Shown: positions 1 to 64,000 of the stretch, in pieces
Numbering within the stretch: the first letter of the stretch is position 1
How the letters are laid out: each line of letters opens with the position of its first letter
Source: Sulfurisoma sp.
GTDB taxonomy: Bacteria > Pseudomonadota > Gammaproteobacteria > Burkholderiales > Rhodocyclaceae
Assembly (NCBI GenBank): GCA_030691075.1
Contig: JAUYFI010000085.1
Span: 27,167 to 91,166 of the forward strand
Reading direction: 5' to 3'
DNA length: 64,000 nucleotides
The notes under the pieces: model-generated
Databases searched by the model: none
What the model was told of the DNA's origin: nothing
Seen by the model: only the letters and a program-made list of their open reading frames with translations
Position numbers and translations under genes: made by a program

Positions 1-1422
1 CTCAAGAGAGTAGAGAAGGTCAATCCGGCGGACTCATCGTGCCTTTCGTGCATGGCGTTCAACGCAACCTACCTTGGGGACGCGTCGCCGCATGACGTTT
101 ATGAAATGCACGCAGAATGGAGTCGCCGCTTCGAGGTGCAGCCTCAGGCGGAGGGAAAGGCGGAGGGCCCGGAAGCGCGCGTGGCGGGCTCGACCCGCCC
201 AACGAATGGCAGGCCGCTGCGAATTGCTTATGTGTCGGGCGACTTCAGTACCCATCCTGTCGGCCATCTGGTGCGGGACGTCGTCCGCAATCATGATGCC
301 GCGAAGGTAAGTATCACGTGCTATTCGATGATGCGCGGCGGTGATCAGATCACCGCGGCCATCAAGGAGGCCGCCGATTCATGGGTCGATATCCTGTTCA
401 TGGATGACGACGAACTGGAGCAGCGCATCCGTGACGACAAGATCGATATCCTGGTGGACCTGTCGGGGCACACGGCGTATCACCGCCTGTCGGTCTTCGT
501 GCGCAGACCTGCTCCTGTGCAAGTCACCTGGATCGGCTATTTCCATTCGACCGGGCTCAAGTGCATCGACTATTTCATTACCGATCCCTACACATCGCCC
601 CCCGGTTCGCCGCAGCTGTTTTCCGAGACGCCGGTCTACCTCCCGCATTCCCGCTTCTGCTATTCGCCGCCGGATTACGCACCTCCCGTTGCCCCCCTGC
701 CATGCCAGGAAAACGGATATGTGACATTTGGCTGCTTCAATCGCACGGACAAGTTGAGTCAGCCGGTAATCGAGCTCTGGTCGCGAATACTCCACGCCGT
801 ACCGGACAGCCGCATGGTATTGAAGGCGGGTTCCCTGCGCGACGAAGGCGTGCGCAAGGCCATGGAGGCCCGATTTGCGCACTACGGCATAGACCTGGGA
901 CGACTGGAATTGCGCCCCGCATCTCCGCACCTGGAAATGTTCCAGCAGTACGGCGATATCGACCTGGCGCTGGATCCATTTCCATTCAATGGCGGCATGA
1001 CCACCCTGGAAGCGCTGTGGATGGGCGTGCCGGTGCTGACTTTGGTGGGGCAAGGGGTCGTGTCGCGCCAGACCTACTCGGTGCTGAAGAACATCGGCCT
1101 GGCAGATGAGCTGGCTACACCGGATGTTGATGCATACGCGGCCAAAGCGATTGCCTTGGCGAACGACAGAATTTACCTTGCGCAGCTCAGGCAGGGATTG
1201 CGCGCCAGAATGGCCGCAAGCCCGGTATGTGATCCGGCGCAGTTTGCGCGGGACCTCGAATCACTGTTCGTGCGCATGTGGGACGCATATGAGCATGGAC
1301 AGAAGCTGCCAAGCGCCCTGATTCCTACAGGAGGAAGATCATGGCGCGCAAGGCAAGCGGATCAGATCAGCTGGCATCGGCCAGGGAGTTATTGCGGACG
1401 GCAAAGACGGCCGAAGCTCTGA
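1..1422 (+). CDS. O-linked N-acetylglucosamine transferase (SPINDLY/GT41-like) C-terminal part; 5' end outside window; 3' end runs into IS630 remnant
   Basis: Frame open from base 1; RIAYVSGDFSTHPVGHL, DILVDLSGHTAYHRL, VTFGCFNRTDKLSQ, DPFPFNGGMTTLEALWMGVPVLTL are GT41 motifs. The last ~30 aa read out of frame through transposase start. Confidence 0.85.
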   Translation, partial: LKRVEKVNPADSSCLSCMAFNATYLGDASPHDVYEMHAEWSRRFEVQPQAEGKAEGPEARVAGSTRPTNGRPLRIAYVSGDFSTHPVGHLVRDVVRNHDAAKVSITCYSMMRGGDQITAAIKEAADSWVDILFMDDDELEQRIRDDKIDILVDLSGHTAYHRLSVFVRRPAPVQVTWIGYFHSTGLKCIDYFITDPYTSPPGSPQLFSETPVYLPHSRFCYSPPDYAPPVAPLPCQENGYVTFGCFNRTDKLSQPVIELWSRILHAVPDSRMVLKAGSLRDEGVRKAMEARFAHYGIDLGRLELRPASPHLEMFQQYGDIDLALDPFPFNGGMTTLEALWMGVPVLTLVGQGVVSRQTYSVLKNIGLADELATPDVDAYAAKAIALANDRIYLAQLRQGLRARMAASPVCDPAQFARDLESLFVRMWDAYEHGQKLPSALIPTGGRSWRARQADQISWHRPGSYCGRQRRPKL

Positions 1423-1856
1423 GGACGGCGCAAGCGGTGTTGCTGCCATTGGAACTTGGGTTATCGCTGGAACAGACAGCGAAAGCCATCGGCCGTTCGG
1501 TAGGGGCGACGTGCAATTTGCGCACACGCTATTGCAAGGTGGCCCGTCACGAACGGGAAGCGCCGCGCCCCAAGAGCGCCTTGCGCAACCGCGCCAAGGC
1601 CTCACTGGAACGCGAGGCGCAGATTCTCGATGAAGTCCTTGAAGGGGCGATGCGTGGCGGCGTGGTCATCGTGCCGCCGCTCAAGGAGAAGATCGCGGAA
1701 CGGCTGGGCAAGCCGGTCGCGCTATCGACGATCTATCGCATGCTGGCGCGCAACGGATGGCGCAAGTTGGCCCCGGACACCGCCTACCCACAAGGCGACC
1801 CGGCGGCGCGCGAGGACTGGGGAAAAAACTTCAGGGGAGGCTGGACGAAATCGTAG
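1341..1856 (+). pseudogene. IS630 transposase, truncated/frameshifted
   Basis: 171-aa ORF ends shortly after A_AAA_AAC; homologous reading continues in the -1 frame to 1963, then jumps to the C-terminal tail. Confidence 0.7.
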
Positions 1857-2070
1857 CAGCCTGGAACAACGGCCGTCCGCTGCGGCTGATGTTCCAGGAC
1901 GAGGCGCGTTTCGGGCGTATCTCGGACACCCGCCACTGCTGGTGCCGCCGGCCGGCTCGCGCTTGAAGACCACTTGGTGGACGCGCTTCGCAAGCTAGAA
2001 AACTCCCCGGATCGGGTTAAAGGCATCACCGGATGGGAGTGAATTATTAATGCTACTTCTAATGCGAATT
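1341..2070 (+). mobile_element. IS630-family insertion sequence remnant, internally deleted transposase (N-terminal HTH region, first Asp block FQDEARFG, then C-terminal tail LEDHLVDALRKLENSPDRVKGITGWE)
   Basis: MARKASGSDQLASARELLRTAKTAEALRTAQAVLLPLELGLSLEQTAKAIGRS...; LMFQDEARFGRISDTRHCW in the -1 frame; IS630-type C-terminal tail follows immediately at ~1962. Terminal repeats not defined. Confidence 0.75.
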
Positions 2071-2337
2071 ATAATAAGGCGGCACCTGCAACGAAATGGC
2101 CAGTGCGCTCCCGTGGTCCCGCACTGTACCCAACTACGGGAGATCGCTGATCGAAACAGCAGGGCGGGAACTTCCTTCCCCACTATGTCGCCCGTTCGAA
2201 TCAGCCCGATTTGCAGTGGATCATGAAGACGCCAAAGATCGTGCCTTCATCGGGCGAGCGCCAGAAACAGGCGAGCGAGGCGGGGCCCTTGGCTACTGAC
2301 ACGTCACCACGGCCGTCGGTGGCACCGGAGTCTGCTG

Positions 2338-4644
2338 TCACGGAAATACTTCCCGTTGTTCCAGCGCCGGATAGTTCCCCCAGCGCAACTCGGGAAAGCG
2401 ATGCGTCTGTTGCCCATCATCCGTGACGGTGATGCTGAACTGACCGGGCTGGGTGCCAAGCAAATCGCCTAACCGCATCTCGGGAAACGATCCCCGCGGG
2501 AAGACGAAGGCCTGCTCGAATAATTGATCGCCATTGGGCAATGTCGTCCTGAGGTGCATTCCGACGGAGAACCCTCCCTGATTCAGCGCCAGCGCCACCG
2601 ACTGGATGGGCACAACGCCCGCGCGCACGATCGCGATGACGTCGAATTCGGTATCGCCCAGGTCGATCAATTGCGGAGCGACGCCTGCGGCGAGGACTTG
2701 CGGACCCACTCGCCGGATCCCCGCCTGACTGCTTACCGGCGTGGCCGGCGACGTGGCGCCTGTCGTGAGCTGAACATGGTTGCCGAATTCAACGTTCGGG
2801 AAACTGTGCGTCTGCTGGGCCACATCGGTGACGCTCATGTGAAACTGCGCGCTTGACGTCCCGAACAGGTCGCCCAGCACGGTGCCGCTCGGGAAGGTTC
2901 CTCGCGGGAAGGTGAGCGTCGTTTCGTACCGCTGATCGCCGCTGTAGTAGGTTCCGGCGTAATTCATCGCGGTCGCGAATCCGCCGCCATTGCTCGCGGT
3001 CTGCACGGTCTGGATGGGTGCCGCGCCTGGGCGAACCACCGCGAAGAGCCTGAAATCCGTGTCCGTCAGATCCACGGTAATCGGATCGAAACCGCCCATG
3101 ATGACCTGCGGGCGGAGTCGGGCCACGCCGCTGACGGCGATGGTGTCGGCGCTTACGGAGATGGTTTGCGTGGCGGAGGTGCGTGTTTGCCCGCTGGAAT
3201 TTGTCGTCGTGAGTGTCACGACGTGAATTCCGGTGCTGGAGTAGGTGTGTGTCGGATGGGTTTCGGTCGATGTCTGACCGTCGCCAAAGTCCCACCGGTA
3301 GGTCAGCAGGACATCCCAACTGGATGAACTGGTGGAGTTGTTGGTGAAACTCACCGTCAGCGGAACGATCCCCGATGCGGGGGCGACCTGGAAGGACGCG
3401 GTGAGTGTCGGAACCTCCGCCATCACGGTGGCGGTTCCGGTCAGGGTGATGCCGCTCTCCGCATGGCTGCCGGTAATGACGACAGCCGAAGACACGGCGA
3501 TCGAGCCGCGCGAGAGGATGCCGTTGGTGTCGATGGAAATGATCGCCGGGTCGGAGGAACTCCACGTGGCCGGCACGTATCGCAAGCTTCCATCGCTGTA
3601 AGCCGCCGTTGCGCTGCACAACTGCAACGCCGCAACGGTGGCACAGGACCCCGGAGGATCGCAGATGACGGGCGGAGGAATGCTCGCCGGGCACGCGATG
3701 GACAGTCCCGACAACGCCGCCGTGTCGGAAGACAGACTCACGCGGTAAATCGCACCCGGTCCGTCCTGCGTCCCGACGTTACCCTGATCGGTGACGTACA
3801 GCGCGTCATTGAGGAGGGTTACCCCCACGATTTGCACGAAGGGCGCTCCGCCGACGACGGCCGTCGGGATGCCGCCGCTGATGGGCAGACTCCAAACCGT
3901 GTTGGCCCCGCTGTCGGCGACGTAGATCGTGTTGTCACCCACGGCGATGCCCGTGATGTCGACGAAAGGCGAACCGACATGCAGCGTGGTGTAACTTCCG
4001 CCGCCAACGGGAAGCGACACGACCTGGGGAGGCGTCGTGCTGCAATTGCAGTTGCCGGGCTCACCCGAATCGGCGATGTAGAGCACACCGTTGTAATGGA
4101 CGATGCTGTTGTAGTGTTCGACGTCGAACCAGCCGCCGTAGCGCGCGTTTCCGATCAGGGTCAGACCGCTGCCATCCAGGCCGAGACGATGGACGAGACC
4201 TTGCACTTCGTCGACCGTGTAAAGATAGCTGCCGTCCGTGGTGATGCCGCTGCCGTCCGTGATGGTCGGATATGCCGAACTGCTTGTGGTGGTCCACACC
4301 GCCGTCGGCGTTGCCGTTGCCGGGGCGAGCGGTACGCGGAAAATCGCCGTGGCGGTGGACGGCCGGTCACCGTTGGGATCGATCCAGTACAGGGCATTTC
4401 CCGCCATGGTGAAATTCGCCGGGGCCACGCCGGTGTAAAGGACAGCCGCCGTCCCCCCGCCCGCCGGAACGGCAACCACGCTATCCCCGTCATTGAGATA
4501 GAGATAGGCGCCATCCCCGACGATGCGCCACGGATTGCCCAGCGCGCTCGTCTGAACGACACTTGTCGCGGCCAACGAACCTGCCCCAAGGCCCGCCACC
4601 CATGCGATCACAACTGCCGCGAACCACTTCCCCAACACGTTCAT
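2338..4644 (-). CDS. Secreted beta-propeller-like/PKD-domain protein with duplicated C-terminal domain
   Basis: Signal peptide MNVLGKWFAAVVIAWVAGLGAGSLAA after GGAGG SD; PKD motif TYRWDFGDGQTSTETHPTHTYSSTGIHVVTLT; two ~115-aa C-terminal repeats. Confidence 0.75.
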   Translation of the reverse strand: MNVLGKWFAAVVIAWVAGLGAGSLAATSVVQTSALGNPWRIVGDGAYLYLNDGDSVVAVPAGGGTAAVLYTGVAPANFTMAGNALYWIDPNGDRPSTATAIFRVPLAPATATPTAVWTTTSSSAYPTITDGSGITTDGSYLYTVDEVQGLVHRLGLDGSGLTLIGNARYGGWFDVEHYNSIVHYNGVLYIADSGEPGNCNCSTTPPQVVSLPVGGGSYTTLHVGSPFVDITGIAVGDNTIYVADSGANTVWSLPISGGIPTAVVGGAPFVQIVGVTLLNDALYVTDQGNVGTQDGPGAIYRVSLSSDTAALSGLSIACPASIPPPVICDPPGSCATVAALQLCSATAAYSDGSLRYVPATWSSSDPAIISIDTNGILSRGSIAVSSAVVITGSHAESGITLTGTATVMAEVPTLTASFQVAPASGIVPLTVSFTNNSTSSSSWDVLLTYRWDFGDGQTSTETHPTHTYSSTGIHVVTLTTTNSSGQTRTSATQTISVSADTIAVSGVARLRPQVIMGGFDPITVDLTDTDFRLFAVVRPGAAPIQTVQTASNGGGFATAMNYAGTYYSGDQRYETTLTFPRGTFPSGTVLGDLFGTSSAQFHMSVTDVAQQTHSFPNVEFGNHVQLTTGATSPATPVSSQAGIRRVGPQVLAAGVAPQLIDLGDTEFDVIAIVRAGVVPIQSVALALNQGGFSVGMHLRTTLPNGDQLFEQAFVFPRGSFPEMRLGDLLGTQPGQFSITVTDDGQQTHRFPELRWGNYPALEQREVFP

Positions 4645-4852
4645 GAAATCCTCCCATCCCTCCCCGCTACTTTCTGTGTAGCACATGCAATGTCAATATA
4701 CAAGCCGGGTGCGGAAAGCCGGGGCCGCCGTGGCGGTGATGCCGACTTGCCCTGGCGCCCCCCCATCGGCAACTCCGGGTGTCTTGACCACTGGCTGTCG
4801 CGCCGGCTCTTCACCGATATAATCGAGCGGTAAGGACTTTTCGGCATCGCCC

Positions 4853-6106
4853 ATGCAGCTTTTCGCTCTCGGCATCAATCACCACACGGCGCCGCTCGCC
4901 ATGCGCGAGCAGTTGGCGTTCGACCCCATGCGGCTGCAGCAGGCGCTGCACGATCTGCTGCGGGTCAAGCCGGTGCGCGAGGCGGCGATCCTGTCGACCT
5001 GCAACCGCACCGAGCTTTATTGCGCCGCCGACCAGGCCGCCGCCGCCGCCGACTGGCTGGCCGAGTACCATGCGCTTCCGCTTTCGAAGATCGAGCCCTA
5101 CCTCTACACCCACCCGCAGAAGGACGCCGTGCGCCACATGTTTCGCGTCGCCTCGGGCCTTGATTCCATGGTGCTGGGCGAGCCGCAGATTCTCGGTCAG
5201 ATGAAGCAGGCGGCGCGCGCCGCCGAGGAAGCCGGCACGCTCGGCGCGCTGCTGTCCAAGCTGTTTCAACGCACTTTTTCCGTGGCCAAGGAAGTGCGCT
5301 CGACCACCGCCATCGGCGCCAACATCGTCTCCATGGCCGCCGCCTCGGTGCATCTGTCGGCGCGCATTTTCGAGAGTATCGCCGGGCAGAAGGTGCTGTT
5401 CATCGGTGCCGGCGAGATGATCGAGCTATGCGCCGCGCATTTCGCCGGCGAGAAGCCGAAACGGCTGACGGTGGCCAACCGCACGCTGGAGCGCGCGCAG
5501 GTGCTGGCCGAGCGCTTCGGCGGCGACGCCATGCGTCTCGACGAGCTGTCCGAACGACTGGCCGAATACGACATCGTCGTGTCCTGCACGGCGAGCCAGT
5601 TGCCCATCGTCGGTCTCGGCATGGTCGAGCGCGCGCTCAAGGCGCGGCGTCACCGGCCGATGGTGATGGTCGACCTGGCGGTGCCGCGCGACATCGAGGC
5701 CGAGGTCGGCGAGCTCGACGATGCCTTTCTCTACACCCTCGACGATCTCGGCCAGATCGTCGAGCAGGGCATGGAATCGCGCCAGGCCGCCGTGGTCGAG
5801 GCCGAGGCCATCATCGACGACCGCGTGCGGAATTTCCTGCACTGGATGGACACGCGCGAGGTGGTGCCGACCATCCGGGCGCTGCGCGACGCCGCCGAGC
5901 GCACGCGCCGCCACGAGGTCGAGCATGCGCTGAAAATGATCCACCGCGGCGACGATCCGGCCGCCGTGCTGGAGGCGCTGTCGCACGGCCTGACCAACAA
6001 GCTGGTGCATCCGCCGACGCAGGCGCTCAACCAGGCCGAGGGCGAGGAGCGCGCGGAAGTGGCGCGGCTGCTCTCCCGCATCTACCGCCTCCACTCCGAA
6101 AACTAG
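4853..6106 (+). CDS. hemA: Glutamyl-tRNA reductase
   Basis: [41 protein letters not shown]. Confidence 0.97.
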
Positions 6107-6163
6107 CTTGCCTGCGCGGCCGCCGTCGCCATGACGGGGCGGTCGCGCGGCTATTCCATTGCC

Positions 6164-7240
6164 ATGAAGCCATCCATCCGCGGCAAACTCGAACGACTCG
6201 GCGCACGCCTGGCCGAGGTCGACGGCCTGCTGGCCGAAGAGTCGGCTGCGCGCGACATGGACAGGTTCCGCAAGCTCTCGCGCGAGCGCGCGGAGATCGA
6301 GCCGGTCGCGGCGCTCTATCACCAATTTCTGCGGGCCGAGAGCGATCTCGCCGCGGCCGAGGGCTGGCTGGCCGACCCCGAGATGAAGGCCATGGCGCGG
6401 GAAGAAATCGCGGCGGCGCAGGCGCGGCTGCCGGCGATCGAGCTGGATCTTCAGAAGCTGCTGCTGCCGAAGGACCCCAACGACGAGAAGAACATCTTCC
6501 TCGAGATTCGTGCCGGTACCGGTGGCGACGAGTCGGCTTTGTTCGCCGGCGATCTGTTCCGCATGTACTCGCGCTACGCCGAGCGCCAGCGCTGGAAGGT
6601 CGAGGTGGTGTCGCGGCACGAGTCCGACCTCGGCGGCTATCGCGAGGTCATCTGCCGCGTCGAGGGACAGGGCGCCTACTCGAAACTCAAGTTCGAGTCG
6701 GGTGGCCACCGCGTCCAGCGCGTGCCGGCGACCGAGGCGCAGGGCCGCATCCACACCTCCGCCTGCACGGTGGCGGTGATGCCCGAGGCCGACGAGCTGG
6801 TCGCGATCCAGATCAACCCGGCCGACCTGCGCATCGACACCTTCCGCGCCTCCGGCGCCGGCGGCCAGCACATCAACAAGACCGACTCGGCCGTGCGCAT
6901 CACCCACACCCCGAGCGGGCTGGTGGTCGAGTGCCAGGACGACCGCTCGCAGCACCGCAACAAGGCGCAGGCGATGAGCGTGCTGGCGGCGCGCCTGGCC
7001 GACATGCAGGAGCGCGAGCGGGCGCAAAAAATCGCCTCGACGCGCAAGTCGCTGGTGGGCAGCGGCGACCGCTCCGAGCGCATCCGTACCTACAATTTCC
7101 CGCAGGGCCGCGTCACCGACCACCGCATCAACCTCACGCTCTACAAGCTGGCGATGGTGATGGACGGCGATCTCGACGAACTGATCGGCGCGCTGACGGC
7201 CGAGCATCAGGCCGAACTGCTCGCGGCGCTGGCCGAGTGA
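6164..7240 (+). CDS. prfA: Peptide chain release factor 1
   Basis: [34 protein letters not shown]; directly after hemA. Confidence 0.97.
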
Positions 7241-8070
7241 GTTCCATCGCCGGCGCGCTGGCCGCGGCACGTCAAGTCATCCCCATCGCCGAGGCACGGC
7301 TGTTGCTGCGCCATGTGCTCGGCGCCGGCGCCGCGTGGCTGGAGGCGCACCGCGACGACGCGCTGGCGCGAGCGGATGCCGAAGCCTTCGCCGCGCTGGT
7401 CGAGCGCCGCGCCGGCGGCGAGCCGGTGGCCTACCTGCTCGGCTTCCGCGAGTTCCACGGCCGCGAGTTTTCGGTGACGCCGGACGTACTGATCCCGCGG
7501 CCCGAGACCGAACTGCTGGTCGAGCTGGCGCGCGAGAAAGTTGAAAAAGTTGGCGCTGGCGAGACGGCGAATATTCTCGACCTCGGCACCGGCAGCGGCT
7601 GCGTGGCCATCACGCTGGCGCTGGAAATCCCCGGAGCCCGTGTCGCCGCCGCCGATATTTCCGCCGCGGCGCTGGCCGTCGCGCGCGCCAACGCGACATT
7701 GCTCGGCGCCGAGGTGAGCTTCGTCGAGAGCGACTGGTTCTCCGGCTTCGCCGGCCGGCGCTTCGACGTCATTGTCTCCAACCCGCCCTATGTCGCCGCC
7801 GCCGACCCGCATCTGAGCGAGGGCGACCTGCGCTTCGAGCCGCCGTCGGCGCTGGCCTGCGGCGCCGACGGCCTCGACGCGATCCGCCGCATCGTTACCG
7901 ACGCATCACGCTACCTCGAAGCGGGCGGCTGGCTGTTGCTCGAACACGGTTACGACCAGGCCGCCGTCCTGCGCGAACTGCTCGCCGCGGCCGGCTTTGC
8001 CGACATCGAGCAGCATCGCGACCTGGCCGGCATCGTGCGCGTTTCCGGTGGGCGATGGGCGGCCGCTTGA
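7237..8070 (+). CDS. prmC: Peptide chain release factor N5-glutamine methyltransferase
   Basis: GTG start overlaps prfA stop; [32 protein letters not shown]. Confidence 0.93.
7544..7569 (+). repeat. Dispersed coding repeat A (AAAGTCGGCGCTGGCGACACGGC), copy in prmC
   Basis: aaaaagttggcgctggcgagacggcg; 21/23 to consensus. Confidence 0.8.
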
Positions 8071-8134
8071 CGAAACATCAGGATGCGATAAACTAATAGC
8101 CGACAATTTCAATCAACTATTAGGAGCAACCCCG

Positions 8135-8458
8135 ATGGACGTCAAAGAGAAGATTCACGAAACCGTGACCGGCAACCCCGTGGTGCTGTTCATGAAGGGC
8201 ACGCCGCAGTTTCCGCAGTGCGGCTTTTCAGCCAAGGCCGTACAGATCCTCAAGGCCTGCGGCGTCGATACGTTCGCCACCGTCAATGTCCTGACCGAGC
8301 CCGAGATCCGCGCGGGCATCAAGGACTACGCCAACTGGCCGACCATTCCGCAGCTGTTCATCAACGGCGAGTTCATCGGCGGCAGCGACATCATGATGGA
8401 AATGTACCAGGCCGGCGAATTGCAGCAGAAGCTGCAGGGCATCGCCAAGGCCGTCTGA
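8135..8458 (+). CDS. grxD: Grx4-family monothiol glutaredoxin
   Basis: VVLFMKGTPQFPQCGFSAKAVQIL, NWPTIPQLFINGEFIGGSDI. Confidence 0.95.
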   Translation: MDVKEKIHETVTGNPVVLFMKGTPQFPQCGFSAKAVQILKACGVDTFATVNVLTEPEIRAGIKDYANWPTIPQLFINGEFIGGSDIMMEMYQAGELQQKLQGIAKAV

Positions 8459-8556
8459 TCGGCCTTTCCGGCGCCCGCCGCAGCCCGAGGGCGGGAGCGC
8501 ATGAGGCAGCGTCCCGGCCTGTCGCGGACGGGGCCCCTCGATATGCCAAATGCGGT

Positions 8557-9330
8557 TTACCCTTTCAGTTCCGCCAGCAGCTTCGCGATCATGCGCTTGG
8601 CCTGGCCGAGGTAGCCGGCGCCGAAGAGGTTGTAGTGGTTGAGGACGTGGTAGAGGTTGTAGAGCGTCTTGCGTGTCTCATAACCCTCGGATAGCGGCCA
8701 GGCCTCGCGGTAGGCGGCCTGGAAGGAATCGGGGAAGCCGCCGAACAGTTCCGACATCGCGATGTCGGCTTCCCGGTCGCCGTAATGGCAGGCCGGATCA
8801 AAGACCACCGGCGTACTGTCGGGGAGCATCCCGGCGTTGCCGCCCCAGAGGTCGCCGTGCAGCAGGCTGGGCGCGGGGTGGCCGGCGACGAAGAAGGCGG
8901 CGACCTTTTCCGTCAGTTCCTCGCCGTCCTGCAATGTCAGGCGATCCATGCCCTTGCCGCGGGCCAGCATCAATTGCGGCCGTAGCCGCCGCTCGGCGAA
9001 AAAGCGCGGCCAGCCGTCCATCCAGCCGTTCGCCTGCGGGCCGAGGCCGATGAAATTGTCGGTCGGCCAGCCGAATTGGGCTGCCGTGCTCCGATGCAGC
9101 GCGGCCAGTTGCCTGCCAAGCACCGCGCCGGCGGCGCGATCGAGCGGCCGCAATTCGAGGTACTCGAGTTCGAGAAAGGCCTGACCCCGCGCCGTCCCGC
9201 TGGCGCCGACTTTCGGCACGCGAACCAGCCCGCTGTCGCGCAGCGCGGCAAGTCCGGCGACCTCGGCCTCGAAGCGCGGCAGCGCGCCGGCCTCGGCGGT
9301 CTTGGTGAACAGGCGTTCGATGACGCGGCT
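8557..9330 (-). pseudogene. Fructosamine kinase family protein, N-terminally truncated (no conventional start codon before the RLFTKTAEAG segment)
   Basis: RLFTKTAEAGALPRFEAEVAGLAAL, STAAQFGWPTDNFIGLGPQANGWMDGWPRFFAERRL, SLLHGDLWGGNAG, FDPACHYGDREADIAMSELFGGFP. N-terminal ~45 aa with glycine-rich motif absent. Confidence 0.7.
9191..9214 (-). repeat. Dispersed coding repeat A, copy in fructosamine kinase remnant
   Basis: gccgtcccgctggcgccgactttc; 19/23. Confidence 0.5.
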
Positions 9331-10667
9331 CAGTTGGCGGCCGGCGAGGCCACCGAGGCCAGCCGCGAGTTGGCGAGCGACAGGCGCGAGGCCATGACCC
9401 GCAGGAAGGACTGGTAGAAGTGCATGCGGGTCGCGTCGGAGGCGTGGCGCAGCGCCTGGCCGGCGATGGTGACGACCCGCGCGGTGGTCTGGGCGACGAC
9501 GTCGGCGCCGCGCACGTGATGGCCGCCGCCGACCACGGCCATTTCGCCGAAGACCTCGCCCGGCGCCAGCACGTTCAGCATGCGTCCCTTCTTGATGACC
9601 CGCAGTTCGCCATCGAGCAGGAAGCAGAAGGAGTCGCCGTGCTCGCCGTCCTTCATCACCAGGGTTTCCGGGCCGACCTCGTCCCAGCGCGAGAAGCGCA
9701 CCACTTCCCAGATCTCGACGTCGGAGAAGTCGTGGAAGAAGTCGATCGCGCGCAGCGACTCGAACTTCTCGGAATCGGGGAAGCGGCTCTGGCGCGAGGC
9801 CAGTTGCTGGTTGCGGAAGGACTGCGCCAGGTCGTGGGCGAACTCCTCCCAGTTGGCATAGCGGGCGTCGAGCTCCTTCTGCATGGCGCGGGCGACGATG
9901 GCGTCGAGGCTGGGGGGCAGGTCGGCGCGGAAGGTCGAGGGCGGCGGCGCGGCGGAGTTGCAGATCGCGTAGATCATGGCGAAGTTGTTGTTGGCGTTGA
10001 ACGGCAGGCGGCCGGTCAGCAACTGGTACATGACCACGCCGAGCGAGTAGATGTCGGTCTGGTGGGTGAGCGGCATTTCCCGCACCTGCTGCGGCGACAT
10101 GTAGGCCGGCGAGCCGACGCCCGACACCTGGGTGCGGGTTTCGTCGCCGGCGCTCTGGATCGCCGCGCCGAAGTCGGAAATCTTGATGTCGCCGCCGCCA
10201 CCGGTCCCGGTGTCGGCGGCAGCCAGCAGGATGTTGGCCGGCTTGATGTCGCGATGGGTGACGCCCATGCGGAAGGCGTAGTCCAGCGCCCGCGTGCACT
10301 TGAAGACGATCTCGACCAGGCGTTCGATCGGCAGCAGGTTGTCGGCGCGGCAGAATTGCTCGAGCGTGCCGCCGGGCACGTATTCCATCACGATATAGTT
10401 CAATTCGTCGCTGCCCGGCTCGGCCATCACGGCGTCGAAGATCTGCACGATGTGCGGATGAATCAGCTTGCCGGCGAGCGAGGCCTCGTTGATCAGCAGG
10501 TTGCGGTAGAGCTTGCCCTTCTCGCGGTCCTTGAGCACCTCGGGAAAGATCACCTTGATCGCCACCTCGCGGTCGGCGAAGGAGTCGTAACCGAGATAGA
10601 CCGTGGAGGTCGCGCCCTCGCCGAGCTTGCCGCGAATCTCGTACTTGCCGATGCGCTCGATGCTCAT
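9330..10667 (-). CDS. Serine/threonine protein kinase with C-terminal cyclic-nucleotide-binding-like domain
   Basis: IGKYEIRGKLGEGATSTVYLGYD, THRDIKPANILL, KISDFGAA; C-term LAPGEVFGEMAVVGGGHHVRGADV. Confidence 0.92.
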   Translation of the reverse strand: MSIERIGKYEIRGKLGEGATSTVYLGYDSFADREVAIKVIFPEVLKDREKGKLYRNLLINEASLAGKLIHPHIVQIFDAVMAEPGSDELNYIVMEYVPGGTLEQFCRADNLLPIERLVEIVFKCTRALDYAFRMGVTHRDIKPANILLAAADTGTGGGGDIKISDFGAAIQSAGDETRTQVSGVGSPAYMSPQQVREMPLTHQTDIYSLGVVMYQLLTGRLPFNANNNFAMIYAICNSAAPPPSTFRADLPPSLDAIVARAMQKELDARYANWEEFAHDLAQSFRNQQLASRQSRFPDSEKFESLRAIDFFHDFSDVEIWEVVRFSRWDEVGPETLVMKDGEHGDSFCFLLDGELRVIKKGRMLNVLAPGEVFGEMAVVGGGHHVRGADVVAQTTARVVTIAGQALRHASDATRMHFYQSFLRVMASRLSLANSRLASVASPAAN

Positions 10668-10674
10668 GCGCCGG

Positions 10675-11957
<1,283 letters not shown>

Positions 11958-11958
<1 letters not shown>

Positions 11959-13352
11959 CACGGACTTTCGCGCAGCCGCGCGATGGCGGCCCTGACCTGC
12001 GCCGGCGCGGTGCCGCCGATGTGGTCGCGCGCCGCGAGCGAGCCTTCGACGGTGAGCACGGTGAAAACGTCCTCGCCGATCAGCTTTGAAAAGGCCTGCA
12101 GGTCGGCCAGCGCCAGGTCGGCCAGATCGCAGCCGCGCATCGAAGCGGCCTGCACCGCGCGCGCCACCGCCTCGTGGGCGTCGCGGAAGGGCAGGCCCTT
12201 CTTCACCAGATAGTCGGCGAGGTCGGTGGCGGTGGCGAAACCCTGCTTCAGCGCGGCGCGCATCGCCTCGGGCTTGACCTCGATGCCCGGCACCATCTCG
12301 GCGAACACGCGCAGGGTGTCGATGATCGTGTCGGCGGTGTCGAACAGCGGCTCCTTGTCTTCCTGGTTGTCCTTGTTGTAGGCCAGCGGCTGGCCCTTCA
12401 TCAGCGTCAACAGGCTCATCAGGTGGCCGAAGACGCGACCGCTCTTGCCGCGCGCCAGTTCCGGCACGTCCGGGTTCTTCTTCTGCGGCATGATCGACGA
12501 GCCGGTGGTGAACCGGTCGGCCAGGTCGATGAAGCCCACGCGCGGGTTCATCCAGAGGATCAGCTCCTCCGACAACCGCGACAGGTGCATCATGATCAGC
12601 GCGGCGGCGGCGGTGAATTCGATGGCGAAGTCGCGGTCCGACACGGCGTCGAGCGAGTTCTCGCACACCGCCTCGAATCCGAGTTCCCGCGCCACGAACT
12701 CGCGGTCGATGGGGAAGGTGGTGCCGGCCAGCGCGGCGGCGCCCAGCGGCAGGCGGTTGATTCGACGGCGGGCGTCGCGCATGCGCTCGCGGTCGCGCCG
12801 CATCATCTCGACGTAGGCCAGCAGGTGGTGGCCGAAGGTGATCGGCTGCGCCACCTGCAGGTGGGTGAAGCCGGGCAGGGGCGTTTCGGCGTGCGCTTCG
12901 GCCATGTCGATCAGCGCGCGAATGAAGTCGGCCAGCAGGCCGTCGACGATGTCGACGGTGTCGCGCAGCCACAGGCGGATGTCGGTGGCGACCTGGTCGT
13001 TGCGCGAGCGACCGGTGTGCAGCCGCTTGCCGGCGTCGCCGACCAGCGCGGTGAGACGCTTCTCGATGTTGAGATGCACGTCCTCGTCGTCGAGATTCCA
13101 GTTGAATGAACCCGCGTCGATCTCGCCCTGGATCTGGGCCAGGCCGCGCTCGATGGCGGCGAAATCCTGGGCGGCGATGATGCCCTGTTTCGCCAGCATC
13201 CGGGCATGGGCGAGCGAGCCGCGAATGTCCTGCGGCGCCATGCGGCGATCGAAGAACACCGAGGCCGTGTAGCGCTTGACCAGGTCGGAGACGGGCTCGG
13301 TGAAACGTCCCGACCAAGTTTGCGCAGTGGACGTGGCGGCGGAGTCTGACAT
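11958..13352 (-). CDS. argH: Argininosuccinate lyase
   Basis: [56 protein letters not shown]. Confidence 0.97.
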
Positions 13353-13391
13353 AATGAAAATTCCGGAAATTCAGAGGGTTTCTGAGACTTT

Positions 13392-14393
13392 GTGAACGAA
13401 AGTATACGGGAAAACGCGGCGGAGCCCCGCCTGCCGGACTGTTGCAACCTCGGTGTCTGGCTGCGCGTGCTGCTGGCGGTCAACCTCGGCGGGCTGCTGG
13501 CGGCCTTCGCCCGCGGCGCCGAGACCGGACTGCTGAATGACTTCATCGAACAGGCGGCGCTGTTCGAGCCGGTGGTCATGGCCAGTCTGCTCGCGCTGTG
13601 CGCGGCGCGGCGCCTCTTGGCGCGCGTCGGCCCCGCGGTCGGCGTCGCTCTCGTTCTCGCCATCGTGCTGGCGCCGACGGCGCTGTTCCATGCGCTGTTC
13701 CAGCCGCTGTTCGGCGGCGCGCCCTGGCGCGCCCTGGCGTGGGCGACGCTGGTGACGCTGCTGCTGCTCGGCTATTTCGACCTGCGCGCCCGCGCGCAGT
13801 CGCCGGCACTGGTCGAGGCGCGGCTGCTGGCGCTGACCGCCCGCATCCGCCCGCACTTTCTCTTCAATTCCATCAATGCCGTGCTCGGCGTGCTGCGCAG
13901 CGACCCGCGCCGGGCCGAGCGCGCCCTGGAGGAAATGGCCGAGCTTTTCCGCGCGCTGATGCGCGACAACCGCCATCTGGTGCCGCTGTCGGAAGAACTG
14001 GCGCTGGCGCGGCAATACCTCGACCTGGAAAGGCTGCGCCTGGGCGAACGCCTGCAAGTGCGCTGGGAAATCGAGTCCTGCCCGGCGGACGCCTTGGTGC
14101 CGCCGCTGATGCTGCAGCCGCTGCTCGAGAACGCGGTCTACCATGGCATCGAGCCGGCCGAGCAGCCCGGCGAGTTGCGGGTGAGAATGACCGGCGACCG
14201 CGAGCGCGTAATCATCGAACTGTCGAATCCCGTGGTCGCGGGCGGCGACCACCACAACGGCAATCGCATGGCGCTCGCCAACATTCGCGAGCGGCTGATG
14301 CTGTTCTACGATCTCGAGGCGCGGCTCGACATCGCCGAGCGCGAGGGCCGCTACAGCGTGCGCATCGTCCTGCCGAACCGCAAACGGCAATGA
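13392..14393 (+). CDS. algZ: LytS/AlgZ-type sensor histidine kinase
   Basis: RIRPHFLFNSINAVLGVLRSDPRRAERALEEMAELFRALMRDNRHLVPLSEEL; N-terminal TM helices; divergent from argH. Confidence 0.85.
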   Translation: MNESIRENAAEPRLPDCCNLGVWLRVLLAVNLGGLLAAFARGAETGLLNDFIEQAALFEPVVMASLLALCAARRLLARVGPAVGVALVLAIVLAPTALFHALFQPLFGGAPWRALAWATLVTLLLLGYFDLRARAQSPALVEARLLALTARIRPHFLFNSINAVLGVLRSDPRRAERALEEMAELFRALMRDNRHLVPLSEELALARQYLDLERLRLGERLQVRWEIESCPADALVPPLMLQPLLENAVYHGIEPAEQPGELRVRMTGDRERVIIELSNPVVAGGDHHNGNRMALANIRERLMLFYDLEARLDIAEREGRYSVRIVLPNRKRQ

Positions 14394-14467
14394 ACTCCCC
14401 CACGCTCACCGTTCCGGTTCGCTGCCTCCCAAGGGGGCGCATGTCGCCTTGGGGCGGCCCGACGGCG
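14394..14467 (+). repeat. Intercistronic dispersed repeat C (copy 1, algZ/algR)
   Basis: actcccccacgctcaccgttccggttcgctgcctcccaagggggcgcatgtcgccttggggcggccc. Confidence 0.8.
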
Positions 14468-14469
14468 CC

Positions 14470-15261
14470 ATGACGAAACTGCGCCTGCTGATCGTCGACG
14501 ACGAGGCGCCCGCGCGCGCGCGCCTGCGCGACCTGCTCGGCGACATCGCGGGCGAGGTTCCGACCGAGGTGGTGGCCGAAGCCGGCGACGGCGTCGCGGC
14601 GCTCGAGCGCATCGACGCCATGGCGCCCGGCGGCATCGACACCGCCCTGATCGACATCCGCATGCCGCGCATGGGCGGCATCGAACTGGCCCAGCACCTG
14701 GCGCGCCTGTCGTCGCCGCCGGCGGTGATTTTCGCCACGGCCTACGACGAGTATGCCGTCAAGGCCTTCGAGCTGAACGCCATTGACTACCTGCTGAAGC
14801 CGGTGCGCGCCGAACGCCTTGCCGCCGCGCTCAAGAAGGCCCGTCCGCTGTCGCTATCGGATTCGGCGCTGCGGCAACTGGCGCCGGCGGGGCGCCGTCA
14901 CCTGCGCTGCCCCGAGCGCGGCCGCGTGCTGCTGGTGCCGGTGGCCGAGGTGCTCTACTTCAAGGCCGATCAGAAGTACGTCACGGCGCGTACCGCCGCG
15001 CGCGAATTCCTGCTCGATGAATCGCTGGCCCATCTCGAACAGGAATTTGTCACGCGTTTTGTCCGCATTCACCGCAACTGCCTGGTCGCGCGCGAAGCGG
15101 TCGCCGGCTGCGCCCGCGAGCCGGTCGGCGATGCAGTCGGCGAGGCGATCGAGCCGTATTGGACGCTGGTGCTCAAGGGCGTGCCCGAGCACCTGCCGGT
15201 CAGCCGCCGGCAGTGGGCGCAGGTCAAGGCACTGCTGGATATCCGATGCCGCGATCCCTGA
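14470..15261 (+). CDS. algR: LytTR-family response regulator
   Basis: LRLLIVDDEAPARARLRDLL, DIRMPRMGGIELA, YLLKPVRAERL, C-terminal LytTR domain FVRIHRNCLVAREAV. Confidence 0.88.
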   Translation: MTKLRLLIVDDEAPARARLRDLLGDIAGEVPTEVVAEAGDGVAALERIDAMAPGGIDTALIDIRMPRMGGIELAQHLARLSSPPAVIFATAYDEYAVKAFELNAIDYLLKPVRAERLAAALKKARPLSLSDSALRQLAPAGRRHLRCPERGRVLLVPVAEVLYFKADQKYVTARTAAREFLLDESLAHLEQEFVTRFVRIHRNCLVAREAVAGCAREPVGDAVGEAIEPYWTLVLKGVPEHLPVSRRQWAQVKALLDIRCRDP

Positions 15262-15394
15262 CCCACCGCGCCTTTCCACCGTGAATCCGCCAGTAGTCCG
15301 GGGTGCGTCGCCGCCCTGCGGCACATCGCACTTGCGAAACTGCTAACATCCGCCATCTTGATCGGATACGCTCCGTTTTCCTCGTTCTCCCGCC

Positions 15395-17107
15395 ATGAAA
15401 CGCCGCCTTCCGCCGCTTCTCCTTGTCGCCTGCCTTGGCGCGGGTGCGTCCTTGGCGCAACAGGAGGGCGAGGCTGTCGCGATACCCGTGCCGATTCCCG
15501 CCGGCCCCAAGGTTTCGCCGCTGCCGGCGCAGGAACTCACGCCGCAGATTCTCTACCAGTTCCTGCTGGCCGAGATCGCCGGAAGCCGCGGCAACACCAC
15601 TCTGGCGGTCGATGCCCACCGCGACCTCGCGCGCGGCACGCGCGACCCACGCATCGCCCAGCGTGCGGCGCAGATCGCGCTGTTCGCGCGGCGTTACGAG
15701 GTGGCGCTGGATGCCGCCCGCCTCTGGGCCGAGCTCGATCCCGAATCCGCCCAGGCGCGGCAGATGGTCACCAGTCTGCTCTTGGCCGGCGCGCGCCCCG
15801 AGGAACTGGCCGATCATCTCGCGCGCCAGCTTGCCGCCGAGGGCCCCAACCTGCCAAATGCGCTGCTGCAGCTCAATCGCGTGCTGGCGCGGCTGCCGGA
15901 CAAACGCCAGGTGCCGCGCATCGTCGAGCAGGTCACCACGCCTTATATCGGAATCGCCGAGGCCCACTTTGCCCGGGCGGTCGCCGCTCACGGCGCGCAG
16001 GACGCGGTGCGCGCGCTGGGCGAGGCCGAGCGTGCCGTGGCGCTGCGTCCCGAATGGGAACAGGCCGTCCTGCTGCGCAGCCAGCTTCAGTCGCGGCCCG
16101 AGGCGATCGAAGGCCTGCACCGCTTCATCGCCGAGCAGCGTGCCTCGCGTGACTTGCGTCAGATGCTGGCCCGCCTCTACGTCGCCGAACGGCGCTTTGC
16201 CGAGGCGCGGCGCGAATTCGCCGACCTGCTGGCCGGCGCGCCCGACGACACCGAAACACTCTACGCGCTCGGCGTGCTTTCCTACCAGCAGCAGGAACCG
16301 CGCGAGGCCGAGCGCCATTTTCGCCGCCTGATCGAGCTCAACTACGCCGAGGCCGACAGCGTGCGCCTCTATCTCGGCCAACTGGCCGAGGACGACAAGC
16401 GCTGGGACGAGGCGTTCAAGTGGTACGAGGAGATCGGGCCCGGCGAACAGTTTGTCGCGGCCCGGCTGCGCCAGGCCCACGTGCTGACAAAGCAGGACAA
16501 GTTCGATGCCGCGCTGCGCCATCTGCAAACCGTGCGCGCGGGTCACGCCGAGCATGCCGTCAGGCTGCTGATCGGCGAGGCGCAACTGCTGCGCGAAGCT
16601 GACCGAACGGTGGATGCGCTGGCCGTGCTCGACGAAGGGCTGGCCGCGCAGCCCGACCAGCCCGAACTGCTTTACGAGTCGGCGCTGGTGGCCGAGCGAA
16701 TTGGCCGCATCGATACCTTCGAAAGCCGTCTCAAGCGCCTGCTGCAGCTCAAGCCCGACCATGCCCATGCCCTCAATGCCCTCGGTTATTCGCTGGCCGA
16801 ACGCAATCTGCGCCTCGACGAGGCGCAGCAGTTGATCGATCGGGCACTGGCGCTGGCACCCGACGATCCTTTCATCCTCGACTCCAAGGGCTGGGTGCGG
16901 TTCCGCCGCGGTGACTCGCCGGGCGCGCTCGACGCGTTGCAGCGCGCCTTCGCCATCCGTCCCGATCCCGAGATCGCCGCCCATCTCGGCGAAGTGCTGT
17001 GGACGCTCGGCCGTCGCGACGACGCGACCCGCACCTGGAGCGAGGCCGCCAAGGCGCATCCCGGCAACGATGTGCTGACGGCCACCATCAAGCGCTTCCA
17101 GCCTTGA
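15395..17107 (+). CDS. Tetratricopeptide repeat protein with signal peptide
   Basis: MKRRLPPLLLVACLGAGASLA; multiple TPR-like repeats (HALNALGYSLAERNLRLDEAQQLIDRALALAPDDPFILDSKGWVRFRRGD). Confidence 0.85.
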   Translation: MKRRLPPLLLVACLGAGASLAQQEGEAVAIPVPIPAGPKVSPLPAQELTPQILYQFLLAEIAGSRGNTTLAVDAHRDLARGTRDPRIAQRAAQIALFARRYEVALDAARLWAELDPESAQARQMVTSLLLAGARPEELADHLARQLAAEGPNLPNALLQLNRVLARLPDKRQVPRIVEQVTTPYIGIAEAHFARAVAAHGAQDAVRALGEAERAVALRPEWEQAVLLRSQLQSRPEAIEGLHRFIAEQRASRDLRQMLARLYVAERRFAEARREFADLLAGAPDDTETLYALGVLSYQQQEPREAERHFRRLIELNYAEADSVRLYLGQLAEDDKRWDEAFKWYEEIGPGEQFVAARLRQAHVLTKQDKFDAALRHLQTVRAGHAEHAVRLLIGEAQLLREADRTVDALAVLDEGLAAQPDQPELLYESALVAERIGRIDTFESRLKRLLQLKPDHAHALNALGYSLAERNLRLDEAQQLIDRALALAPDDPFILDSKGWVRFRRGDSPGALDALQRAFAIRPDPEIAAHLGEVLWTLGRRDDATRTWSEAAKAHPGNDVLTATIKRFQP

Positions 17108-17138
17108 TCTTCATTCACGCGTGAATGAAGATCAAGGC
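17101..17138. repeat. Perfect 38-bp palindrome GCCTTGATCTTCATTCACG|CGTGAATGAAGATCAAGGC
   Basis: Arms of 19 nt are exact reverse complements with no spacer; contains stop codon of upstream TPR gene. Confidence 0.97.
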
Positions 17139-17739
17139 GTGCCCAATTAACACCCCCCGCCCCCCATCCCCCGCCCCGGGGCGGGGGCGACTGGCTTGCT
17201 CGCTGCGCTCGATGGTTATGACCGCCGCGGCAATGTTCGTTCTGGCGGGCTGCGCCTCGCTGCCGCCGCCCGCCGTCCCGCCACGGCCGACTTTTTCCGA
17301 AGGCAGCTTCATCCTCGAAGGCCGGCTCTCCGTGCGGCAGGGCGAGACGCGCCACCACGTCGGCATCAACTGGCGGCACGAGGCGGCGCGCGACGAAATC
17401 TTCCTCTCCGGCCCGCTCGGCCAGGGGCTGGCCGAACTCACCCGCGACGCGACCGGTGCGCGCCTGCTCACCGCCGACCGGCAGGTGATCGATGCCGCCG
17501 ACTGGGAAAGCCTGGCCGAGCGCGCCTTCGGCGCGCGGCTGCCGCTTTCCAACCTGCCGCGCTGGCTGGCCGCCGTCCCGCCAGCGCGCCCCGCAGGAAG
17601 TACCCTTGGGGTGCCGACTTTTGAAATCGACGGCTGGCGCATCGACATTCTCGACGTCGCTGACGGCCGGCCGGTGTTGATCGAACTGCGCCGCGACGAT
17701 ATCGAGGCGCGGCTCAGGATCGACAGCTGGACACGATGA
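17125..17739 (+). CDS. lolB: Outer membrane lipoprotein LolB (true start uncertain: 17125, 17212 or 17218)
   Basis: Lipobox MFVLAGC; FILEGRLSVRQGETRHHVGINWRHEAARDEIFLSGPLGQGLAEL; directly upstream of ispE. Confidence 0.85.
   Translation: MKIKACPINTPRPPSPAPGRGRLACSLRSMVMTAAAMFVLAGCASLPPPAVPPRPTFSEGSFILEGRLSVRQGETRHHVGINWRHEAARDEIFLSGPLGQGLAELTRDATGARLLTADRQVIDAADWESLAERAFGARLPLSNLPRWLAAVPPARPAGSTLGVPTFEIDGWRIDILDVADGRPVLIELRRDDIEARLRIDSWTR
17151..17213 (+). repeat. GC-hairpin repeat ending TTGCTCGCTGCGCTCGATGG (family B copy 1)
   Basis: caccccccgccccccatcccccgccccggggcgggggcgactggcttgctcgctgcgctcgatgg; shares tail with 59744-59828 copy. Confidence 0.75.
17273..17297 (-). repeat. Dispersed coding repeat A, first lolB copy
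   Basis: cgtcccgccacggccgactttttcc; 19/23 with preceding gc. Confidence 0.55.
17572..17622 (-). repeat. Dispersed coding repeat A, long form in lolB with 27-nt hairpin-forming insert
   Basis: gccgtcccgccagc[gcgccccgcaggaagtacccttggggt]gccgactttt. Confidence 0.75.
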
Positions 17740-18584
17740 GCGACTGGCACCGCGACTGGCCGGCGCCGGCCAAGATCAACCTTTTCCTCCACGTCGTCGG
17801 CCGACGCGCCGATGGCTACCACCTGCTGCAGACGGTGTTCCGCTTTCTCGATCCGGCCGACCTTTGCGACACCCTGCGCTTTGCCCCGCGCGACGACGCG
17901 GCCATCGTGCTGGCCACGCCGCTGCCCGGCGTGCCGGCGGAGAGCGACCTCACCGTGCGCGCCGCTCTGGCCCTGCGCGCGGCCAGCGGCGTCGTCAGGG
18001 GCGCGACCATTGCGCTGGAAAAACACCTGCCCCTGGGCGGCGGCCTCGGCGGCGGCAGCTCGGATGCGGCGACCACCCTGCTGGCGCTGAACCATCTCTG
18101 GCAATGTGGTCTGTCGTCGGCCGAATTGCAGCGCATCGGCCTCGCGCTCGGCGCCGACGTGCCGGTGTTCGTGCATGGCCGCGCGACCTTTGCCGAGGGC
18201 GTCGGCGAGCAGTTCGCCGACGTGACGCCCGCGCCGGCCTGGTATCTCGTGCTGGTGCCGCCGGTGGCGGTGCCGACGCTGGAAATCTTTCGCGCGCCCG
18301 AACTGCGCCGCGACACGCCGGCCATCGCGCCTGCCGATTGGCGCGACGGCTTCGGCGGCAACGACCTCGAACCCGTCGCCTGCCGGCTCTATCCCGATGT
18401 CGCGCGCCATCTCGACTGGCTGCGGGCCCTGGGCGTGCCCGCGCGCATGAGCGGTTCCGGTGCCTGCTGCTTCGCCGAGTTTCCCGATGAAGCCGGCGCC
18501 CGTGCTGCGTCCGCCTCGCTGCCGGCGAACATGCGCGGTTTTGTCGCGCGCGGCCTCGACGTCCATCCGCTGACCATGGATTAA
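17736..18584 (+). CDS. ispE: 4-diphosphocytidyl-2-C-methyl-D-erythritol kinase
   Basis: PAPAKINLFLHVVGRRADGYHLLQTVF, LGGGLGGGSSDAATTLLALN. Confidence 0.97.
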   Translation: MSDWHRDWPAPAKINLFLHVVGRRADGYHLLQTVFRFLDPADLCDTLRFAPRDDAAIVLATPLPGVPAESDLTVRAALALRAASGVVRGATIALEKHLPLGGGLGGGSSDAATTLLALNHLWQCGLSSAELQRIGLALGADVPVFVHGRATFAEGVGEQFADVTPAPAWYLVLVPPVAVPTLEIFRAPELRRDTPAIAPADWRDGFGGNDLEPVACRLYPDVARHLDWLRALGVPARMSGSGACCFAEFPDEAGARAASASLPANMRGFVARGLDVHPLTMD

Positions 18585-18695
18585 AATGAAACGCATCCCA
18601 TGCGCGTGCTGAAACCGCCCCGTCGGCGCGGCGATTGTCTGCTGTCTCGGCCTGATCGCCGTTTTCATGCCGCCCCGGGCACTGCCCGGCGCCGC

Positions 18696-18723
18696 TTGAT
18701 TGCGCCGGGGATGCCCTTATGCT
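18696..18723 (+). promoter_or_regulatory. Candidate sigma70 promoter (TTGATT-16 bp-TATGCT) for the STAS-hslVU unit
   Basis: TTGATT at 18696-18701, TATGCT at 18718-18723. Confidence 0.4.
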
Positions 18724-18771
18724 AGAAATGTGCGTTTCCCCGCCCTTTCCGCGGCATGCATATGTTCAACA

Positions 18772-19839
18772 ATGCCTGATCCCGACGACGACGATCTGAT
18801 GGATCTCGACTTCACGGTGCCGGGGGCGCTCCCTGTCGCCGAGGAGCCGCGGCCGGCACCATCGAGAAGCAGCGTGCCACCCCGCATCGAGGAGGTGGCG
18901 CGGCTGTTTGCCGGCGCCGATGTCGAGCCGGCCTGCAGCCTGCTCGAGAGCGTGCTGCACCAGGAGGACTACGGCGACGCCACCGAGCTGGCCTGGGGCA
19001 TGCTGTTCGACCTCTATCACGACCTGTCGCGGCGCCAGGCCTTCGAATCGCTGGCGCTCGACTTTGCCGGCAAGTTCGAGAAATCGCCGCCGACGTGGAC
19101 ACCGCCAACCGATGGCCCGCCGGCCGTCGGCAAGGACGGTCTGGCCACGGTGACGCTGTCGGGGGTGCTCGGCGCGAACGCGGTGCAGCCGCTGGGCAAG
19201 TTGCGCGACATGGCCGGCAAGGTGCCGGGCGTCCGCCTCGACCTCGGCAAGGTGGCCGATGCCGACGACGTCGGCTGCGGCGCCCTGCTGGAGACGCTGC
19301 GCGTTTTCAAGAAACTGAAGAAGGCCTGCGTGATGATGGGCGGAGAGCAGATCGCGGCGGCGCTTGCCGCCAAGACGGTGATGGGCGAGCGTAGCCACGA
19401 AGCGACCTGGCTGCTGCTGCTCGATCTCTACCAGAACCTGAATCGCCAGGAGGCGTTCGAGGAAACCGCGGTCGGCTATGCCGTGACCTTCGAGGTTTCG
19501 CCACCGTCATGGGAGACACCGAAGGCCGCGCCGGCAGCGGCGCCAGCACCGGCCAAGCCGGTCGACGGCTGCGCGCTGACGGGCGAGATCAACGGCGGCG
19601 GCCGCGAGCATTTCGCGGCGCTGCTCGCTCATGCCGGCAATCACGACTCGGTACTGATTGATGCCGGCGGACTGCGGCGCATGGATTGTGGTTGCGCCGA
19701 CGAGTTTCACAAGGTACTCGGCGAATTGCAGGCGGCCGGCAAGACCTTGCGCATTCGTGGCGCCCGTTCCCTGCTGGTGGTACTGTGGCGCGCCCTCGGC
19801 ATCGACCGCATCGCCACCATCGAGCCGCCCAAACTCTGA
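18772..19839 (+). CDS. STAS-domain protein with duplicated (helical module + STAS) architecture
   Basis: [26 protein letters not shown]... and [51 protein letters not shown]; just upstream of hslV. Confidence 0.7.
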
Positions 19840-19873
19840 TTCATCCCCCCCCCATTCAGCGGAGTCACCAATC

Positions 19874-20407
19874 ATGGAGCAGTACCACGGCACCACCATT
19901 CTTTCCGTGCGGCGCGGCAGCCGCGTCGCGCTCGGCGGCGACGGCCAGGTCACGCTGGGCAACATCGTCATCAAGGCCAGCGCGCGAAAAGTGCGGCGGC
20001 TGTATGGCGAGAAGATCCTCGCCGGCTTCGCTGGCGGCACGGCCGATGCCTTTACCTTGTTCGAGCGCTTCGAGGCCAAGCTCGAAAAGCACCAGGGCAA
20101 TCTCCTGCGCTCGGCCGTCGAACTGGCCAAGGACTGGCGCACCGACCGCATGCTGCGCCGGCTCGAGGCCATGCTGGCCGTGGCCGACCGCGACAACTCG
20201 CTCGTCATCACCGGCAACGGCGACGTGCTCGAGCCGGAATTTGGCATCGTCGCCATCGGCAGCGGCGGCGCCTACGCCCAGGCCGCGGCGCGGGCGCTGC
20301 TCGAGAACACGGAACTTCTTCCCGAAGAGATCGTCAAGAAATCGCTCGCCATCGCCGGCGACCTCTGCATCTACACCAACCAGAACCATGTGATCGAAAC
20401 GCTCTGA
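19874..20407 (+). CDS. hslV: ATP-dependent protease subunit HslV
   Basis: [54 protein letters not shown]. Confidence 0.97.
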
Positions 20408-21741
20408 TGACGCAAACCAGCCAGATGACCCCCGCCGAGATTGTCTCGGAACTCGACAAGCACATTGTCGGCCAGGCTCGCGCCAAGCGTGCCGTGGCGA
20501 TTGCCCTGCGCAACCGCTGGCGCCGCGCGCAGGTGGCCGAGCCGCTGCGCTCCGAGATAACGCCCAAGAACATCCTGATGATCGGCCCGACCGGCGTGGG
20601 CAAGACCGAGATCGCGCGCCGGCTGGCGCGGCTCGCCAACGCGCCCTTCATCAAGATCGAGGCGACCAAGTTCACCGAGGTCGGCTATGTCGGCCGCGAT
20701 GTCGACACCATCATCCGCGACCTGGCCGAGACGGCGATCAAGGACGCCCGCGAGGTGGCGATGAAGGCCGTGCGCGATCGCGCCATGGATGCCGCCGAGG
20801 ATCGCATCCTCGACGTGCTGCTGCCCACGGCGCGAACCGGCTTCAGCGAAACGGCGACGGAGGATTCCGGCACGCGGCAGAAGTTTCGCAAGAAGCTGCG
20901 CGAGGGCGAGCTCGACGACAAGGAGATCGAGATCGAAGTCGCGGCGCCGGCGGCGTCGATGGAGATCTTCGCCCCGCCCGGCATGGAGGATCTGACCCAG
21001 CAGATCCAGGGCATGTTCCAGAACATGGGCTCGGGCAAGCGGCGGACGCGCAAGCTGCCGATCCGCGACGCGCTCAAGGCCATCGCCGACGAGGAGGCCG
21101 CGCGCCTCATCAACGACGAGGAGGTGAAGGCCGCCGCGCTGAAGAACGTCGAGCAGAACGGCATCGTCTTTCTCGACGAGATAGACAAGATCGCGACAAG
21201 ATCGGAAGCGCACGGCGCCGACGTCTCGCGCCAGGGCGTGCAGCGCGACCTGCTGCCGCTGGTCGAGGGCACCACGGTATCGACCAAGTACGGCATGATC
21301 AAGACCGATCACATCCTGTTCATCGCCAGCGGGGCGTTTCACCTGGCCAAGCCCTCGGACCTGATCCCCGAGCTGCAGGGGCGGCTGCCGATTCGCGTCG
21401 AGCTCGACTCGCTCTCGGTCGACGACTTCCAGTGCATCCTCACCCAGACCGACGCCTGCCTGACGCGCCAGTACCAGGCGCTGCTGGACACCGAGAAGGT
21501 CACGGTCGACTTCACCGATGACGGCATCAAGCGCCTGGCCGAGATCGCCTTCGAGGTCAACGAGCGGACCGAAAACATCGGCGCGCGGCGGCTGTACACG
21601 GTGATGGAAAAGCTGCTCGAGGAAGTCTCCTTCGAGGCCGGCGCGAAGGAGGGCATCCGTGTGACCGTCGACGCCGCCTACGTCGACGCGCGGCTCGGCG
21701 AACTCGCGCGCGACGAAGATCTCTCGCGCTACGTGCTGTGA
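20407..21741 (+). CDS. hslU: ATP-dependent protease ATPase subunit HslU
   Basis: [51 protein letters not shown]. Confidence 0.98.
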
Positions 21742-22163
21742 TGCGGTTCGGCGTTCTCCTGGTGGCGCTTGCGGCAGGCTGTACCCACGCCGCCGATATC
21801 GAGGTCAAGACACCCTGGACGCGCGCGACGGTGCGCCTGCTCAAAGTCAGCGGTGCCTACATGGAACTGAAAAGCGCGCGGGGCGCGACGCTGGTCGGCG
21901 CCAGCAGCCCGGTCGCCGGCAGCGTCGAGCTGCACGAAATGCGCATGGAGGGCGACTTGATGAAAATGCGCGCCGTGCGGCGGCTGGCGCTGCCGGCGGG
22001 CAAGCCGGTGGCGCTGACGCCGATGGGTTATCACCTGATGCTCTACGATCTCAGGCAGCAGCTCGTCGAAGGCACGCGGATACCGATCCGCCTCGAGTTC
22101 GAGGCCGCCGGCGGACGGCGCGAGATGGTGGAGGTTTCCGCCGAGGTGCGGCCGTTGCGCTAG
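21741..22163 (+). CDS. PCu(A)C-type copper chaperone
   Basis: DIEVKTPWTRAT, SVELHEMRMEGDLMKMRAV, GYHLMLYDLRQQL. Confidence 0.88.
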   Translation: MRFGVLLVALAAGCTHAADIEVKTPWTRATVRLLKVSGAYMELKSARGATLVGASSPVAGSVELHEMRMEGDLMKMRAVRRLALPAGKPVALTPMGYHLMLYDLRQQLVEGTRIPIRLEFEAAGGRREMVEVSAEVRPLR

Positions 22164-22174
22164 CGGGCTATGCT

Positions 22175-23125
22175 CTAACGACTACGCAACGACCAATCAA
22201 CCGGCGCTTTTCCGGGCGCGATTGCACCGCCAAAAACATCGTGCTGGGCAAATCGGCAAACGGCCGAGATGATCGGGTGGGTGAGTTTGCGTTCATTGGT
22301 GATGGCGTAGATTTGTTCCCTGACAGTCTCGATTCTGCCCACGACCCGTACATCGCTCTGGCGAACAACGTAGGACTCGATCGCGGTCGGCGCCACAAAG
22401 TACCCGGCGCCCGCCTGGCCAAAAGCCATCATCAGCGCACTGTCGTCAAACTCGCCAACGATGCGGGGATGCAGGTGCTCGAATTCGAGCCACCGCATCA
22501 AGCGCGAGTGCAGGGCCACATCCACTCCCGGTAGCAGAAAGGGGACGCCGTCCAGCAGTTGCGGAAACGGGAGATTGCCTTTTTTGACCAGGGACTTCGC
22601 CCCAAACACGCTCACCCCGCTCTCTCCCAGGTAATGGTCGTATCCGCGCACATTGAGATTGTCCGGCATGGGCCGGTCAGCAATCACCATGTCGAGACGA
22701 TGCACCGCCAAATCGGCCAGCAGCGTCGCCAGCCGGCCTTCGCGGCAGATCAGCTTGACGGGTTCGTCCAGGCTCAGCGACGGTTCCACCAGGCGATAGG
22801 CCACCATCTTCGGAACGGAATCGGCAATGCCGACGCGAAATGTCACGCTTTGCTGGTGTGCATCGCCACGAATGGAATCAAGCAATTCGCCGCCGAGCGA
22901 GAAGATTTGCTCGGCGTAGCCCAGCAACCGCTGGCCGGTTTCCGTCAGTTCCAGACCGCGGCCGACACGGCGGAACAAGTCCACCCCGAGGGTGGATTCG
23001 AACTCGCTCAACTGGCCGCTGATCGACTGCGGGGTGAGATGCAACTGTTCGCTGGCGCGAGCGATGCCCCCGGATTTGGCGACCATCCAGAAATAGCGCA
23101 AGTGCTTGTAATTGAGGGTTGGCAT
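22175..23125 (-). CDS. nhaR: LysR-family regulator, NhaR-like
   Basis: LNYKHLRYFWMVAKSGGIARASEQLHLTPQSISGQLSEFE. Confidence 0.85.
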   Translation of the reverse strand: MPTLNYKHLRYFWMVAKSGGIARASEQLHLTPQSISGQLSEFESTLGVDLFRRVGRGLELTETGQRLLGYAEQIFSLGGELLDSIRGDAHQQSVTFRVGIADSVPKMVAYRLVEPSLSLDEPVKLICREGRLATLLADLAVHRLDMVIADRPMPDNLNVRGYDHYLGESGVSVFGAKSLVKKGNLPFPQLLDGVPFLLPGVDVALHSRLMRWLEFEHLHPRIVGEFDDSALMMAFGQAGAGYFVAPTAIESYVVRQSDVRVVGRIETVREQIYAITNERKLTHPIISAVCRFAQHDVFGGAIAPGKAPVDWSLRSR

Positions 23126-23233
23126 CGCCTCGATAGTTCGATTTTTTGGATGTTTTATTAAATAATAATCGATTTGCGCGAGGTCTTCATGTTGCCTACA
23201 CTACACGACACCCCTGTTGAAAGGAGTCCGGAC

Positions 23234-23879
23234 TTGAAACGCGTCATGCTCTTAATCGGTACCCACTTGGCCATCATGCTGGTGCTGGGTATCGTTACCA
23301 CGCTGACTGGTGCCAACAGGTTCTTTACCGGCGCCGGCCTCGACCTTGGCAAACCGCTGCTCTTCGCCGCGATCATGGGCTTTGGCGGCTCCTTTCTGTC
23401 GCTGTGGATGTCCAAGGAAATCGCCAAGTGGAGCACCGGCGCCCGGGTGATCGACGCACCGCGGAATTCGACCGAGTTCTGGCGGGTCGATACCGTGCGC
23501 CGCTTCTCCGCCAAGGCCGGTCTGCCGATGCCCGCGTTGTCGGCTACCTCGTGGACTCGTTCCTGCGCAAGGGCGACCAACAGTCCGATGGCCCCGGCAT
23601 CGGCTACATGATCACCGTGGTGATCCGCGACATCGTCTTCGGTATCCTGGCCAGCGTCGTCGTCATGCACTTCTCGCGCAAGCGCGAGTTTCGCGCCTGA
23701 TGGGCTCGCCACAGTCGATGATGGCCGCGCTGCGCCGCCTGGGTGGAATGGAATCCGGTGCATTGCCGCAGAACGTCGCCACCGCCGGCATCAACGGCCG
23801 ACCCGGCTGGATGGCGCTGTTTTCCAGTCCCCCGCCGCTGGAAGACCGGATTGCCGCTCTCGCGGCTGCGTACCAGTAA
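23234..23879 (+). pseudogene. htpX: HtpX membrane protease remnant, catalytic region deleted
   Basis: [30 protein letters not shown]...[20 protein letters not shown] | [55 protein letters not shown] | [35 protein letters not shown], in three different frames; no HEXXH. Confidence 0.9.
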
Positions 23880-23951
23880 ACGGGCGATACCCAGCATAAT
23901 GAACAGCTTCACCAGTACCAACCCAAACGTTTCAATCAGGAGGAGAACCCA

Positions 23952-24632
23952 ATGACCATGCAAAACACTGCTCCCATCTCCATCGCCCGCCAGGGCGCCG
24001 AGTCGGTATTCGCCACGAACAAGGTGATCCGCAACACCTACATGCTGCTGTCGATGACACTGCTGTTTGCAGCCGCCACCGCGGCAGCCTCCGTGGCGAT
24101 GAAACTGCCGCATCCCGGGCTGATCATCACGCTGGTCGGTTATTTCGGCCTGCTGTTCGCCACAGCCAAGCTACGCAACAGCGGCTGGGGCATCGTCTCG
24201 GTCTTCGCCCTCACCGGCTTCATGGGCTACACGCTCGGGCCCATCGTCAGCCACTATCTCGGCCTGCCCAACGGTGGCCAGACGGTAATGATGGCCATGG
24301 CCGGCACCGCCGCGATTTTCCTCGGCCTCTCCGGCTATGCGCTGACCACGCGCAAGGACTTCAGCTTCATGGGCGGTTTCCTGATGGTCGGCATCCTGCT
24401 GGCCTTCCTCGCCGGTCTGGCCGCGATCTTCTTCGAGATCCCGGCGCTGTCGCTCACCGTCTCGGCCGCCTTCGTGCTGCTGATGTCGGGCCTCATCCTC
24501 TACGAAACATCGAACATCATCCATGGTGGCGAGACCAATTACGTGATGGCGACCGTGACGTTGTTCGTTACCATCTTCAACCTTTTCACCAGCCTGCTGC
24601 AACTGCTCGGTTTTATGAACAGCAGCGACTGA
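23952..24632 (+). CDS. Bax inhibitor-1/YccA family membrane protein
   Basis: NKVIRNTYMLLSMTLLFAA, seven hydrophobic segments, YETSNIIHGGETNYVMATVTLFVTIFNLFTSLLQLLG. Confidence 0.92.
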   Translation: MTMQNTAPISIARQGAESVFATNKVIRNTYMLLSMTLLFAAATAAASVAMKLPHPGLIITLVGYFGLLFATAKLRNSGWGIVSVFALTGFMGYTLGPIVSHYLGLPNGGQTVMMAMAGTAAIFLGLSGYALTTRKDFSFMGGFLMVGILLAFLAGLAAIFFEIPALSLTVSAAFVLLMSGLILYETSNIIHGGETNYVMATVTLFVTIFNLFTSLLQLLGFMNSSD

Positions 24633-24654
24633 ACACCGCGCCTTGGGTCGCGAA

Positions 24655-24688
24655 GAAAAGCCGGCGGAATTATTCCGTCGGCTTTTCC
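24655..24688. terminator. Rho-independent terminator GAAAAGCCGGCGGAA-TTA-TTCCGTCGGCTTTTC
   Basis: Near-perfect 15-bp stem with A/T flanks after the YccA-like gene. Confidence 0.85.
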
Positions 24689-24728
24689 GTTCAGTGAGCC
24701 CGACCCTGAAACTCATCATTGACCGGCC

Positions 24729-25481
24729 ATGATCGAACTCCTGCTCAACCCCGAAATCTGGATCGCCTTCTTCACGCTGACCGCGCTGGAACTGGTGCTC
24801 GGCATCGACAACATCATTTTCATTTCCATCCTCGTCGACAGGCTGCCGCGCGAGAAGCAGGAGATAGCCCGGCGCATCGGCCTCTTCCTGGCCATGTTCA
24901 TGCGCATCGGGCTGCTGCTGGTGCTGTCGTGGATCGTCGGGCTGACCGCGCCGGTATTCTCGGTGCTGGGCCAGGATATTTCCGGGCGCGATCTGATCCT
25001 GATTTCCGGGGGGCTGTTCCTGATCTGGAAGAGCACCGGCGAGGTGCACCAGTTGCTCGAAGGCGAAGAGGGGGAAGCGTCGCGCAAGGTGGCGTCGAGC
25101 TTCGCCGGGGTCATCGTCCAGATCATGGTGATCGACCTCGTCTTTTCGCTCGATTCGATCATCACCGCCGTCGGCATGGTGAGCGAGGTCGCCGTGATGA
25201 TCGCCGCGGTGGTGGCGTCGGTCGGCTTGATGATGCTGTTTGCCGCGGGCATTGGCCGCTTCGTCTCCGATCATCCGACGATCAAGATGCTGGCGCTGTC
25301 CTTCCTCGTCGTCGTCGGCGTCGTGCTGATCGCGGACGGCTTCGGCCACCATGTGCCGAAAGGCTACATCTACTTCGCCATGGCCTTCTCGGTCGGCGTC
25401 GAGATGCTCAACATCCGCATGCGCAAGAAGGCGGTGAAGCCTGTCGAACTGCGCGAGCCTTACGTCCGCGAGACAGCCTGA
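24729..25481 (+). CDS. TerC family integral membrane protein
   Basis: ELVLGIDNIIFISILVDRLP, VIDLVFSLDSIITAVGM. Confidence 0.93.
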   Translation: MIELLLNPEIWIAFFTLTALELVLGIDNIIFISILVDRLPREKQEIARRIGLFLAMFMRIGLLLVLSWIVGLTAPVFSVLGQDISGRDLILISGGLFLIWKSTGEVHQLLEGEEGEASRKVASSFAGVIVQIMVIDLVFSLDSIITAVGMVSEVAVMIAAVVASVGLMMLFAAGIGRFVSDHPTIKMLALSFLVVVGVVLIADGFGHHVPKGYIYFAMAFSVGVEMLNIRMRKKAVKPVELREPYVRETA

Positions 25482-25562
25482 CACTGTCGTTGGGTCCAAT
25501 TCCCCGAGCGTCGGCAATAGAGAAGACCAGCAACTCAGCGGGGTGCGCTGGCGATACGGCCA

Positions 25563-28500
25563 TTACGCCGCCATGCGTTCGCGCCACCCTTCGATCAGCG
25601 AATACACCGAAGGAACCACGACCAGCGTCAGCAGCGTCGACGAAATCATGCCGCCGATCACCGCGATGGACAGCGGCTGGTTGGTTTCGGCGCCGGCGCC
25701 CAGCCCCAGCGCGGCGGGGAAGAGGGCGAGGATCACGGTGGCCGAGGTCATCAGCACCGGGCGCATGCGGATGGGGCAGGCGTTGCGCAGCGCGGCGTCG
25801 ACCCGCATGCCCTGCGCGCGCCGCTGGTTGGTGAGGTCGACCAGCAGGATGGAGTTCTTGGCGACGAGGCCGACCAGCAGCACCAGGCCGATCATCGAAT
25901 AGATGTTGAGCGACTGGTTGAACAGCCACAGCGCGGCGACGCCGCCGACGATGGCCAGCGGCTGCGCCAGCATGACGATGGCGGGCTGGAGGAAGCTGTT
26001 GAACTGGCTGGCCAGCACCATGTAGAGCAGCACCAGCGCGAGGGCGAAGGTGAATACCATGTATTTCATGGTCTTCTGGAATTCCTCGGCCTGGCCGATC
26101 ATCTTGACCTGGTAGCCGAGCGGCAGGTCGGCGGACAAGGCCTTGACCTTGGCCACCGCGTCGCCCAGCGCCATGGTCGGGCTGGCGAAGAAGGTGGTGG
26201 CGTATTGCAGGTCGTAGCGGCCGATGACCGCCGGGCCCAGCGATTCCTTGAAGCTCGCCACGGAGTCGAGGCGCACCATCTTGCCGTCCCTGGAACGCAT
26301 GAAGATTTTCGACAGGTCGGAAGCCTGGCTGAATTCGCCCTCCTTCGCCTTGATGCGGATGTCGTAGCGCTGACCGTCGCCGGGCTCGTCGTTGTATTTG
26401 GCGATGTCGATGCCGCCGGTGAGCATGTTCACCGCCAGCGCGACGTCGGCCGAGCCGAGATTGCTCGAGGCGATGCGCAGGCGGTCGGGCTGGAAGACGA
26501 GCTGCGGCAGGTCGAGCTGCAGGTCGGTGTCGATGCGGCCGATGCCGGGTTCGGCGGCGAGCTTGTTCTGCAATTCGCGCGACAGGCGGCCGACTTCCCG
26601 CAGGTTGTCGCCGCTGAGCACGAACTGCAGCGGGTCGCCGCGCTGGCCCTGCACCATGGGGTAGGGCGCGGCGAAGGCGCGCACGCCGGCCACGTTGGCG
26701 AGCTCCTGCTTGAGCATGGCGAGCACCTGCTGCTGCGACAGCTTGCGCTCTTCGCGCGGGGCGAGGCGCACCACCACCATGCCCTGGTTCACCTGGCCGG
26801 CGCTGCCCAGGCCGACGAGGGCGAACTCGGTGACGATCTCCTTGTGGGCCTTGAGCAGGGCTTCGACTTCCCTGAGCTTGCCGTCGGTGTAGTCGATGGA
26901 GGACCCCAGCGGCGCGCGCAGGAAGACGAGGAAGCGGCCCTCGTCCTGCTCGGGGGCGAAGGCCTTGCCGATGTTGGCGAAGAAGAAGGCGGAGGATGCG
27001 ACGATGGCGGCGGTGAGCGCCACCACTTTCCAGCGGTGGGTCAGCGCCCATTCCAGCGCATGGACGTAGATCCAGTCGAGCCGGGCGAAGAAGCGGTCGA
27101 GCGCGTGATAGATGCGGCCGTGGCTCTTTTCCACCGTGAGGTAGCGCGAGCAGAGCATGGGGGTGAGCGTCAGCGAGACGAAGAGGGAGACGATGACGCC
27201 GAAGGTGACGACCACGGCGAAGGAGCGGAAGAACTGGCCGATGATGCCGGAAAGGAAAATGACCGGGGCGAAGATGGAGACCAGCGCGGCGGTGGCGGCG
27301 ATCACCGCGAACACTACCTCGTTGCTGCCATTCACCGCGGCGGCGACCGGGTCGGGGTCGATCTCCTCGCGGTGGCGGTAGATATTCTCCAATACGACGA
27401 TGGCATCGTCCACCACCACGCCGATCAAGAGCAGCAGCGCCAGCATGGTCAGCGAATTGAGGGTGAAGCCGAAGAAATGGATCACCGCGATGGCGCCGAG
27501 CAGCGAGACGGGAATCGCCAGCGCGATGATCAGCGTCGAGCGCAGCGAGCGCAGGAAGAACCAGACCACCAGCGAGGCGAGGAGGGTGCCCTCGATCAGG
27601 TGCTGCTTGAGCGAATTGACGATCTCGAGAATGAACACCGCGTCGTTGGAGACGATGTGCAGCTTGAGGCCCGGCGGCAGTTGCGGCCGCAGCTCGTTCT
27701 CCAGCCGCGCCTTGATCTTCTCGGCGATGTCGACGGTGTTGGTATTGGCGATCTTGACGATGCCCAGGCCCACCGTGGTCTCGCCGTTGAAGCGCGCCAG
27801 CTGGCGGTTGTCGGTGAGGCCGTCGGTGATCTCGGCGATGTCCCCGAGGCGGACCGGCGCGGCGCCCTTCCAGGCGACGACCAGATCGGACAGGTCGTCG
27901 AGCGTGTGGAATTCGAGGTCGAGCTTGACCAGGCTCTCGGTGGTCTGGCCGACGACGAAGCCGCCGGCCATCTGCACGTGCTCGGCGGCGAAGGCGGCGG
28001 TGATGTCCTGCGCGGTGACGCCCAGCGCCGCCATGCGGTCGGGCCGCAGGTTCACGCGGATGGTGCGGTCGCGGCGGCCGCCGAGGCGCACCTCGCCGAC
28101 GCCGTCGATGGTCTCGAGGCGCTTCTTCAGCACGTTGATGGCGTACTGGTTGAGCTGCTGCTGCGTGCGGTCGCCCTGCAGGGCCAGCCACATGATGGGC
28201 TGGGCGTTGGTCTCGACCTTGGCGACGATGGGCGGGTCGGTGTCCCTGGGCAGGCGCCGCAGAGCCTGGTTGACCTTGGACTGCACCTCGGTGAAGGCGA
28301 CGTCCACCTTTTTTTCCAGCGCGAAGGTGATGGCGATCACCGAGACGCCGGGCGAGGAGGTCGACTGGATGTGCTCGATGCCGGGCACCGAGTTCACCGT
28401 GGTCTCGATGACGTTGGTGACGGAGGAGTCGACGATGTCCGGGTTGGCGCCCTTGAGCACCGTGGTGATCGACACCACCGGAAACTCGATGTAGGGATAG

Positions 28501-28607
28501 CGGTCCATGCCGATGCGGTTGAAGGAGAGGATGCCGAACAGCACCAGCACGGCGGAGAGCATCCACGCCAGGACGTGGCGTTTGATGGAAAGCTCGGGCA
28601 GGTTCAT
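25563..28607 (-). CDS. Efflux RND transporter permease (AcrB/HAE1-like)
   Basis: 1014 aa; MNLPELSIKRHVLAWMLSAVLVLFGI, VVDDAIVVLENIYRHRE, GLVAKNSILLVDLTNQRR. Confidence 0.95.
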   Translation of the reverse strand: MNLPELSIKRHVLAWMLSAVLVLFGILSFNRIGMDRYPYIEFPVVSITTVLKGANPDIVDSSVTNVIETTVNSVPGIEHIQSTSSPGVSVIAITFALEKKVDVAFTEVQSKVNQALRRLPRDTDPPIVAKVETNAQPIMWLALQGDRTQQQLNQYAINVLKKRLETIDGVGEVRLGGRRDRTIRVNLRPDRMAALGVTAQDITAAFAAEHVQMAGGFVVGQTTESLVKLDLEFHTLDDLSDLVVAWKGAAPVRLGDIAEITDGLTDNRQLARFNGETTVGLGIVKIANTNTVDIAEKIKARLENELRPQLPPGLKLHIVSNDAVFILEIVNSLKQHLIEGTLLASLVVWFFLRSLRSTLIIALAIPVSLLGAIAVIHFFGFTLNSLTMLALLLLIGVVVDDAIVVLENIYRHREEIDPDPVAAAVNGSNEVVFAVIAATAALVSIFAPVIFLSGIIGQFFRSFAVVVTFGVIVSLFVSLTLTPMLCSRYLTVEKSHGRIYHALDRFFARLDWIYVHALEWALTHRWKVVALTAAIVASSAFFFANIGKAFAPEQDEGRFLVFLRAPLGSSIDYTDGKLREVEALLKAHKEIVTEFALVGLGSAGQVNQGMVVVRLAPREERKLSQQQVLAMLKQELANVAGVRAFAAPYPMVQGQRGDPLQFVLSGDNLREVGRLSRELQNKLAAEPGIGRIDTDLQLDLPQLVFQPDRLRIASSNLGSADVALAVNMLTGGIDIAKYNDEPGDGQRYDIRIKAKEGEFSQASDLSKIFMRSRDGKMVRLDSVASFKESLGPAVIGRYDLQYATTFFASPTMALGDAVAKVKALSADLPLGYQVKMIGQAEEFQKTMKYMVFTFALALVLLYMVLASQFNSFLQPAIVMLAQPLAIVGGVAALWLFNQSLNIYSMIGLVLLVGLVAKNSILLVDLTNQRRAQGMRVDAALRNACPIRMRPVLMTSATVILALFPAALGLGAGAETNQPLSIAVIGGMISSTLLTLVVVPSVYSLIEGWRERMAA

Positions 28608-28625
28608 TACAGTAAAAAAGCCGCG

Positions 28626-29756
28626 TCAGCGACTCACACCGCTCCCCTCGCCCCTCGCGGGAGAGGGGCCGGGGGAGAGGGGAGGTTTGACCGTGACGGT
28701 CGCGCCGTGGGTGAGGAAACCGGCGCCATCCAGCGCGACGGTCTCGCCTTCCTTGATGCCGGCGAGGATCTCGACCACGCCGCCCTTCTTGGCGCCGGCC
28801 TGGACGATGCGCTGTTGCGCCTTCTTCTTGCCCTCCTCGTCGACGATGGCATAGACGACCTTGCCGGCCGGGCGCAGCACCACGCTCTGCTCGGGCACCA
28901 CCAGCGCGGCGGCCTTGGCGGCGATCCGTACCGAGGCATTCACCGTGCCGCCGGACTTCAGCGCGCCGTCGTTTTCGATCTCGACGATGACGTCGAGCGC
29001 GCGGCTGGATTCGGAGACGGCGGGGCGGATGTCGGCGATCTTCGCCTCGAATACCCTGCCCGGCGCCTGCGGCGAGGTGAGGCGCACCGCCTGCCCGCGC
29101 GACAGGCGCGGCGCGGCGCTCTCGGGGAAGGGCAGGTGGGCGCGCAGGCGCTGGTTCGATACCAGTTGGAACAGCGGATCGCCGAGCTTGACGTAGTCGC
29201 CCGGCGCGATCAGCTGGCTCTCGATGACGCCGTCGAAGGGCGCGGCGATGGTGGTCTTGCCCACCGCGCGCTTGCCGATGCCGGCGCGGGCCTGGGCGGA
29301 CGCGAGCTGCTCGGCAATGGCCGCGCGCTGGGCGCGGGCGTCGTCGGCCGCGTTCTGCGAGAAGAAACCCTTGGCCACCAGGCTTTGTTGCCGCTCGATC
29401 AGCCTGTCCTGCTGCGCGAGCAGGGCTTCGAGGCGCTTGACCTCGGCCTGCTCGGACTGGCTGGCGAGCGCGAGGTCGGTGGCGTCGATGACGGCGAGCG
29501 TCTCGCCGCGCTTTACCGCCTTGCCGGCGAAGGCGAGGACCCGGGCGACCTTGCCCGCGACTTCGGCGCCGATCTTCGGGTCGATGGCGGCCTCGAGCGT
29601 GCCCAGCGTGTCCTCGGTGACCTCGAAGGCGCCGCTCTTGACCTGCGTCACGGTGATCAGCGCCGGCGGCGGGCCGAATTTCTTTTCCTCCGGTCGTCTG
29701 TCGCAGGCGGCGAGCAGCAGTGCGGCGCAGAGAACGAACGGGAGGTGTCGGATCAT
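28626..29756 (-). CDS. Efflux RND transporter periplasmic adaptor subunit
   Basis: lipobox LLAAC; VAGKVARVLAFAGKAVKRGETLAVID, APFDGVIESQLIAPGDYV; C-terminus derived from repeat. Confidence 0.93.
   Translation of the reverse strand: MIRHLPFVLCAALLLAACDRRPEEKKFGPPPALITVTQVKSGAFEVTEDTLGTLEAAIDPKIGAEVAGKVARVLAFAGKAVKRGETLAVIDATDLALASQSEQAEVKRLEALLAQQDRLIERQQSLVAKGFFSQNAADDARAQRAAIAEQLASAQARAGIGKRAVGKTTIAAPFDGVIESQLIAPGDYVKLGDPLFQLVSNQRLRAHLPFPESAAPRLSRGQAVRLTSPQAPGRVFEAKIADIRPAVSESSRALDVIVEIENDGALKSGGTVNASVRIAAKAAALVVPEQSVVLRPAGKVVYAIVDEEGKKKAQQRIVQAGAKKGGVVEILAGIKEGETVALDGAGFLTHGATVTVKPPLSPGPSPARGEGSGVSR
28641..28685 (-). repeat. GC-hairpin repeat at the 3' end of the RND adaptor gene (encodes LSPGPSPARGEGSG)
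   Basis: gctcccctcgcccctcgcgggagaggggccgggggagagggg. Confidence 0.75.
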
Positions 29757-31021
29757 GGTCGAGGCAAGACAGATTCGAGCGCGAAAAGTTGCGCCACTTC
29801 CTCGCGGCGGCGCACGAGGTGGGTTGTGGCGCCGTCGACCAGCACCTCGGCGGCGCGCGGCCGGGTGTTGTAGTTGGAGCTCATGGCCATGCCGTAGGCG
29901 CCGGCCGAGAGGATGGCCAGCAGGTCGCCGGAGGCCAAGGCGAGTTCGCGGCCGTGGCCGAGGAAATCGCCGGACTCGCAGATGGGGCCGACGATTTCGT
30001 AACGCCTGGTCTCGGCCGCCGTGTCGCCAGCGCCGACTTTTTTCACCGGCACGATGTCGTGCCAGGCCTCGTAGAGCGCGGGGCGGGCCAGGTCGTTCAT
30101 CGCCGCGTCGACCACGGCGAAGTTCTTCTCCGCGCCGTGCTTGATTACCTCGACGCGGGTCAGCAGCAGGCCGGCGTTGCCGACCAGCGAGCGGCCGGGT
30201 TCGAACAGCAGCTTTTCCTTGCGCCCGGCGAGCACGGCAAGCAGCGGCGCCAGGTACTCGCTCGCGGTGGGCGCGGCTTCGTCGCGGTAGCGGATGCCCA
30301 TGCCGCCGCCGACGTCGATGTGCGAGAGCGCGATGCCCTCGCCGGCCAGCGCGTCGACCAGGCCGAGGATCTTCGCGGCGGCCTCGGCGGCGGGCGCGGG
30401 GTCGAGCAGTTGCGAGCCGATGTGGCAGTCGATGCCGCGGATTTCCAGGTGCGGCAGGTCGCGGGCGCGGCGATAGAGCGGCAGCGCCTCTTCGAAGGGA
30501 ATGCCGAACTTGGCGCTCTTGAGGCCGGTCGAGATGTAGGGATGGGTCTTGGGATCGACGTTCGGGTTGACCCGCAGCGAGATCGGCGCGCGCTTGCCCA
30601 GACTGCCCGCGACGTCGTCGAGCGTTTCCAGTTCCGCCGCCGATTCGACGTTGAAGCAGAGGATGCCGGCCGCCAGCGCGGCGCGCATTTCCGCGCGCGA
30701 CTTGCCGACGCCGGAGAACACGACCCTGGCCGGGTCGCCGCCGGCCGCCAGCACGCGGGCCAGTTCGCCGCCGGAGACGATGTCGAAGCCGGCGCCCAGT
30801 CGGGCGAAGACATCGAGGATGCCGAGGTTGGAGTTGGCCTTGACGGCGTAGCAGACGAGGGCGTCGCGACCTGCCAGCGCCTGGCGGTAGCCGTCGTAGG
30901 CAGCCGTCAGCGCGGCGCGCGAATAGACGTAGCAGGGCGTGCCGAACTGGCGCGCGACGGCGTCGAGGGCGACGTCCTCGATGTGCAGCGCGCCGCCGCC
31001 GTCGCGGTGAACGAGGCTCAT
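29753..31021 (-). CDS. lysA: Diaminopimelate decarboxylase
   Basis: YVYSRAALTAAYDGYRQAL, YAVKANSNLGILD, HIDVGGGMGIRY, GPICESGDFLGHGREL. Confidence 0.96.
   Translation of the reverse strand: MSLVHRDGGGALHIEDVALDAVARQFGTPCYVYSRAALTAAYDGYRQALAGRDALVCYAVKANSNLGILDVFARLGAGFDIVSGGELARVLAAGGDPARVVFSGVGKSRAEMRAALAAGILCFNVESAAELETLDDVAGSLGKRAPISLRVNPNVDPKTHPYISTGLKSAKFGIPFEEALPLYRRARDLPHLEIRGIDCHIGSQLLDPAPAAEAAAKILGLVDALAGEGIALSHIDVGGGMGIRYRDEAAPTASEYLAPLLAVLAGRKEKLLFEPGRSLVGNAGLLLTRVEVIKHGAEKNFAVVDAAMNDLARPALYEAWHDIVPVKKVGAGDTAAETRRYEIVGPICESGDFLGHGRELALASGDLLAILSAGAYGMAMSSNYNTRPRAAEVLVDGATTHLVRRREEVAQLFALESVLPRP
30018..30043 (-). repeat. Dispersed coding repeat A, copy in lysA
   Basis: gccgtgtcgccagcgccgactttttt; 23/23. 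Confidence 0.9.
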
Positions 31022-31173
31022 CGCGAGGCTCCGGGGGCGGTGCTACTATTGGCCGCCCCGGTGGGCGCCGCCGCGGGCTGCGGCGCGGCGGGTGGAGGCG
31101 GCAGGGTCAGCGGACCCTTGCTGCCGCAGGCGGAGAGCAGCAGCAGGCTGCCAAGAAACAGTACAGTGCGCAT
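31018..31173 (-). CDS. lptM: Small lipoprotein LptM (YifL-like)
   Basis: MRTVLFLGSLLLLSACGSKGPLTLPPPP; overlaps lysA start. Confidence 0.8.
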   Translation of the reverse strand: MRTVLFLGSLLLLSACGSKGPLTLPPPPAAPQPAAAPTGAANSSTAPGASR

Positions 31174-31218
31174 GGCGGTGCGAATCGGAAAAGACGGAAA
31201 TCCTAACATGGAGGCTGT

Positions 31219-31536
31219 GTGACCGATCACGAATTCAATGCCCGGGCGGACGCGATGCTGGCACGCATCGAGGCGGCGCTGGAGGCATGCGACATCGACT
31301 TCGATTTCGAGACCAAGCCCGGCGGCGTGCTCGAACTCGAGTTCGACAATGGCAGCAAGATCATCATCAATCGGCATTCGGCGGCGCGGGAAATCTGGGT
31401 GGCGGCGAAGTCGGGCGGCTATCATTTCCGCCCCGAGGGCGACACTTGGCGCGGTACGCGCGATGGGGAGGAACTGCTGGCCGCGATCGCGCGCTGCATG
31501 AGCGAGCAGAGCGGCGAGCGCGTGACCTTGAGTTAG
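31219..31536 (+). CDS. cyaY: Iron donor protein CyaY (frataxin)
   Basis: DFDFETKPGGVLELEFDNGSKIIINRHSAAREIWVAAKSGGYHF. Confidence 0.95.
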   Translation: MTDHEFNARADAMLARIEAALEACDIDFDFETKPGGVLELEFDNGSKIIINRHSAAREIWVAAKSGGYHFRPEGDTWRGTRDGEELLAAIARCMSEQSGERVTLS

Positions 31537-33914
31537 TTTTTCCTCGGCTCGACGATCTTCGGCTTGGCGTCCTGCACCGGCGCGGGTGCGGAAGGCGGCT
31601 TGACCGGCGCGGGCGCTTCCTCGGCCGGTGGCTCGGGAATGCTCTCGCGGTAGACGAATTCCGTGCCCGTGCCCTTGCCGCCGGGGTCGTGGGCGGTGAC
31701 CTGGGTCAGGCCCTCGGGCTTGTCGAGGTACGACTCGGGTATTCCGGCCAGCGCTTTTTCCATGTAGCCGATCCACATCGGCAGGGCGGCCGCGCCGCCG
31801 GTCTCGCCGTTGCCCAGCCGCCTGGGCTGATCGAAGCCGATCCAGGCGATACCGACAACGGTGGGCTGGTAGCCGCAGAACCAGGCATCGACGTAGTCAT
31901 TGGTGGTGCCGGTCTTGCCCGCAATGTCGGTGCGCTTGAGCGCCTGCGCCGCCTTGGTGGCCGTGCCGCGGCGAACGACGTCGTGCATCATGCTGTCCAT
32001 CAGCCAGGCGTTGCGGCCGTCGATGACGCGCAGGTTTTCGTCGCCGGCAACGGATGGCTGCGCCGCGGCCAGCACGTTGCCGCGGTCGTCTACGATCTGC
32101 TTGACGATGTAGGGCTCGACCTTGTAGCCGCCGTTGGCAAACACGGCGTAGCCGGTCAGTTGCTGCCACGGCGTGACCGAGCCGGCGCCGAGCGCCATGG
32201 TCAGGTAGGGCGGGTGCTTGTCGGCGTCGAAACCGAAGCGGGCGGCATAGTCCTGGGCGTAGTGCGTGCCGATGGCGCGCAGCAGGCGGATCGAGACCAT
32301 GTTTTTGGACTTGGCCAGTGCCGTGCGCAATGACATCGGCCCTTCGTACTTGCCGTCATAGTTCTTCGGCTCCCAGGCCTGGGAGCCGGTCTCCTCGGCG
32401 GAAATCGAGATGGGTTCGTCGGCGATGATCGAGGCCGGCGTGTAGCCCTTTTCGAGCGCGGCGGAATAGATGAAGGGCTTGAAGCTCGAGCCGGGCTGGC
32501 GCCATGCCTGCGTCACGTGGTTGAACTTGTTGCGGCCGAAATCGAAGCCGCCGACGAGGGCGCGGATGGCGCCGTCGACCGGGCTGGCCGCGACGAAGGC
32601 GGCCTCGACCTCGGGCAGCTGGACGACCTGCCAGGCACCTTTTTCATCTTTGTTGACCCGGATGATGGCGCCCCGCCGCAGGCGCTTGTTGGCGGGCGCC
32701 TTGTCGTCGATCATGCGCGCGGCGAACTTGAGGCCGTCGCCGGAGACTCTCAGCAGTTCGCCGCCGCGCAGGTAGGCGCGAACTTCCTTCGGGCTTGCGG
32801 CGAGTACCAGGGCAGGGCGGAGATCGTCGGCGTCATCGAAGTCCTGCAGAAGATCCTCGATGTCCTCGTCCTGGTCGGACTGGATACCGGCCATGTCGGC
32901 ATAGGCCTCGGCACCGCGGTAGCCATGACGACGGTCATAGTCCATCACGCCACGGCGCAATGCCGCATAGGCAGCCTGCTGGTCGGCCTTGGTGATGGTG
33001 GTGATCACGCGCAGGCCGTGGCTGTAGGCCTCCTCGGGAAAGCGCTCGACGACCATCTGCCGCGCCATCTCGGCGACGTGGTCGGCGGGCACGCCGAAGT
33101 CGTTGACGTCGCGCTTGACGTGGAGAGTCTCCTGCTGTGCCGTCTTCCAGATGGCATCGGTGAGATAGTCGAGATCGTGCATCCGCCGCAGCACGTAGAG
33201 CTGGCGCAGCCGGGCGCGCTTGGGGTTGGCCACGGGATTGAAGGCCGAGGGCGCCTTGGGCAGGCCCGCCAGCATGGCCGCCTCGGCGACCGTCAGACTG
33301 GCGAGCGGCTTGCCGAAATAAATCTGCGAAGCCGCCGAGAAGCCGTAGGCGCGCTGACCGAGGTATATCTGATTGATATAAAGCTCGAGTATTTCGTCCT
33401 TTGTCAGGTTGTTCTCGATTTTGAACGCGAGCAAGGCCTCGTAGAGTTTGCGCGTCAGGGTCTTCTCGGTCGAAAGGAAGAAGTTGCGCGCCACCTGCAT
33501 CGTGATGGTCGAGGCGCCCTGCCGCTTGCCACCGCTGACAAAATTGGAATACGCCGCGCGCAGGACACCGATGGTATCGATACCGGGATGCTGATAGAAG
33601 CGTTCGTCCTCCGCCGCCAGAATGGCCTGCTTCATCACCGGGGGAACGTCCTGGATGCGCACGAAATTGCGCCGTTCCTCGCCGAATTCGCCGATCATGT
33701 GGCCGTCGGCGGTGTAGATGCGCAAGGGGATGCGGGGGCGGTAGTCGGTCAGCACCTCGAGCGAGGGCAGTTGCGGATAGGCGAGGATGAGAACGATGCC
33801 CGCCAGCGACAGGGTGATGAAGATCAGGCCCAGCAGCGCAAGCAGCGGGTAAACCACCCAGCGCAGCGGTGCCGGCATGGGAGGGAACGGTGGTAACCGA
33901 GGGGGAAGCATCAT
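31533..33914 (-). CDS. mrcA: Penicillin-binding protein 1A
   Basis: AILAAEDERFYQHPGIDTIGVLRAAYSN, GASTITMQVARNFFLS, GKTGTTNDYVDAWFCGY. Confidence 0.96.
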   Translation of the reverse strand: MMLPPRLPPFPPMPAPLRWVVYPLLALLGLIFITLSLAGIVLILAYPQLPSLEVLTDYRPRIPLRIYTADGHMIGEFGEERRNFVRIQDVPPVMKQAILAAEDERFYQHPGIDTIGVLRAAYSNFVSGGKRQGASTITMQVARNFFLSTEKTLTRKLYEALLAFKIENNLTKDEILELYINQIYLGQRAYGFSAASQIYFGKPLASLTVAEAAMLAGLPKAPSAFNPVANPKRARLRQLYVLRRMHDLDYLTDAIWKTAQQETLHVKRDVNDFGVPADHVAEMARQMVVERFPEEAYSHGLRVITTITKADQQAAYAALRRGVMDYDRRHGYRGAEAYADMAGIQSDQDEDIEDLLQDFDDADDLRPALVLAASPKEVRAYLRGGELLRVSGDGLKFAARMIDDKAPANKRLRRGAIIRVNKDEKGAWQVVQLPEVEAAFVAASPVDGAIRALVGGFDFGRNKFNHVTQAWRQPGSSFKPFIYSAALEKGYTPASIIADEPISISAEETGSQAWEPKNYDGKYEGPMSLRTALAKSKNMVSIRLLRAIGTHYAQDYAARFGFDADKHPPYLTMALGAGSVTPWQQLTGYAVFANGGYKVEPYIVKQIVDDRGNVLAAAQPSVAGDENLRVIDGRNAWLMDSMMHDVVRRGTATKAAQALKRTDIAGKTGTTNDYVDAWFCGYQPTVVGIAWIGFDQPRRLGNGETGGAAALPMWIGYMEKALAGIPESYLDKPEGLTQVTAHDPGGKGTGTEFVYRESIPEPPAEEAPAPVKPPSAPAPVQDAKPKIVEPRKN

Positions 33915-34062
33915 GGGGTGCCAAATTATAGCTGTGCCGGCGGAAAGGCCTCCCGGAAAGTCGTCTCAAAGATTTTGCTTTACAGCCGTTATAGTTGCTG
34001 CTAGCATCTAAAGTAGATTATCCATAGTTGTCCTAACCTCAAGTTAAAAAAGGGAAAAGTTC

Positions 34063-35142
34063 TTGCAGATCGACCTCTCGATCTTCAACCCCAAGGCGCG
34101 ACCCCTGATCGGACTGGATGTCAGTTCGTCGTCAGTGAAGATGGTCGAGCTGGCCGATGCCGGCAAGGGTGAGTGGCGCGTCGAGCGCTATGCAATCGAG
34201 CCGCTGCCCAGGGATGCAGTGGTTGACGGCAATATCGCCAACATGGATGCGACCAGCGAAGCCATACGCCGCTGCTGGCAGCGCCTGGGGACTTCGACAA
34301 AGTATGTCGCGATGGCGCTGCCGACCGCGGCGGCGATCACCAAGAAGATTATTCTGCCCGGCAATCTGCGAGAGGCCGAGATGGAAGTGCAGGTCGAGTC
34401 GGAGGCCAATCAGTACATTCCCTTCGCGCTGGAGGAGGTGAACCTCGATTTCCGGGTGATCGGACCGGCGCCCTCAAGCCCCGATGAAGTCGAGGTGCTG
34501 ATCGCGGCGTCGCGCAAGGAAAAGGTCGAGGATCGCGTGGCCTGTGCCGAGAGCGCGGAGTTGAAGCCCGTCGTCATGGATATCGAGGCCTATGCGGCCC
34601 AGGCGGCCTATGAGCTGGTTGTGGCGCAGTTGCCGGGGGGCGGCAAGGATCAAAATATCGCGCTGGTCGATATTGGCGCCAACGCGATGAAAGTCACGAT
34701 CATGCGCGAGGATCAGCCGATCTACACGCGGGAGCAGGCTTTTGGCGGGGGACTGCTGACGCAGGACATCATGCGGGCCTATGGCATGAGCGCGGACGAG
34801 GCCGAGAACCTCAAGCGCTCGGGCGCGGGGCCGGACAACTACCAGGCGGAACTACTCCAACCCTTCCTCGAGAATCTGGCGCTCGAGGTTTCGCGGGCAT
34901 TGCAGTTCTTCTTTAGCTCGACGCAACATAGCGAAGTCCAACAGATTGTGCTGTCGGGGGGGTGTGCCACTACTCCGGGAATCGACGAGATCGTCGGTAC
35001 CCGCACCGAGATCAATGCCATCGTGGCCAATCCATTTGCGGGAATGACGCCCTCGCCGCGAATTCGGGCCAAGCAACTCGCGGCCGATGCTCCATCCCTG
35101 ATGGTGGCTTGCGGACTCGCGCTGCGGAGGTTCGATCAGTGA
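34063..35142 (+). CDS. pilM: Type IV pilus assembly protein PilM (TTG start)
   Basis: RPLIGLDVSSSSVKMVELA, IALVDIGANAMKVTIM; divergent from PBP1A. Confidence 0.96.
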   Translation: MQIDLSIFNPKARPLIGLDVSSSSVKMVELADAGKGEWRVERYAIEPLPRDAVVDGNIANMDATSEAIRRCWQRLGTSTKYVAMALPTAAAITKKIILPGNLREAEMEVQVESEANQYIPFALEEVNLDFRVIGPAPSSPDEVEVLIAASRKEKVEDRVACAESAELKPVVMDIEAYAAQAAYELVVAQLPGGGKDQNIALVDIGANAMKVTIMREDQPIYTREQAFGGGLLTQDIMRAYGMSADEAENLKRSGAGPDNYQAELLQPFLENLALEVSRALQFFFSSTQHSEVQQIVLSGGCATTPGIDEIVGTRTEINAIVANPFAGMTPSPRIRAKQLAADAPSLMVACGLALRRFDQ

Positions 35143-35726
35143 TCCGCGTCAACCTGCTCCCCCATCGCGAAGAAAAGCGCAAGGCGCGGCGCACACAGTT
35201 CTACGCGATGTCCGGCATGGTGGTCGTGCTGGCGGCCTTGATCTGGCTCTTTGGTTTTCTCACCATCGGTCGCTGGATCGGGACGCAGGACGAGAAGAAT
35301 GAATTCCTCAAGAAGGAAATCGAAGTTCTTGACAAAGACATCGCCGAGATCAAGCGCCTGAAGGAGCAAACCGAGACGATGTTGGCGCGCAACCGCGTAA
35401 TCGAGTCGCTCCAGGCGACACGTTCCGAGGCGGTACACCTATTCACCGAACTTGCCCGGCAGGTGCCGGAAGGGATTTACCTCCGCAGCGTCAAGCAGAC
35501 AGGGCGAAAAATTGCACTCAATGGATTCGCCCAGGCGAATGCACGAGTTTCAGAGTTGATGCAGAAGCTTGATGCGTCTCCGTTGCTCGAGCGTCCGGTC
35601 CTCATTGAAATAAGGTCGGCGGCGGTAGGCGGAAGACGCCTGAGCGAATTCAACCTGACTATCGATATTACGCAGCAGACGGCGACAACCGACAAGAAGG
35701 ATGTCAAGGCTGGAGTCAAGTCGTGA
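35139..35726 (+). CDS. pilN: Type IV pilus assembly protein PilN (GTG start)
   Basis: IRVNLLPHREEKRKARRTQFY. Confidence 0.95.
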   Translation: MIRVNLLPHREEKRKARRTQFYAMSGMVVVLAALIWLFGFLTIGRWIGTQDEKNEFLKKEIEVLDKDIAEIKRLKEQTETMLARNRVIESLQATRSEAVHLFTELARQVPEGIYLRSVKQTGRKIALNGFAQANARVSELMQKLDASPLLERPVLIEIRSAAVGGRRLSEFNLTIDITQQTATTDKKDVKAGVKS

Positions 35727-36400
35727 AAAAGATTTCCGCTCCGAAAATTGCGCTCAAGGTGCCCAAGGTCGATTTCCAAGCCTTGGCGAGCGACTTCAAG
35801 ACTCTGGATCCAAAGGATCCCGGTCTTTGGCCGATCGCACCGAAAGTGGTTATTTTGACCGGTCTCTTCGTTGGTCTTCTGGCGGCCGAGGCCTGGTTTG
35901 GTTGGCGTGCCCAGTATGAAGAACTCGAGCAGAAGCAGAAGCAGGAGCAGAGTCTCAAGGATGATTGGCTAGGCAAGAAAAAGCAAGCGGTGAATCTGGA
36001 TGCCCACCGCAAGCAATTGGCCGAAATAGACCAGAAGTTCGGCGCACTGCTCAAGCAACTCCCGAACAAGACGGAAATGGAGTCGCTGCTCATCGACATC
36101 AACCAGGCGGGCTTGGGTCGTGGCCTGCAGTTCGAGATATTCAGACCCGGCGGCGAATCGCGTCGTGACTTCTATGCCGAACTGCCCGTTTCGCTGAAAC
36201 TGACCGGGAACTACCATGATCTTGGCGCTTTTGCCGGTGACATCGCCCGGCTATCGCGCATCGTGACCCTCAACGAAATCAGTCTCGTGCCAGGGAAGGA
36301 TAATGTCATGACCATGGATACCGTGGCGAAGACCTTCCGTTATCTCGATGAGCAAGAACTCGCAGCAGTGAAAAAAGCTCAGCAGGGAGCGAAGAAATGA
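35723..36400 (+). CDS. pilO: Type IV pilus assembly protein PilO
   Basis: LLKQLPNKTEMESLLIDINQAGLGRGLQFEIFRPG. Confidence 0.95.
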   Translation: MKKISAPKIALKVPKVDFQALASDFKTLDPKDPGLWPIAPKVVILTGLFVGLLAAEAWFGWRAQYEELEQKQKQEQSLKDDWLGKKKQAVNLDAHRKQLAEIDQKFGALLKQLPNKTEMESLLIDINQAGLGRGLQFEIFRPGGESRRDFYAELPVSLKLTGNYHDLGAFAGDIARLSRIVTLNEISLVPGKDNVMTMDTVAKTFRYLDEQELAAVKKAQQGAKK

Positions 36401-36939
36401 CATGGCTTTCGCGCCTTCTCCTGCTTGCCAGCCTTCTCCTGCTTGCCGCTTGTGCCGCCGAGGAGTATCAGGACATCAAGGAGTGGATGCGTGAGTCCTC
36501 CGCGGACATGAAAGGCAATGTTCCTCCCCTGCCCGAGTTGAAGGCTTTCCCCGTGGTGGCCTATGATGGCAGCACTTTGGTGGACCCTTTTAGTGGCAAC
36601 AAGGTCGTCCCTGAGCGTAGCATGGCGGCCGGGGGAAAGACTCCCGATTTCGATCGACCAAAAGAGCCGTTGGAGGCTTACCCGCTTGAGTCGCTCAAGC
36701 TTGCCGGAATCATCCTCCCGGGTGTCGGCAACACCAAGACGGCTTATGCCCTGATCCGCTCGAATGACGGACTTAGCTATGTCGTGGTGGGCTCCCATCT
36801 CGGCCAGAACTTCGGCGTAGTGACGGCCATTACCGCCAGCGACGTCAAAATCAAGGAAACCGTCAAGGATCCGACGGGGCAGACGGCCGACTGGGTCGAT
36901 CGCCCGGTCAGTCTTTACCTGGAGGGTGCAAAGAAATGA
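36397..36939 (+). CDS. pilP: Type IV pilus assembly lipoprotein PilP
   Basis: LLLLAACAAEEYQDIKEWM, LESLKLAGIILPGVGNTKTAYALI. Confidence 0.95.
   Translation: MTWLSRLLLLASLLLLAACAAEEYQDIKEWMRESSADMKGNVPPLPELKAFPVVAYDGSTLVDPFSGNKVVPERSMAAGGKTPDFDRPKEPLEAYPLESLKLAGIILPGVGNTKTAYALIRSNDGLSYVVVGSHLGQNFGVVTAITASDVKIKETVKDPTGQTADWVDRPVSLYLEGAKK
36413..36448 (+). repeat. pilP: 18-nt tandem duplication (gccttctcctgcttgcca x2) in pilP signal peptide
   Basis: Two adjacent 18-mers with one mismatch; encodes LLLLAS LLLLAA. Confidence 0.85.
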
Positions 36940-38999
36940 GCCCGATGACCAAGACTTTTAATTTTTTGGCGCGTGCCATGCTCGCGTTGCATCTCTTCCC
37001 GCTGATCGCAATTGCCCAGCCGAGCGGGAACAGCATCGACACCCTGCAGATTGGCCAGCATGACGGGATGACGGTGGTGAAAATTGGCCTGCGCCAGGCA
37101 CTGACGGCGCCCCCCTCCAGTTTTTCCGTTGCCGACCCAGCCCGCATCGTCTTCGATTTTCCCCAGGCCAGCAACAGCCTTGGCCGCAATGTGCAACAGG
37201 CCGATCAGGGTGAGCTCCGCAGCGTCAATATCGTTCAGGCCGGCGATCGTACCCGCATGGTGCTCAACCTCAAGAAAATGACGCCTTTCGAGACGCGCCT
37301 GGAGGGTGGCTTTGTTCTCGTCACGCTGCAATCTTCGATGCCGCCGACCGCTGCCGCGCCGGCGGCGGACAAGCCGGCGCAGCATTTCCCCGAGGTAAAG
37401 GGGAGGGTTGCCGACGAGCATTTCATCCGCGACATTACTTTCCGTCGCGGCCCCGCCGGGGATGGCGTCATCGCGGTGGATCTGGCCGACACCAACACGG
37501 GCATCGACGTGCGCCAGCAGGGAACCAGTCTGATTGTCGACTTCCAGAAAACCCAATTGCCCGAGCGTCTGCGTCGCAAGCTGGATGTCATGGATTTCGC
37601 GACGCCGGTGGCTACGGTGGCGACAACCACGGTCGGCGAAAACGTGCGGGTGACCATCACGCCGACCGGCCTGTGGGAGCACGCCGCCTACCAGACCGAC
37701 AATCAGTTCGTGGTTCAGGTCAAGCCGGTCAAGGATGACCCGAACAAGCTGTTTCAGGGCACGCAGCAGCGTGGCTTCCAGGGCGAGAAGATTTCGTTGA
37801 ATTTCCAGAATGTTGCCGTACGCGAATTGCTGCATGTTTTCGCGGATATTACTGGCTTCAACATCGTTGTTGCCGACAACGTGGCCGGCAACGTGTCGCT
37901 GCGGCTCAACGACGTACCGTGGGACCAGGCGCTGGAAATCGTGATGCAGCAGCAGAACCTGGCGATGCGCAAGAACGGCAATGTTCTTCAGATTGCTCGT
38001 GCCGCGGAACTCACCCGGCAGGAAGAGGATGCCCTCAAGGCCAAGCAGGCGCTCATCGACCTGGAATCCACCAAGACCGAAAGTTTCCAGGTCAACTACC
38101 AGAAAGCCGACGCGATATCCAAGCTGTTGACCGATTCGAAGCAACCGGTGCTGTCGAAGCGTGGAACCGCCGTGGTGGATCCCTATACAAACCGCATTTT
38201 CGTGACGGATACCCCGAGCCGCCTGAATGATGTACGGCAGTTGATCGGCGCCATCGACATTCCAGCCCGCCAGGTGCTTATCGAAGCCAAATTTGTTCAG
38301 GCGAGCAAGACATTCAGCGAGGCTCTGGGCGCACGATTGAGTTTCACCAACACCAAGGATACATTCCTGCGCCGCGGCGATCCATCGGTGCTTCTGGCGA
38401 ATGCCGCCAACCCCATGTCATTCTCTCCCGGGATTCCCGGGGGCAACACGCTCAGGTTCGCACTCTTCAACGCCGACGCGACGCGCATCATTAATCTCGA
38501 GCTGCAGGCATCTGAACAGGATGCTCGCGCCAAGACCATATCGAGCCCGCGGGTCGTCGCCGAGAACAATAGCAGCGCGAAAATTTCCGATGGCACGACT
38601 TTCTACATGACGATCCCAGCATCGGGCAATACGGCGGCGAGTTCCACGACCATTGATGCCTCCCTCAGTCTGACCGTGACGCCGCAGATCACGCCCGATG
38701 GCAAGGTCAAGATGAAACTGGCTGTGGCCAAAAAATCCCTGGCTGGCGCACCGACCGCGCAGGGAGTCAACGTTCGCAACTCGGAAGTGACGACCGATGC
38801 AACCGTGGATAACGGCGGCACCTTGATCCTCGGTGGAGTTACGGTGGCAGAATCAGGCGAGTCGGTCGACAAAGTTCCCGTTCTGGGCGATATCCCGATT
38901 ATCGGCGCACTCTTCCGCTCCAAGACCGCGACTGCCTCCGACAGCGAACTTCTGGTTTTCATCACGCCGCGCATTCTCGATCCAAAGTTGTCGTTCTGA
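36936..38999 (+). CDS. pilQ: Type IV pilus secretin PilQ
   Basis: AMIN-type N-term; [52 protein letters not shown]; secretin C-term. Confidence 0.97.
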
Positions 39000-39042
39000 T
39001 TCATTCGTTCCTCCGCATTGCCCAGTTATCTGTCGGGGCGCG

Positions 39043-39573
39043 ATGACCGCCTGCCGAAATCTTTGCCTTGTCGGCATGATGGGTGCCGGCAAGACCACGG
39101 TCGGTCGGCAGTTGGCCAAGAAGCTCGGTCGACGTTTCGTCGATGCGGATCACGAGATCGAGGCGCAAACCGGAGTGAGCATCCCGACCATATTCGAGAT
39201 CGAGGGTGAGGCGGGCTTCCGCAGACGAGAAGCCGAGACTATCGAAGCGCTGACGCGGGAAAGCGGCCTGGTGCTGGCCACCGGCGGTGGCGCGGTGCTC
39301 GATCCCGCCAACAGGCGCAGGCTCGGGGAATCGGGCTTGGTCGTCTACCTGCGTGTGCTACCCTTGGCGCTTTACGAACGCACTCGGCACGACCGCAACC
39401 GTCCGCTGCTGCAGGTTGCCGACCCACTGGCTAAACTCGAAGAACTCTTTGCCCAGCGCGACCCGCTTTACCGCGAGGTTGCGGACGTGGTGGTCGACAC
39501 GGCGGCCAGCGGTGGGGTTGGCAGTCTGGTGCGTTTTATCGAACAGGAAATACGGAAGCAATGCGAACCCTGA
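39043..39573 (+). CDS. aroK: Shikimate kinase
   Basis: [35 protein letters not shown]. Confidence 0.96.
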
Positions 39574-40652
39574 ACGTTGCGCTCGGCGCGCGTGCCTATC
39601 CCATCCACATCGGTCCCGGACTGCTGCAAAGGGTTGACCTCGTTGCTGCTCACCTGCGTACGCCGCGGGTCACGATTGTTTCCAACACCGTTGTCGCGCC
39701 CCTATATCTGGATGCCTTTGTCGCTAGCCTGGAAAAAGCCGGCATTGGCGTGACGCCGATCGTGTTGCCCGACGGCGAGGCTCACAAGAACGCCGCGACC
39801 CTCGACACCATTTACGATCACCTGCTGGCCGAGCGTTGCGACCGGACAATGACCGTCGTGGCGTTGGGCGGTGGCGTGATCGGCGACCTCGCCGGCTATG
39901 CCGCCGCGACTTATCAGCGCGGCGTGCCCTTCATCCAGGTGCCGACGACTCTGCTGGCCCAAGTGGATTCTTCCGTCGGCGGCAAGACCGGCATCAACCA
40001 TCCGCGCGGCAAGAACATGATCGGCGCCTTCTGGCAGCCGCAACTGGTGCTGGCCGACACCGACACCCTCAAGACTTTGCCGGACCGGGAACTGTCGGCG
40101 GGATTGGCCGAAGTGATCAAGTATGGCTTGATCCGCGACCTGCCTTTTCTCGACTGGCTCGAGGCCAACATGGATCGCCTGCTGGCGCGGGAAGCAGACG
40201 CCCTGTCCCACGCCATCGAGCGCTCCTGCGCCAACAAGGCCGAGGTGGTCGCCGCCGATGAGCTCGAAATGGCAAAGGAGGGTGGCCGCGCCCTGCTCAA
40301 TCTCGGACACACCTTCGGCCACGCCATCGAGACCGGCGTCGGTTACGGCGAGTGGCTACACGGTGAGGCGGTGGCTGCCGGTACGGTGATGGCAGCCGAC
40401 CTGTCGCGCCGTTTGGGCTGGCTTTCCCGTGATGACTTCGAGCGAGCCGTCGCGTTGCTGGCGAAAGCTGGCTTGCCCACCCGAAGCCCCGAGTTGGGCA
40501 CCGACCGTTATCTCGACCTGATGTCTCACGACAAGAAAGTCATCGCCGGACGTCTGCGCCTGGTGCTACTGAAGCGTCTCGGCGAGGCCGTGACCTACGG
40601 CGAGGCAGCGCCGGGCGATATCCGTGCCGCCATCGAGTCCTGTTGTGGTTGA
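39561..40652 (+). CDS. aroB: 3-dehydroquinate synthase
   Basis: [47 protein letters not shown]. Confidence 0.97.
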
Positions 40653-41814
40653 GCAGCGTTACGCTGGCTACGCGGTCATCGATTCGAGATCGCGCGGGCG
40701 CCAGCATGCGGAAGCGCCGCCCAAGGCGCGCAGCGAATTCCAGCGCGACCGCGACCGCATCATTCATTCGACGGCCTTTCGCCGCCTCGAGTACAAGACC
40801 CAGGTCTTCGTCAATCACGAGGGTGATCTCTTCCGCACCCGCCTGACCCACTCGATCGAGGTTGCCCAGATCGCCCGCTCGGTGGCGCGGGCGCTGTGTC
40901 TCAACGACGACCTGGTCGAGGCCATCGCACTGGCCCATGACCTGGGCCACACGCCCTTTGGCCATGCCGGCCAGGAAGCCCTCGACGCCTGCATGAAGGA
41001 CCACGGCGGCTTCGAGCACAACCTGCAGAGCCTGCGCACCGTCGACCTGCTCGAGGAGCGCTATGGCGCTTTCGACGGCCTCAACCTCATGTACGAAACG
41101 CGCGAAGGCATTCTCAAGCATTGCCCGCCGGCCAAGGCGCTTCAGCTCGGCGATCTCGGCCGGCGCTTCCTCGACGAGCGCCGCCCCTCGCTCGAGGCGC
41201 AGCTGACCAACCTCGCCGACGAGATCGCCTACAACAACCATGACGTCGACGATGGTCTGCGCTCGGGCCTGATCGACGAGTCGATGCTTGAAGGCGTTAG
41301 CCTCTATGCCCGCCATGCCGCCGCGGCGCGCGAGGAATTCCCCGCGATTTCCGGCCGCCGCCTGGTAAGTGAGACTGTCCGCCGCATGATCGGCGCGCTG
41401 GTCGAAGACCTGCTCGAAGAGTCCGGCCGGCGCATTCGCGAAGCGGGCGTGGCCACCCTCGCCGACGTTCATGTTGCACCGCCGTTGATCGGCTTCAGCC
41501 CGGCGATGCAGGCGGAGAACCGCGAACTCAAGACCTTCCTGCGCGAGAACCTCTATCGCCACTATCAGGTGCTGCGCATGACCAACAAGGCGCGGCGCAT
41601 CATCGGTGAACTCTTTGACGCTTTCACGGCTACCCCGCGCTTGCTACCGCCGCAATATCAGCAGATGGCGGATCGCGATGCGTGCGACCCGGTGAACGCC
41701 GTTGCCGCGCCGGCCGTCCGTGCCCGCGCCGTGGCTGATTACATTGCAGGCATGACCGACCGTTACGCCATCAAGGAACATCGCCGTCTCTTCGGCGTCG
41801 GCGAGATCGACTGA
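40624..41814 (+). CDS. dgt: Deoxyguanosinetriphosphate triphosphohydrolase-like protein
   Basis: [54 protein letters not shown]; start codon uncertain. Confidence 0.93.
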
Positions 41815-41915
41815 AAGTTTAAGCCCCTATTAAAAACCGCGGTTTGCGCCCAACCATGGTTCGATACCAAGGCAATCGCATGAATGCCGATGTCGTGGAC
41901 ATCTGAAATAGTCGT

Positions 41916-42701
41916 TCACGATAAATGGATTGCAAGGGGGCTGTTCACCGGCGTTGGATTTATTTGGTCTCCTGTCTTTTTGGGGTGTGCCATGGAGACG
42001 AAGTGCCGCAGTCCTTCCAGGTCCCGGATGGAAATGCCGCCGTATTCGATGCTCAGGCAACCGGCATCCTCCAGCACCTTGAGCGCGCGGTTGACACGTT
42101 GCCGCGAGACGCCGGCGAGGTAGCCGAGTTCCGCCTGCGAGATGGCAAGGTGGCGGCCGAGGCCGGGATAGAGCACGGGGTTGAACAGCGAGGCCAGGCA
42201 GCGCGCGACGCGGGCGTCGGTGTCGAGCAGGCGCTCGGATTCGAGCAGGCCGATGAACTGGCCGAGACGCTCGTTGAGCTGGACGAGCAGATGGCGGTTG
42301 AAGCCGATGCTGTGGTCGAGCAGCCACTGGAAAGTCTCGCGCCGCATATGGGCGACGCGGCTGTCGCGCAACGCGACGGCGTCATACTTGCGCGGCTCGG
42401 TCTTGAGCATCGAGCCCTCGCCGAACCAGCCGCCGGGCGACACGCCGGTCAGTGTCGCGGTCTTGCCCGAGTCGAGGTCGCTGGAGACCTTGAGCAGGCC
42501 GTCGATCACGCCCAGCCAGTGCTCGACCGGCTCGCCCTTGCGGCAGGCGTAATGGCCGGCCGGGATGGCGCGCTCGAAAATCCCCGCCTCGACGCGGGCC
42601 AATTCGGCGGCCGAGAGGTCGCAGGCCCAGCGGCACCGGCGCAGGGCCTCGGCCAGGGTCGGAGATGGCGCCGGGGAGTTTTTCTGGAGATTGTCGGCCA
42701 C
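41916..42701 (-). CDS. Crp/Fnr-family transcriptional regulator (GTG start)
   Basis: N-terminal cNMP-like fold; C-terminal HTH ISQAELGYLAGVSRQRVNRALKVLEDAG. Confidence 0.88.
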   Translation of the reverse strand: MADNLQKNSPAPSPTLAEALRRCRWACDLSAAELARVEAGIFERAIPAGHYACRKGEPVEHWLGVIDGLLKVSSDLDSGKTATLTGVSPGGWFGEGSMLKTEPRKYDAVALRDSRVAHMRRETFQWLLDHSIGFNRHLLVQLNERLGQFIGLLESERLLDTDARVARCLASLFNPVLYPGLGRHLAISQAELGYLAGVSRQRVNRALKVLEDAGCLSIEYGGISIRDLEGLRHFVSMAHPKKTGDQINPTPVNSPLAIHLS

Positions 42702-42790
42702 GCGACAATTGTAGGACGAACCGTCGTTACAATGGCCGCAACAGACCGCAACGATCCCCATCGGAAGCGGCGCGAAGGAGGAGGCTCTGG

Positions 42791-44770
42791 ATGGCGGCAA
42801 CAGCGGACGCCTCTGCGTCCGGTTTGGCTCTGGACACTTTCCCGCGCCTGCTGCTGCAGCATGCGCGCGTGCGCGGCGGCAAGACCGCGACGCGCGAAAA
42901 AGATCTCGGCATCTGGCAGTCGTGGACCTGGCAAGAGGCCGCCGACGAAACCCGCGCCATGGCCGCCGGCCTGGCCGCGCTGGGCTTCAGGCGCGGCGAT
43001 CACCTCGCCATCATCGGCGACAACCGCCCCCGCCTCTACTGGGCGATGTGCGCGGCGCAGATGCTCGGCGGCATTCCCGTGCCGCTCTACCAGGATGCCG
43101 TGGCGGCGGAGATGATCTTCGCCCTGCAGGACGCCGAAATCCGCATCGCCATCGTCGAGGACCAGGAGCAGGTCGACAAGCTGCTCGAAGTCCGCGAGCA
43201 GTGCCCGGCGATCGAGCACATCCTTTACGACGACCCGCGCGGCATGCGCCACTACACCCAGACCTTCCTGCAGAGCCTCGACGAGGTCGTGGCGATGGGC
43301 GGCATCCACAACAGGAATCAGCCCGAGTTCATCGAGGCGGAGATCGCACGGGGGAAGACCGACGACGTGGCGATCATGCTCTACACCTCCGGCACCACCG
43401 GCAAGCCCAAGGGCGTCTGTCAGACCCACGCGGCCTTCATCGCCGCGGCGCGCGGCGGCTGCGGCTTCGACCGGCTCGACGACAGCGACGAGATCCTCTC
43501 CTACCTGCCGATGGCCTGGGTCGGCGACCACCTGTTTTCCTACGCCCAGGCGCTGTATGCCGGCATCACGGTGAACTGCCCCGAGTCGAGCGAGACGGTG
43601 CCCATCTGCCTGCGCGAAATCGGCCCGACCTACTATTTCGCGCCGCCGCGCGTCTTCGAGAACCTGCTGACCCAGGTGATGATCCGCATGGAGGACGCCG
43701 CGGCGATCAAGCGCGGCATGTTCCACTACTTCATGGCGGTGGCGAAGCGCTGCGGCGCCGAGATACTCGACGGCCGGCCGGTGACGCCGCTTGATCGCCT
43801 GCGCTACGCGCTCGGCAACCTGCTGGTCTACGGCCCGCTGCGCAACGTGCTCGGCATGAGCCGCATCCGCGTCGCCTACACGGCGGGCGCGGCGATCGGC
43901 CCCGACCTGTTCCGCTTCTACCGCTCGATCGGCATCAACCTCAAGCAGCTCTACGGCCAGACCGAAACCTGCGCCTACGTCTGCCTGCAGCCGGACGGCG
44001 GGATCAAGTTCGACTCGGTGGGCAAGCCGGCGCCGCAAGTCGAGGTGAAGGTGGCCGACAACGGCGAGATCCTGGTGCGCGGGCCGATGCTGCTCAAGGA
44101 ATATTACAAGCGGCCGCGGGACACGGCCGAAGCCATCGACGCCGAAGGCTATTTCCACACCGGCGACGCCGGCTTCCTCGACGAGGACGGCCACCTCAAG
44201 ATCATCGACCGCGCCAAGGACGTCGGCAAGCTTTCGACCGGCGCGATGTTCGCGCCCAACTACATCGAGAACAAGCTCAAGTTTTTCCCGCACATCAAGG
44301 AGGTCGTGGCTTTCGGCCACGACCGCGCCATGGTCTGCGCCTTCGTCAATATCGACATGGGCTCGGTGGGCAACTGGGCGGAACGGCGCGGCCTGGCCTA
44401 CAGCGGCTACACCGACCTGACCGGCAAGGCCGAGGTGCTCCAGTTGATCGGGGAATGCGTCGAGCAGGTCAATGCCGAACTGGCTCACGACGCCATGCTG
44501 GCCGGCACGCAGATCCACCGCTTCCTGGTGCTGCACAAGGAACTCGACCCCGACGACGACGAGCTGACGCGAACCCGGAAAGTGCGCCGCGGTTTCATTT
44601 CGGAGAAGTACGGCGTGCTGATCGACGCGCTTTACTCGGGCAAGGCATCGCAGTTCATCGAAACGCAGGTTCGCTTCGAGGACGGCCGCACCGGCAAGGT
44701 GTCCGCCGACCTGGCGATCCGCGATGCGAAGACCTTTCCCGCCGGCGCGGCGGCGAGAAAGGCCGCATGA
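42791..44770 (+). CDS. Long-chain acyl-CoA synthetase / AMP-dependent ligase
   Basis: AIMLYTSGTTGKPKGVCQTH, LYGQTETCAYV, GYFHTGDAGFLDEDGHLKIIDRAKD. Confidence 0.92.
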   Translation: MAATADASASGLALDTFPRLLLQHARVRGGKTATREKDLGIWQSWTWQEAADETRAMAAGLAALGFRRGDHLAIIGDNRPRLYWAMCAAQMLGGIPVPLYQDAVAAEMIFALQDAEIRIAIVEDQEQVDKLLEVREQCPAIEHILYDDPRGMRHYTQTFLQSLDEVVAMGGIHNRNQPEFIEAEIARGKTDDVAIMLYTSGTTGKPKGVCQTHAAFIAAARGGCGFDRLDDSDEILSYLPMAWVGDHLFSYAQALYAGITVNCPESSETVPICLREIGPTYYFAPPRVFENLLTQVMIRMEDAAAIKRGMFHYFMAVAKRCGAEILDGRPVTPLDRLRYALGNLLVYGPLRNVLGMSRIRVAYTAGAAIGPDLFRFYRSIGINLKQLYGQTETCAYVCLQPDGGIKFDSVGKPAPQVEVKVADNGEILVRGPMLLKEYYKRPRDTAEAIDAEGYFHTGDAGFLDEDGHLKIIDRAKDVGKLSTGAMFAPNYIENKLKFFPHIKEVVAFGHDRAMVCAFVNIDMGSVGNWAERRGLAYSGYTDLTGKAEVLQLIGECVEQVNAELAHDAMLAGTQIHRFLVLHKELDPDDDELTRTRKVRRGFISEKYGVLIDALYSGKASQFIETQVRFEDGRTGKVSADLAIRDAKTFPAGAAARKAA

Positions 44771-45555
44771 TGGGCGAGCGCGTCATCGGCGACGTCATCC
44801 TCGACCTGCGCAACATTTCGCTGGCCTTCGGCGGCGTCAAGGCGCTGACGGAAATTTCCTTCGACGTGCGCGAGCACGAGATCCGCGCCATCATCGGCCC
44901 CAACGGCGCCGGCAAGAGCTCGATGCTCAATGTCATCAGCGGCGTCTACCGGCCGCAGCAGGGCGAGATCGTGTTTCACGGCGAGCACTTCGCGCGGATG
45001 AACTCCTACAAGGCGGCCAAGGCCGGCATCGCCCGCACCTTCCAGAACATCGCGCTGTTCAAGGGCATGTCCGTCCTCGACAACATCATGACCGGCCGCA
45101 CCCTGATGATGAAGGCCAACCTGCTGCAGCAGGCCTTCTGGTGGGGGCCGGCGCGGCGCGAGGAACTGGCGCACCGGGCCAAGGTGGAGGAGATCATCGA
45201 CTTCCTCGAGATCCAGCACATCCGCAAGACGCCGGTGGGACGGTTGCCCTACGGCCTGCAAAAGCGCGTGGACCTCGGTCGCGCCCTGGCCATGGAGCCG
45301 CGCATACTGCTGCTCGACGAACCGATGGCCGGCATGAACGTCGAGGAGAAGCAGGACATGAGCCGCTTCATCCTCGATGTAAACGACCAGATGGGCACCA
45401 CCATCGTGCTGATCGAGCACGACATGGGCGTGGTGATGGACATCTCGGATCGTGTCGTGGTGCTCGACTACGGCAAGAAGATCGGCGACGGCAGTCCCGA
45501 CGCGGTGCGCGCCAATCCGGAAGTCATCCAGGCTTACCTGGGTGCTTCGCACTAG
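44767..45555 (+). CDS. livG: Branched-chain-type ABC transporter ATP-binding protein
   Basis: IIGPNGAGKSSMLNVISG, ARTFQNIALFKGM, LLLDEPMAGMN. Confidence 0.92.
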   Translation: MMGERVIGDVILDLRNISLAFGGVKALTEISFDVREHEIRAIIGPNGAGKSSMLNVISGVYRPQQGEIVFHGEHFARMNSYKAAKAGIARTFQNIALFKGMSVLDNIMTGRTLMMKANLLQQAFWWGPARREELAHRAKVEEIIDFLEIQHIRKTPVGRLPYGLQKRVDLGRALAMEPRILLLDEPMAGMNVEEKQDMSRFILDVNDQMGTTIVLIEHDMGVVMDISDRVVVLDYGKKIGDGSPDAVRANPEVIQAYLGASH

Positions 45556-45565
45556 GAAAACAGCC

Positions 45566-46495
45566 ATGGCCTTCTTCCTCGAAACCCTGATCGGCGGCTT
45601 GATGGCGGGCATGCTCTACTCGCTGGTGGCGATAGGCTTCGTGCTGATCTTCAAGGCGTCCGGCGTGTTCAACTTCGCCCAGGGCGCGATGGTGCTGTTC
45701 GCCGCGCTGGCGATGGCGCGTTTTTCCGAGTGGGTTCCCGGCTGGACCGGCGTCAGTAGCCCGCTTTTCGCCAACAGCGTCGCCTTCGTGCTGGCCGGCA
45801 TCATGATGTTCGTCGTGGCCTGGCTGATCGAGCGGCTGGTGCTGCGCCATCTGGTGAACCAGGAAGGTGCCACGCTACTGATGGCGACGCTGGGCATCGC
45901 CTATCTGCTGGAAGGCATCGGCCAGGGCATCTTCGGCAACGACATCTACAAGATCGACGTCGGCATGCCCAAGGAACCGGTGTTCGTGCTGCAGAACGTC
46001 TTCGAGGGCGGCATCCTCATCAATAAGGAAGACTTCATCGCCGCGCTGATCGCCGCGCTGCTGGTCGGCGCGCTGACGCTGTTCTTCCAGAAAACCGCCA
46101 CCGGCCGCGCGCTGCGCGCGGTGGCCGACGACCACCAGGCCGCGCAGTCGATCGGCATTCCGCTCAACCGCATCTGGGTGATCGTCTGGTGCGTCGCCGG
46201 CGTGACGGCGCTGGTCGCCGGCATCATCTGGGGCTCCAAGCTCGGCGTGCAGTTCTCGCTCGCCACGGTCGCCATGCGCGCGCTGCCGGTGGTGATTCTC
46301 GGCGGGCTGACCTCGGTGCCGGGCGCCATCGTCGGCGGGCTGATCATCGGTGTCGGCGAGAAGCTGTCCGAGGTTTTTCTCGGCCCCTATGTGGGCGGCG
46401 GCATCGAGATCTGGTTCGCCTATATGCTGGCGCTGGTTTTCCTGATGTTCCGGCCGCAGGGACTGTTCGGCGAGAAGATCATCGACCGGGTATAG
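45566..46495 (+). CDS. livH: Branched-chain-type ABC transporter permease
   Basis: GLMAGMLYSLVAIGFVLIFKASGVFNFAQGAMVLF. Confidence 0.93.
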   Translation: MAFFLETLIGGLMAGMLYSLVAIGFVLIFKASGVFNFAQGAMVLFAALAMARFSEWVPGWTGVSSPLFANSVAFVLAGIMMFVVAWLIERLVLRHLVNQEGATLLMATLGIAYLLEGIGQGIFGNDIYKIDVGMPKEPVFVLQNVFEGGILINKEDFIAALIAALLVGALTLFFQKTATGRALRAVADDHQAAQSIGIPLNRIWVIVWCVAGVTALVAGIIWGSKLGVQFSLATVAMRALPVVILGGLTSVPGAIVGGLIIGVGEKLSEVFLGPYVGGGIEIWFAYMLALVFLMFRPQGLFGEKIIDRV

Positions 46496-46501
46496 AAAAT
46501 G

Positions 46502-46570
46502 GCCCCCCACGCTCACATTCGTTCGCTGCCCCCCACGGGGGGGCGTAGCCTCCCTTGGGGCGGCCCTGCG
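46502..46570 (+). repeat. Intercistronic dispersed repeat C (copy 2, livH/livM)
   Basis: gccccccacgctcacattcgttcgctgccccccacgggggggcgtagcctcccttggggcggccc. Confidence 0.8.
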
Positions 46571-46581
46571 GGAGACTAGCC

Positions 46582-47658
46582 ATGATTTATCGCGAAAACG
46601 GCCAGTTCAAGACGTCCTACGCGGCGGACCAGCAGATTTTCCCCATCGTTCAGGATCGCTGGGCGATGCTGCTGCTGCTCGTCGTCGCCTTCGTCGGCGT
46701 GCCGCTGCTGTCCAGCGAGTATCTGTTCCGCGCCATTTTCATTCCCTTCCTGATCCTGTCGCTGGCCGCCATCGGCGTGAACCTGCTGGTCGGCTACTGC
46801 GGCCAGATCACGCTGGGCGCCGGCGCCTTCATGGCCGTCGGCGCCTATGCCGCCTACAATTTCTCGATCCGCATCGATGGCATGCCGCTGCTCGGCGCAC
46901 TGCTGCTCGGCGGCCTTTCCGCCGCCGCCATGGGCATCGTCTTCGGCGCGCCCAGCCTGCGGGTGCGCGGCCTCTATCTGGCGATGGCGACGCTGGCGGC
47001 GCAGTTCTTCTGGGACTGGGCTTTCCTGCGCATCAAATGGTTCACCAACGACGCGCCGTCCGGTTCGGTGTCCATTTCCCATCTGCAGGTCATGGGCTGG
47101 CCCATCGAGTCGCCGGTCGAGAAATACCTGTTCTGCCTGACGCTCCTCGCCGTCTTCGCCCTGGCGGCGAAGAACCTGACCCGCAGTTCGATCGGCCGCC
47201 AGTGGATGGCCATCCGCGACATGGACGTCGCAGCCGAGGTGATCGGCATCCGCCCCATGTTCGCCAAACTCTCGGCCTTCGCCGTCAGCTCCTTCTACGT
47301 CGGCGTGGCCGGCGCGCTGTGGGGCTTCGTGCACCTGAGTTCGTGGGAGCCGGCGGCCTTCTCGGTCGATCGCTCCTTCCAGTTGCTGTTCATGGTCATC
47401 ATCGGCGGCATGGGCTCGATCATGGGCAGCTTCTTCGGCGCGGCCTTCATCGTGGTGCTGCCGATTTTCCTCAACCAGATGCTGCCCTGGCTGGGCGAAC
47501 TGGTCGGGCTGTCGATTTCCACCGCCGCCGTTTCCCACGCGGAGTTCATGATCTTCGGGGCGCTGATCGTGTTCTTCCTGATCGTCGAGCCCCACGGCAT
47601 CGCCCGGCTGTGGTCCACGGGCAAGGAAAAACTGCGGCTCTGGCCGTTTCCGCATTAA
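46582..47658 (+). CDS. livM: Branched-chain-type ABC transporter permease
   Basis: GVNLLVGYCGQITLGAGAFMAVGAYAAY. Confidence 0.93.
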   Translation: MIYRENGQFKTSYAADQQIFPIVQDRWAMLLLLVVAFVGVPLLSSEYLFRAIFIPFLILSLAAIGVNLLVGYCGQITLGAGAFMAVGAYAAYNFSIRIDGMPLLGALLLGGLSAAAMGIVFGAPSLRVRGLYLAMATLAAQFFWDWAFLRIKWFTNDAPSGSVSISHLQVMGWPIESPVEKYLFCLTLLAVFALAAKNLTRSSIGRQWMAIRDMDVAAEVIGIRPMFAKLSAFAVSSFYVGVAGALWGFVHLSSWEPAAFSVDRSFQLLFMVIIGGMGSIMGSFFGAAFIVVLPIFLNQMLPWLGELVGLSISTAAVSHAEFMIFGALIVFFLIVEPHGIARLWSTGKEKLRLWPFPH

Positions 47659-47702
47659 CCGTTTTATCGCAGGCGCATCAAACCCACACAAGGAGGAGAC
47701 AC

Positions 47703-49037
47703 ATGAAACTACGCAAACTCGCCCTGGCCGCCTCGCTGGCCACCCTCGGCCTGTCGTCCCTGATCACGGCGCCCGCTTATGCCCAGGCCAAGGAGCAGTT
47801 CTTCCCGGTGCTGGTGTATCGCACCGGCGCCTACGGGCCGAACGGCACGCCCTGGGCCAACGGTTACATCGATTACTTCAAGCTGGTCAACGCCAAGGGC
47901 GGCATGAACGGCGTCAAGATCATCTTCGAGGAATGCGAATTCGGTTACGCCACCGACCGCGGCGTCGAGTGCTACGAGCGCCTCAAGGGCAAGCATGGCG
48001 GCGCCACGCTGGTCCAGCCGCTGTCGACCGGCGTCACCTTCGCCCTCACCGAGAAGGCGGCGACGGACAAGATTCCGCTGATCACCGCCGGCTACGGCCG
48101 CAGCGAATCGCAGAACGGCGCCGTGTTCGCCTGGAACTTCCCGCTGCTCGGAACCTACTGGGTCGGCGCCGACGTGGCGATCCAGCACATCGCCAAGAAG
48201 GAAGGCGGCTTCGACAAGCTCAAGGGCAAGAAGATCGCGCTGGTCTATCACGACAGCCCCTATGGCAAGGAGCCGATTCCGCTGCTGCAGGAACGCGCCA
48301 AGATGCACGGCTTCGACGTGCAGCTGCTGCCCGTCGCCCACCCCGGCGTCGAGCAGAAGGCCACCTGGCTGCAGATCCGCCAGAACAAGCCCGACTATGT
48401 CCTGCTGTGGGGCTGGGGCGTGATGAACTCCACCTCGCTCAAGGAAGCGCAGGCGACCGGCTATCCGCGCGAGAAGATGTACGGCATCTGGTGGGCGGGC
48501 GCCGAGCCCGACGTCAAAGACGTCGGCGCGGGGGCCAAGGGCTACAACGCGCTGGCCCTGCAACATGGCGCCGAACCGAACTCCAAGGTGGTCAAGGACA
48601 TTCTCGCCATGGTGCATGGCAAGAGCCAGGGCACCGGCCCGAAGGAGGAAGTCGGCCAGGTGCTCTACATGCGCGGCGTGCTGTCCTCCATGCTGGCCAT
48701 CGAGGGTGTGAAGAAGGCGCAGGAACGCCATGGCCGCGGCAAGATCATGAGCGGCGAGCAGGTGCGCTGGGGCCTGGAAAACCTCGACCTCGACCAGAAG
48801 GCGCTGGACGGCCTCGGCTTTGCCGGCGTCATGCGGCCGGTGCAGACCTCCTGCCTCGATCACATGGGATCGAGCTGGGTGCGCGTGCATACCTGGGACG
48901 GCGCCAAGTGGAACTTCTCGTCCGACTGGTACCAGGCCGACGAGAAGGTGATCCGTCCCATGGTGATGCTGGCCTCGGGCCGCTACGCGGAAGAGAAGAA
49001 GCTCAAGCCGCGCACGCCGGAGGAATGCAAGCAGTAA
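47703..49037 (+). CDS. ABC transporter substrate-binding protein (Leu/Ile/Val-binding type)
   Basis: Signal peptide MKLRKLALAASLATLGLSSLITAPAYAQA; LVYRTGAYGPNGTPWANGYIDYFKLVNAKGG. Confidence 0.93.
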   Translation: MKLRKLALAASLATLGLSSLITAPAYAQAKEQFFPVLVYRTGAYGPNGTPWANGYIDYFKLVNAKGGMNGVKIIFEECEFGYATDRGVECYERLKGKHGGATLVQPLSTGVTFALTEKAATDKIPLITAGYGRSESQNGAVFAWNFPLLGTYWVGADVAIQHIAKKEGGFDKLKGKKIALVYHDSPYGKEPIPLLQERAKMHGFDVQLLPVAHPGVEQKATWLQIRQNKPDYVLLWGWGVMNSTSLKEAQATGYPREKMYGIWWAGAEPDVKDVGAGAKGYNALALQHGAEPNSKVVKDILAMVHGKSQGTGPKEEVGQVLYMRGVLSSMLAIEGVKKAQERHGRGKIMSGEQVRWGLENLDLDQKALDGLGFAGVMRPVQTSCLDHMGSSWVRVHTWDGAKWNFSSDWYQADEKVIRPMVMLASGRYAEEKKLKPRTPEECKQ

Positions 49038-49048
49038 GTCGAGGTTCC

Positions 49049-49070
49049 CGCCCCGCCTACCGGCGGGGCG
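49049..49070 (+). promoter_or_regulatory. Intercistronic GC hairpin CGCCCCGCC-TACC-GGCGGGGCG
   Basis: Perfect 9-bp stem, 4-nt loop, no immediate U-tract. Confidence 0.7.
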
Positions 49071-49088
49071 TACCCGCCAGAAAAAATC

Positions 49089-49901
49089 ATGACCCCCGCC
49101 ACCACCCTGCTCAACGTCAACAGCATCGAGGTCATCTACAACCACGTGATCCTCGTGCTCAAGGGCGTGTCCTTCAGCGTTCCCGAGGGCGGCATCGTCG
49201 CGCTGCTGGGCGGCAACGGCGCCGGCAAGACCACGACGCTGCGCGCGGTGAGCAACCTGCTCGCCGGCGAGCGCGGCCAAGTGACCAAGGGCTCCATCGA
49301 GTTGCGTGGCGAGCGCATCGAGGCGCTGTCGCCGGCGGAACTGGTCAGGCGCGGTGTCATCCAGGTCATGGAAGGCCGCCACTGCTTTGGGCATCTCACC
49401 ATCGAGGAAAACCTGCTGACCGGCGCCTATACGCGCCGCGACGGCAAGGCCGCCGTCGCCGCCACGCTGGAAAAGGTCTACGCCTACTTCCCGGGTCTCA
49501 AGAATCGGCGCACCAGCCAGGCGGCCTACACCTCCGGCGGCGAACAGCAGATGACCGCCATCGGCCGCGCGCTGATGGCCAACCCGAACATGGTGCTGCT
49601 CGACGAGCCATCGATGGGACTGGCGCCACAAATCGTGGACGAGGTCTTTTCCATCGTCAAGGACTTGAACCAGAAGGAAGGCGTCACCTTCCTGCTCGCC
49701 GAGCAGAACACCAACATGGCGCTGCGCTACGCCGACTTCGGCTACATCCTCGAGAACGGCCGCGTCGTCATGGAAGGCGTCGCCGCGGACTTGCGCAACA
49801 ACGAGGACGTCAAGGAGTTCTATCTCGGCATTTCCAGCCAGGGCCGCAAGAGTTTCCGCGACATCAAGAATTACCGCCGCCGAAAGCGCTGGCTGGCATG
49901 A
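49089..49901 (+). CDS. livF: Branched-chain-type ABC transporter ATP-binding protein
   Basis: LLGGNGAGKTTTLRAVSN, GRHCFGHLTIEENLLTGAY, SGGEQQMTAIGRALM. Confidence 0.92.
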   Translation: MTPATTLLNVNSIEVIYNHVILVLKGVSFSVPEGGIVALLGGNGAGKTTTLRAVSNLLAGERGQVTKGSIELRGERIEALSPAELVRRGVIQVMEGRHCFGHLTIEENLLTGAYTRRDGKAAVAATLEKVYAYFPGLKNRRTSQAAYTSGGEQQMTAIGRALMANPNMVLLDEPSMGLAPQIVDEVFSIVKDLNQKEGVTFLLAEQNTNMALRYADFGYILENGRVVMEGVAADLRNNEDVKEFYLGISSQGRKSFRDIKNYRRRKRWLA

Positions 49902-51121
49902 GCGAGTTCTTCGACTCCCTCGAAACCCGCTCGGCCGACGAAAGAAAGTCGGCGCTGGCGGCACGGCTGCCGCGGCAAATTTCCCGCGCCAAGGCAGCGC
50001 CGTATTTCGCCGAGTCGCTCAGGCATGTCGACGCGGCGGCAGTGACTTCGCGCGCCGCGCTGGCGCGGCTGCCGGTGATCCGCAAGCACCAGCTGATCGA
50101 ACTGCAGAAGGCCCACCGGCCCTTCGGCGGCCTCGTCGCCACGGTGCGCGCCGGGCTGGCGCGCATCCATGCCTCGCCCGGGCCGATCTACGAACCCGAG
50201 GGGCGCGGCGCCGACTACTGGCGCACGGCGCGGGCGCTGTTCGCCGCGGGCTTCCGTGGCGGCGACCTGATCCACAACAGTTTCTCCTATCACATGACGC
50301 CGGGCGCCTGGATCCTCGAGGCCGGCGCGCAGGCGCTGGGCTGCGCCGTCTTTCCCGGCGGCGTCGGCCAGACCGAGCAGCAAGCGCAGGCCATGGCCGA
50401 CCTGCAGCCGGACGGCTACGTCGGCACGCCGTCTTTCCTGCGCATCCTGCTGGAAAAGACCGACGAACTGGGACTGGCCATTCCCTCGCTGAAAAAGGCG
50501 CTGGTCTCGGGCGAGGCCTTCCTGCCGCCGGTGCGCGAGGCACTGCGCGCGCGCGGCGTCGATGGCTACCAGGCCTACGCGACGGCCGATCTCGGCGTCA
50601 TCGCCTACGAGACCGTCGCGCGCGAAGGCCTGGTCGTCGATGAGGATGTCATCGTCGAGATCGTCCGTCCCGGCAGCGGCGACCCGGTGGCCGAGGGCGA
50701 GGTCGGCGAGGTGGTCGTCACCGTTTTCAATCCCGACTACCCGCTGGTGCGCTTCGGCACCGGCGACCTTTCCGCCATCCTGCCCGGCGTCTCGCCCTGC
50801 GGCCGCACGAATATGCGGATCAAGGGCTGGCTCGGCCGCGCCGACCAGACCACCAAGGTCAAGGGCATGTTCGTCCATCCCGAGCAGGTCGATGCCGTGC
50901 TCAAGCGCCATCCCGAAATCCGCCGCGCCCGGCTGGTGGTGACCAATCCCGACAGCCGCGATGCGATGACCCTGCACTGCGAGGGGGCGGGTAACGCCAC
51001 GTTTGCCGCCGCCGTCGCCGAGTCGCTGCGCGAACTCACCAAGCTGCGCGGCGAGGTAGCTTTCGTCGCCAGCCTGCCAAACGACGGCAAGGTGATCAGC
51101 GACGAGAGGAAGTTTGACTGA
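49898..51121 (+). CDS. Phenylacetate-CoA ligase-like AMP-binding protein
   Basis: IHASPGPIYEPEGRGADYWRTARALFAAGFRGGDLIHNSFSYHMTPGAWILEAGAQALG, RIKGWLGRADQTTKVKGMFVHPEQV. Confidence 0.9.
   Translation: MSEFFDSLETRSADERKSALAARLPRQISRAKAAPYFAESLRHVDAAAVTSRAALARLPVIRKHQLIELQKAHRPFGGLVATVRAGLARIHASPGPIYEPEGRGADYWRTARALFAAGFRGGDLIHNSFSYHMTPGAWILEAGAQALGCAVFPGGVGQTEQQAQAMADLQPDGYVGTPSFLRILLEKTDELGLAIPSLKKALVSGEAFLPPVREALRARGVDGYQAYATADLGVIAYETVAREGLVVDEDVIVEIVRPGSGDPVAEGEVGEVVVTVFNPDYPLVRFGTGDLSAILPGVSPCGRTNMRIKGWLGRADQTTKVKGMFVHPEQVDAVLKRHPEIRRARLVVTNPDSRDAMTLHCEGAGNATFAAAVAESLRELTKLRGEVAFVASLPNDGKVISDERKFD
49945..49967 (+). repeat. Dispersed coding repeat A, copy at N-terminus of PaaK-like ligase
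   Basis: aaagtcggcgctggcggcacggc; 22/23. Confidence 0.75.
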
Positions 51122-51177
51122 GCGGGTCCGGTCATCGGCGCATGTATTCAACTTGTTGTGGAATGCCCATGCCCATG

Positions 51178-51202
51178 CCGATGCGCATATAATGCGCATC
51201 GG
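51178..51202 (+). promoter_or_regulatory. Operator-like inverted repeat CCGATGCGCAT-ATA-ATGCGCATCGG containing TATAAT -10
   Basis: Perfect 11-bp arms, 3-nt spacer; TATAAT at 51188-51193; GGAGG SD follows. Confidence 0.85.
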
Positions 51203-51211
51203 AGGTGTGCG

Positions 51212-51463
51212 ATGAAAGCGACATTCAATAGCGAAGCGCGGAAACGCCCGGTAAATCTGACTCTGAATGAAGATCTGGTTGTTCAAGTGCGTGGCCTGAC
51301 CAACAACCTCTCCGGAGTGGTCGAGTCGCTACTTGCCGACTATGTCGAGCACGAGCGCCAGCAGCGTATTGCCAAGGCCAGAACTCTGGAGGCGACCGTT
51401 TCCATGTGGAATGCATTCAACGCCAAGCATGGATCATTCGCTGATGAGTATTCATCCCTTTGA
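51212..51463 (+). CDS. ccdA: CcdA-like antitoxin
   Basis: ARKRPVNLTLNEDLVVQVRGLTNNLSGVVESLLADYVEHERQ; followed by CcdB. Confidence 0.9.
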   Translation: MKATFNSEARKRPVNLTLNEDLVVQVRGLTNNLSGVVESLLADYVEHERQQRIAKARTLEATVSMWNAFNAKHGSFADEYSSL

Positions 51464-51472
51464 CCCGGCGCC

Positions 51473-51793
51473 ATGGCTCAATTCGATGTTCATCGGAATA
51501 CGGGAAGGCACCGGGACGATATCCCCTATGTGGTGCTCGTCCAGTCGTCGTTGTATGACAGTTACCGGCGCCGGGTAGTTGTACCCCTGGTGAGAAAGTC
51601 CGTGCTCGGGAAGGTAAGCAACCCGCGATTCAACCCCACCTTCAAAATCCAGAATGTTCAAGTGATCTTGCACCCGCTTGAAATAGTCTCGGTTCCAAAC
51701 GAGCAACTGGGTGAATATGTCGAATCCCTGAGTTCGGAGGGCAGCCGTATCATGGACGCCCTTGATGAATTACTGACTCAAGCTTGGGGATAA
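51473..51793 (+). CDS. ccdB: CcdB-like toxin
   Basis: AQFDVHRNTGRHRDDIPYVVLVQSSLYDSYRRRVVVPLVRK, C-terminal DALDELLTQAWG. Confidence 0.92.
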   Translation: MAQFDVHRNTGRHRDDIPYVVLVQSSLYDSYRRRVVVPLVRKSVLGKVSNPRFNPTFKIQNVQVILHPLEIVSVPNEQLGEYVESLSSEGSRIMDALDELLTQAWG

Positions 51794-51862
51794 ACGGCGA
51801 TATCGAATGCTCGGCGGCTTGCGCTGGGCTGCCGCCGTAGACCTGCGCCCGCCACCGCACTG

Positions 51863-53014
51863 ATGGAACTGATCAACCCCCGTACCTTTCTCGTCGTTGC
51901 CAACTTGCTCGGCATGCTCTGCGCGCTGGTGCTTTGGGTCCAGGCTCGCAGCTTTCCCGACGACATCGAAGGTTTGCGCGATTGGGCCAAGGCCGTCTTC
52001 CTGATCGGCTGCGCTTCGGGCCTGGCCTCGATGCGCCACATGCTGCCCGATGCCGTGTCCATCATCGCCGCCAGCGGCATGCTCCTGCTCGGCCAGTTCC
52101 TGCTGGTCATCGGTCTGCAGCGCTATAACGGCAGGAAGCCGTTCTGGCGGCCGACGCTCGATGTGATCGGCGCGGTGCTCATCCTCCTCATCTGGCTGAC
52201 CTATGGTGCTCATAACTATCAGGGGCGCATCTTCATCATGGCGCTGGCGCACATCGGGTTCTTTTCCTTCGGCGCGCTGCTGGCATGGCAAGCCGAGCCC
52301 AAAGGCTTCGGCAGTCGCTTCCTGACCGTGGTTTTCCTGCTGGGCGTTGTCGTCGCCGTCTGGCGTGTCGCCACGCTGTCGGCAACGGTCGACGAGGCCG
52401 ACGAGATTTTTGATTACAACCTGATCCAGCAGGTGTATCTCGGCATGTTCTCGCTCGGCGTGCTCGGCCTGTCGATAGGCTTCATTCTGCTGGCCAACGA
52501 GCGGCTGCGCGTCGAACTCGAGTTCATGGCGACGCGCGATCCCATGACCGGCGCGTTCAACCGCCGTGCATTTTTCAGCCGTGCTGCCGTCGAATGGGCG
52601 CGTGGCATGCGTTCGCGCCGGCCGTTGGCGGTGATTGCGGCGGACATCGATTTTTTCAAGAAGGTGAACGACACACACGGCCACCACATCGGCGACCTGG
52701 TCATCAAGGATTACGCCAGGCGCGCGGCGCAAATGCTGCGCCTACCGGACATCTTCGCGCGATTTGGTGGTGAGGAATTCGTAATGTTGCTGCCCGAGAC
52801 CAGCCTGGCCGAAGCCCAACACGTCGCGGAACGCATTCGGCATGAAGTCGGAACGCACCGCGACAAGGCGCTTCCGCCCTACACGGTGAGCCTCGGCGTG
52901 GCGGTGGCGCAGGGCAATGCCGGGCAGGCGGCCGACATCGAGGCATTGGTCGCCGAGGCCGACGCGGCGCTATACCGGGCCAAGCAGGGCGGCCGCAACC
53001 GCGTCGAGGTGTAG
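51863..53014 (+). CDS. Membrane GGDEF diguanylate cyclase
   Basis: RDPMTGAFNRRAFFSRA, IFARFGGEEFVMLLPET. Confidence 0.94.
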   Translation: MELINPRTFLVVANLLGMLCALVLWVQARSFPDDIEGLRDWAKAVFLIGCASGLASMRHMLPDAVSIIAASGMLLLGQFLLVIGLQRYNGRKPFWRPTLDVIGAVLILLIWLTYGAHNYQGRIFIMALAHIGFFSFGALLAWQAEPKGFGSRFLTVVFLLGVVVAVWRVATLSATVDEADEIFDYNLIQQVYLGMFSLGVLGLSIGFILLANERLRVELEFMATRDPMTGAFNRRAFFSRAAVEWARGMRSRRPLAVIAADIDFFKKVNDTHGHHIGDLVIKDYARRAAQMLRLPDIFARFGGEEFVMLLPETSLAEAQHVAERIRHEVGTHRDKALPPYTVSLGVAVAQGNAGQAADIEALVAEADAALYRAKQGGRNRVEV

Positions 53015-53016
53015 CG

Positions 53017-54234
53017 ATGGCGCGGCGATCCCTTTCCCCCGACTCCTCCGGCCCGCTGGCCGGCCTGCGCGTTCTCGACCTCACCCGCCTGCTGCCGGGG
53101 CCGGTCGCCACGCTGCACCTGGCCGACCTCGGCGCCGATGTCATCAAGATCGAAGACACCGGTGCCGGCGATTACACGCGCAGCATGGGCGTCGGCGCCG
53201 CCCCCGGCGAGGACAGCTACTTCTTCCGCATCGTCAATCGCAACAAGCGCGGCCTGCGCCTCGATCTCAAGCAGGCGGCGGGAGTGGAAGTCTTCCTGCG
53301 CCTGGCGCGCGACGCCGACGTGATCGTCGAGAGCTTCCGCCCCGGCGTCGTCGACAAGCTCGGCGTCGGTTATGCGGCGGTGAGCGCCATCAATCCGAAG
53401 ATCGTCTATTGCGCCATCACCGGCTACGGCCAGACCGGGCCGTGGCGCAGCCATGCCGGGCACGACATCAACTACGTTGCCACCGCCGGTGTGCTCGACC
53501 AGATCGGCGTGGCCGGCGGTCCGCCGGCGCTGCCCAACTTCCAGATCGGCGACCTGCTCGGCGGCGCGCTGACGGGGCTCGCCGGTATCCTCGCCGGGGT
53601 GATCGCGGCGCGGGCGACGGGGCAGGGGCGCTATGTCGACGTCTCGATGACCGACGCCGTCTTCGCCCACGCCTATTCGCCGCTGCTCTCGGTGCTGAGC
53701 CGGGGCCGCACGCTGCCGCGCGGCGAGGACGCGCTCTCCGGCGGCCTGCCGGGCTACGGCCTCTACCGCACGCAGGATGGCCGCTATCTTGCTGTCGGTG
53801 CGTTGGAGCCCAAGTTCTGGCGCCTGTTCTGCGCCACCCTTGGCCGGCCCGACTTCGAGCCCTACGGCCTGGATGCCGGCCGCGAGGGCGCGCGCGTCAA
53901 GGCGCAGCTGGCCGACATGATCGCGCGGCAGCCGCTGGCCCACTGGGCGAGGCTGTTCGGCAACGTCGATTGCGGCGTGACGCCAGCGCCGACTTTCGAG
54001 GAAGCGATGACGCATCCGCAATTGCGCTCGCGCGGCATGCTGATCGAGCATGACGGCTTGCCGCAGTTCGCGCCGCCGCTGAAGATGAGCGGCTTCGACT
54101 TCGCCGTGCGCCGCGCCGCGCCAAAAGTTCCCAAAGGGACGCAGAGCGCTGGCGCTGACGACACGGCGATCCTGCGCGAGGCGGGCTACGTGGAATCCGA
54201 AATTGCGGAGTTGCGGGCGGCTGGCACAATCTAG
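53017..54234 (+). CDS. CaiB/BaiF-type CoA-transferase
   Basis: LAGLRVLDLTRLLPGPVATLHLADLGADVIKIE, GHDINYVATAGVLDQIG. Confidence 0.94.
   Translation: MARRSLSPDSSGPLAGLRVLDLTRLLPGPVATLHLADLGADVIKIEDTGAGDYTRSMGVGAAPGEDSYFFRIVNRNKRGLRLDLKQAAGVEVFLRLARDADVIVESFRPGVVDKLGVGYAAVSAINPKIVYCAITGYGQTGPWRSHAGHDINYVATAGVLDQIGVAGGPPALPNFQIGDLLGGALTGLAGILAGVIAARATGQGRYVDVSMTDAVFAHAYSPLLSVLSRGRTLPRGEDALSGGLPGYGLYRTQDGRYLAVGALEPKFWRLFCATLGRPDFEPYGLDAGREGARVKAQLADMIARQPLAHWARLFGNVDCGVTPAPTFEEAMTHPQLRSRGMLIEHDGLPQFAPPLKMSGFDFAVRRAAPKVPKGTQSAGADDTAILREAGYVESEIAELRAAGTI
53975..53997 (-). repeat. Dispersed coding repeat A, copy in CoA-transferase
   Basis: ggcgtgacgccagcgccgacttt; 21/23. Confidence 0.6.
54123..54168 (+). 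repeat. Dispersed coding repeat A, diverged long form in CoA-transferase
   Basis: aaaagttcccaaagggacgcagagcgctggcgctgacgacacggcg. Confidence 0.5.
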
Positions 54235-54236
54235 CC

Positions 54237-55142
54237 ATGGCGATCGCCTTGGCTCTGCTGCCCGACTTTCTGCTGATCCTGCTTGGCTCCGGCTTACGCC
54301 GCTGGCTGCACCTGGGCGACCATTTCTGGAGCGGTCTGGAAAAGCTGGTCTACTTCGTGCTCTTCCCGGCGCTGCTGTTCAACGCGCTGGCCCGTGCCGA
54401 CCTGGCGTGGAGCAGTGCCGCGCCGCTGGTGGCGACGACGGCGCTGTCGATGATCGCCGGCATGCTGCTCGGCGGCGCGGCGCGCTGGCTGTTTCCGCTG
54501 TCGGCGCTATCGTCGATTTCCTTCGCCTCGCAGTTCCAGTGCGCCTTCCGCTTCAACAGCTACATCGGCTTCGCCGTGGCAGCCAAGCTGCACGGCACGG
54601 CGGGCATCGCGGCGATGGGGCTGGTTACCGGGGCCATGGTGCCGCTGGTGAATATCGCGGCGGTCGGCATGCTGGCGCGGCACGGCGGCGTGAGCCTCTG
54701 GCGCGAGCTGGCCCGCAACCCCCTGGTGCTGGCCACGCTCGCCGGGCTGCTGTGGAATATGGCGGGTTTGGGCCTGCCGGCGCCGCTCGGCCACTTTCTC
54801 GGCCGCCTGGCCGAGGCGGCCATCGCGCTCGGGCTGCTGGCGGTGGGCTCGGCGCTGCGCCTGCGCGGCCGCCCGGGCGGCGGTTACGCCGCGGCCGGTT
54901 GGTTCCTCGGCGTCAAGCTCGCGGCCGTGCCCCTGGCGGCGCTCGGCATCGCGCGGCTGTTCGGCTTGTCGGGACTCTACTTCGATATCGCGCTGGCCTT
55001 CGCCGCGCTGCCGACGGCGAGCTCGGCCTACATCCTCGCCCAGCGCATGGGCGGCGATGGCGCCAGCGTCGCCTGGCTGATTTCGGCCTCCACGCTGGCG
55101 GCGATGCTGACGCTACCCCTTTGGCTTGCCTTTGCCCGTTGA
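54237..55142 (+). CDS. AEC family (auxin efflux carrier-like) transporter
   Basis: Multiple TM helices; GLEKLVYFVLFPALLFNALARADL, ALPTASSAYILAQRMGGD. Confidence 0.88.
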   Translation: MAIALALLPDFLLILLGSGLRRWLHLGDHFWSGLEKLVYFVLFPALLFNALARADLAWSSAAPLVATTALSMIAGMLLGGAARWLFPLSALSSISFASQFQCAFRFNSYIGFAVAAKLHGTAGIAAMGLVTGAMVPLVNIAAVGMLARHGGVSLWRELARNPLVLATLAGLLWNMAGLGLPAPLGHFLGRLAEAAIALGLLAVGSALRLRGRPGGGYAAAGWFLGVKLAAVPLAALGIARLFGLSGLYFDIALAFAALPTASSAYILAQRMGGDGASVAWLISASTLAAMLTLPLWLAFAR

Positions 55143-55520
55143 GGCGCTCGCATCCTTGGCGGCAGGCTCGGTAGCCGGCGCTGCGGCAGGCGCCGCGGCC
55201 GCGACGCCCCCGGCCTGCTGCATGAAGTTCCAGGGCCACATTGCCGGATTGGCGAAGGGATTGGCGTCGGCGCCGCCGGCGGACTGGCTGATCGCCTGCA
55301 TCGTGGCCAGGGTGTTCTTCTGCATCTCCAGTCCCTGGATGGTCATCTGCAGCATCGACAGGTTGGTGCGCAGCCAGCCCTCGACAGCCTTGAGGTCGGC
55401 GATGCGGCGCTCGAGTTCGTTGGTATCGACCGTGGGCGTGACCATGCCCGGCAACTGAAAGCCCATGTTGCCCCACATGGACTTGAGGAAGTCGAGTGGT
55501 TCCTGTGCGTTCTCGGCCAT
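55113..55520 (-). CDS. phaM: PhaM-family PHA granule-associated protein
   Basis: DFLKSMWGNMGFQLPGMVTPTVDTNELERRIADLKAVEGWLRTNLSMLQMTIQGLEMQKNTLATM. Confidence 0.85.
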   Translation of the reverse strand: MAENAQEPLDFLKSMWGNMGFQLPGMVTPTVDTNELERRIADLKAVEGWLRTNLSMLQMTIQGLEMQKNTLATMQAISQSAGGADANPFANPAMWPWNFMQQAGGVAAAAPAAAPATEPAAKDASASTGKGKPKG

Positions 55521-55652
55521 GACGGATCTCCTTCAAATAGGTGGGGCATTCTACGCCCGCCGGCCGCGCCGCGGCTGACGGCCGTTCATGGCATCGTGCT
55601 AGACTCGCGCCCAAAAAAGCGTGCCCGAGATCGGGCCATCCGGAGACCGCAA

Positions 55653-56291
55653 ATGCTGAAACTATTCGTCGTCGAAGACCATGCGCTGGTGCGCGAGGGC
55701 CTGATGCTGGCCCTGCAGGCACTGGCGGTCGACGGCGAGCCGGCCGAGGTCCGGGGCGCCGCCGCGGCCGACGAGGCGCTGGCGCTGCTCGGCGACGACG
55801 CGAACATCGACCTGATCCTGCTCGACGTGATGCTCCCGGGAACCGGCGGGCTGGCGCTGCTGGGGGCGCTGCGCAAGCGCCATCCCGCGGTGCCGGTGCT
55901 GATGCTGTCGGCGCTCGACGACCCGGAAACCGTGCGCCGCGCCATGCGCCAGGGCGCGGCCGGCTTCGTGTCCAAGTCCAGTTCGACCGATACCCTGCTC
56001 GGCGCGGTGCGCGAGGTACTGGCCGGCGGCCGCTACCTGCCGCCGCAATTCGCCGACGCGCCGCCGCCCGCGCGCGGCAACATCCAGACCCGCTTCCGCC
56101 TCACCGCCGCGCAGATGCGCGTGCTCGAACTGCTGGTCGAGGGTAAGCCCAACCGCGAGATCGCCGAGGTGATTGGTGTCACCGAAGGCACGGTGAAGAT
56201 CCACGTTTCCGCGATCTTCAAGTCGCTCGACGTGTCGAATCGCTCCCAGGCCCTGCTGGTGGCGGGGCGCCATGGGCTGAAAGCCCGATAG
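55653..56291 (+). CDS. LuxR/NarL-type response regulator
   Basis: MLKLFVVEDHALVREGLMLAL, LLDVMLPGTGGL; HTH LTAAQMRVLELLVEGKPNREIAEVIGVTEGTVKIHVSAIFKSL. Confidence 0.93.
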   Translation: MLKLFVVEDHALVREGLMLALQALAVDGEPAEVRGAAAADEALALLGDDANIDLILLDVMLPGTGGLALLGALRKRHPAVPVLMLSALDDPETVRRAMRQGAAGFVSKSSSTDTLLGAVREVLAGGRYLPPQFADAPPPARGNIQTRFRLTAAQMRVLELLVEGKPNREIAEVIGVTEGTVKIHVSAIFKSLDVSNRSQALLVAGRHGLKAR

Positions 56292-56293
56292 GC

Positions 56294-56989
56294 TCAGGCC
56301 GCCATTGCCGGTTCGGTATGCATTGCCGCGGCCCTGGCCGGAATCGTGGCGCGCGGCGCGGTATCTTTCGTGATCGCGTGGTCGATGGAAATCTGCAACA
56401 GTTCCAGCACCTGATGGGCCACGCCGCGCGCGGCGTTGGCCAGCGGCGTCGGCAGCGCGGCGGGGATTTCCTTCTGCAGCAGAACCTTCGACGCTGAAAG
56501 CGAGAACACCGGTTCGAGCAGGCGGTCGCGGTAGGGAGCGAGCATGTCCTGCACGGTCTTTTCGGCGGCCTCGCGCTGCCAGGCGTTGGTCGGCCACTGC
56601 GTCGGGATGGCGTAGGCGCGCGGGAACATCTCGAGGTCACGCACGACGGTGCGGATGTCCTCGTGTGAATCGCGGAAGGGCAGCAGCACGAGGTCGGCCA
56701 CGCCGTAGAGCTTGCGGTCCATCTCGCTGCGGTTGCCGCCGCCGTCGATCACGCCCATCCAGGCCTGGAGGGAGCGGATCTTGTCGGTGACCTTGGTGAG
56801 CGCCTCGCGGGTGCGGGCATCGGCGACGAGGTAGCGGCGCCCGGCGGGATCGAGTGGTTCGCGCCAGGTGTCGGTGAGCACGCAGACCGAGCGCTGACCG
56901 AGTAGCCCGAGGCCCTGGCACAGCATGTGCGAAAGCGTGGTCTTGCCGGTGCCGCCCTTGTTGCCGATAACGCAGATGATGTCCGCCAT
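56294..56989 (-). CDS. ParA-like P-loop ATPase (orphan)
   Basis: MADIICVIGNKGGTGKTTLSHMLCQGLGLLG. Confidence 0.85.
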   Translation of the reverse strand: MADIICVIGNKGGTGKTTLSHMLCQGLGLLGQRSVCVLTDTWREPLDPAGRRYLVADARTREALTKVTDKIRSLQAWMGVIDGGGNRSEMDRKLYGVADLVLLPFRDSHEDIRTVVRDLEMFPRAYAIPTQWPTNAWQREAAEKTVQDMLAPYRDRLLEPVFSLSASKVLLQKEIPAALPTPLANAARGVAHQVLELLQISIDHAITKDTAPRATIPARAAAMHTEPAMAA

Positions 56990-57000
56990 GTCTATCCTCC

Positions 57001-57026
57001 ACACGCCCGAAGCCGGATGGGCGTGT
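57001..57026 (-). promoter_or_regulatory. Leader hairpin ACACGCCC-N10-GGGCGTGT directly before SD of ParA-like gene
   Basis: Perfect 8-bp stem; minus strand continues GGAGGATAGACATG. Confidence 0.65.
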
Positions 57027-57091
57027 CAGGCTGGGATTATTGGGGAAGGCGGGGCGGGGTGATGGGGGGAAATGCGGCGTAATCGCGGGTT

Positions 57092-57883
57092 TTATCGGCC
57101 GGCGGGGCGGTAGCAGTAGAGCTGGGTCGCGCGGCTGTCCGTGACTTCCACGATGGTTTCGGCCGCCACGCCGGGGATTTCGAAGCTGTTGCTGACCAGC
57201 AGACTGCCCGGCCGCATCTCTGCGCCGGCCTTGGCCCACAGCCGCGCCATCGGCACCGGCGAGAGGAAGGCGTAGGCGACTTCGAACAGGCCGAGGTGCT
57301 GCGCCCAGAAATCGCCGCGGCGGACGCGGCAGTTGGGCAGGCCGGCGGTGTTGAGTCGAGCCCACAGCCAGGTCAGCGGCGCGTGCTCGATGCCGACGAA
57401 CTCGCAGTCCGGCCGTTCCCGCGCCAGGGTCTTGAGCAGCCGGCCGTCGCCGCAGCCGAGATCGACGACATGGCAGGGTGTGGCCGGCAGCAGCCCGACG
57501 ACTGCCCGCGCCGTGGCGGCATTGCTGAGATACAGCGGCACGCGGCTCGTGTCGGTGCGCCAGAACACCAGCAGCAGCAGGATGAAGCCGGCGAGATACC
57601 AGGCCGGTGCGATGGCCAGGCGACTCGCCAGCACCGCCAGCGGCATGAAGCCGAGATGGATCGGCAGCCACCAGCGCGGCGCCTCGAGCTTGTGGCTGAC
57701 GAAGGCAGCGCAAAAGCCCTGGAAGACGGCGAAGCCGAGCAGGTAGGCGAAGGGGATGTCGCCGCTTTTCAACATGCGCTGAAACACCAGTGCGACCAGC
57801 CCGCCGGCGATCAGCCCGCCGAGAACCTGGGCGATCAGCGCGGCGCGCAGCGGCGGTATCGGTTCAGGTTCCCAGCGCGTCAC
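57092..57883 (-). CDS. Membrane-anchored class I SAM-dependent methyltransferase (GTG start)
   Basis: N-terminal TM helices; CHVVDLGCGDGRLLKTLARERPDCEFVGIE. Confidence 0.85.
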   Translation of the reverse strand: MTRWEPEPIPPLRAALIAQVLGGLIAGGLVALVFQRMLKSGDIPFAYLLGFAVFQGFCAAFVSHKLEAPRWWLPIHLGFMPLAVLASRLAIAPAWYLAGFILLLLVFWRTDTSRVPLYLSNAATARAVVGLLPATPCHVVDLGCGDGRLLKTLARERPDCEFVGIEHAPLTWLWARLNTAGLPNCRVRRGDFWAQHLGLFEVAYAFLSPVPMARLWAKAGAEMRPGSLLVSNSFEIPGVAAETIVEVTDSRATQLYCYRPAGR

Positions 57884-60800
57884 GCAGTTTGTCCCGTTTG
57901 TGCCGTGCCGCCAGCGCCGACTTTTTCCTGACGTGGCCGAAGCCCCGGATTTCCTGCGGCAGCGTGGCGAGTTCGATGGCGCCGGCGCGCGTCGCGGGGG
58001 ACAGTCGTGCCAGGATCAGCGCGACGTCGTCCTCGTAGTCGGCGATGAGTTGCCGGTCGAGTTTCCGCTCGGGACCGCGGCCGAAGATGTCCCAGGGCGT
58101 GCCGCGCAGGCGGCGCGCCCTGGCCAGCCAGCGAAAGGCCGTCATCATCCACGGCCCGAACGCGATTTTGGCGGTGCGCCCGGTAGTCGGGTCGGGCCGC
58201 GCCAGCAGCGGCGGGGCGAGGTGGAAACGCAGCGTGAAATCGCCCTCGAAAGCGGCATTGACGCGCTCGAGAAAATCGCTCTCGACATAGAGCCGCGCGA
58301 CCTCGTACTCGTCCTTGATCGCCAGCAGCTTGAAGTAGCCGCGCGCCACGGCTTCGGTCAGCGCCGTGTCGCCAGCGCCGACTTTCTCATCGGCGGCGCG
58401 CACGCGTTCGACCCGTGCCGAATAGCGCGCCGCGTAGGCGGCGTCCTGGTAGGCGGTGAGGAAGGCGACGTGCTCGGCGATCAGTTCGTCCAGCGTGGGT
58501 GGCGTACTTTCGACAGCGGCCGGCAGCAATCGCGCGACGCCCGCCGGATCGTGCGCGGCGCGTCGGCCCCAGGCGAAGGCCAGCAGATTCTGCTCGACCG
58601 CGACGCCGTTGAGCTCGATGGCGCGCGCCAATGCGACTTCCGCCAGCGGCACCATGCCGAGCTGCCAGCAGTAGCCCAGCAGCAGCGAGTTGGCGTGGAT
58701 CGCGTCGCCCATCAGCTGCGCCGCCAGCGTCGAGGCGTCGAGGCAGAACACGGCCTCCGCGCCCGCCGCATCGCGCAACGCCTGCCGCATGCGTTCCAGC
58801 GGGAACCGCCAATCGGGGTTGTGCGTGAATTCGGCCGTCGGCGTCTCGGCGCAATTGACCGCCACGCGCGTGCGGCCGGCCTGCATCTTGGCCAGCGCCT
58901 CGTTCGATGCCGAGACCACGACGTCGCCACCGATCACCGCGTCGGCCTCGCCGGTGGCGATGCGCACGGCATGGATCGCGGTCGGGTCGTCGCAGATGCG
59001 AATGTGGGAGAAGACCGCGCCGCCCTTCTGGGCGAGGCCGGTCATGTCGAGCACGGTCACGCCCTTGCCGTCGATGTGCGCGGCCATGCCGATCAGCGCG
59101 CCGAGGGTCACCACGCCGCTGCCGCCGACGCCGGTGACGAGAATGCCATAGGGCTCCCCGGTACTGGAGAAACTCGGCGGTGGCGGGACGGCGATATCGG
59201 CATCGTGACCGATGGCGCGGCCCTTGCGCACGCGGCCGCCGATCACCGAGACGAAGCTGGGGCAGAAGCCATTGACGCAGGTGTAGTCCTTGTTGCAGGC
59301 CGACTGGTCGATGGCACGCTTGCGCCCGAAGTTCGTCTCGACCGGCACCACGGCGAGGCAGTTGCTGGTTACGCCGCAGTCGCCGCAGCCTTCGCAGACC
59401 AGCGCGTTGATGAACACGCGGCGCGGCGGGTCGATGAGCTTGCCGCGCTTCCTGCGGCGGCGCTTCTCGGCGGCGCAGGTCTGGTCAAAGATGATGGCCG
59501 AGACGCCGGGGCACTCGCGGAATTCGCGCTGGATGACGTCGAAGTCGTCGCGGTGGCGGATGCCGACGCCATGCGGCAGGTCGGCGACATGCCAGCTTCT
59601 CGGGCTGCCGTCGGTCACCACGACGACATGGCCGACGCCCTCGGCGTGCAGTTGGCGCGCGATGTCCGGCACCGTCAGGGTGCCGTCGATGGGCTGGCCG
59701 CCAGTCATGGCGACGGCGTCGTTGTAGAGGATCTTGTAGGTGACCCCTTTGAGTTCCCCATCTTTCGAGCGCAGCGAGCAACCGTCATCCCCTCCCGCGG
59801 GGAGGGGGCTGGGGGGTGGGCCGTTGAATGCCGCAACGGCTGCTCGCACAGCGAGCAGACCGGAATGGAAGTAGGTGCCGTCGCCGAGATTGACGAAAAC
59901 GTGGCGCGTCTCGGTGAAGGGCGCCTGGCCGATCCAGGCTGCGCCCTCGCCGCCCATGTGCGAGAAGGTGGCCGTGCCGCGGTTCATCCACGTCACCATG
60001 TAGTGGCAGCCGATGCCGGCCAGCGCGCGCGAGCCTTCGGGCACCTTGGTCGAGGTGTTGTGCGGGCAGCCCGGGCAGAACCAGGGCACGCGGCCGATCG
60101 GAATCGCCGCTGGGCCGGCGTGTTCCTTGGCCTCGATGATGGCGAGTCGCGCGCGGATGTGCTCCGAGGTGAAGAAGCGCTCGATGCGCGCGGCGATGAC
60201 CTTGGCGATCAGGGCCGGCGTCAACTCGCCGGTCGCCGGCAACAGCCACTCGCCATGCGGCAGGGACCACTCGCCGCGTTCGTCGAACTTGCCGATGACT
60301 CGCGGCCGCACATCCTCGCGCCAATTGTAGAGTTCCTCCTTCAACTGGTACTCGATGAGCTGGCGCTTTTCCTCGACGACGAGGATTTCCTCGAGGCCTT
60401 CGGCGAACCGGCGCACGCCCTCGGATTCGAGCGGCCAGACCATGCCGATCTTGTAGAGGCGGATGCCGATCTCGGCGGCGAGCATGTCGTCGATGCCGAG
60501 ATCGTCGAAGGCCTGGCGCACGTCGAGATAGCTCTTGCCGGCGGCGATGATGCCGAGTCGCGGTCGCGGGGCGTCGATGACGATGCGGTTGAGGCCGTTG
60601 GCTCGGCAGTAGGCGAGCGCGGCATAGAGCTTGTGGTTGAGCAGCCGCGCTTCCTGCACCAGGCGGTCGTCGGGCCAACGGATGTTGAGGCCGTCGGGCG
60701 GGAGTTCATAGTCGGTTGGCAGGGTGATGACCAGCCGCTCGGGCGAGAGGTCGATGGTGGCCGAGGACTCGACGGTGTCGGCCACGGCCTTGAAGGCCAC

Positions 60801-61382
60801 CCAGCAGCCCGAATAGCGCGATAGCGCCCAGCCGTGCAGGCCGAAGTCGAGGTAGTCCTGCACCCCCGAGGGGGCCAGCACCGGCATCATCGCCGCCTTG
60901 AAGGCGTGTTCCGACTGGTGGGCGACGGTGGAAGAGCGCGCGGCGTGGTCGTCGCCGGCGATGGCCAGCACGCCGCCGAAGCGCGAGCTGCCGGCCGAAT
61001 TGGCGTGCTTGAAGACGTCGCCGCAACGGTCGACGCCCGGGCCCTTGCCGTACCAGAGGCCGAAGACGCCGTCATAGTTGGCGCCGGCGAACAGGTTGAC
61101 CTGCTGCGTGCCCCACAGCGCGGTGGCGGCAAGGTCCTCGTTGATGCCGGGCTGGAAAACGACGTGGTGGCGTTCGAGGTGCGCCTTCGCCTTCCACAGC
61201 GACTGGTCGAGTCCGCCCAGCGGCGAGCCGCGATAGCCGGAGACGTAACCGGCGGTGTTGAGTCCCGCGGCGAGGTCGCGGCGCCGCTGCAGCATGGGCA
61301 ACAGCGTCAGCGCCTGCACGCCGGCGAGGAAGACGCGGCCGGATTCGATCGTGTATTTGTCTTCCAGCGTGACCTGTCTCAT
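57864..61382 (-). CDS. Indolepyruvate ferredoxin oxidoreductase family protein (fused subunits)
   Basis: FLAGVQALTLLPMLQRRRDLAAGLNTAGYVSGYRGSPLGGLDQ, GDGTYFHSGLLAVRAAVAA, YKILYNDAVAMTGGQP, GVGGSGVVTLGALIGMAAHIDG. Confidence 0.95.
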   Translation of the reverse strand: MRQVTLEDKYTIESGRVFLAGVQALTLLPMLQRRRDLAAGLNTAGYVSGYRGSPLGGLDQSLWKAKAHLERHHVVFQPGINEDLAATALWGTQQVNLFAGANYDGVFGLWYGKGPGVDRCGDVFKHANSAGSSRFGGVLAIAGDDHAARSSTVAHQSEHAFKAAMMPVLAPSGVQDYLDFGLHGWALSRYSGCWVAFKAVADTVESSATIDLSPERLVITLPTDYELPPDGLNIRWPDDRLVQEARLLNHKLYAALAYCRANGLNRIVIDAPRPRLGIIAAGKSYLDVRQAFDDLGIDDMLAAEIGIRLYKIGMVWPLESEGVRRFAEGLEEILVVEEKRQLIEYQLKEELYNWREDVRPRVIGKFDERGEWSLPHGEWLLPATGELTPALIAKVIAARIERFFTSEHIRARLAIIEAKEHAGPAAIPIGRVPWFCPGCPHNTSTKVPEGSRALAGIGCHYMVTWMNRGTATFSHMGGEGAAWIGQAPFTETRHVFVNLGDGTYFHSGLLAVRAAVAAFNGPPPSPLPAGGDDGCSLRSKDGELKGVTYKILYNDAVAMTGGQPIDGTLTVPDIARQLHAEGVGHVVVVTDGSPRSWHVADLPHGVGIRHRDDFDVIQREFRECPGVSAIIFDQTCAAEKRRRRKRGKLIDPPRRVFINALVCEGCGDCGVTSNCLAVVPVETNFGRKRAIDQSACNKDYTCVNGFCPSFVSVIGGRVRKGRAIGHDADIAVPPPPSFSSTGEPYGILVTGVGGSGVVTLGALIGMAAHIDGKGVTVLDMTGLAQKGGAVFSHIRICDDPTAIHAVRIATGEADAVIGGDVVVSASNEALAKMQAGRTRVAVNCAETPTAEFTHNPDWRFPLERMRQALRDAAGAEAVFCLDASTLAAQLMGDAIHANSLLLGYCWQLGMVPLAEVALARAIELNGVAVEQNLLAFAWGRRAAHDPAGVARLLPAAVESTPPTLDELIAEHVAFLTAYQDAAYAARYSARVERVRAADEKVGAGDTALTEAVARGYFKLLAIKDEYEVARLYVESDFLERVNAAFEGDFTLRFHLAPPLLARPDPTTGRTAKIAFGPWMMTAFRWLARARRLRGTPWDIFGRGPERKLDRQLIADYEDDVALILARLSPATRAGAIELATLPQEIRGFGHVRKKSALAARHKRDKLRDALGT
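57902..57926 (-). repeat. Dispersed coding repeat A, copy at C-terminus of oxidoreductase
   Basis: gccgtgccgccagcgccgacttttt; 22/23, same 23-mer as 49945 copy. Confidence 0.85.
58363..58386 (-). repeat. Dispersed coding repeat A, internal copy in oxidoreductase
   Basis: gccgtgtcgccagcgccgactttc; 23/23, same as lysA copy. Confidence 0.9.
59744..59828 (-). repeat. GC-hairpin repeat + TTGCTCGCTGCGCTCG (family B copy 2) inserted in frame in the oxidoreductase TPP region
   Basis: Encodes FNGPPPSPLPAGGDDGCSLRSKDGELKG between AVRAAVAA and VTYKILYND. Confidence 0.8.
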
Positions 61383-61385
61383 GGC

Positions 61386-62765
61386 CTAGTCGGGCAGGAT
61401 CTTGCCGGGGTTGAGAATGTCGTCGGGGTCGAGCGCGCGCTTGATCGCGCGCATGACGTCGAGCGCCGCTTCGCCATGCTCCAGCGCAAGATATTTGCGC
61501 TTGCCGCGCCCGACGCCGTGCTCGCCGGTGCAGGTGCCTTCCATGCGGATGGCACGCTCGACCAGTCGTTGCGAGAACGCCTCGGCGCGTTCCATCTCTT
61601 CCGCGCGATCCGGGTCGGCGAGCAGCAGCAGGTGAAAGTTGCCGTCGCCGGCATGGCCGACCAGCGGCGCGACGAGGCCGCTCTCCGCGAGGTCGGTCAC
61701 GGTCTCGGCGATGCAGTCGGCCAGCCGCGAGATCGGCACGCAGACATCGGTGGTGAGCGAGCGGGCGCCCGGGCGCAGGGCCAGGCAGGCGTAGTAGGCG
61801 TCGTGGCGCGCCTGCCACAGGCGGCTGCGTTCCTCGGGCTTGCTGGCCCACTCGAAGTCCATGCCGCCGTGGCTGGCGGCGATGTCCTGCACGCTCTGCG
61901 CCTGTTCGGCCACGCCGGCGGGCGAACCGTGGAACTCGAAGAACAGCGTCGGCGCGCAGCGCAAGTCGGTCTTGCTGTGGCGGTTGATGGCGCGGATGGC
62001 CAGCGCGTCGAGCAGTTCCATGCGCGCCACCGGCACGCCGAGCTGTATGGTCTGGATGACGCTGTCGACCGCGTTGGCGATGCTCGGGAAGGCGCAGACC
62101 GCCGAAGAGATCGCCTCGGGAATCGGGTAGAGCCGCACGGTCAATTCGGTGATGATGCCGAGCGTGCCTTCGGAGCCGATCAGCAGCCGCGTCAGGTCGT
62201 AGCCGGCCGAGGACTTGCGCGCGCGGCTGCCGGTCTTGATGATGCGGCCGTCGGCGAGCACGACGATCATGCCGAGCACGTTCTCGCGCATGGTGCCGTA
62301 TCTGACCGCATTGGTGCCCGAGGCGCGCGTCGCCGCCATGCCGCCGAGGCTGGCGTCGGCGCCGGGGTCGATGGGGAAGAACAGGCCCGTGTCGCGCAGG
62401 CTGGCGTTGAGCTGCTTGCGCGTGACGCCGGCCTCGACGCTGGCGTCGAGATCCCCGGCGCGCACGGCGAGTACCTTGTTCATGCCTGACAGGTCGATGC
62501 AAACGCCGCCGCGCACGGCATGCAGATGGCCTTCGAGCGAGGTGCCGGTGCCGAAGGCGATCACCGGCACGCGGTGCTCATGGCAGAGCGCGACGGCGAA
62601 CGCCACCTCTTCGGTACTCTGCGCGAACACCACCGCATCGGGTGGCACCGGCGCGAAGGAGGATTCGTCGCGGCCATGCTGCAGCCGCACCGCCTCGCCG
62701 GTCGCGCAGCGCTCGCCGAAGCAGGCGCGCAGGGAATCCAGCAGCGGGGCGGGCAGCGCAGCCAT
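61386..62765 (-). CDS. FAD-linked oxidase (D-lactate dehydrogenase/glycolate oxidase GlcD-like)
   Basis: VPVIAFGTGTSLEGHLHAVRGGVCIDLSGMNKVL, HAGDGNFHLLLL, GEHGVGRGKRKYLALEHGEAALDVMRAIKRALDPDDILNPGKIL. Confidence 0.94.
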   Translation of the reverse strand: MAALPAPLLDSLRACFGERCATGEAVRLQHGRDESSFAPVPPDAVVFAQSTEEVAFAVALCHEHRVPVIAFGTGTSLEGHLHAVRGGVCIDLSGMNKVLAVRAGDLDASVEAGVTRKQLNASLRDTGLFFPIDPGADASLGGMAATRASGTNAVRYGTMRENVLGMIVVLADGRIIKTGSRARKSSAGYDLTRLLIGSEGTLGIITELTVRLYPIPEAISSAVCAFPSIANAVDSVIQTIQLGVPVARMELLDALAIRAINRHSKTDLRCAPTLFFEFHGSPAGVAEQAQSVQDIAASHGGMDFEWASKPEERSRLWQARHDAYYACLALRPGARSLTTDVCVPISRLADCIAETVTDLAESGLVAPLVGHAGDGNFHLLLLADPDRAEEMERAEAFSQRLVERAIRMEGTCTGEHGVGRGKRKYLALEHGEAALDVMRAIKRALDPDDILNPGKILPD

Positions 62766-62766
62766 G

Positions 62767-63363
62767 TCAGAGGACTTGGCAGGCCTCGGCGAACTCGAGC
62801 CGCGGGCTGCGCGGAAACAGCCTGGCCGGATCGCCGTGGCCGAGGTTGCAGAGGAAGTTCGACTTGACGCGGCCGTCCGGGAAGAACTCGCGGTCGACGG
62901 CGGCGTTGTCGAAGCCCGACATGGGGCCGCAGTCGAGGCCCAGCGCGCGCGCGGCGAGCATGAAATAGGCGCATTGCAGCGTGCCGTTGCGAAAGGCGGT
63001 GATGCGGGCGACATCTTCCTTGCCGGGGCCGTCGAACCAGGGGCGGGCATCGGTATGGGGAAAGAGCCTGGGCAGCAGTTCGAAGAAGCGGCTGTCCTGT
63101 CCGAAGATGGCGACGACAGGCGCGGACAGGGTCTTCTCGACGTTGCCTTCCATCAACATCGGCTTCAGCCGGGCCTTGGCTGCGGCGGACTTGACGAAGA
63201 CGACGCGCAGCGGCGAGCAGTTGGCCGAGGTCGGGCCCATGCGGGCGATGTCCCAAACCTGGAGCAGCAGGGCATCGTCGACCGGCTGGGCTAGCCAGCC
63301 GTTGTGAGTGCGCGCTTCGGTGAAAAGGGTTGCCAGAGCGTCTTGTGAGAGTTTTTCGGGCAT
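62767..63363 (-). CDS. rutE: Malonic semialdehyde reductase-like nitroreductase family protein
   Basis: [41 protein letters not shown]. Confidence 0.88.
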
Positions 63364-63495
63364 GGCGTTGCCTCTGTGGTCGGGGGGGGAGCGCTTGATT
63401 CTAAGGCCGCCGGTCGGCGATGCGGCGGGTCAATAATCCGCCTGCAACAGGCATTGACAAGAATCCGGGACATGACGATAATGCGCGGTTTCGCT

Positions 63496-63581
<86 letters not shown>

Positions 63582-63636
63582 GGTTTCTCTGTAGCAGGTA
63601 ATTTCGGTTTCGGTCGCCGTGTGGCGGCCACGGCGG

Positions 63637-63710
<74 letters not shown>

Positions 63711-63736
63711 GGCAAGTTGATTGTTTGACAAGTTTC

Positions 63737-63811
<75 letters not shown>

Positions 63812-63862
63812 GGTCTTTGTTTTGAGTTCTGAATTCTGTTCATTTGATTGGGGTGATCGATC

Positions 63863-64000
63863 ATGGCAAAAGGCAAGTTTGAGCGTACGAAGCCGCACGT
63901 GAACGTGGGGACGATTGGGCACGTGGATCATGGCAAGACCACGTTGACGGCGGCGATCACGATGGTACTGGCGGCGAAGTTTGGAGGCGAGGCCAAGGCC
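63863..64000 (+). CDS. tuf: Elongation factor Tu, 5' part (runs off window)
   Basis: [46 protein letters not shown]. Confidence 0.98.

What the first reader, a model, noticed from the sequence alone, without database searches (positions are those of the whole stretch)
7544..58386. A ~23-nt element recurs inside protein-coding genes in both orientations and multiple reading frames
Consensus AAAGTCGGCGCTGGCGACACGGC. By eye: 7544 (prmC), 9191 (fructosamine kinase), 17273 and 17572 (lolB), 30018 (lysA), 49945 (PaaK-like), 53975 and diverged 54123 (CoA-transferase), 57902 and 58363 (oxidoreductase). The copies in lysA and 58363 are identical over 24 nt; those at 49945 and 57902 are identical over 23 nt. 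It is read as KVGAGDTA (lysA, 58363; KVGAGET in prmC), RKSALAAR (49945, 57902) and, antisense, TPAPTFEE (53975) or GVPTFE (17572). Conservation of DNA across frames and orientations in unrelated proteins indicates a DNA-level repeat, not a protein motif. Several copies sit in linkers between conserved motifs (before prmC motif I, before GPICESGDF in LysA, before ALTEAVARGYFKL in the oxidoreductase), as expected for tolerated insertions. The closest known analogy is the Rickettsia palindromic elements, but I do not recognise this sequence as a named family. Copies at 9191, 17273, 49945 and 53975 could partly reflect native codons.
Basis: partly seen in the sequence, partly recalled or inferred. 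Interest (0 to 1): 0.88.

Follow-up and report, generated by a model that had tools for sequence, protein, structure and literature searches.

The report
Genome-wide DNA watermark resembling uptake signal
A 23-letter DNA word recurs about 500 times in this environmental bacterium and its relatives, mostly inside genes in every reading frame, and it arose by rewriting existing sequence rather than by inserting itself, which is how the 'self-DNA' tags used in natural gene uptake behave and which has so far been described in only two bacterial families.

Summary
The consensus is AAAAGTCGGCGCTGGCG-NN-ACGGCG. About 480 copies lie in the 3.39 Mb home genome, balanced between strands; the reversed control gives 0. 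In sampled coding DNA there are 60 copies against 0 in codon shuffles. Copies occupy all six reading frames and intergenic DNA. At least six genera of the family carry more than 200 copies; another carries a clear dialect (AAAGTCGACGCTGG...), and most other genera carry almost none.

The insertion (Rickettsia-element-like) reading fails. Orthologues lacking the motif have the same length in 14 of 25 comparisons, and none is shorter by about 23-27 nt. At shared sites the 21 core positions are more conserved than the flanks (96% vs 85%), while the two NN positions drift (62%). One site carries the motif in opposite orientations in different species.

Best explanation: a DNA-uptake-signal-like watermark that spreads by in-place mutation plus biased uptake and recombination. 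Function is inferred, not shown. [quoted passage not shown]

A second, unexplained layer: 'long' copies carry a 21-, 24- or 27-nt insert inside the motif, and relatives usually have the plain motif at the same site, as in lolB.

The parts
7546..7568 (+). short motif (S) in prmC, read KVGAGETA; 2 mismatches
   Evidence: the same loop carries S, L1 or L3 in all 6 motif-bearing relatives compared and nothing in G012
9191..9213 (-). weak S copy (4 mismatches) in the fructosamine kinase gene; not in G001/G003/G012 at equal length
17272..17294 (-). degenerate S copy antisense in lolB; G001 has a closer copy at the same site, no length change
17572..17621 (-). long form L1 in lolB: S with a 27-nt inner block; G001 and G003 have plain S at this site, exactly 27 nt shorter
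30018..30040 (-). S in lysA, perfect consensus; the same loop carries S in G001, G002, G003, G004, G011, G022, not in G012
49945..49967 (+). S in the AMP-binding/PaaK-like gene, frame KSALAAR; same site in G004, absent without length change in G012
53974..53996 (-). S antisense in the CoA-transferase III gene; present in G001, absent without indel in G004
54124..54167 (+). long form L4 near the 3' end of the CoA-transferase gene; G022 has an S-like sequence 21 nt shorter at this site
57902..57924 (-). S in the POR/DUF6537 oxidoreductase gene; shared with G001
58363..58385 (-). S in the same oxidoreductase gene, perfect consensus; G001 lacks it and is 12 nt shorter; G012 lacks it with no gap
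59170..59192 (+). weak S copy antisense in the same gene; recognisable in G001, G004 and G011, absent in G012

Best explanation
The short element is a fixed DNA signal word of about 25 nt (AAAAGTCGGCGCTGGCG-NN-ACGGCG) that some cellular protein recognises. It accumulates by in-place sequence change wherever the host protein or intergenic DNA tolerates it, in either orientation. The mechanism I think most likely is the uptake-signal cycle known from Neisseria and Haemophilus: the competence pilus preferentially takes up DNA fragments carrying the word, those fragments recombine into the chromosome, and alleles closer to the word are therefore copied more often (molecular drive), giving hundreds of copies and genus-specific dialects. 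Shown here: DNA-level motif, substitution origin, core constraint with two free positions, dialects, even and unpolarised spread, competence genes present. Inferred: recognition by the uptake machinery. Some copies later gained a 21-27 nt inner block by an unknown route.
For: Copy number and control. Discrete family with tight boundaries, invariant ACG and two free positions. Six frames biased to benign peptides (KVGAGDTA 30, AVSPAPTF 27, RVASADF 24, KSALATR 20, against 6 and 4 for the other two); 111 of 142 in CDS, flat along genes. No 23-27 nt indel at motif-less orthologues (14/25 zero; no value below -15); same site with opposite orientation at equal length in G000 vs G001/G003. Core 96% vs flank 85% vs NN 62% identity at 13 shared sites. 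Dialect in G072 and a genus-specific 3' context in G022. On the 2.56-Mb contig of G022, copies lie on both strands at similar density in the first 1 Mb and the rest. ComEC and a ComP_DUS-domain pilin occur in the home genome and nearly all relatives. Known uptake sequences were proposed to evolve by point mutation in pre-existing sequence (PMC1939737) and to come in dialects (PMC3630211).
Against: No uptake experiment exists. ComEC and the pilin are also in motif-less genera, so they do not discriminate. The word is about twice as long as known DUS/USS (ca. 9-12 nt, PMC12616744). No opposite-orientation pairs under 200 nt in 442 kb, though one 130-nt pair exists elsewhere (L009); DUS inverted pairs are common from general knowledge. 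The core-genome enrichment reported for DUS was not seen in a very small sample (14 copies in 65 kb aligned, 3 in 12 kb unaligned). Viral contigs chosen for one copy still hold further copies at 0.43 per 7 kb (host about 1 per 7 kb), so no clear viral exclusion. No uptake-sequence analogue of the inner blocks is known to me.
Confidence: 0.6

Rival explanations
1. The word is the binding site of a chromosome-maintenance or repair protein (nucleoid organiser, segregation or recombination hotspot factor) and is selected directly, without DNA uptake.
For: Even genome-wide spread (mean spacing 5.0 kb, CV 0.78), strong core constraint, free positions.
Against: No strand polarity or regional clustering on the G022 contig, unlike KOPS/Chi or matS/parS. 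Copies sit in nearly full match to a 21-position consensus, more than a threshold binding site needs in 3.4 Mb. Patchy by genus with dialects, which essential maintenance sites rarely show.
Confidence: 0.22
2. Short-patch copying: single-stranded DNA carrying the word replaces partly matching sequence by micro-homology repair, a selfish or mutational copy process with no uptake function; the long forms are products of the same process.
For: Long and short forms share ends and swap at orthologous sites; some motif-less orthologues match at only 8-13 of 21 positions; a similar recombination origin was argued for many recent neisserial DUS (PMC2397512).
Against: Passive copying does not explain core constraint over genus-level time with two neutral positions, nor dialects. 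Many orthologues show intermediate matches (15-18 of 21).
Confidence: 0.13
3. Insertion element in ORFs, like Rickettsia palindromic elements.
For: Copies lie in loops of unrelated proteins; the inner 21-27 nt blocks of long forms are real indels.
Against: No 23-27 nt length difference at short-motif sites. Not a stable palindrome.
Confidence: 0.03

Closest known systems
DUS of Neisseriaceae (ATGCCGTCTGAA and dialects)
   Same: Hundreds of copies, both strands, inside and outside genes, genus dialects, in situ evolution, betaproteobacterial hosts with type IV pili and ComEC
   Different: Unrelated sequence; about 25 nt with an internal free pair instead of 12 nt; about 1 per 7 kb instead of about 1 per 1.1 kb; long forms with inner 21-27 nt blocks; no uptake test; no receptor known
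USS of Pasteurellaceae (AAGTGCGGT and variant)
   Same: Intragenic, both orientations, evolves by point mutation, longer recognised motif around a core
   Different: Sequence unrelated, different class; the core here spans nearly the whole motif
Rickettsia palindromic elements
   Same: Located in coding sequence of unrelated genes in several frames
   Different: Those are longer palindromic insertions; here no indel and no stable palindrome
HIP1 of cyanobacteria
   Same: Massively over-represented short word in coding DNA, not an insertion
   Different: HIP1 is an 8-bp perfect palindrome tied to DNA methyltransferases (PMC4390886)
REP/REPIN elements
   Same: Dispersed short repeats; the inner blocks of long forms contain small inverted repeats
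   Different: REPs are extragenic palindromes moved by RAYT; here 78% of copies are intragenic

Membership tests
DNA uptake sequence (DUS/USS) | Strongly over-represented short word on both strands, within and outside genes | tested here: met
DNA uptake sequence (DUS/USS) | Arises by change of existing sequence, not by insertion | tested here: met
   14/25 motif-less orthologues at zero length change, none at -23 to -27;
DNA uptake sequence (DUS/USS) | Related genera share or vary the word (dialects) | tested here: met
   G072 AAAGTCGACGCTGG..., G022 3' context CAC
DNA uptake sequence (DUS/USS) | Host has competence machinery | tested here: met
   ComEC and a ComP_DUS-domain pilin, but also in motif-less relatives
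DNA uptake sequence (DUS/USS) | Enriched in core genome, depleted in recently acquired DNA | tested here: inconclusive
   14 copies in 65 kb aligned vs 3 in 12 kb unaligned; viral contigs inconclusive
DNA uptake sequence (DUS/USS) | The word raises DNA uptake or transformation and a pilin binds it | not testable with these tools
   needs experiment
Rickettsia palindromic element-like insertion | Presence equals an in-frame insertion relative to orthologues | tested here: not met
Rickettsia palindromic element-like insertion | Long palindrome | tested here: not met
   25-nt consensus, weak fold z -1.8
KOPS/Chi-type polar motif | Strand polarity by replichore | tested here: not met
   G022 2.56-Mb contig, both strands at similar density in both parts compared
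HIP1-type iterated palindrome | Perfect palindrome | tested here: not met
   consensus is asymmetric

The most novel reading that the evidence does not exclude
A third, independently evolved self-DNA watermark for natural transformation, in a clade of Sulfuritalea-like betaproteobacteria. Its sites also serve as landing places for several families of 21-27 nt micro-inserts, a form of site-specific micro-insertion not described for any uptake sequence.
Probability: 0.35. Interest if true: 0.9.

Novelty: new variant of a known kind. Interest (0 to 1): 0.82.

Why it matters
Uptake signals are the clearest case of bacteria tagging their own DNA, and a 2025 paper states that only Neisseriaceae and Pasteurellaceae are known to have them (PMC12616744). 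A third, unrelated word with dialects in uncultured environmental betaproteobacteria would show that such systems arise repeatedly, would let the drive model be tested on many genera of one family, and would point to a new pilus-DNA recognition pair. It also warns that lineage-specific peptides such as KVGAGDTA or RKSALATR in these proteins are DNA signals, not protein function. The long forms show a recurrent 21-27 nt insertion inside one sequence word, with no known mechanism.

Tried and rejected
Insertion of the short element: rejected by anchor-distance analysis with shifted control windows (354/371 zero). Chance or native codons: rejected by codon and synonymous shuffles, though single weak copies (11903, perhaps 9191) may be native codons. 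KOPS-like polarity: not seen. ComP_DUS pilin (PF16732) and ComEC as discriminating genes: nearly ubiquitous in the order, so uninformative. Inner blocks as free-standing elements: most copies of I1-I4 lie between motif halves, except an I1 relative (TCCCCCAAGGGGACTTCCTTCGGGGCG) that also occurs alone. Stable DNA hairpins in long forms: not better than shuffles. Similar-size words in motif-less G018 and G029: none among top 12-mers. Literature: no paper with the sequence GTCGGCGCTGGCG and none found linking Rhodocyclales/Sulfuritalea to uptake sequences.
Full report
What is there. The window belongs to a 3.39-Mb metagenome assembly (G000). Genome-wide there are 473 copies with at most 3 mismatches, 235 forward and 238 reverse, with 0 for the reversed word.

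Shape of the signal. In 462 kb of sampled home genome, copies form a discrete class. With the two free positions left out of 21 scored positions, the mismatch spectrum is 29, 28, 19, 6, 7, 11 for 0-5 mismatches, before background takes over at 6; in 200 kb each of motif-less G018 and G029 it is 0, 0, 0, 0, 0 up to 4 mismatches. Information runs from about -1 to +23 and stops sharply. Positions 17-18 are nearly free (A/G/C then C/G) while the following ACG is invariant. This looks like a recognition sequence, not randomly decaying copies of a mobile element.

DNA level, not protein level. Among 142 copies in three genomes of the genus, 111 lie in called genes, in all six frames, biased to the four frames that give harmless peptides (30, 27, 24, 20 against 6 and 4), and flat along the gene; 31 lie between genes or at their edges, 22% against 16% of the sequence. 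Codon shuffles give 0 against 60 copies in coding sequence; protein-preserving synonymous shuffles give 3.9.

Not an insertion. For every copy I placed anchors on both sides and measured the distance between them in orthologous DNA. Where the partner lacks the motif (25 comparisons), 14 have identical length and no partner is shorter by more than 15 nt; an insertion would give about -23 to -27. Shifted control windows are unchanged in 354 of 371 cases. In prmC, the six motif-bearing relatives carry the motif or a long form in the same loop and the motif-less genus does not. In lysA the same loop carries the word in all six relatives at shifting offsets while loop length varies from -12 to +45 nt, and motif-less G012 is 15 nt shorter. 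At one site (L041:19062) the home genome carries the word on one strand, and G001 and G003 carry it on the other strand, with no length change.

Constraint. At 13 shared sites between the home genome and congeners, the 21 core positions are 96% identical, flanks 85%, and the two free positions 62%. The core is held while neighbouring bases and the free pair drift.

Distribution. In 151 genomes of the family, six genera (g1, g2, g9, g20, g63, g88) have more than 200 copies in at least one member, with counts from 242 to 726 in the members searched. g70 has 62 and g24 34 in one member; most others have 0-8. De novo word counting in g70 (G072) finds AAAAGTCGACGCTGG as the top word, a one-base dialect; G022 has a different 3' neighbour context. 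Motif-less genera G018 and G029 have no comparable word. Among representatives of other families of the order, only two carry any match, 4 and 1. On the 2.56-Mb contig of G022, copies lie on both strands at similar density in the first megabase and the rest. In the home genome spacing averages 5.0 kb with CV 0.78.

Long forms. Some copies carry an inner block: 27 nt (L1), 24 nt (L2, L3) or 21 nt (L4) between AAAGT(CGGC) and (G)CTGGCG-NN-ACGGC. Orthologous sites often have the plain or near-plain motif and are shorter by the block: L1 in lolB vs G001 and G003 (-27 each), L1 at L040 vs G001 (-27), L3 at L033:3642 vs G001 (-24), L3 of G003 vs the home genome (-24), L4 at 54124 vs G022 (-21), an L2 type of G011 vs G004 (-27). 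Other comparisons gave different lengths or no motif. L1 is confined to three of the four members of genus g1 (22, 11 and 14 copies, none elsewhere among 61 genomes), while the short word spans at least six genera, so the short word is older. The blocks contain small inverted repeats but do not fold better than shuffles. How a 21-27 nt block enters the word is not explained.

Mechanism. The pattern matches what is reported for uptake sequences: proposed in situ evolution by point mutation under molecular drive (PMC1939737), a recombination link (PMC2397512) and dialects (PMC3630211). The home genome and nearly all relatives have ComEC and a ComP_DUS-domain pilin, but so do motif-less genera, so this is permissive evidence only. 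A direct chromosome-protein motif and a short-patch copying process remain possible. I give 0.6 to the uptake reading, 0.22 and 0.13 to those two, and 0.03 to the insertion reading.

Membership. It works like an uptake sequence in every computable respect except core-genome enrichment, which was not seen in a small sample. Membership cannot be claimed without an uptake test.

Limits. Gene calls were made with a simple codon-usage script. The relatives were sampled in part. The 25 motif-less comparisons are not all independent, since some sites were compared with more than one genome. Direction of change (gain vs loss) is not polarised for most sites.

Noticed in passing
window 46495-46585: Intergenic G/C-rich inverted-repeat sequence of about 75-90 nt with many copies (80-96%) in G001, G003 and G004; a different repeat family from the motif.
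   Followed up: no
window 14397-14475, 17154-17213 and 28617-28685: Further stretches that match many places in the relatives (about 80-93%), i.e. additional dispersed repeat families.
   Followed up: no
home genome loci L031-L050: CCGTTCGTGGTGAGCCTGTCGAA-type word about 25-28 times in 462 kb, and AAACAGAGGGATTGAG words 17 times; G022 has another set of words at 57-60 copies in 220 kb. The latter two look like CRISPR repeats.
   Followed up: no
G109:C1:1461266-1502266; G082 contigs C66, C104, C557; G081:C50: Genomes otherwise almost free of the motif hold local clusters of it, suggesting DNA acquired from motif-bearing donors (or binning contamination).
   Followed up: no
window 9684-10661 and 11017-11958: Neighbouring diverged direct repeats (71-76%), probably tandem paralogues; one encodes a Ser/Thr-kinase-like glycine loop that mimics the motif at 11903.
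   Followed up: no
L081:8808-8991 (G001, orthologous to window 49900): About 124 nt of extra sequence in G001 just upstream of the AMP-binding gene; the motif is absent there.
   Followed up: partly
L040:11928(-) and L096:4372(+): Composite repeats in which an L3 long form is directly followed by an inverted relative of the L1 inner block (CGCCCCGAAGGAAGTCCCCTTGGGG).
   Followed up: partly
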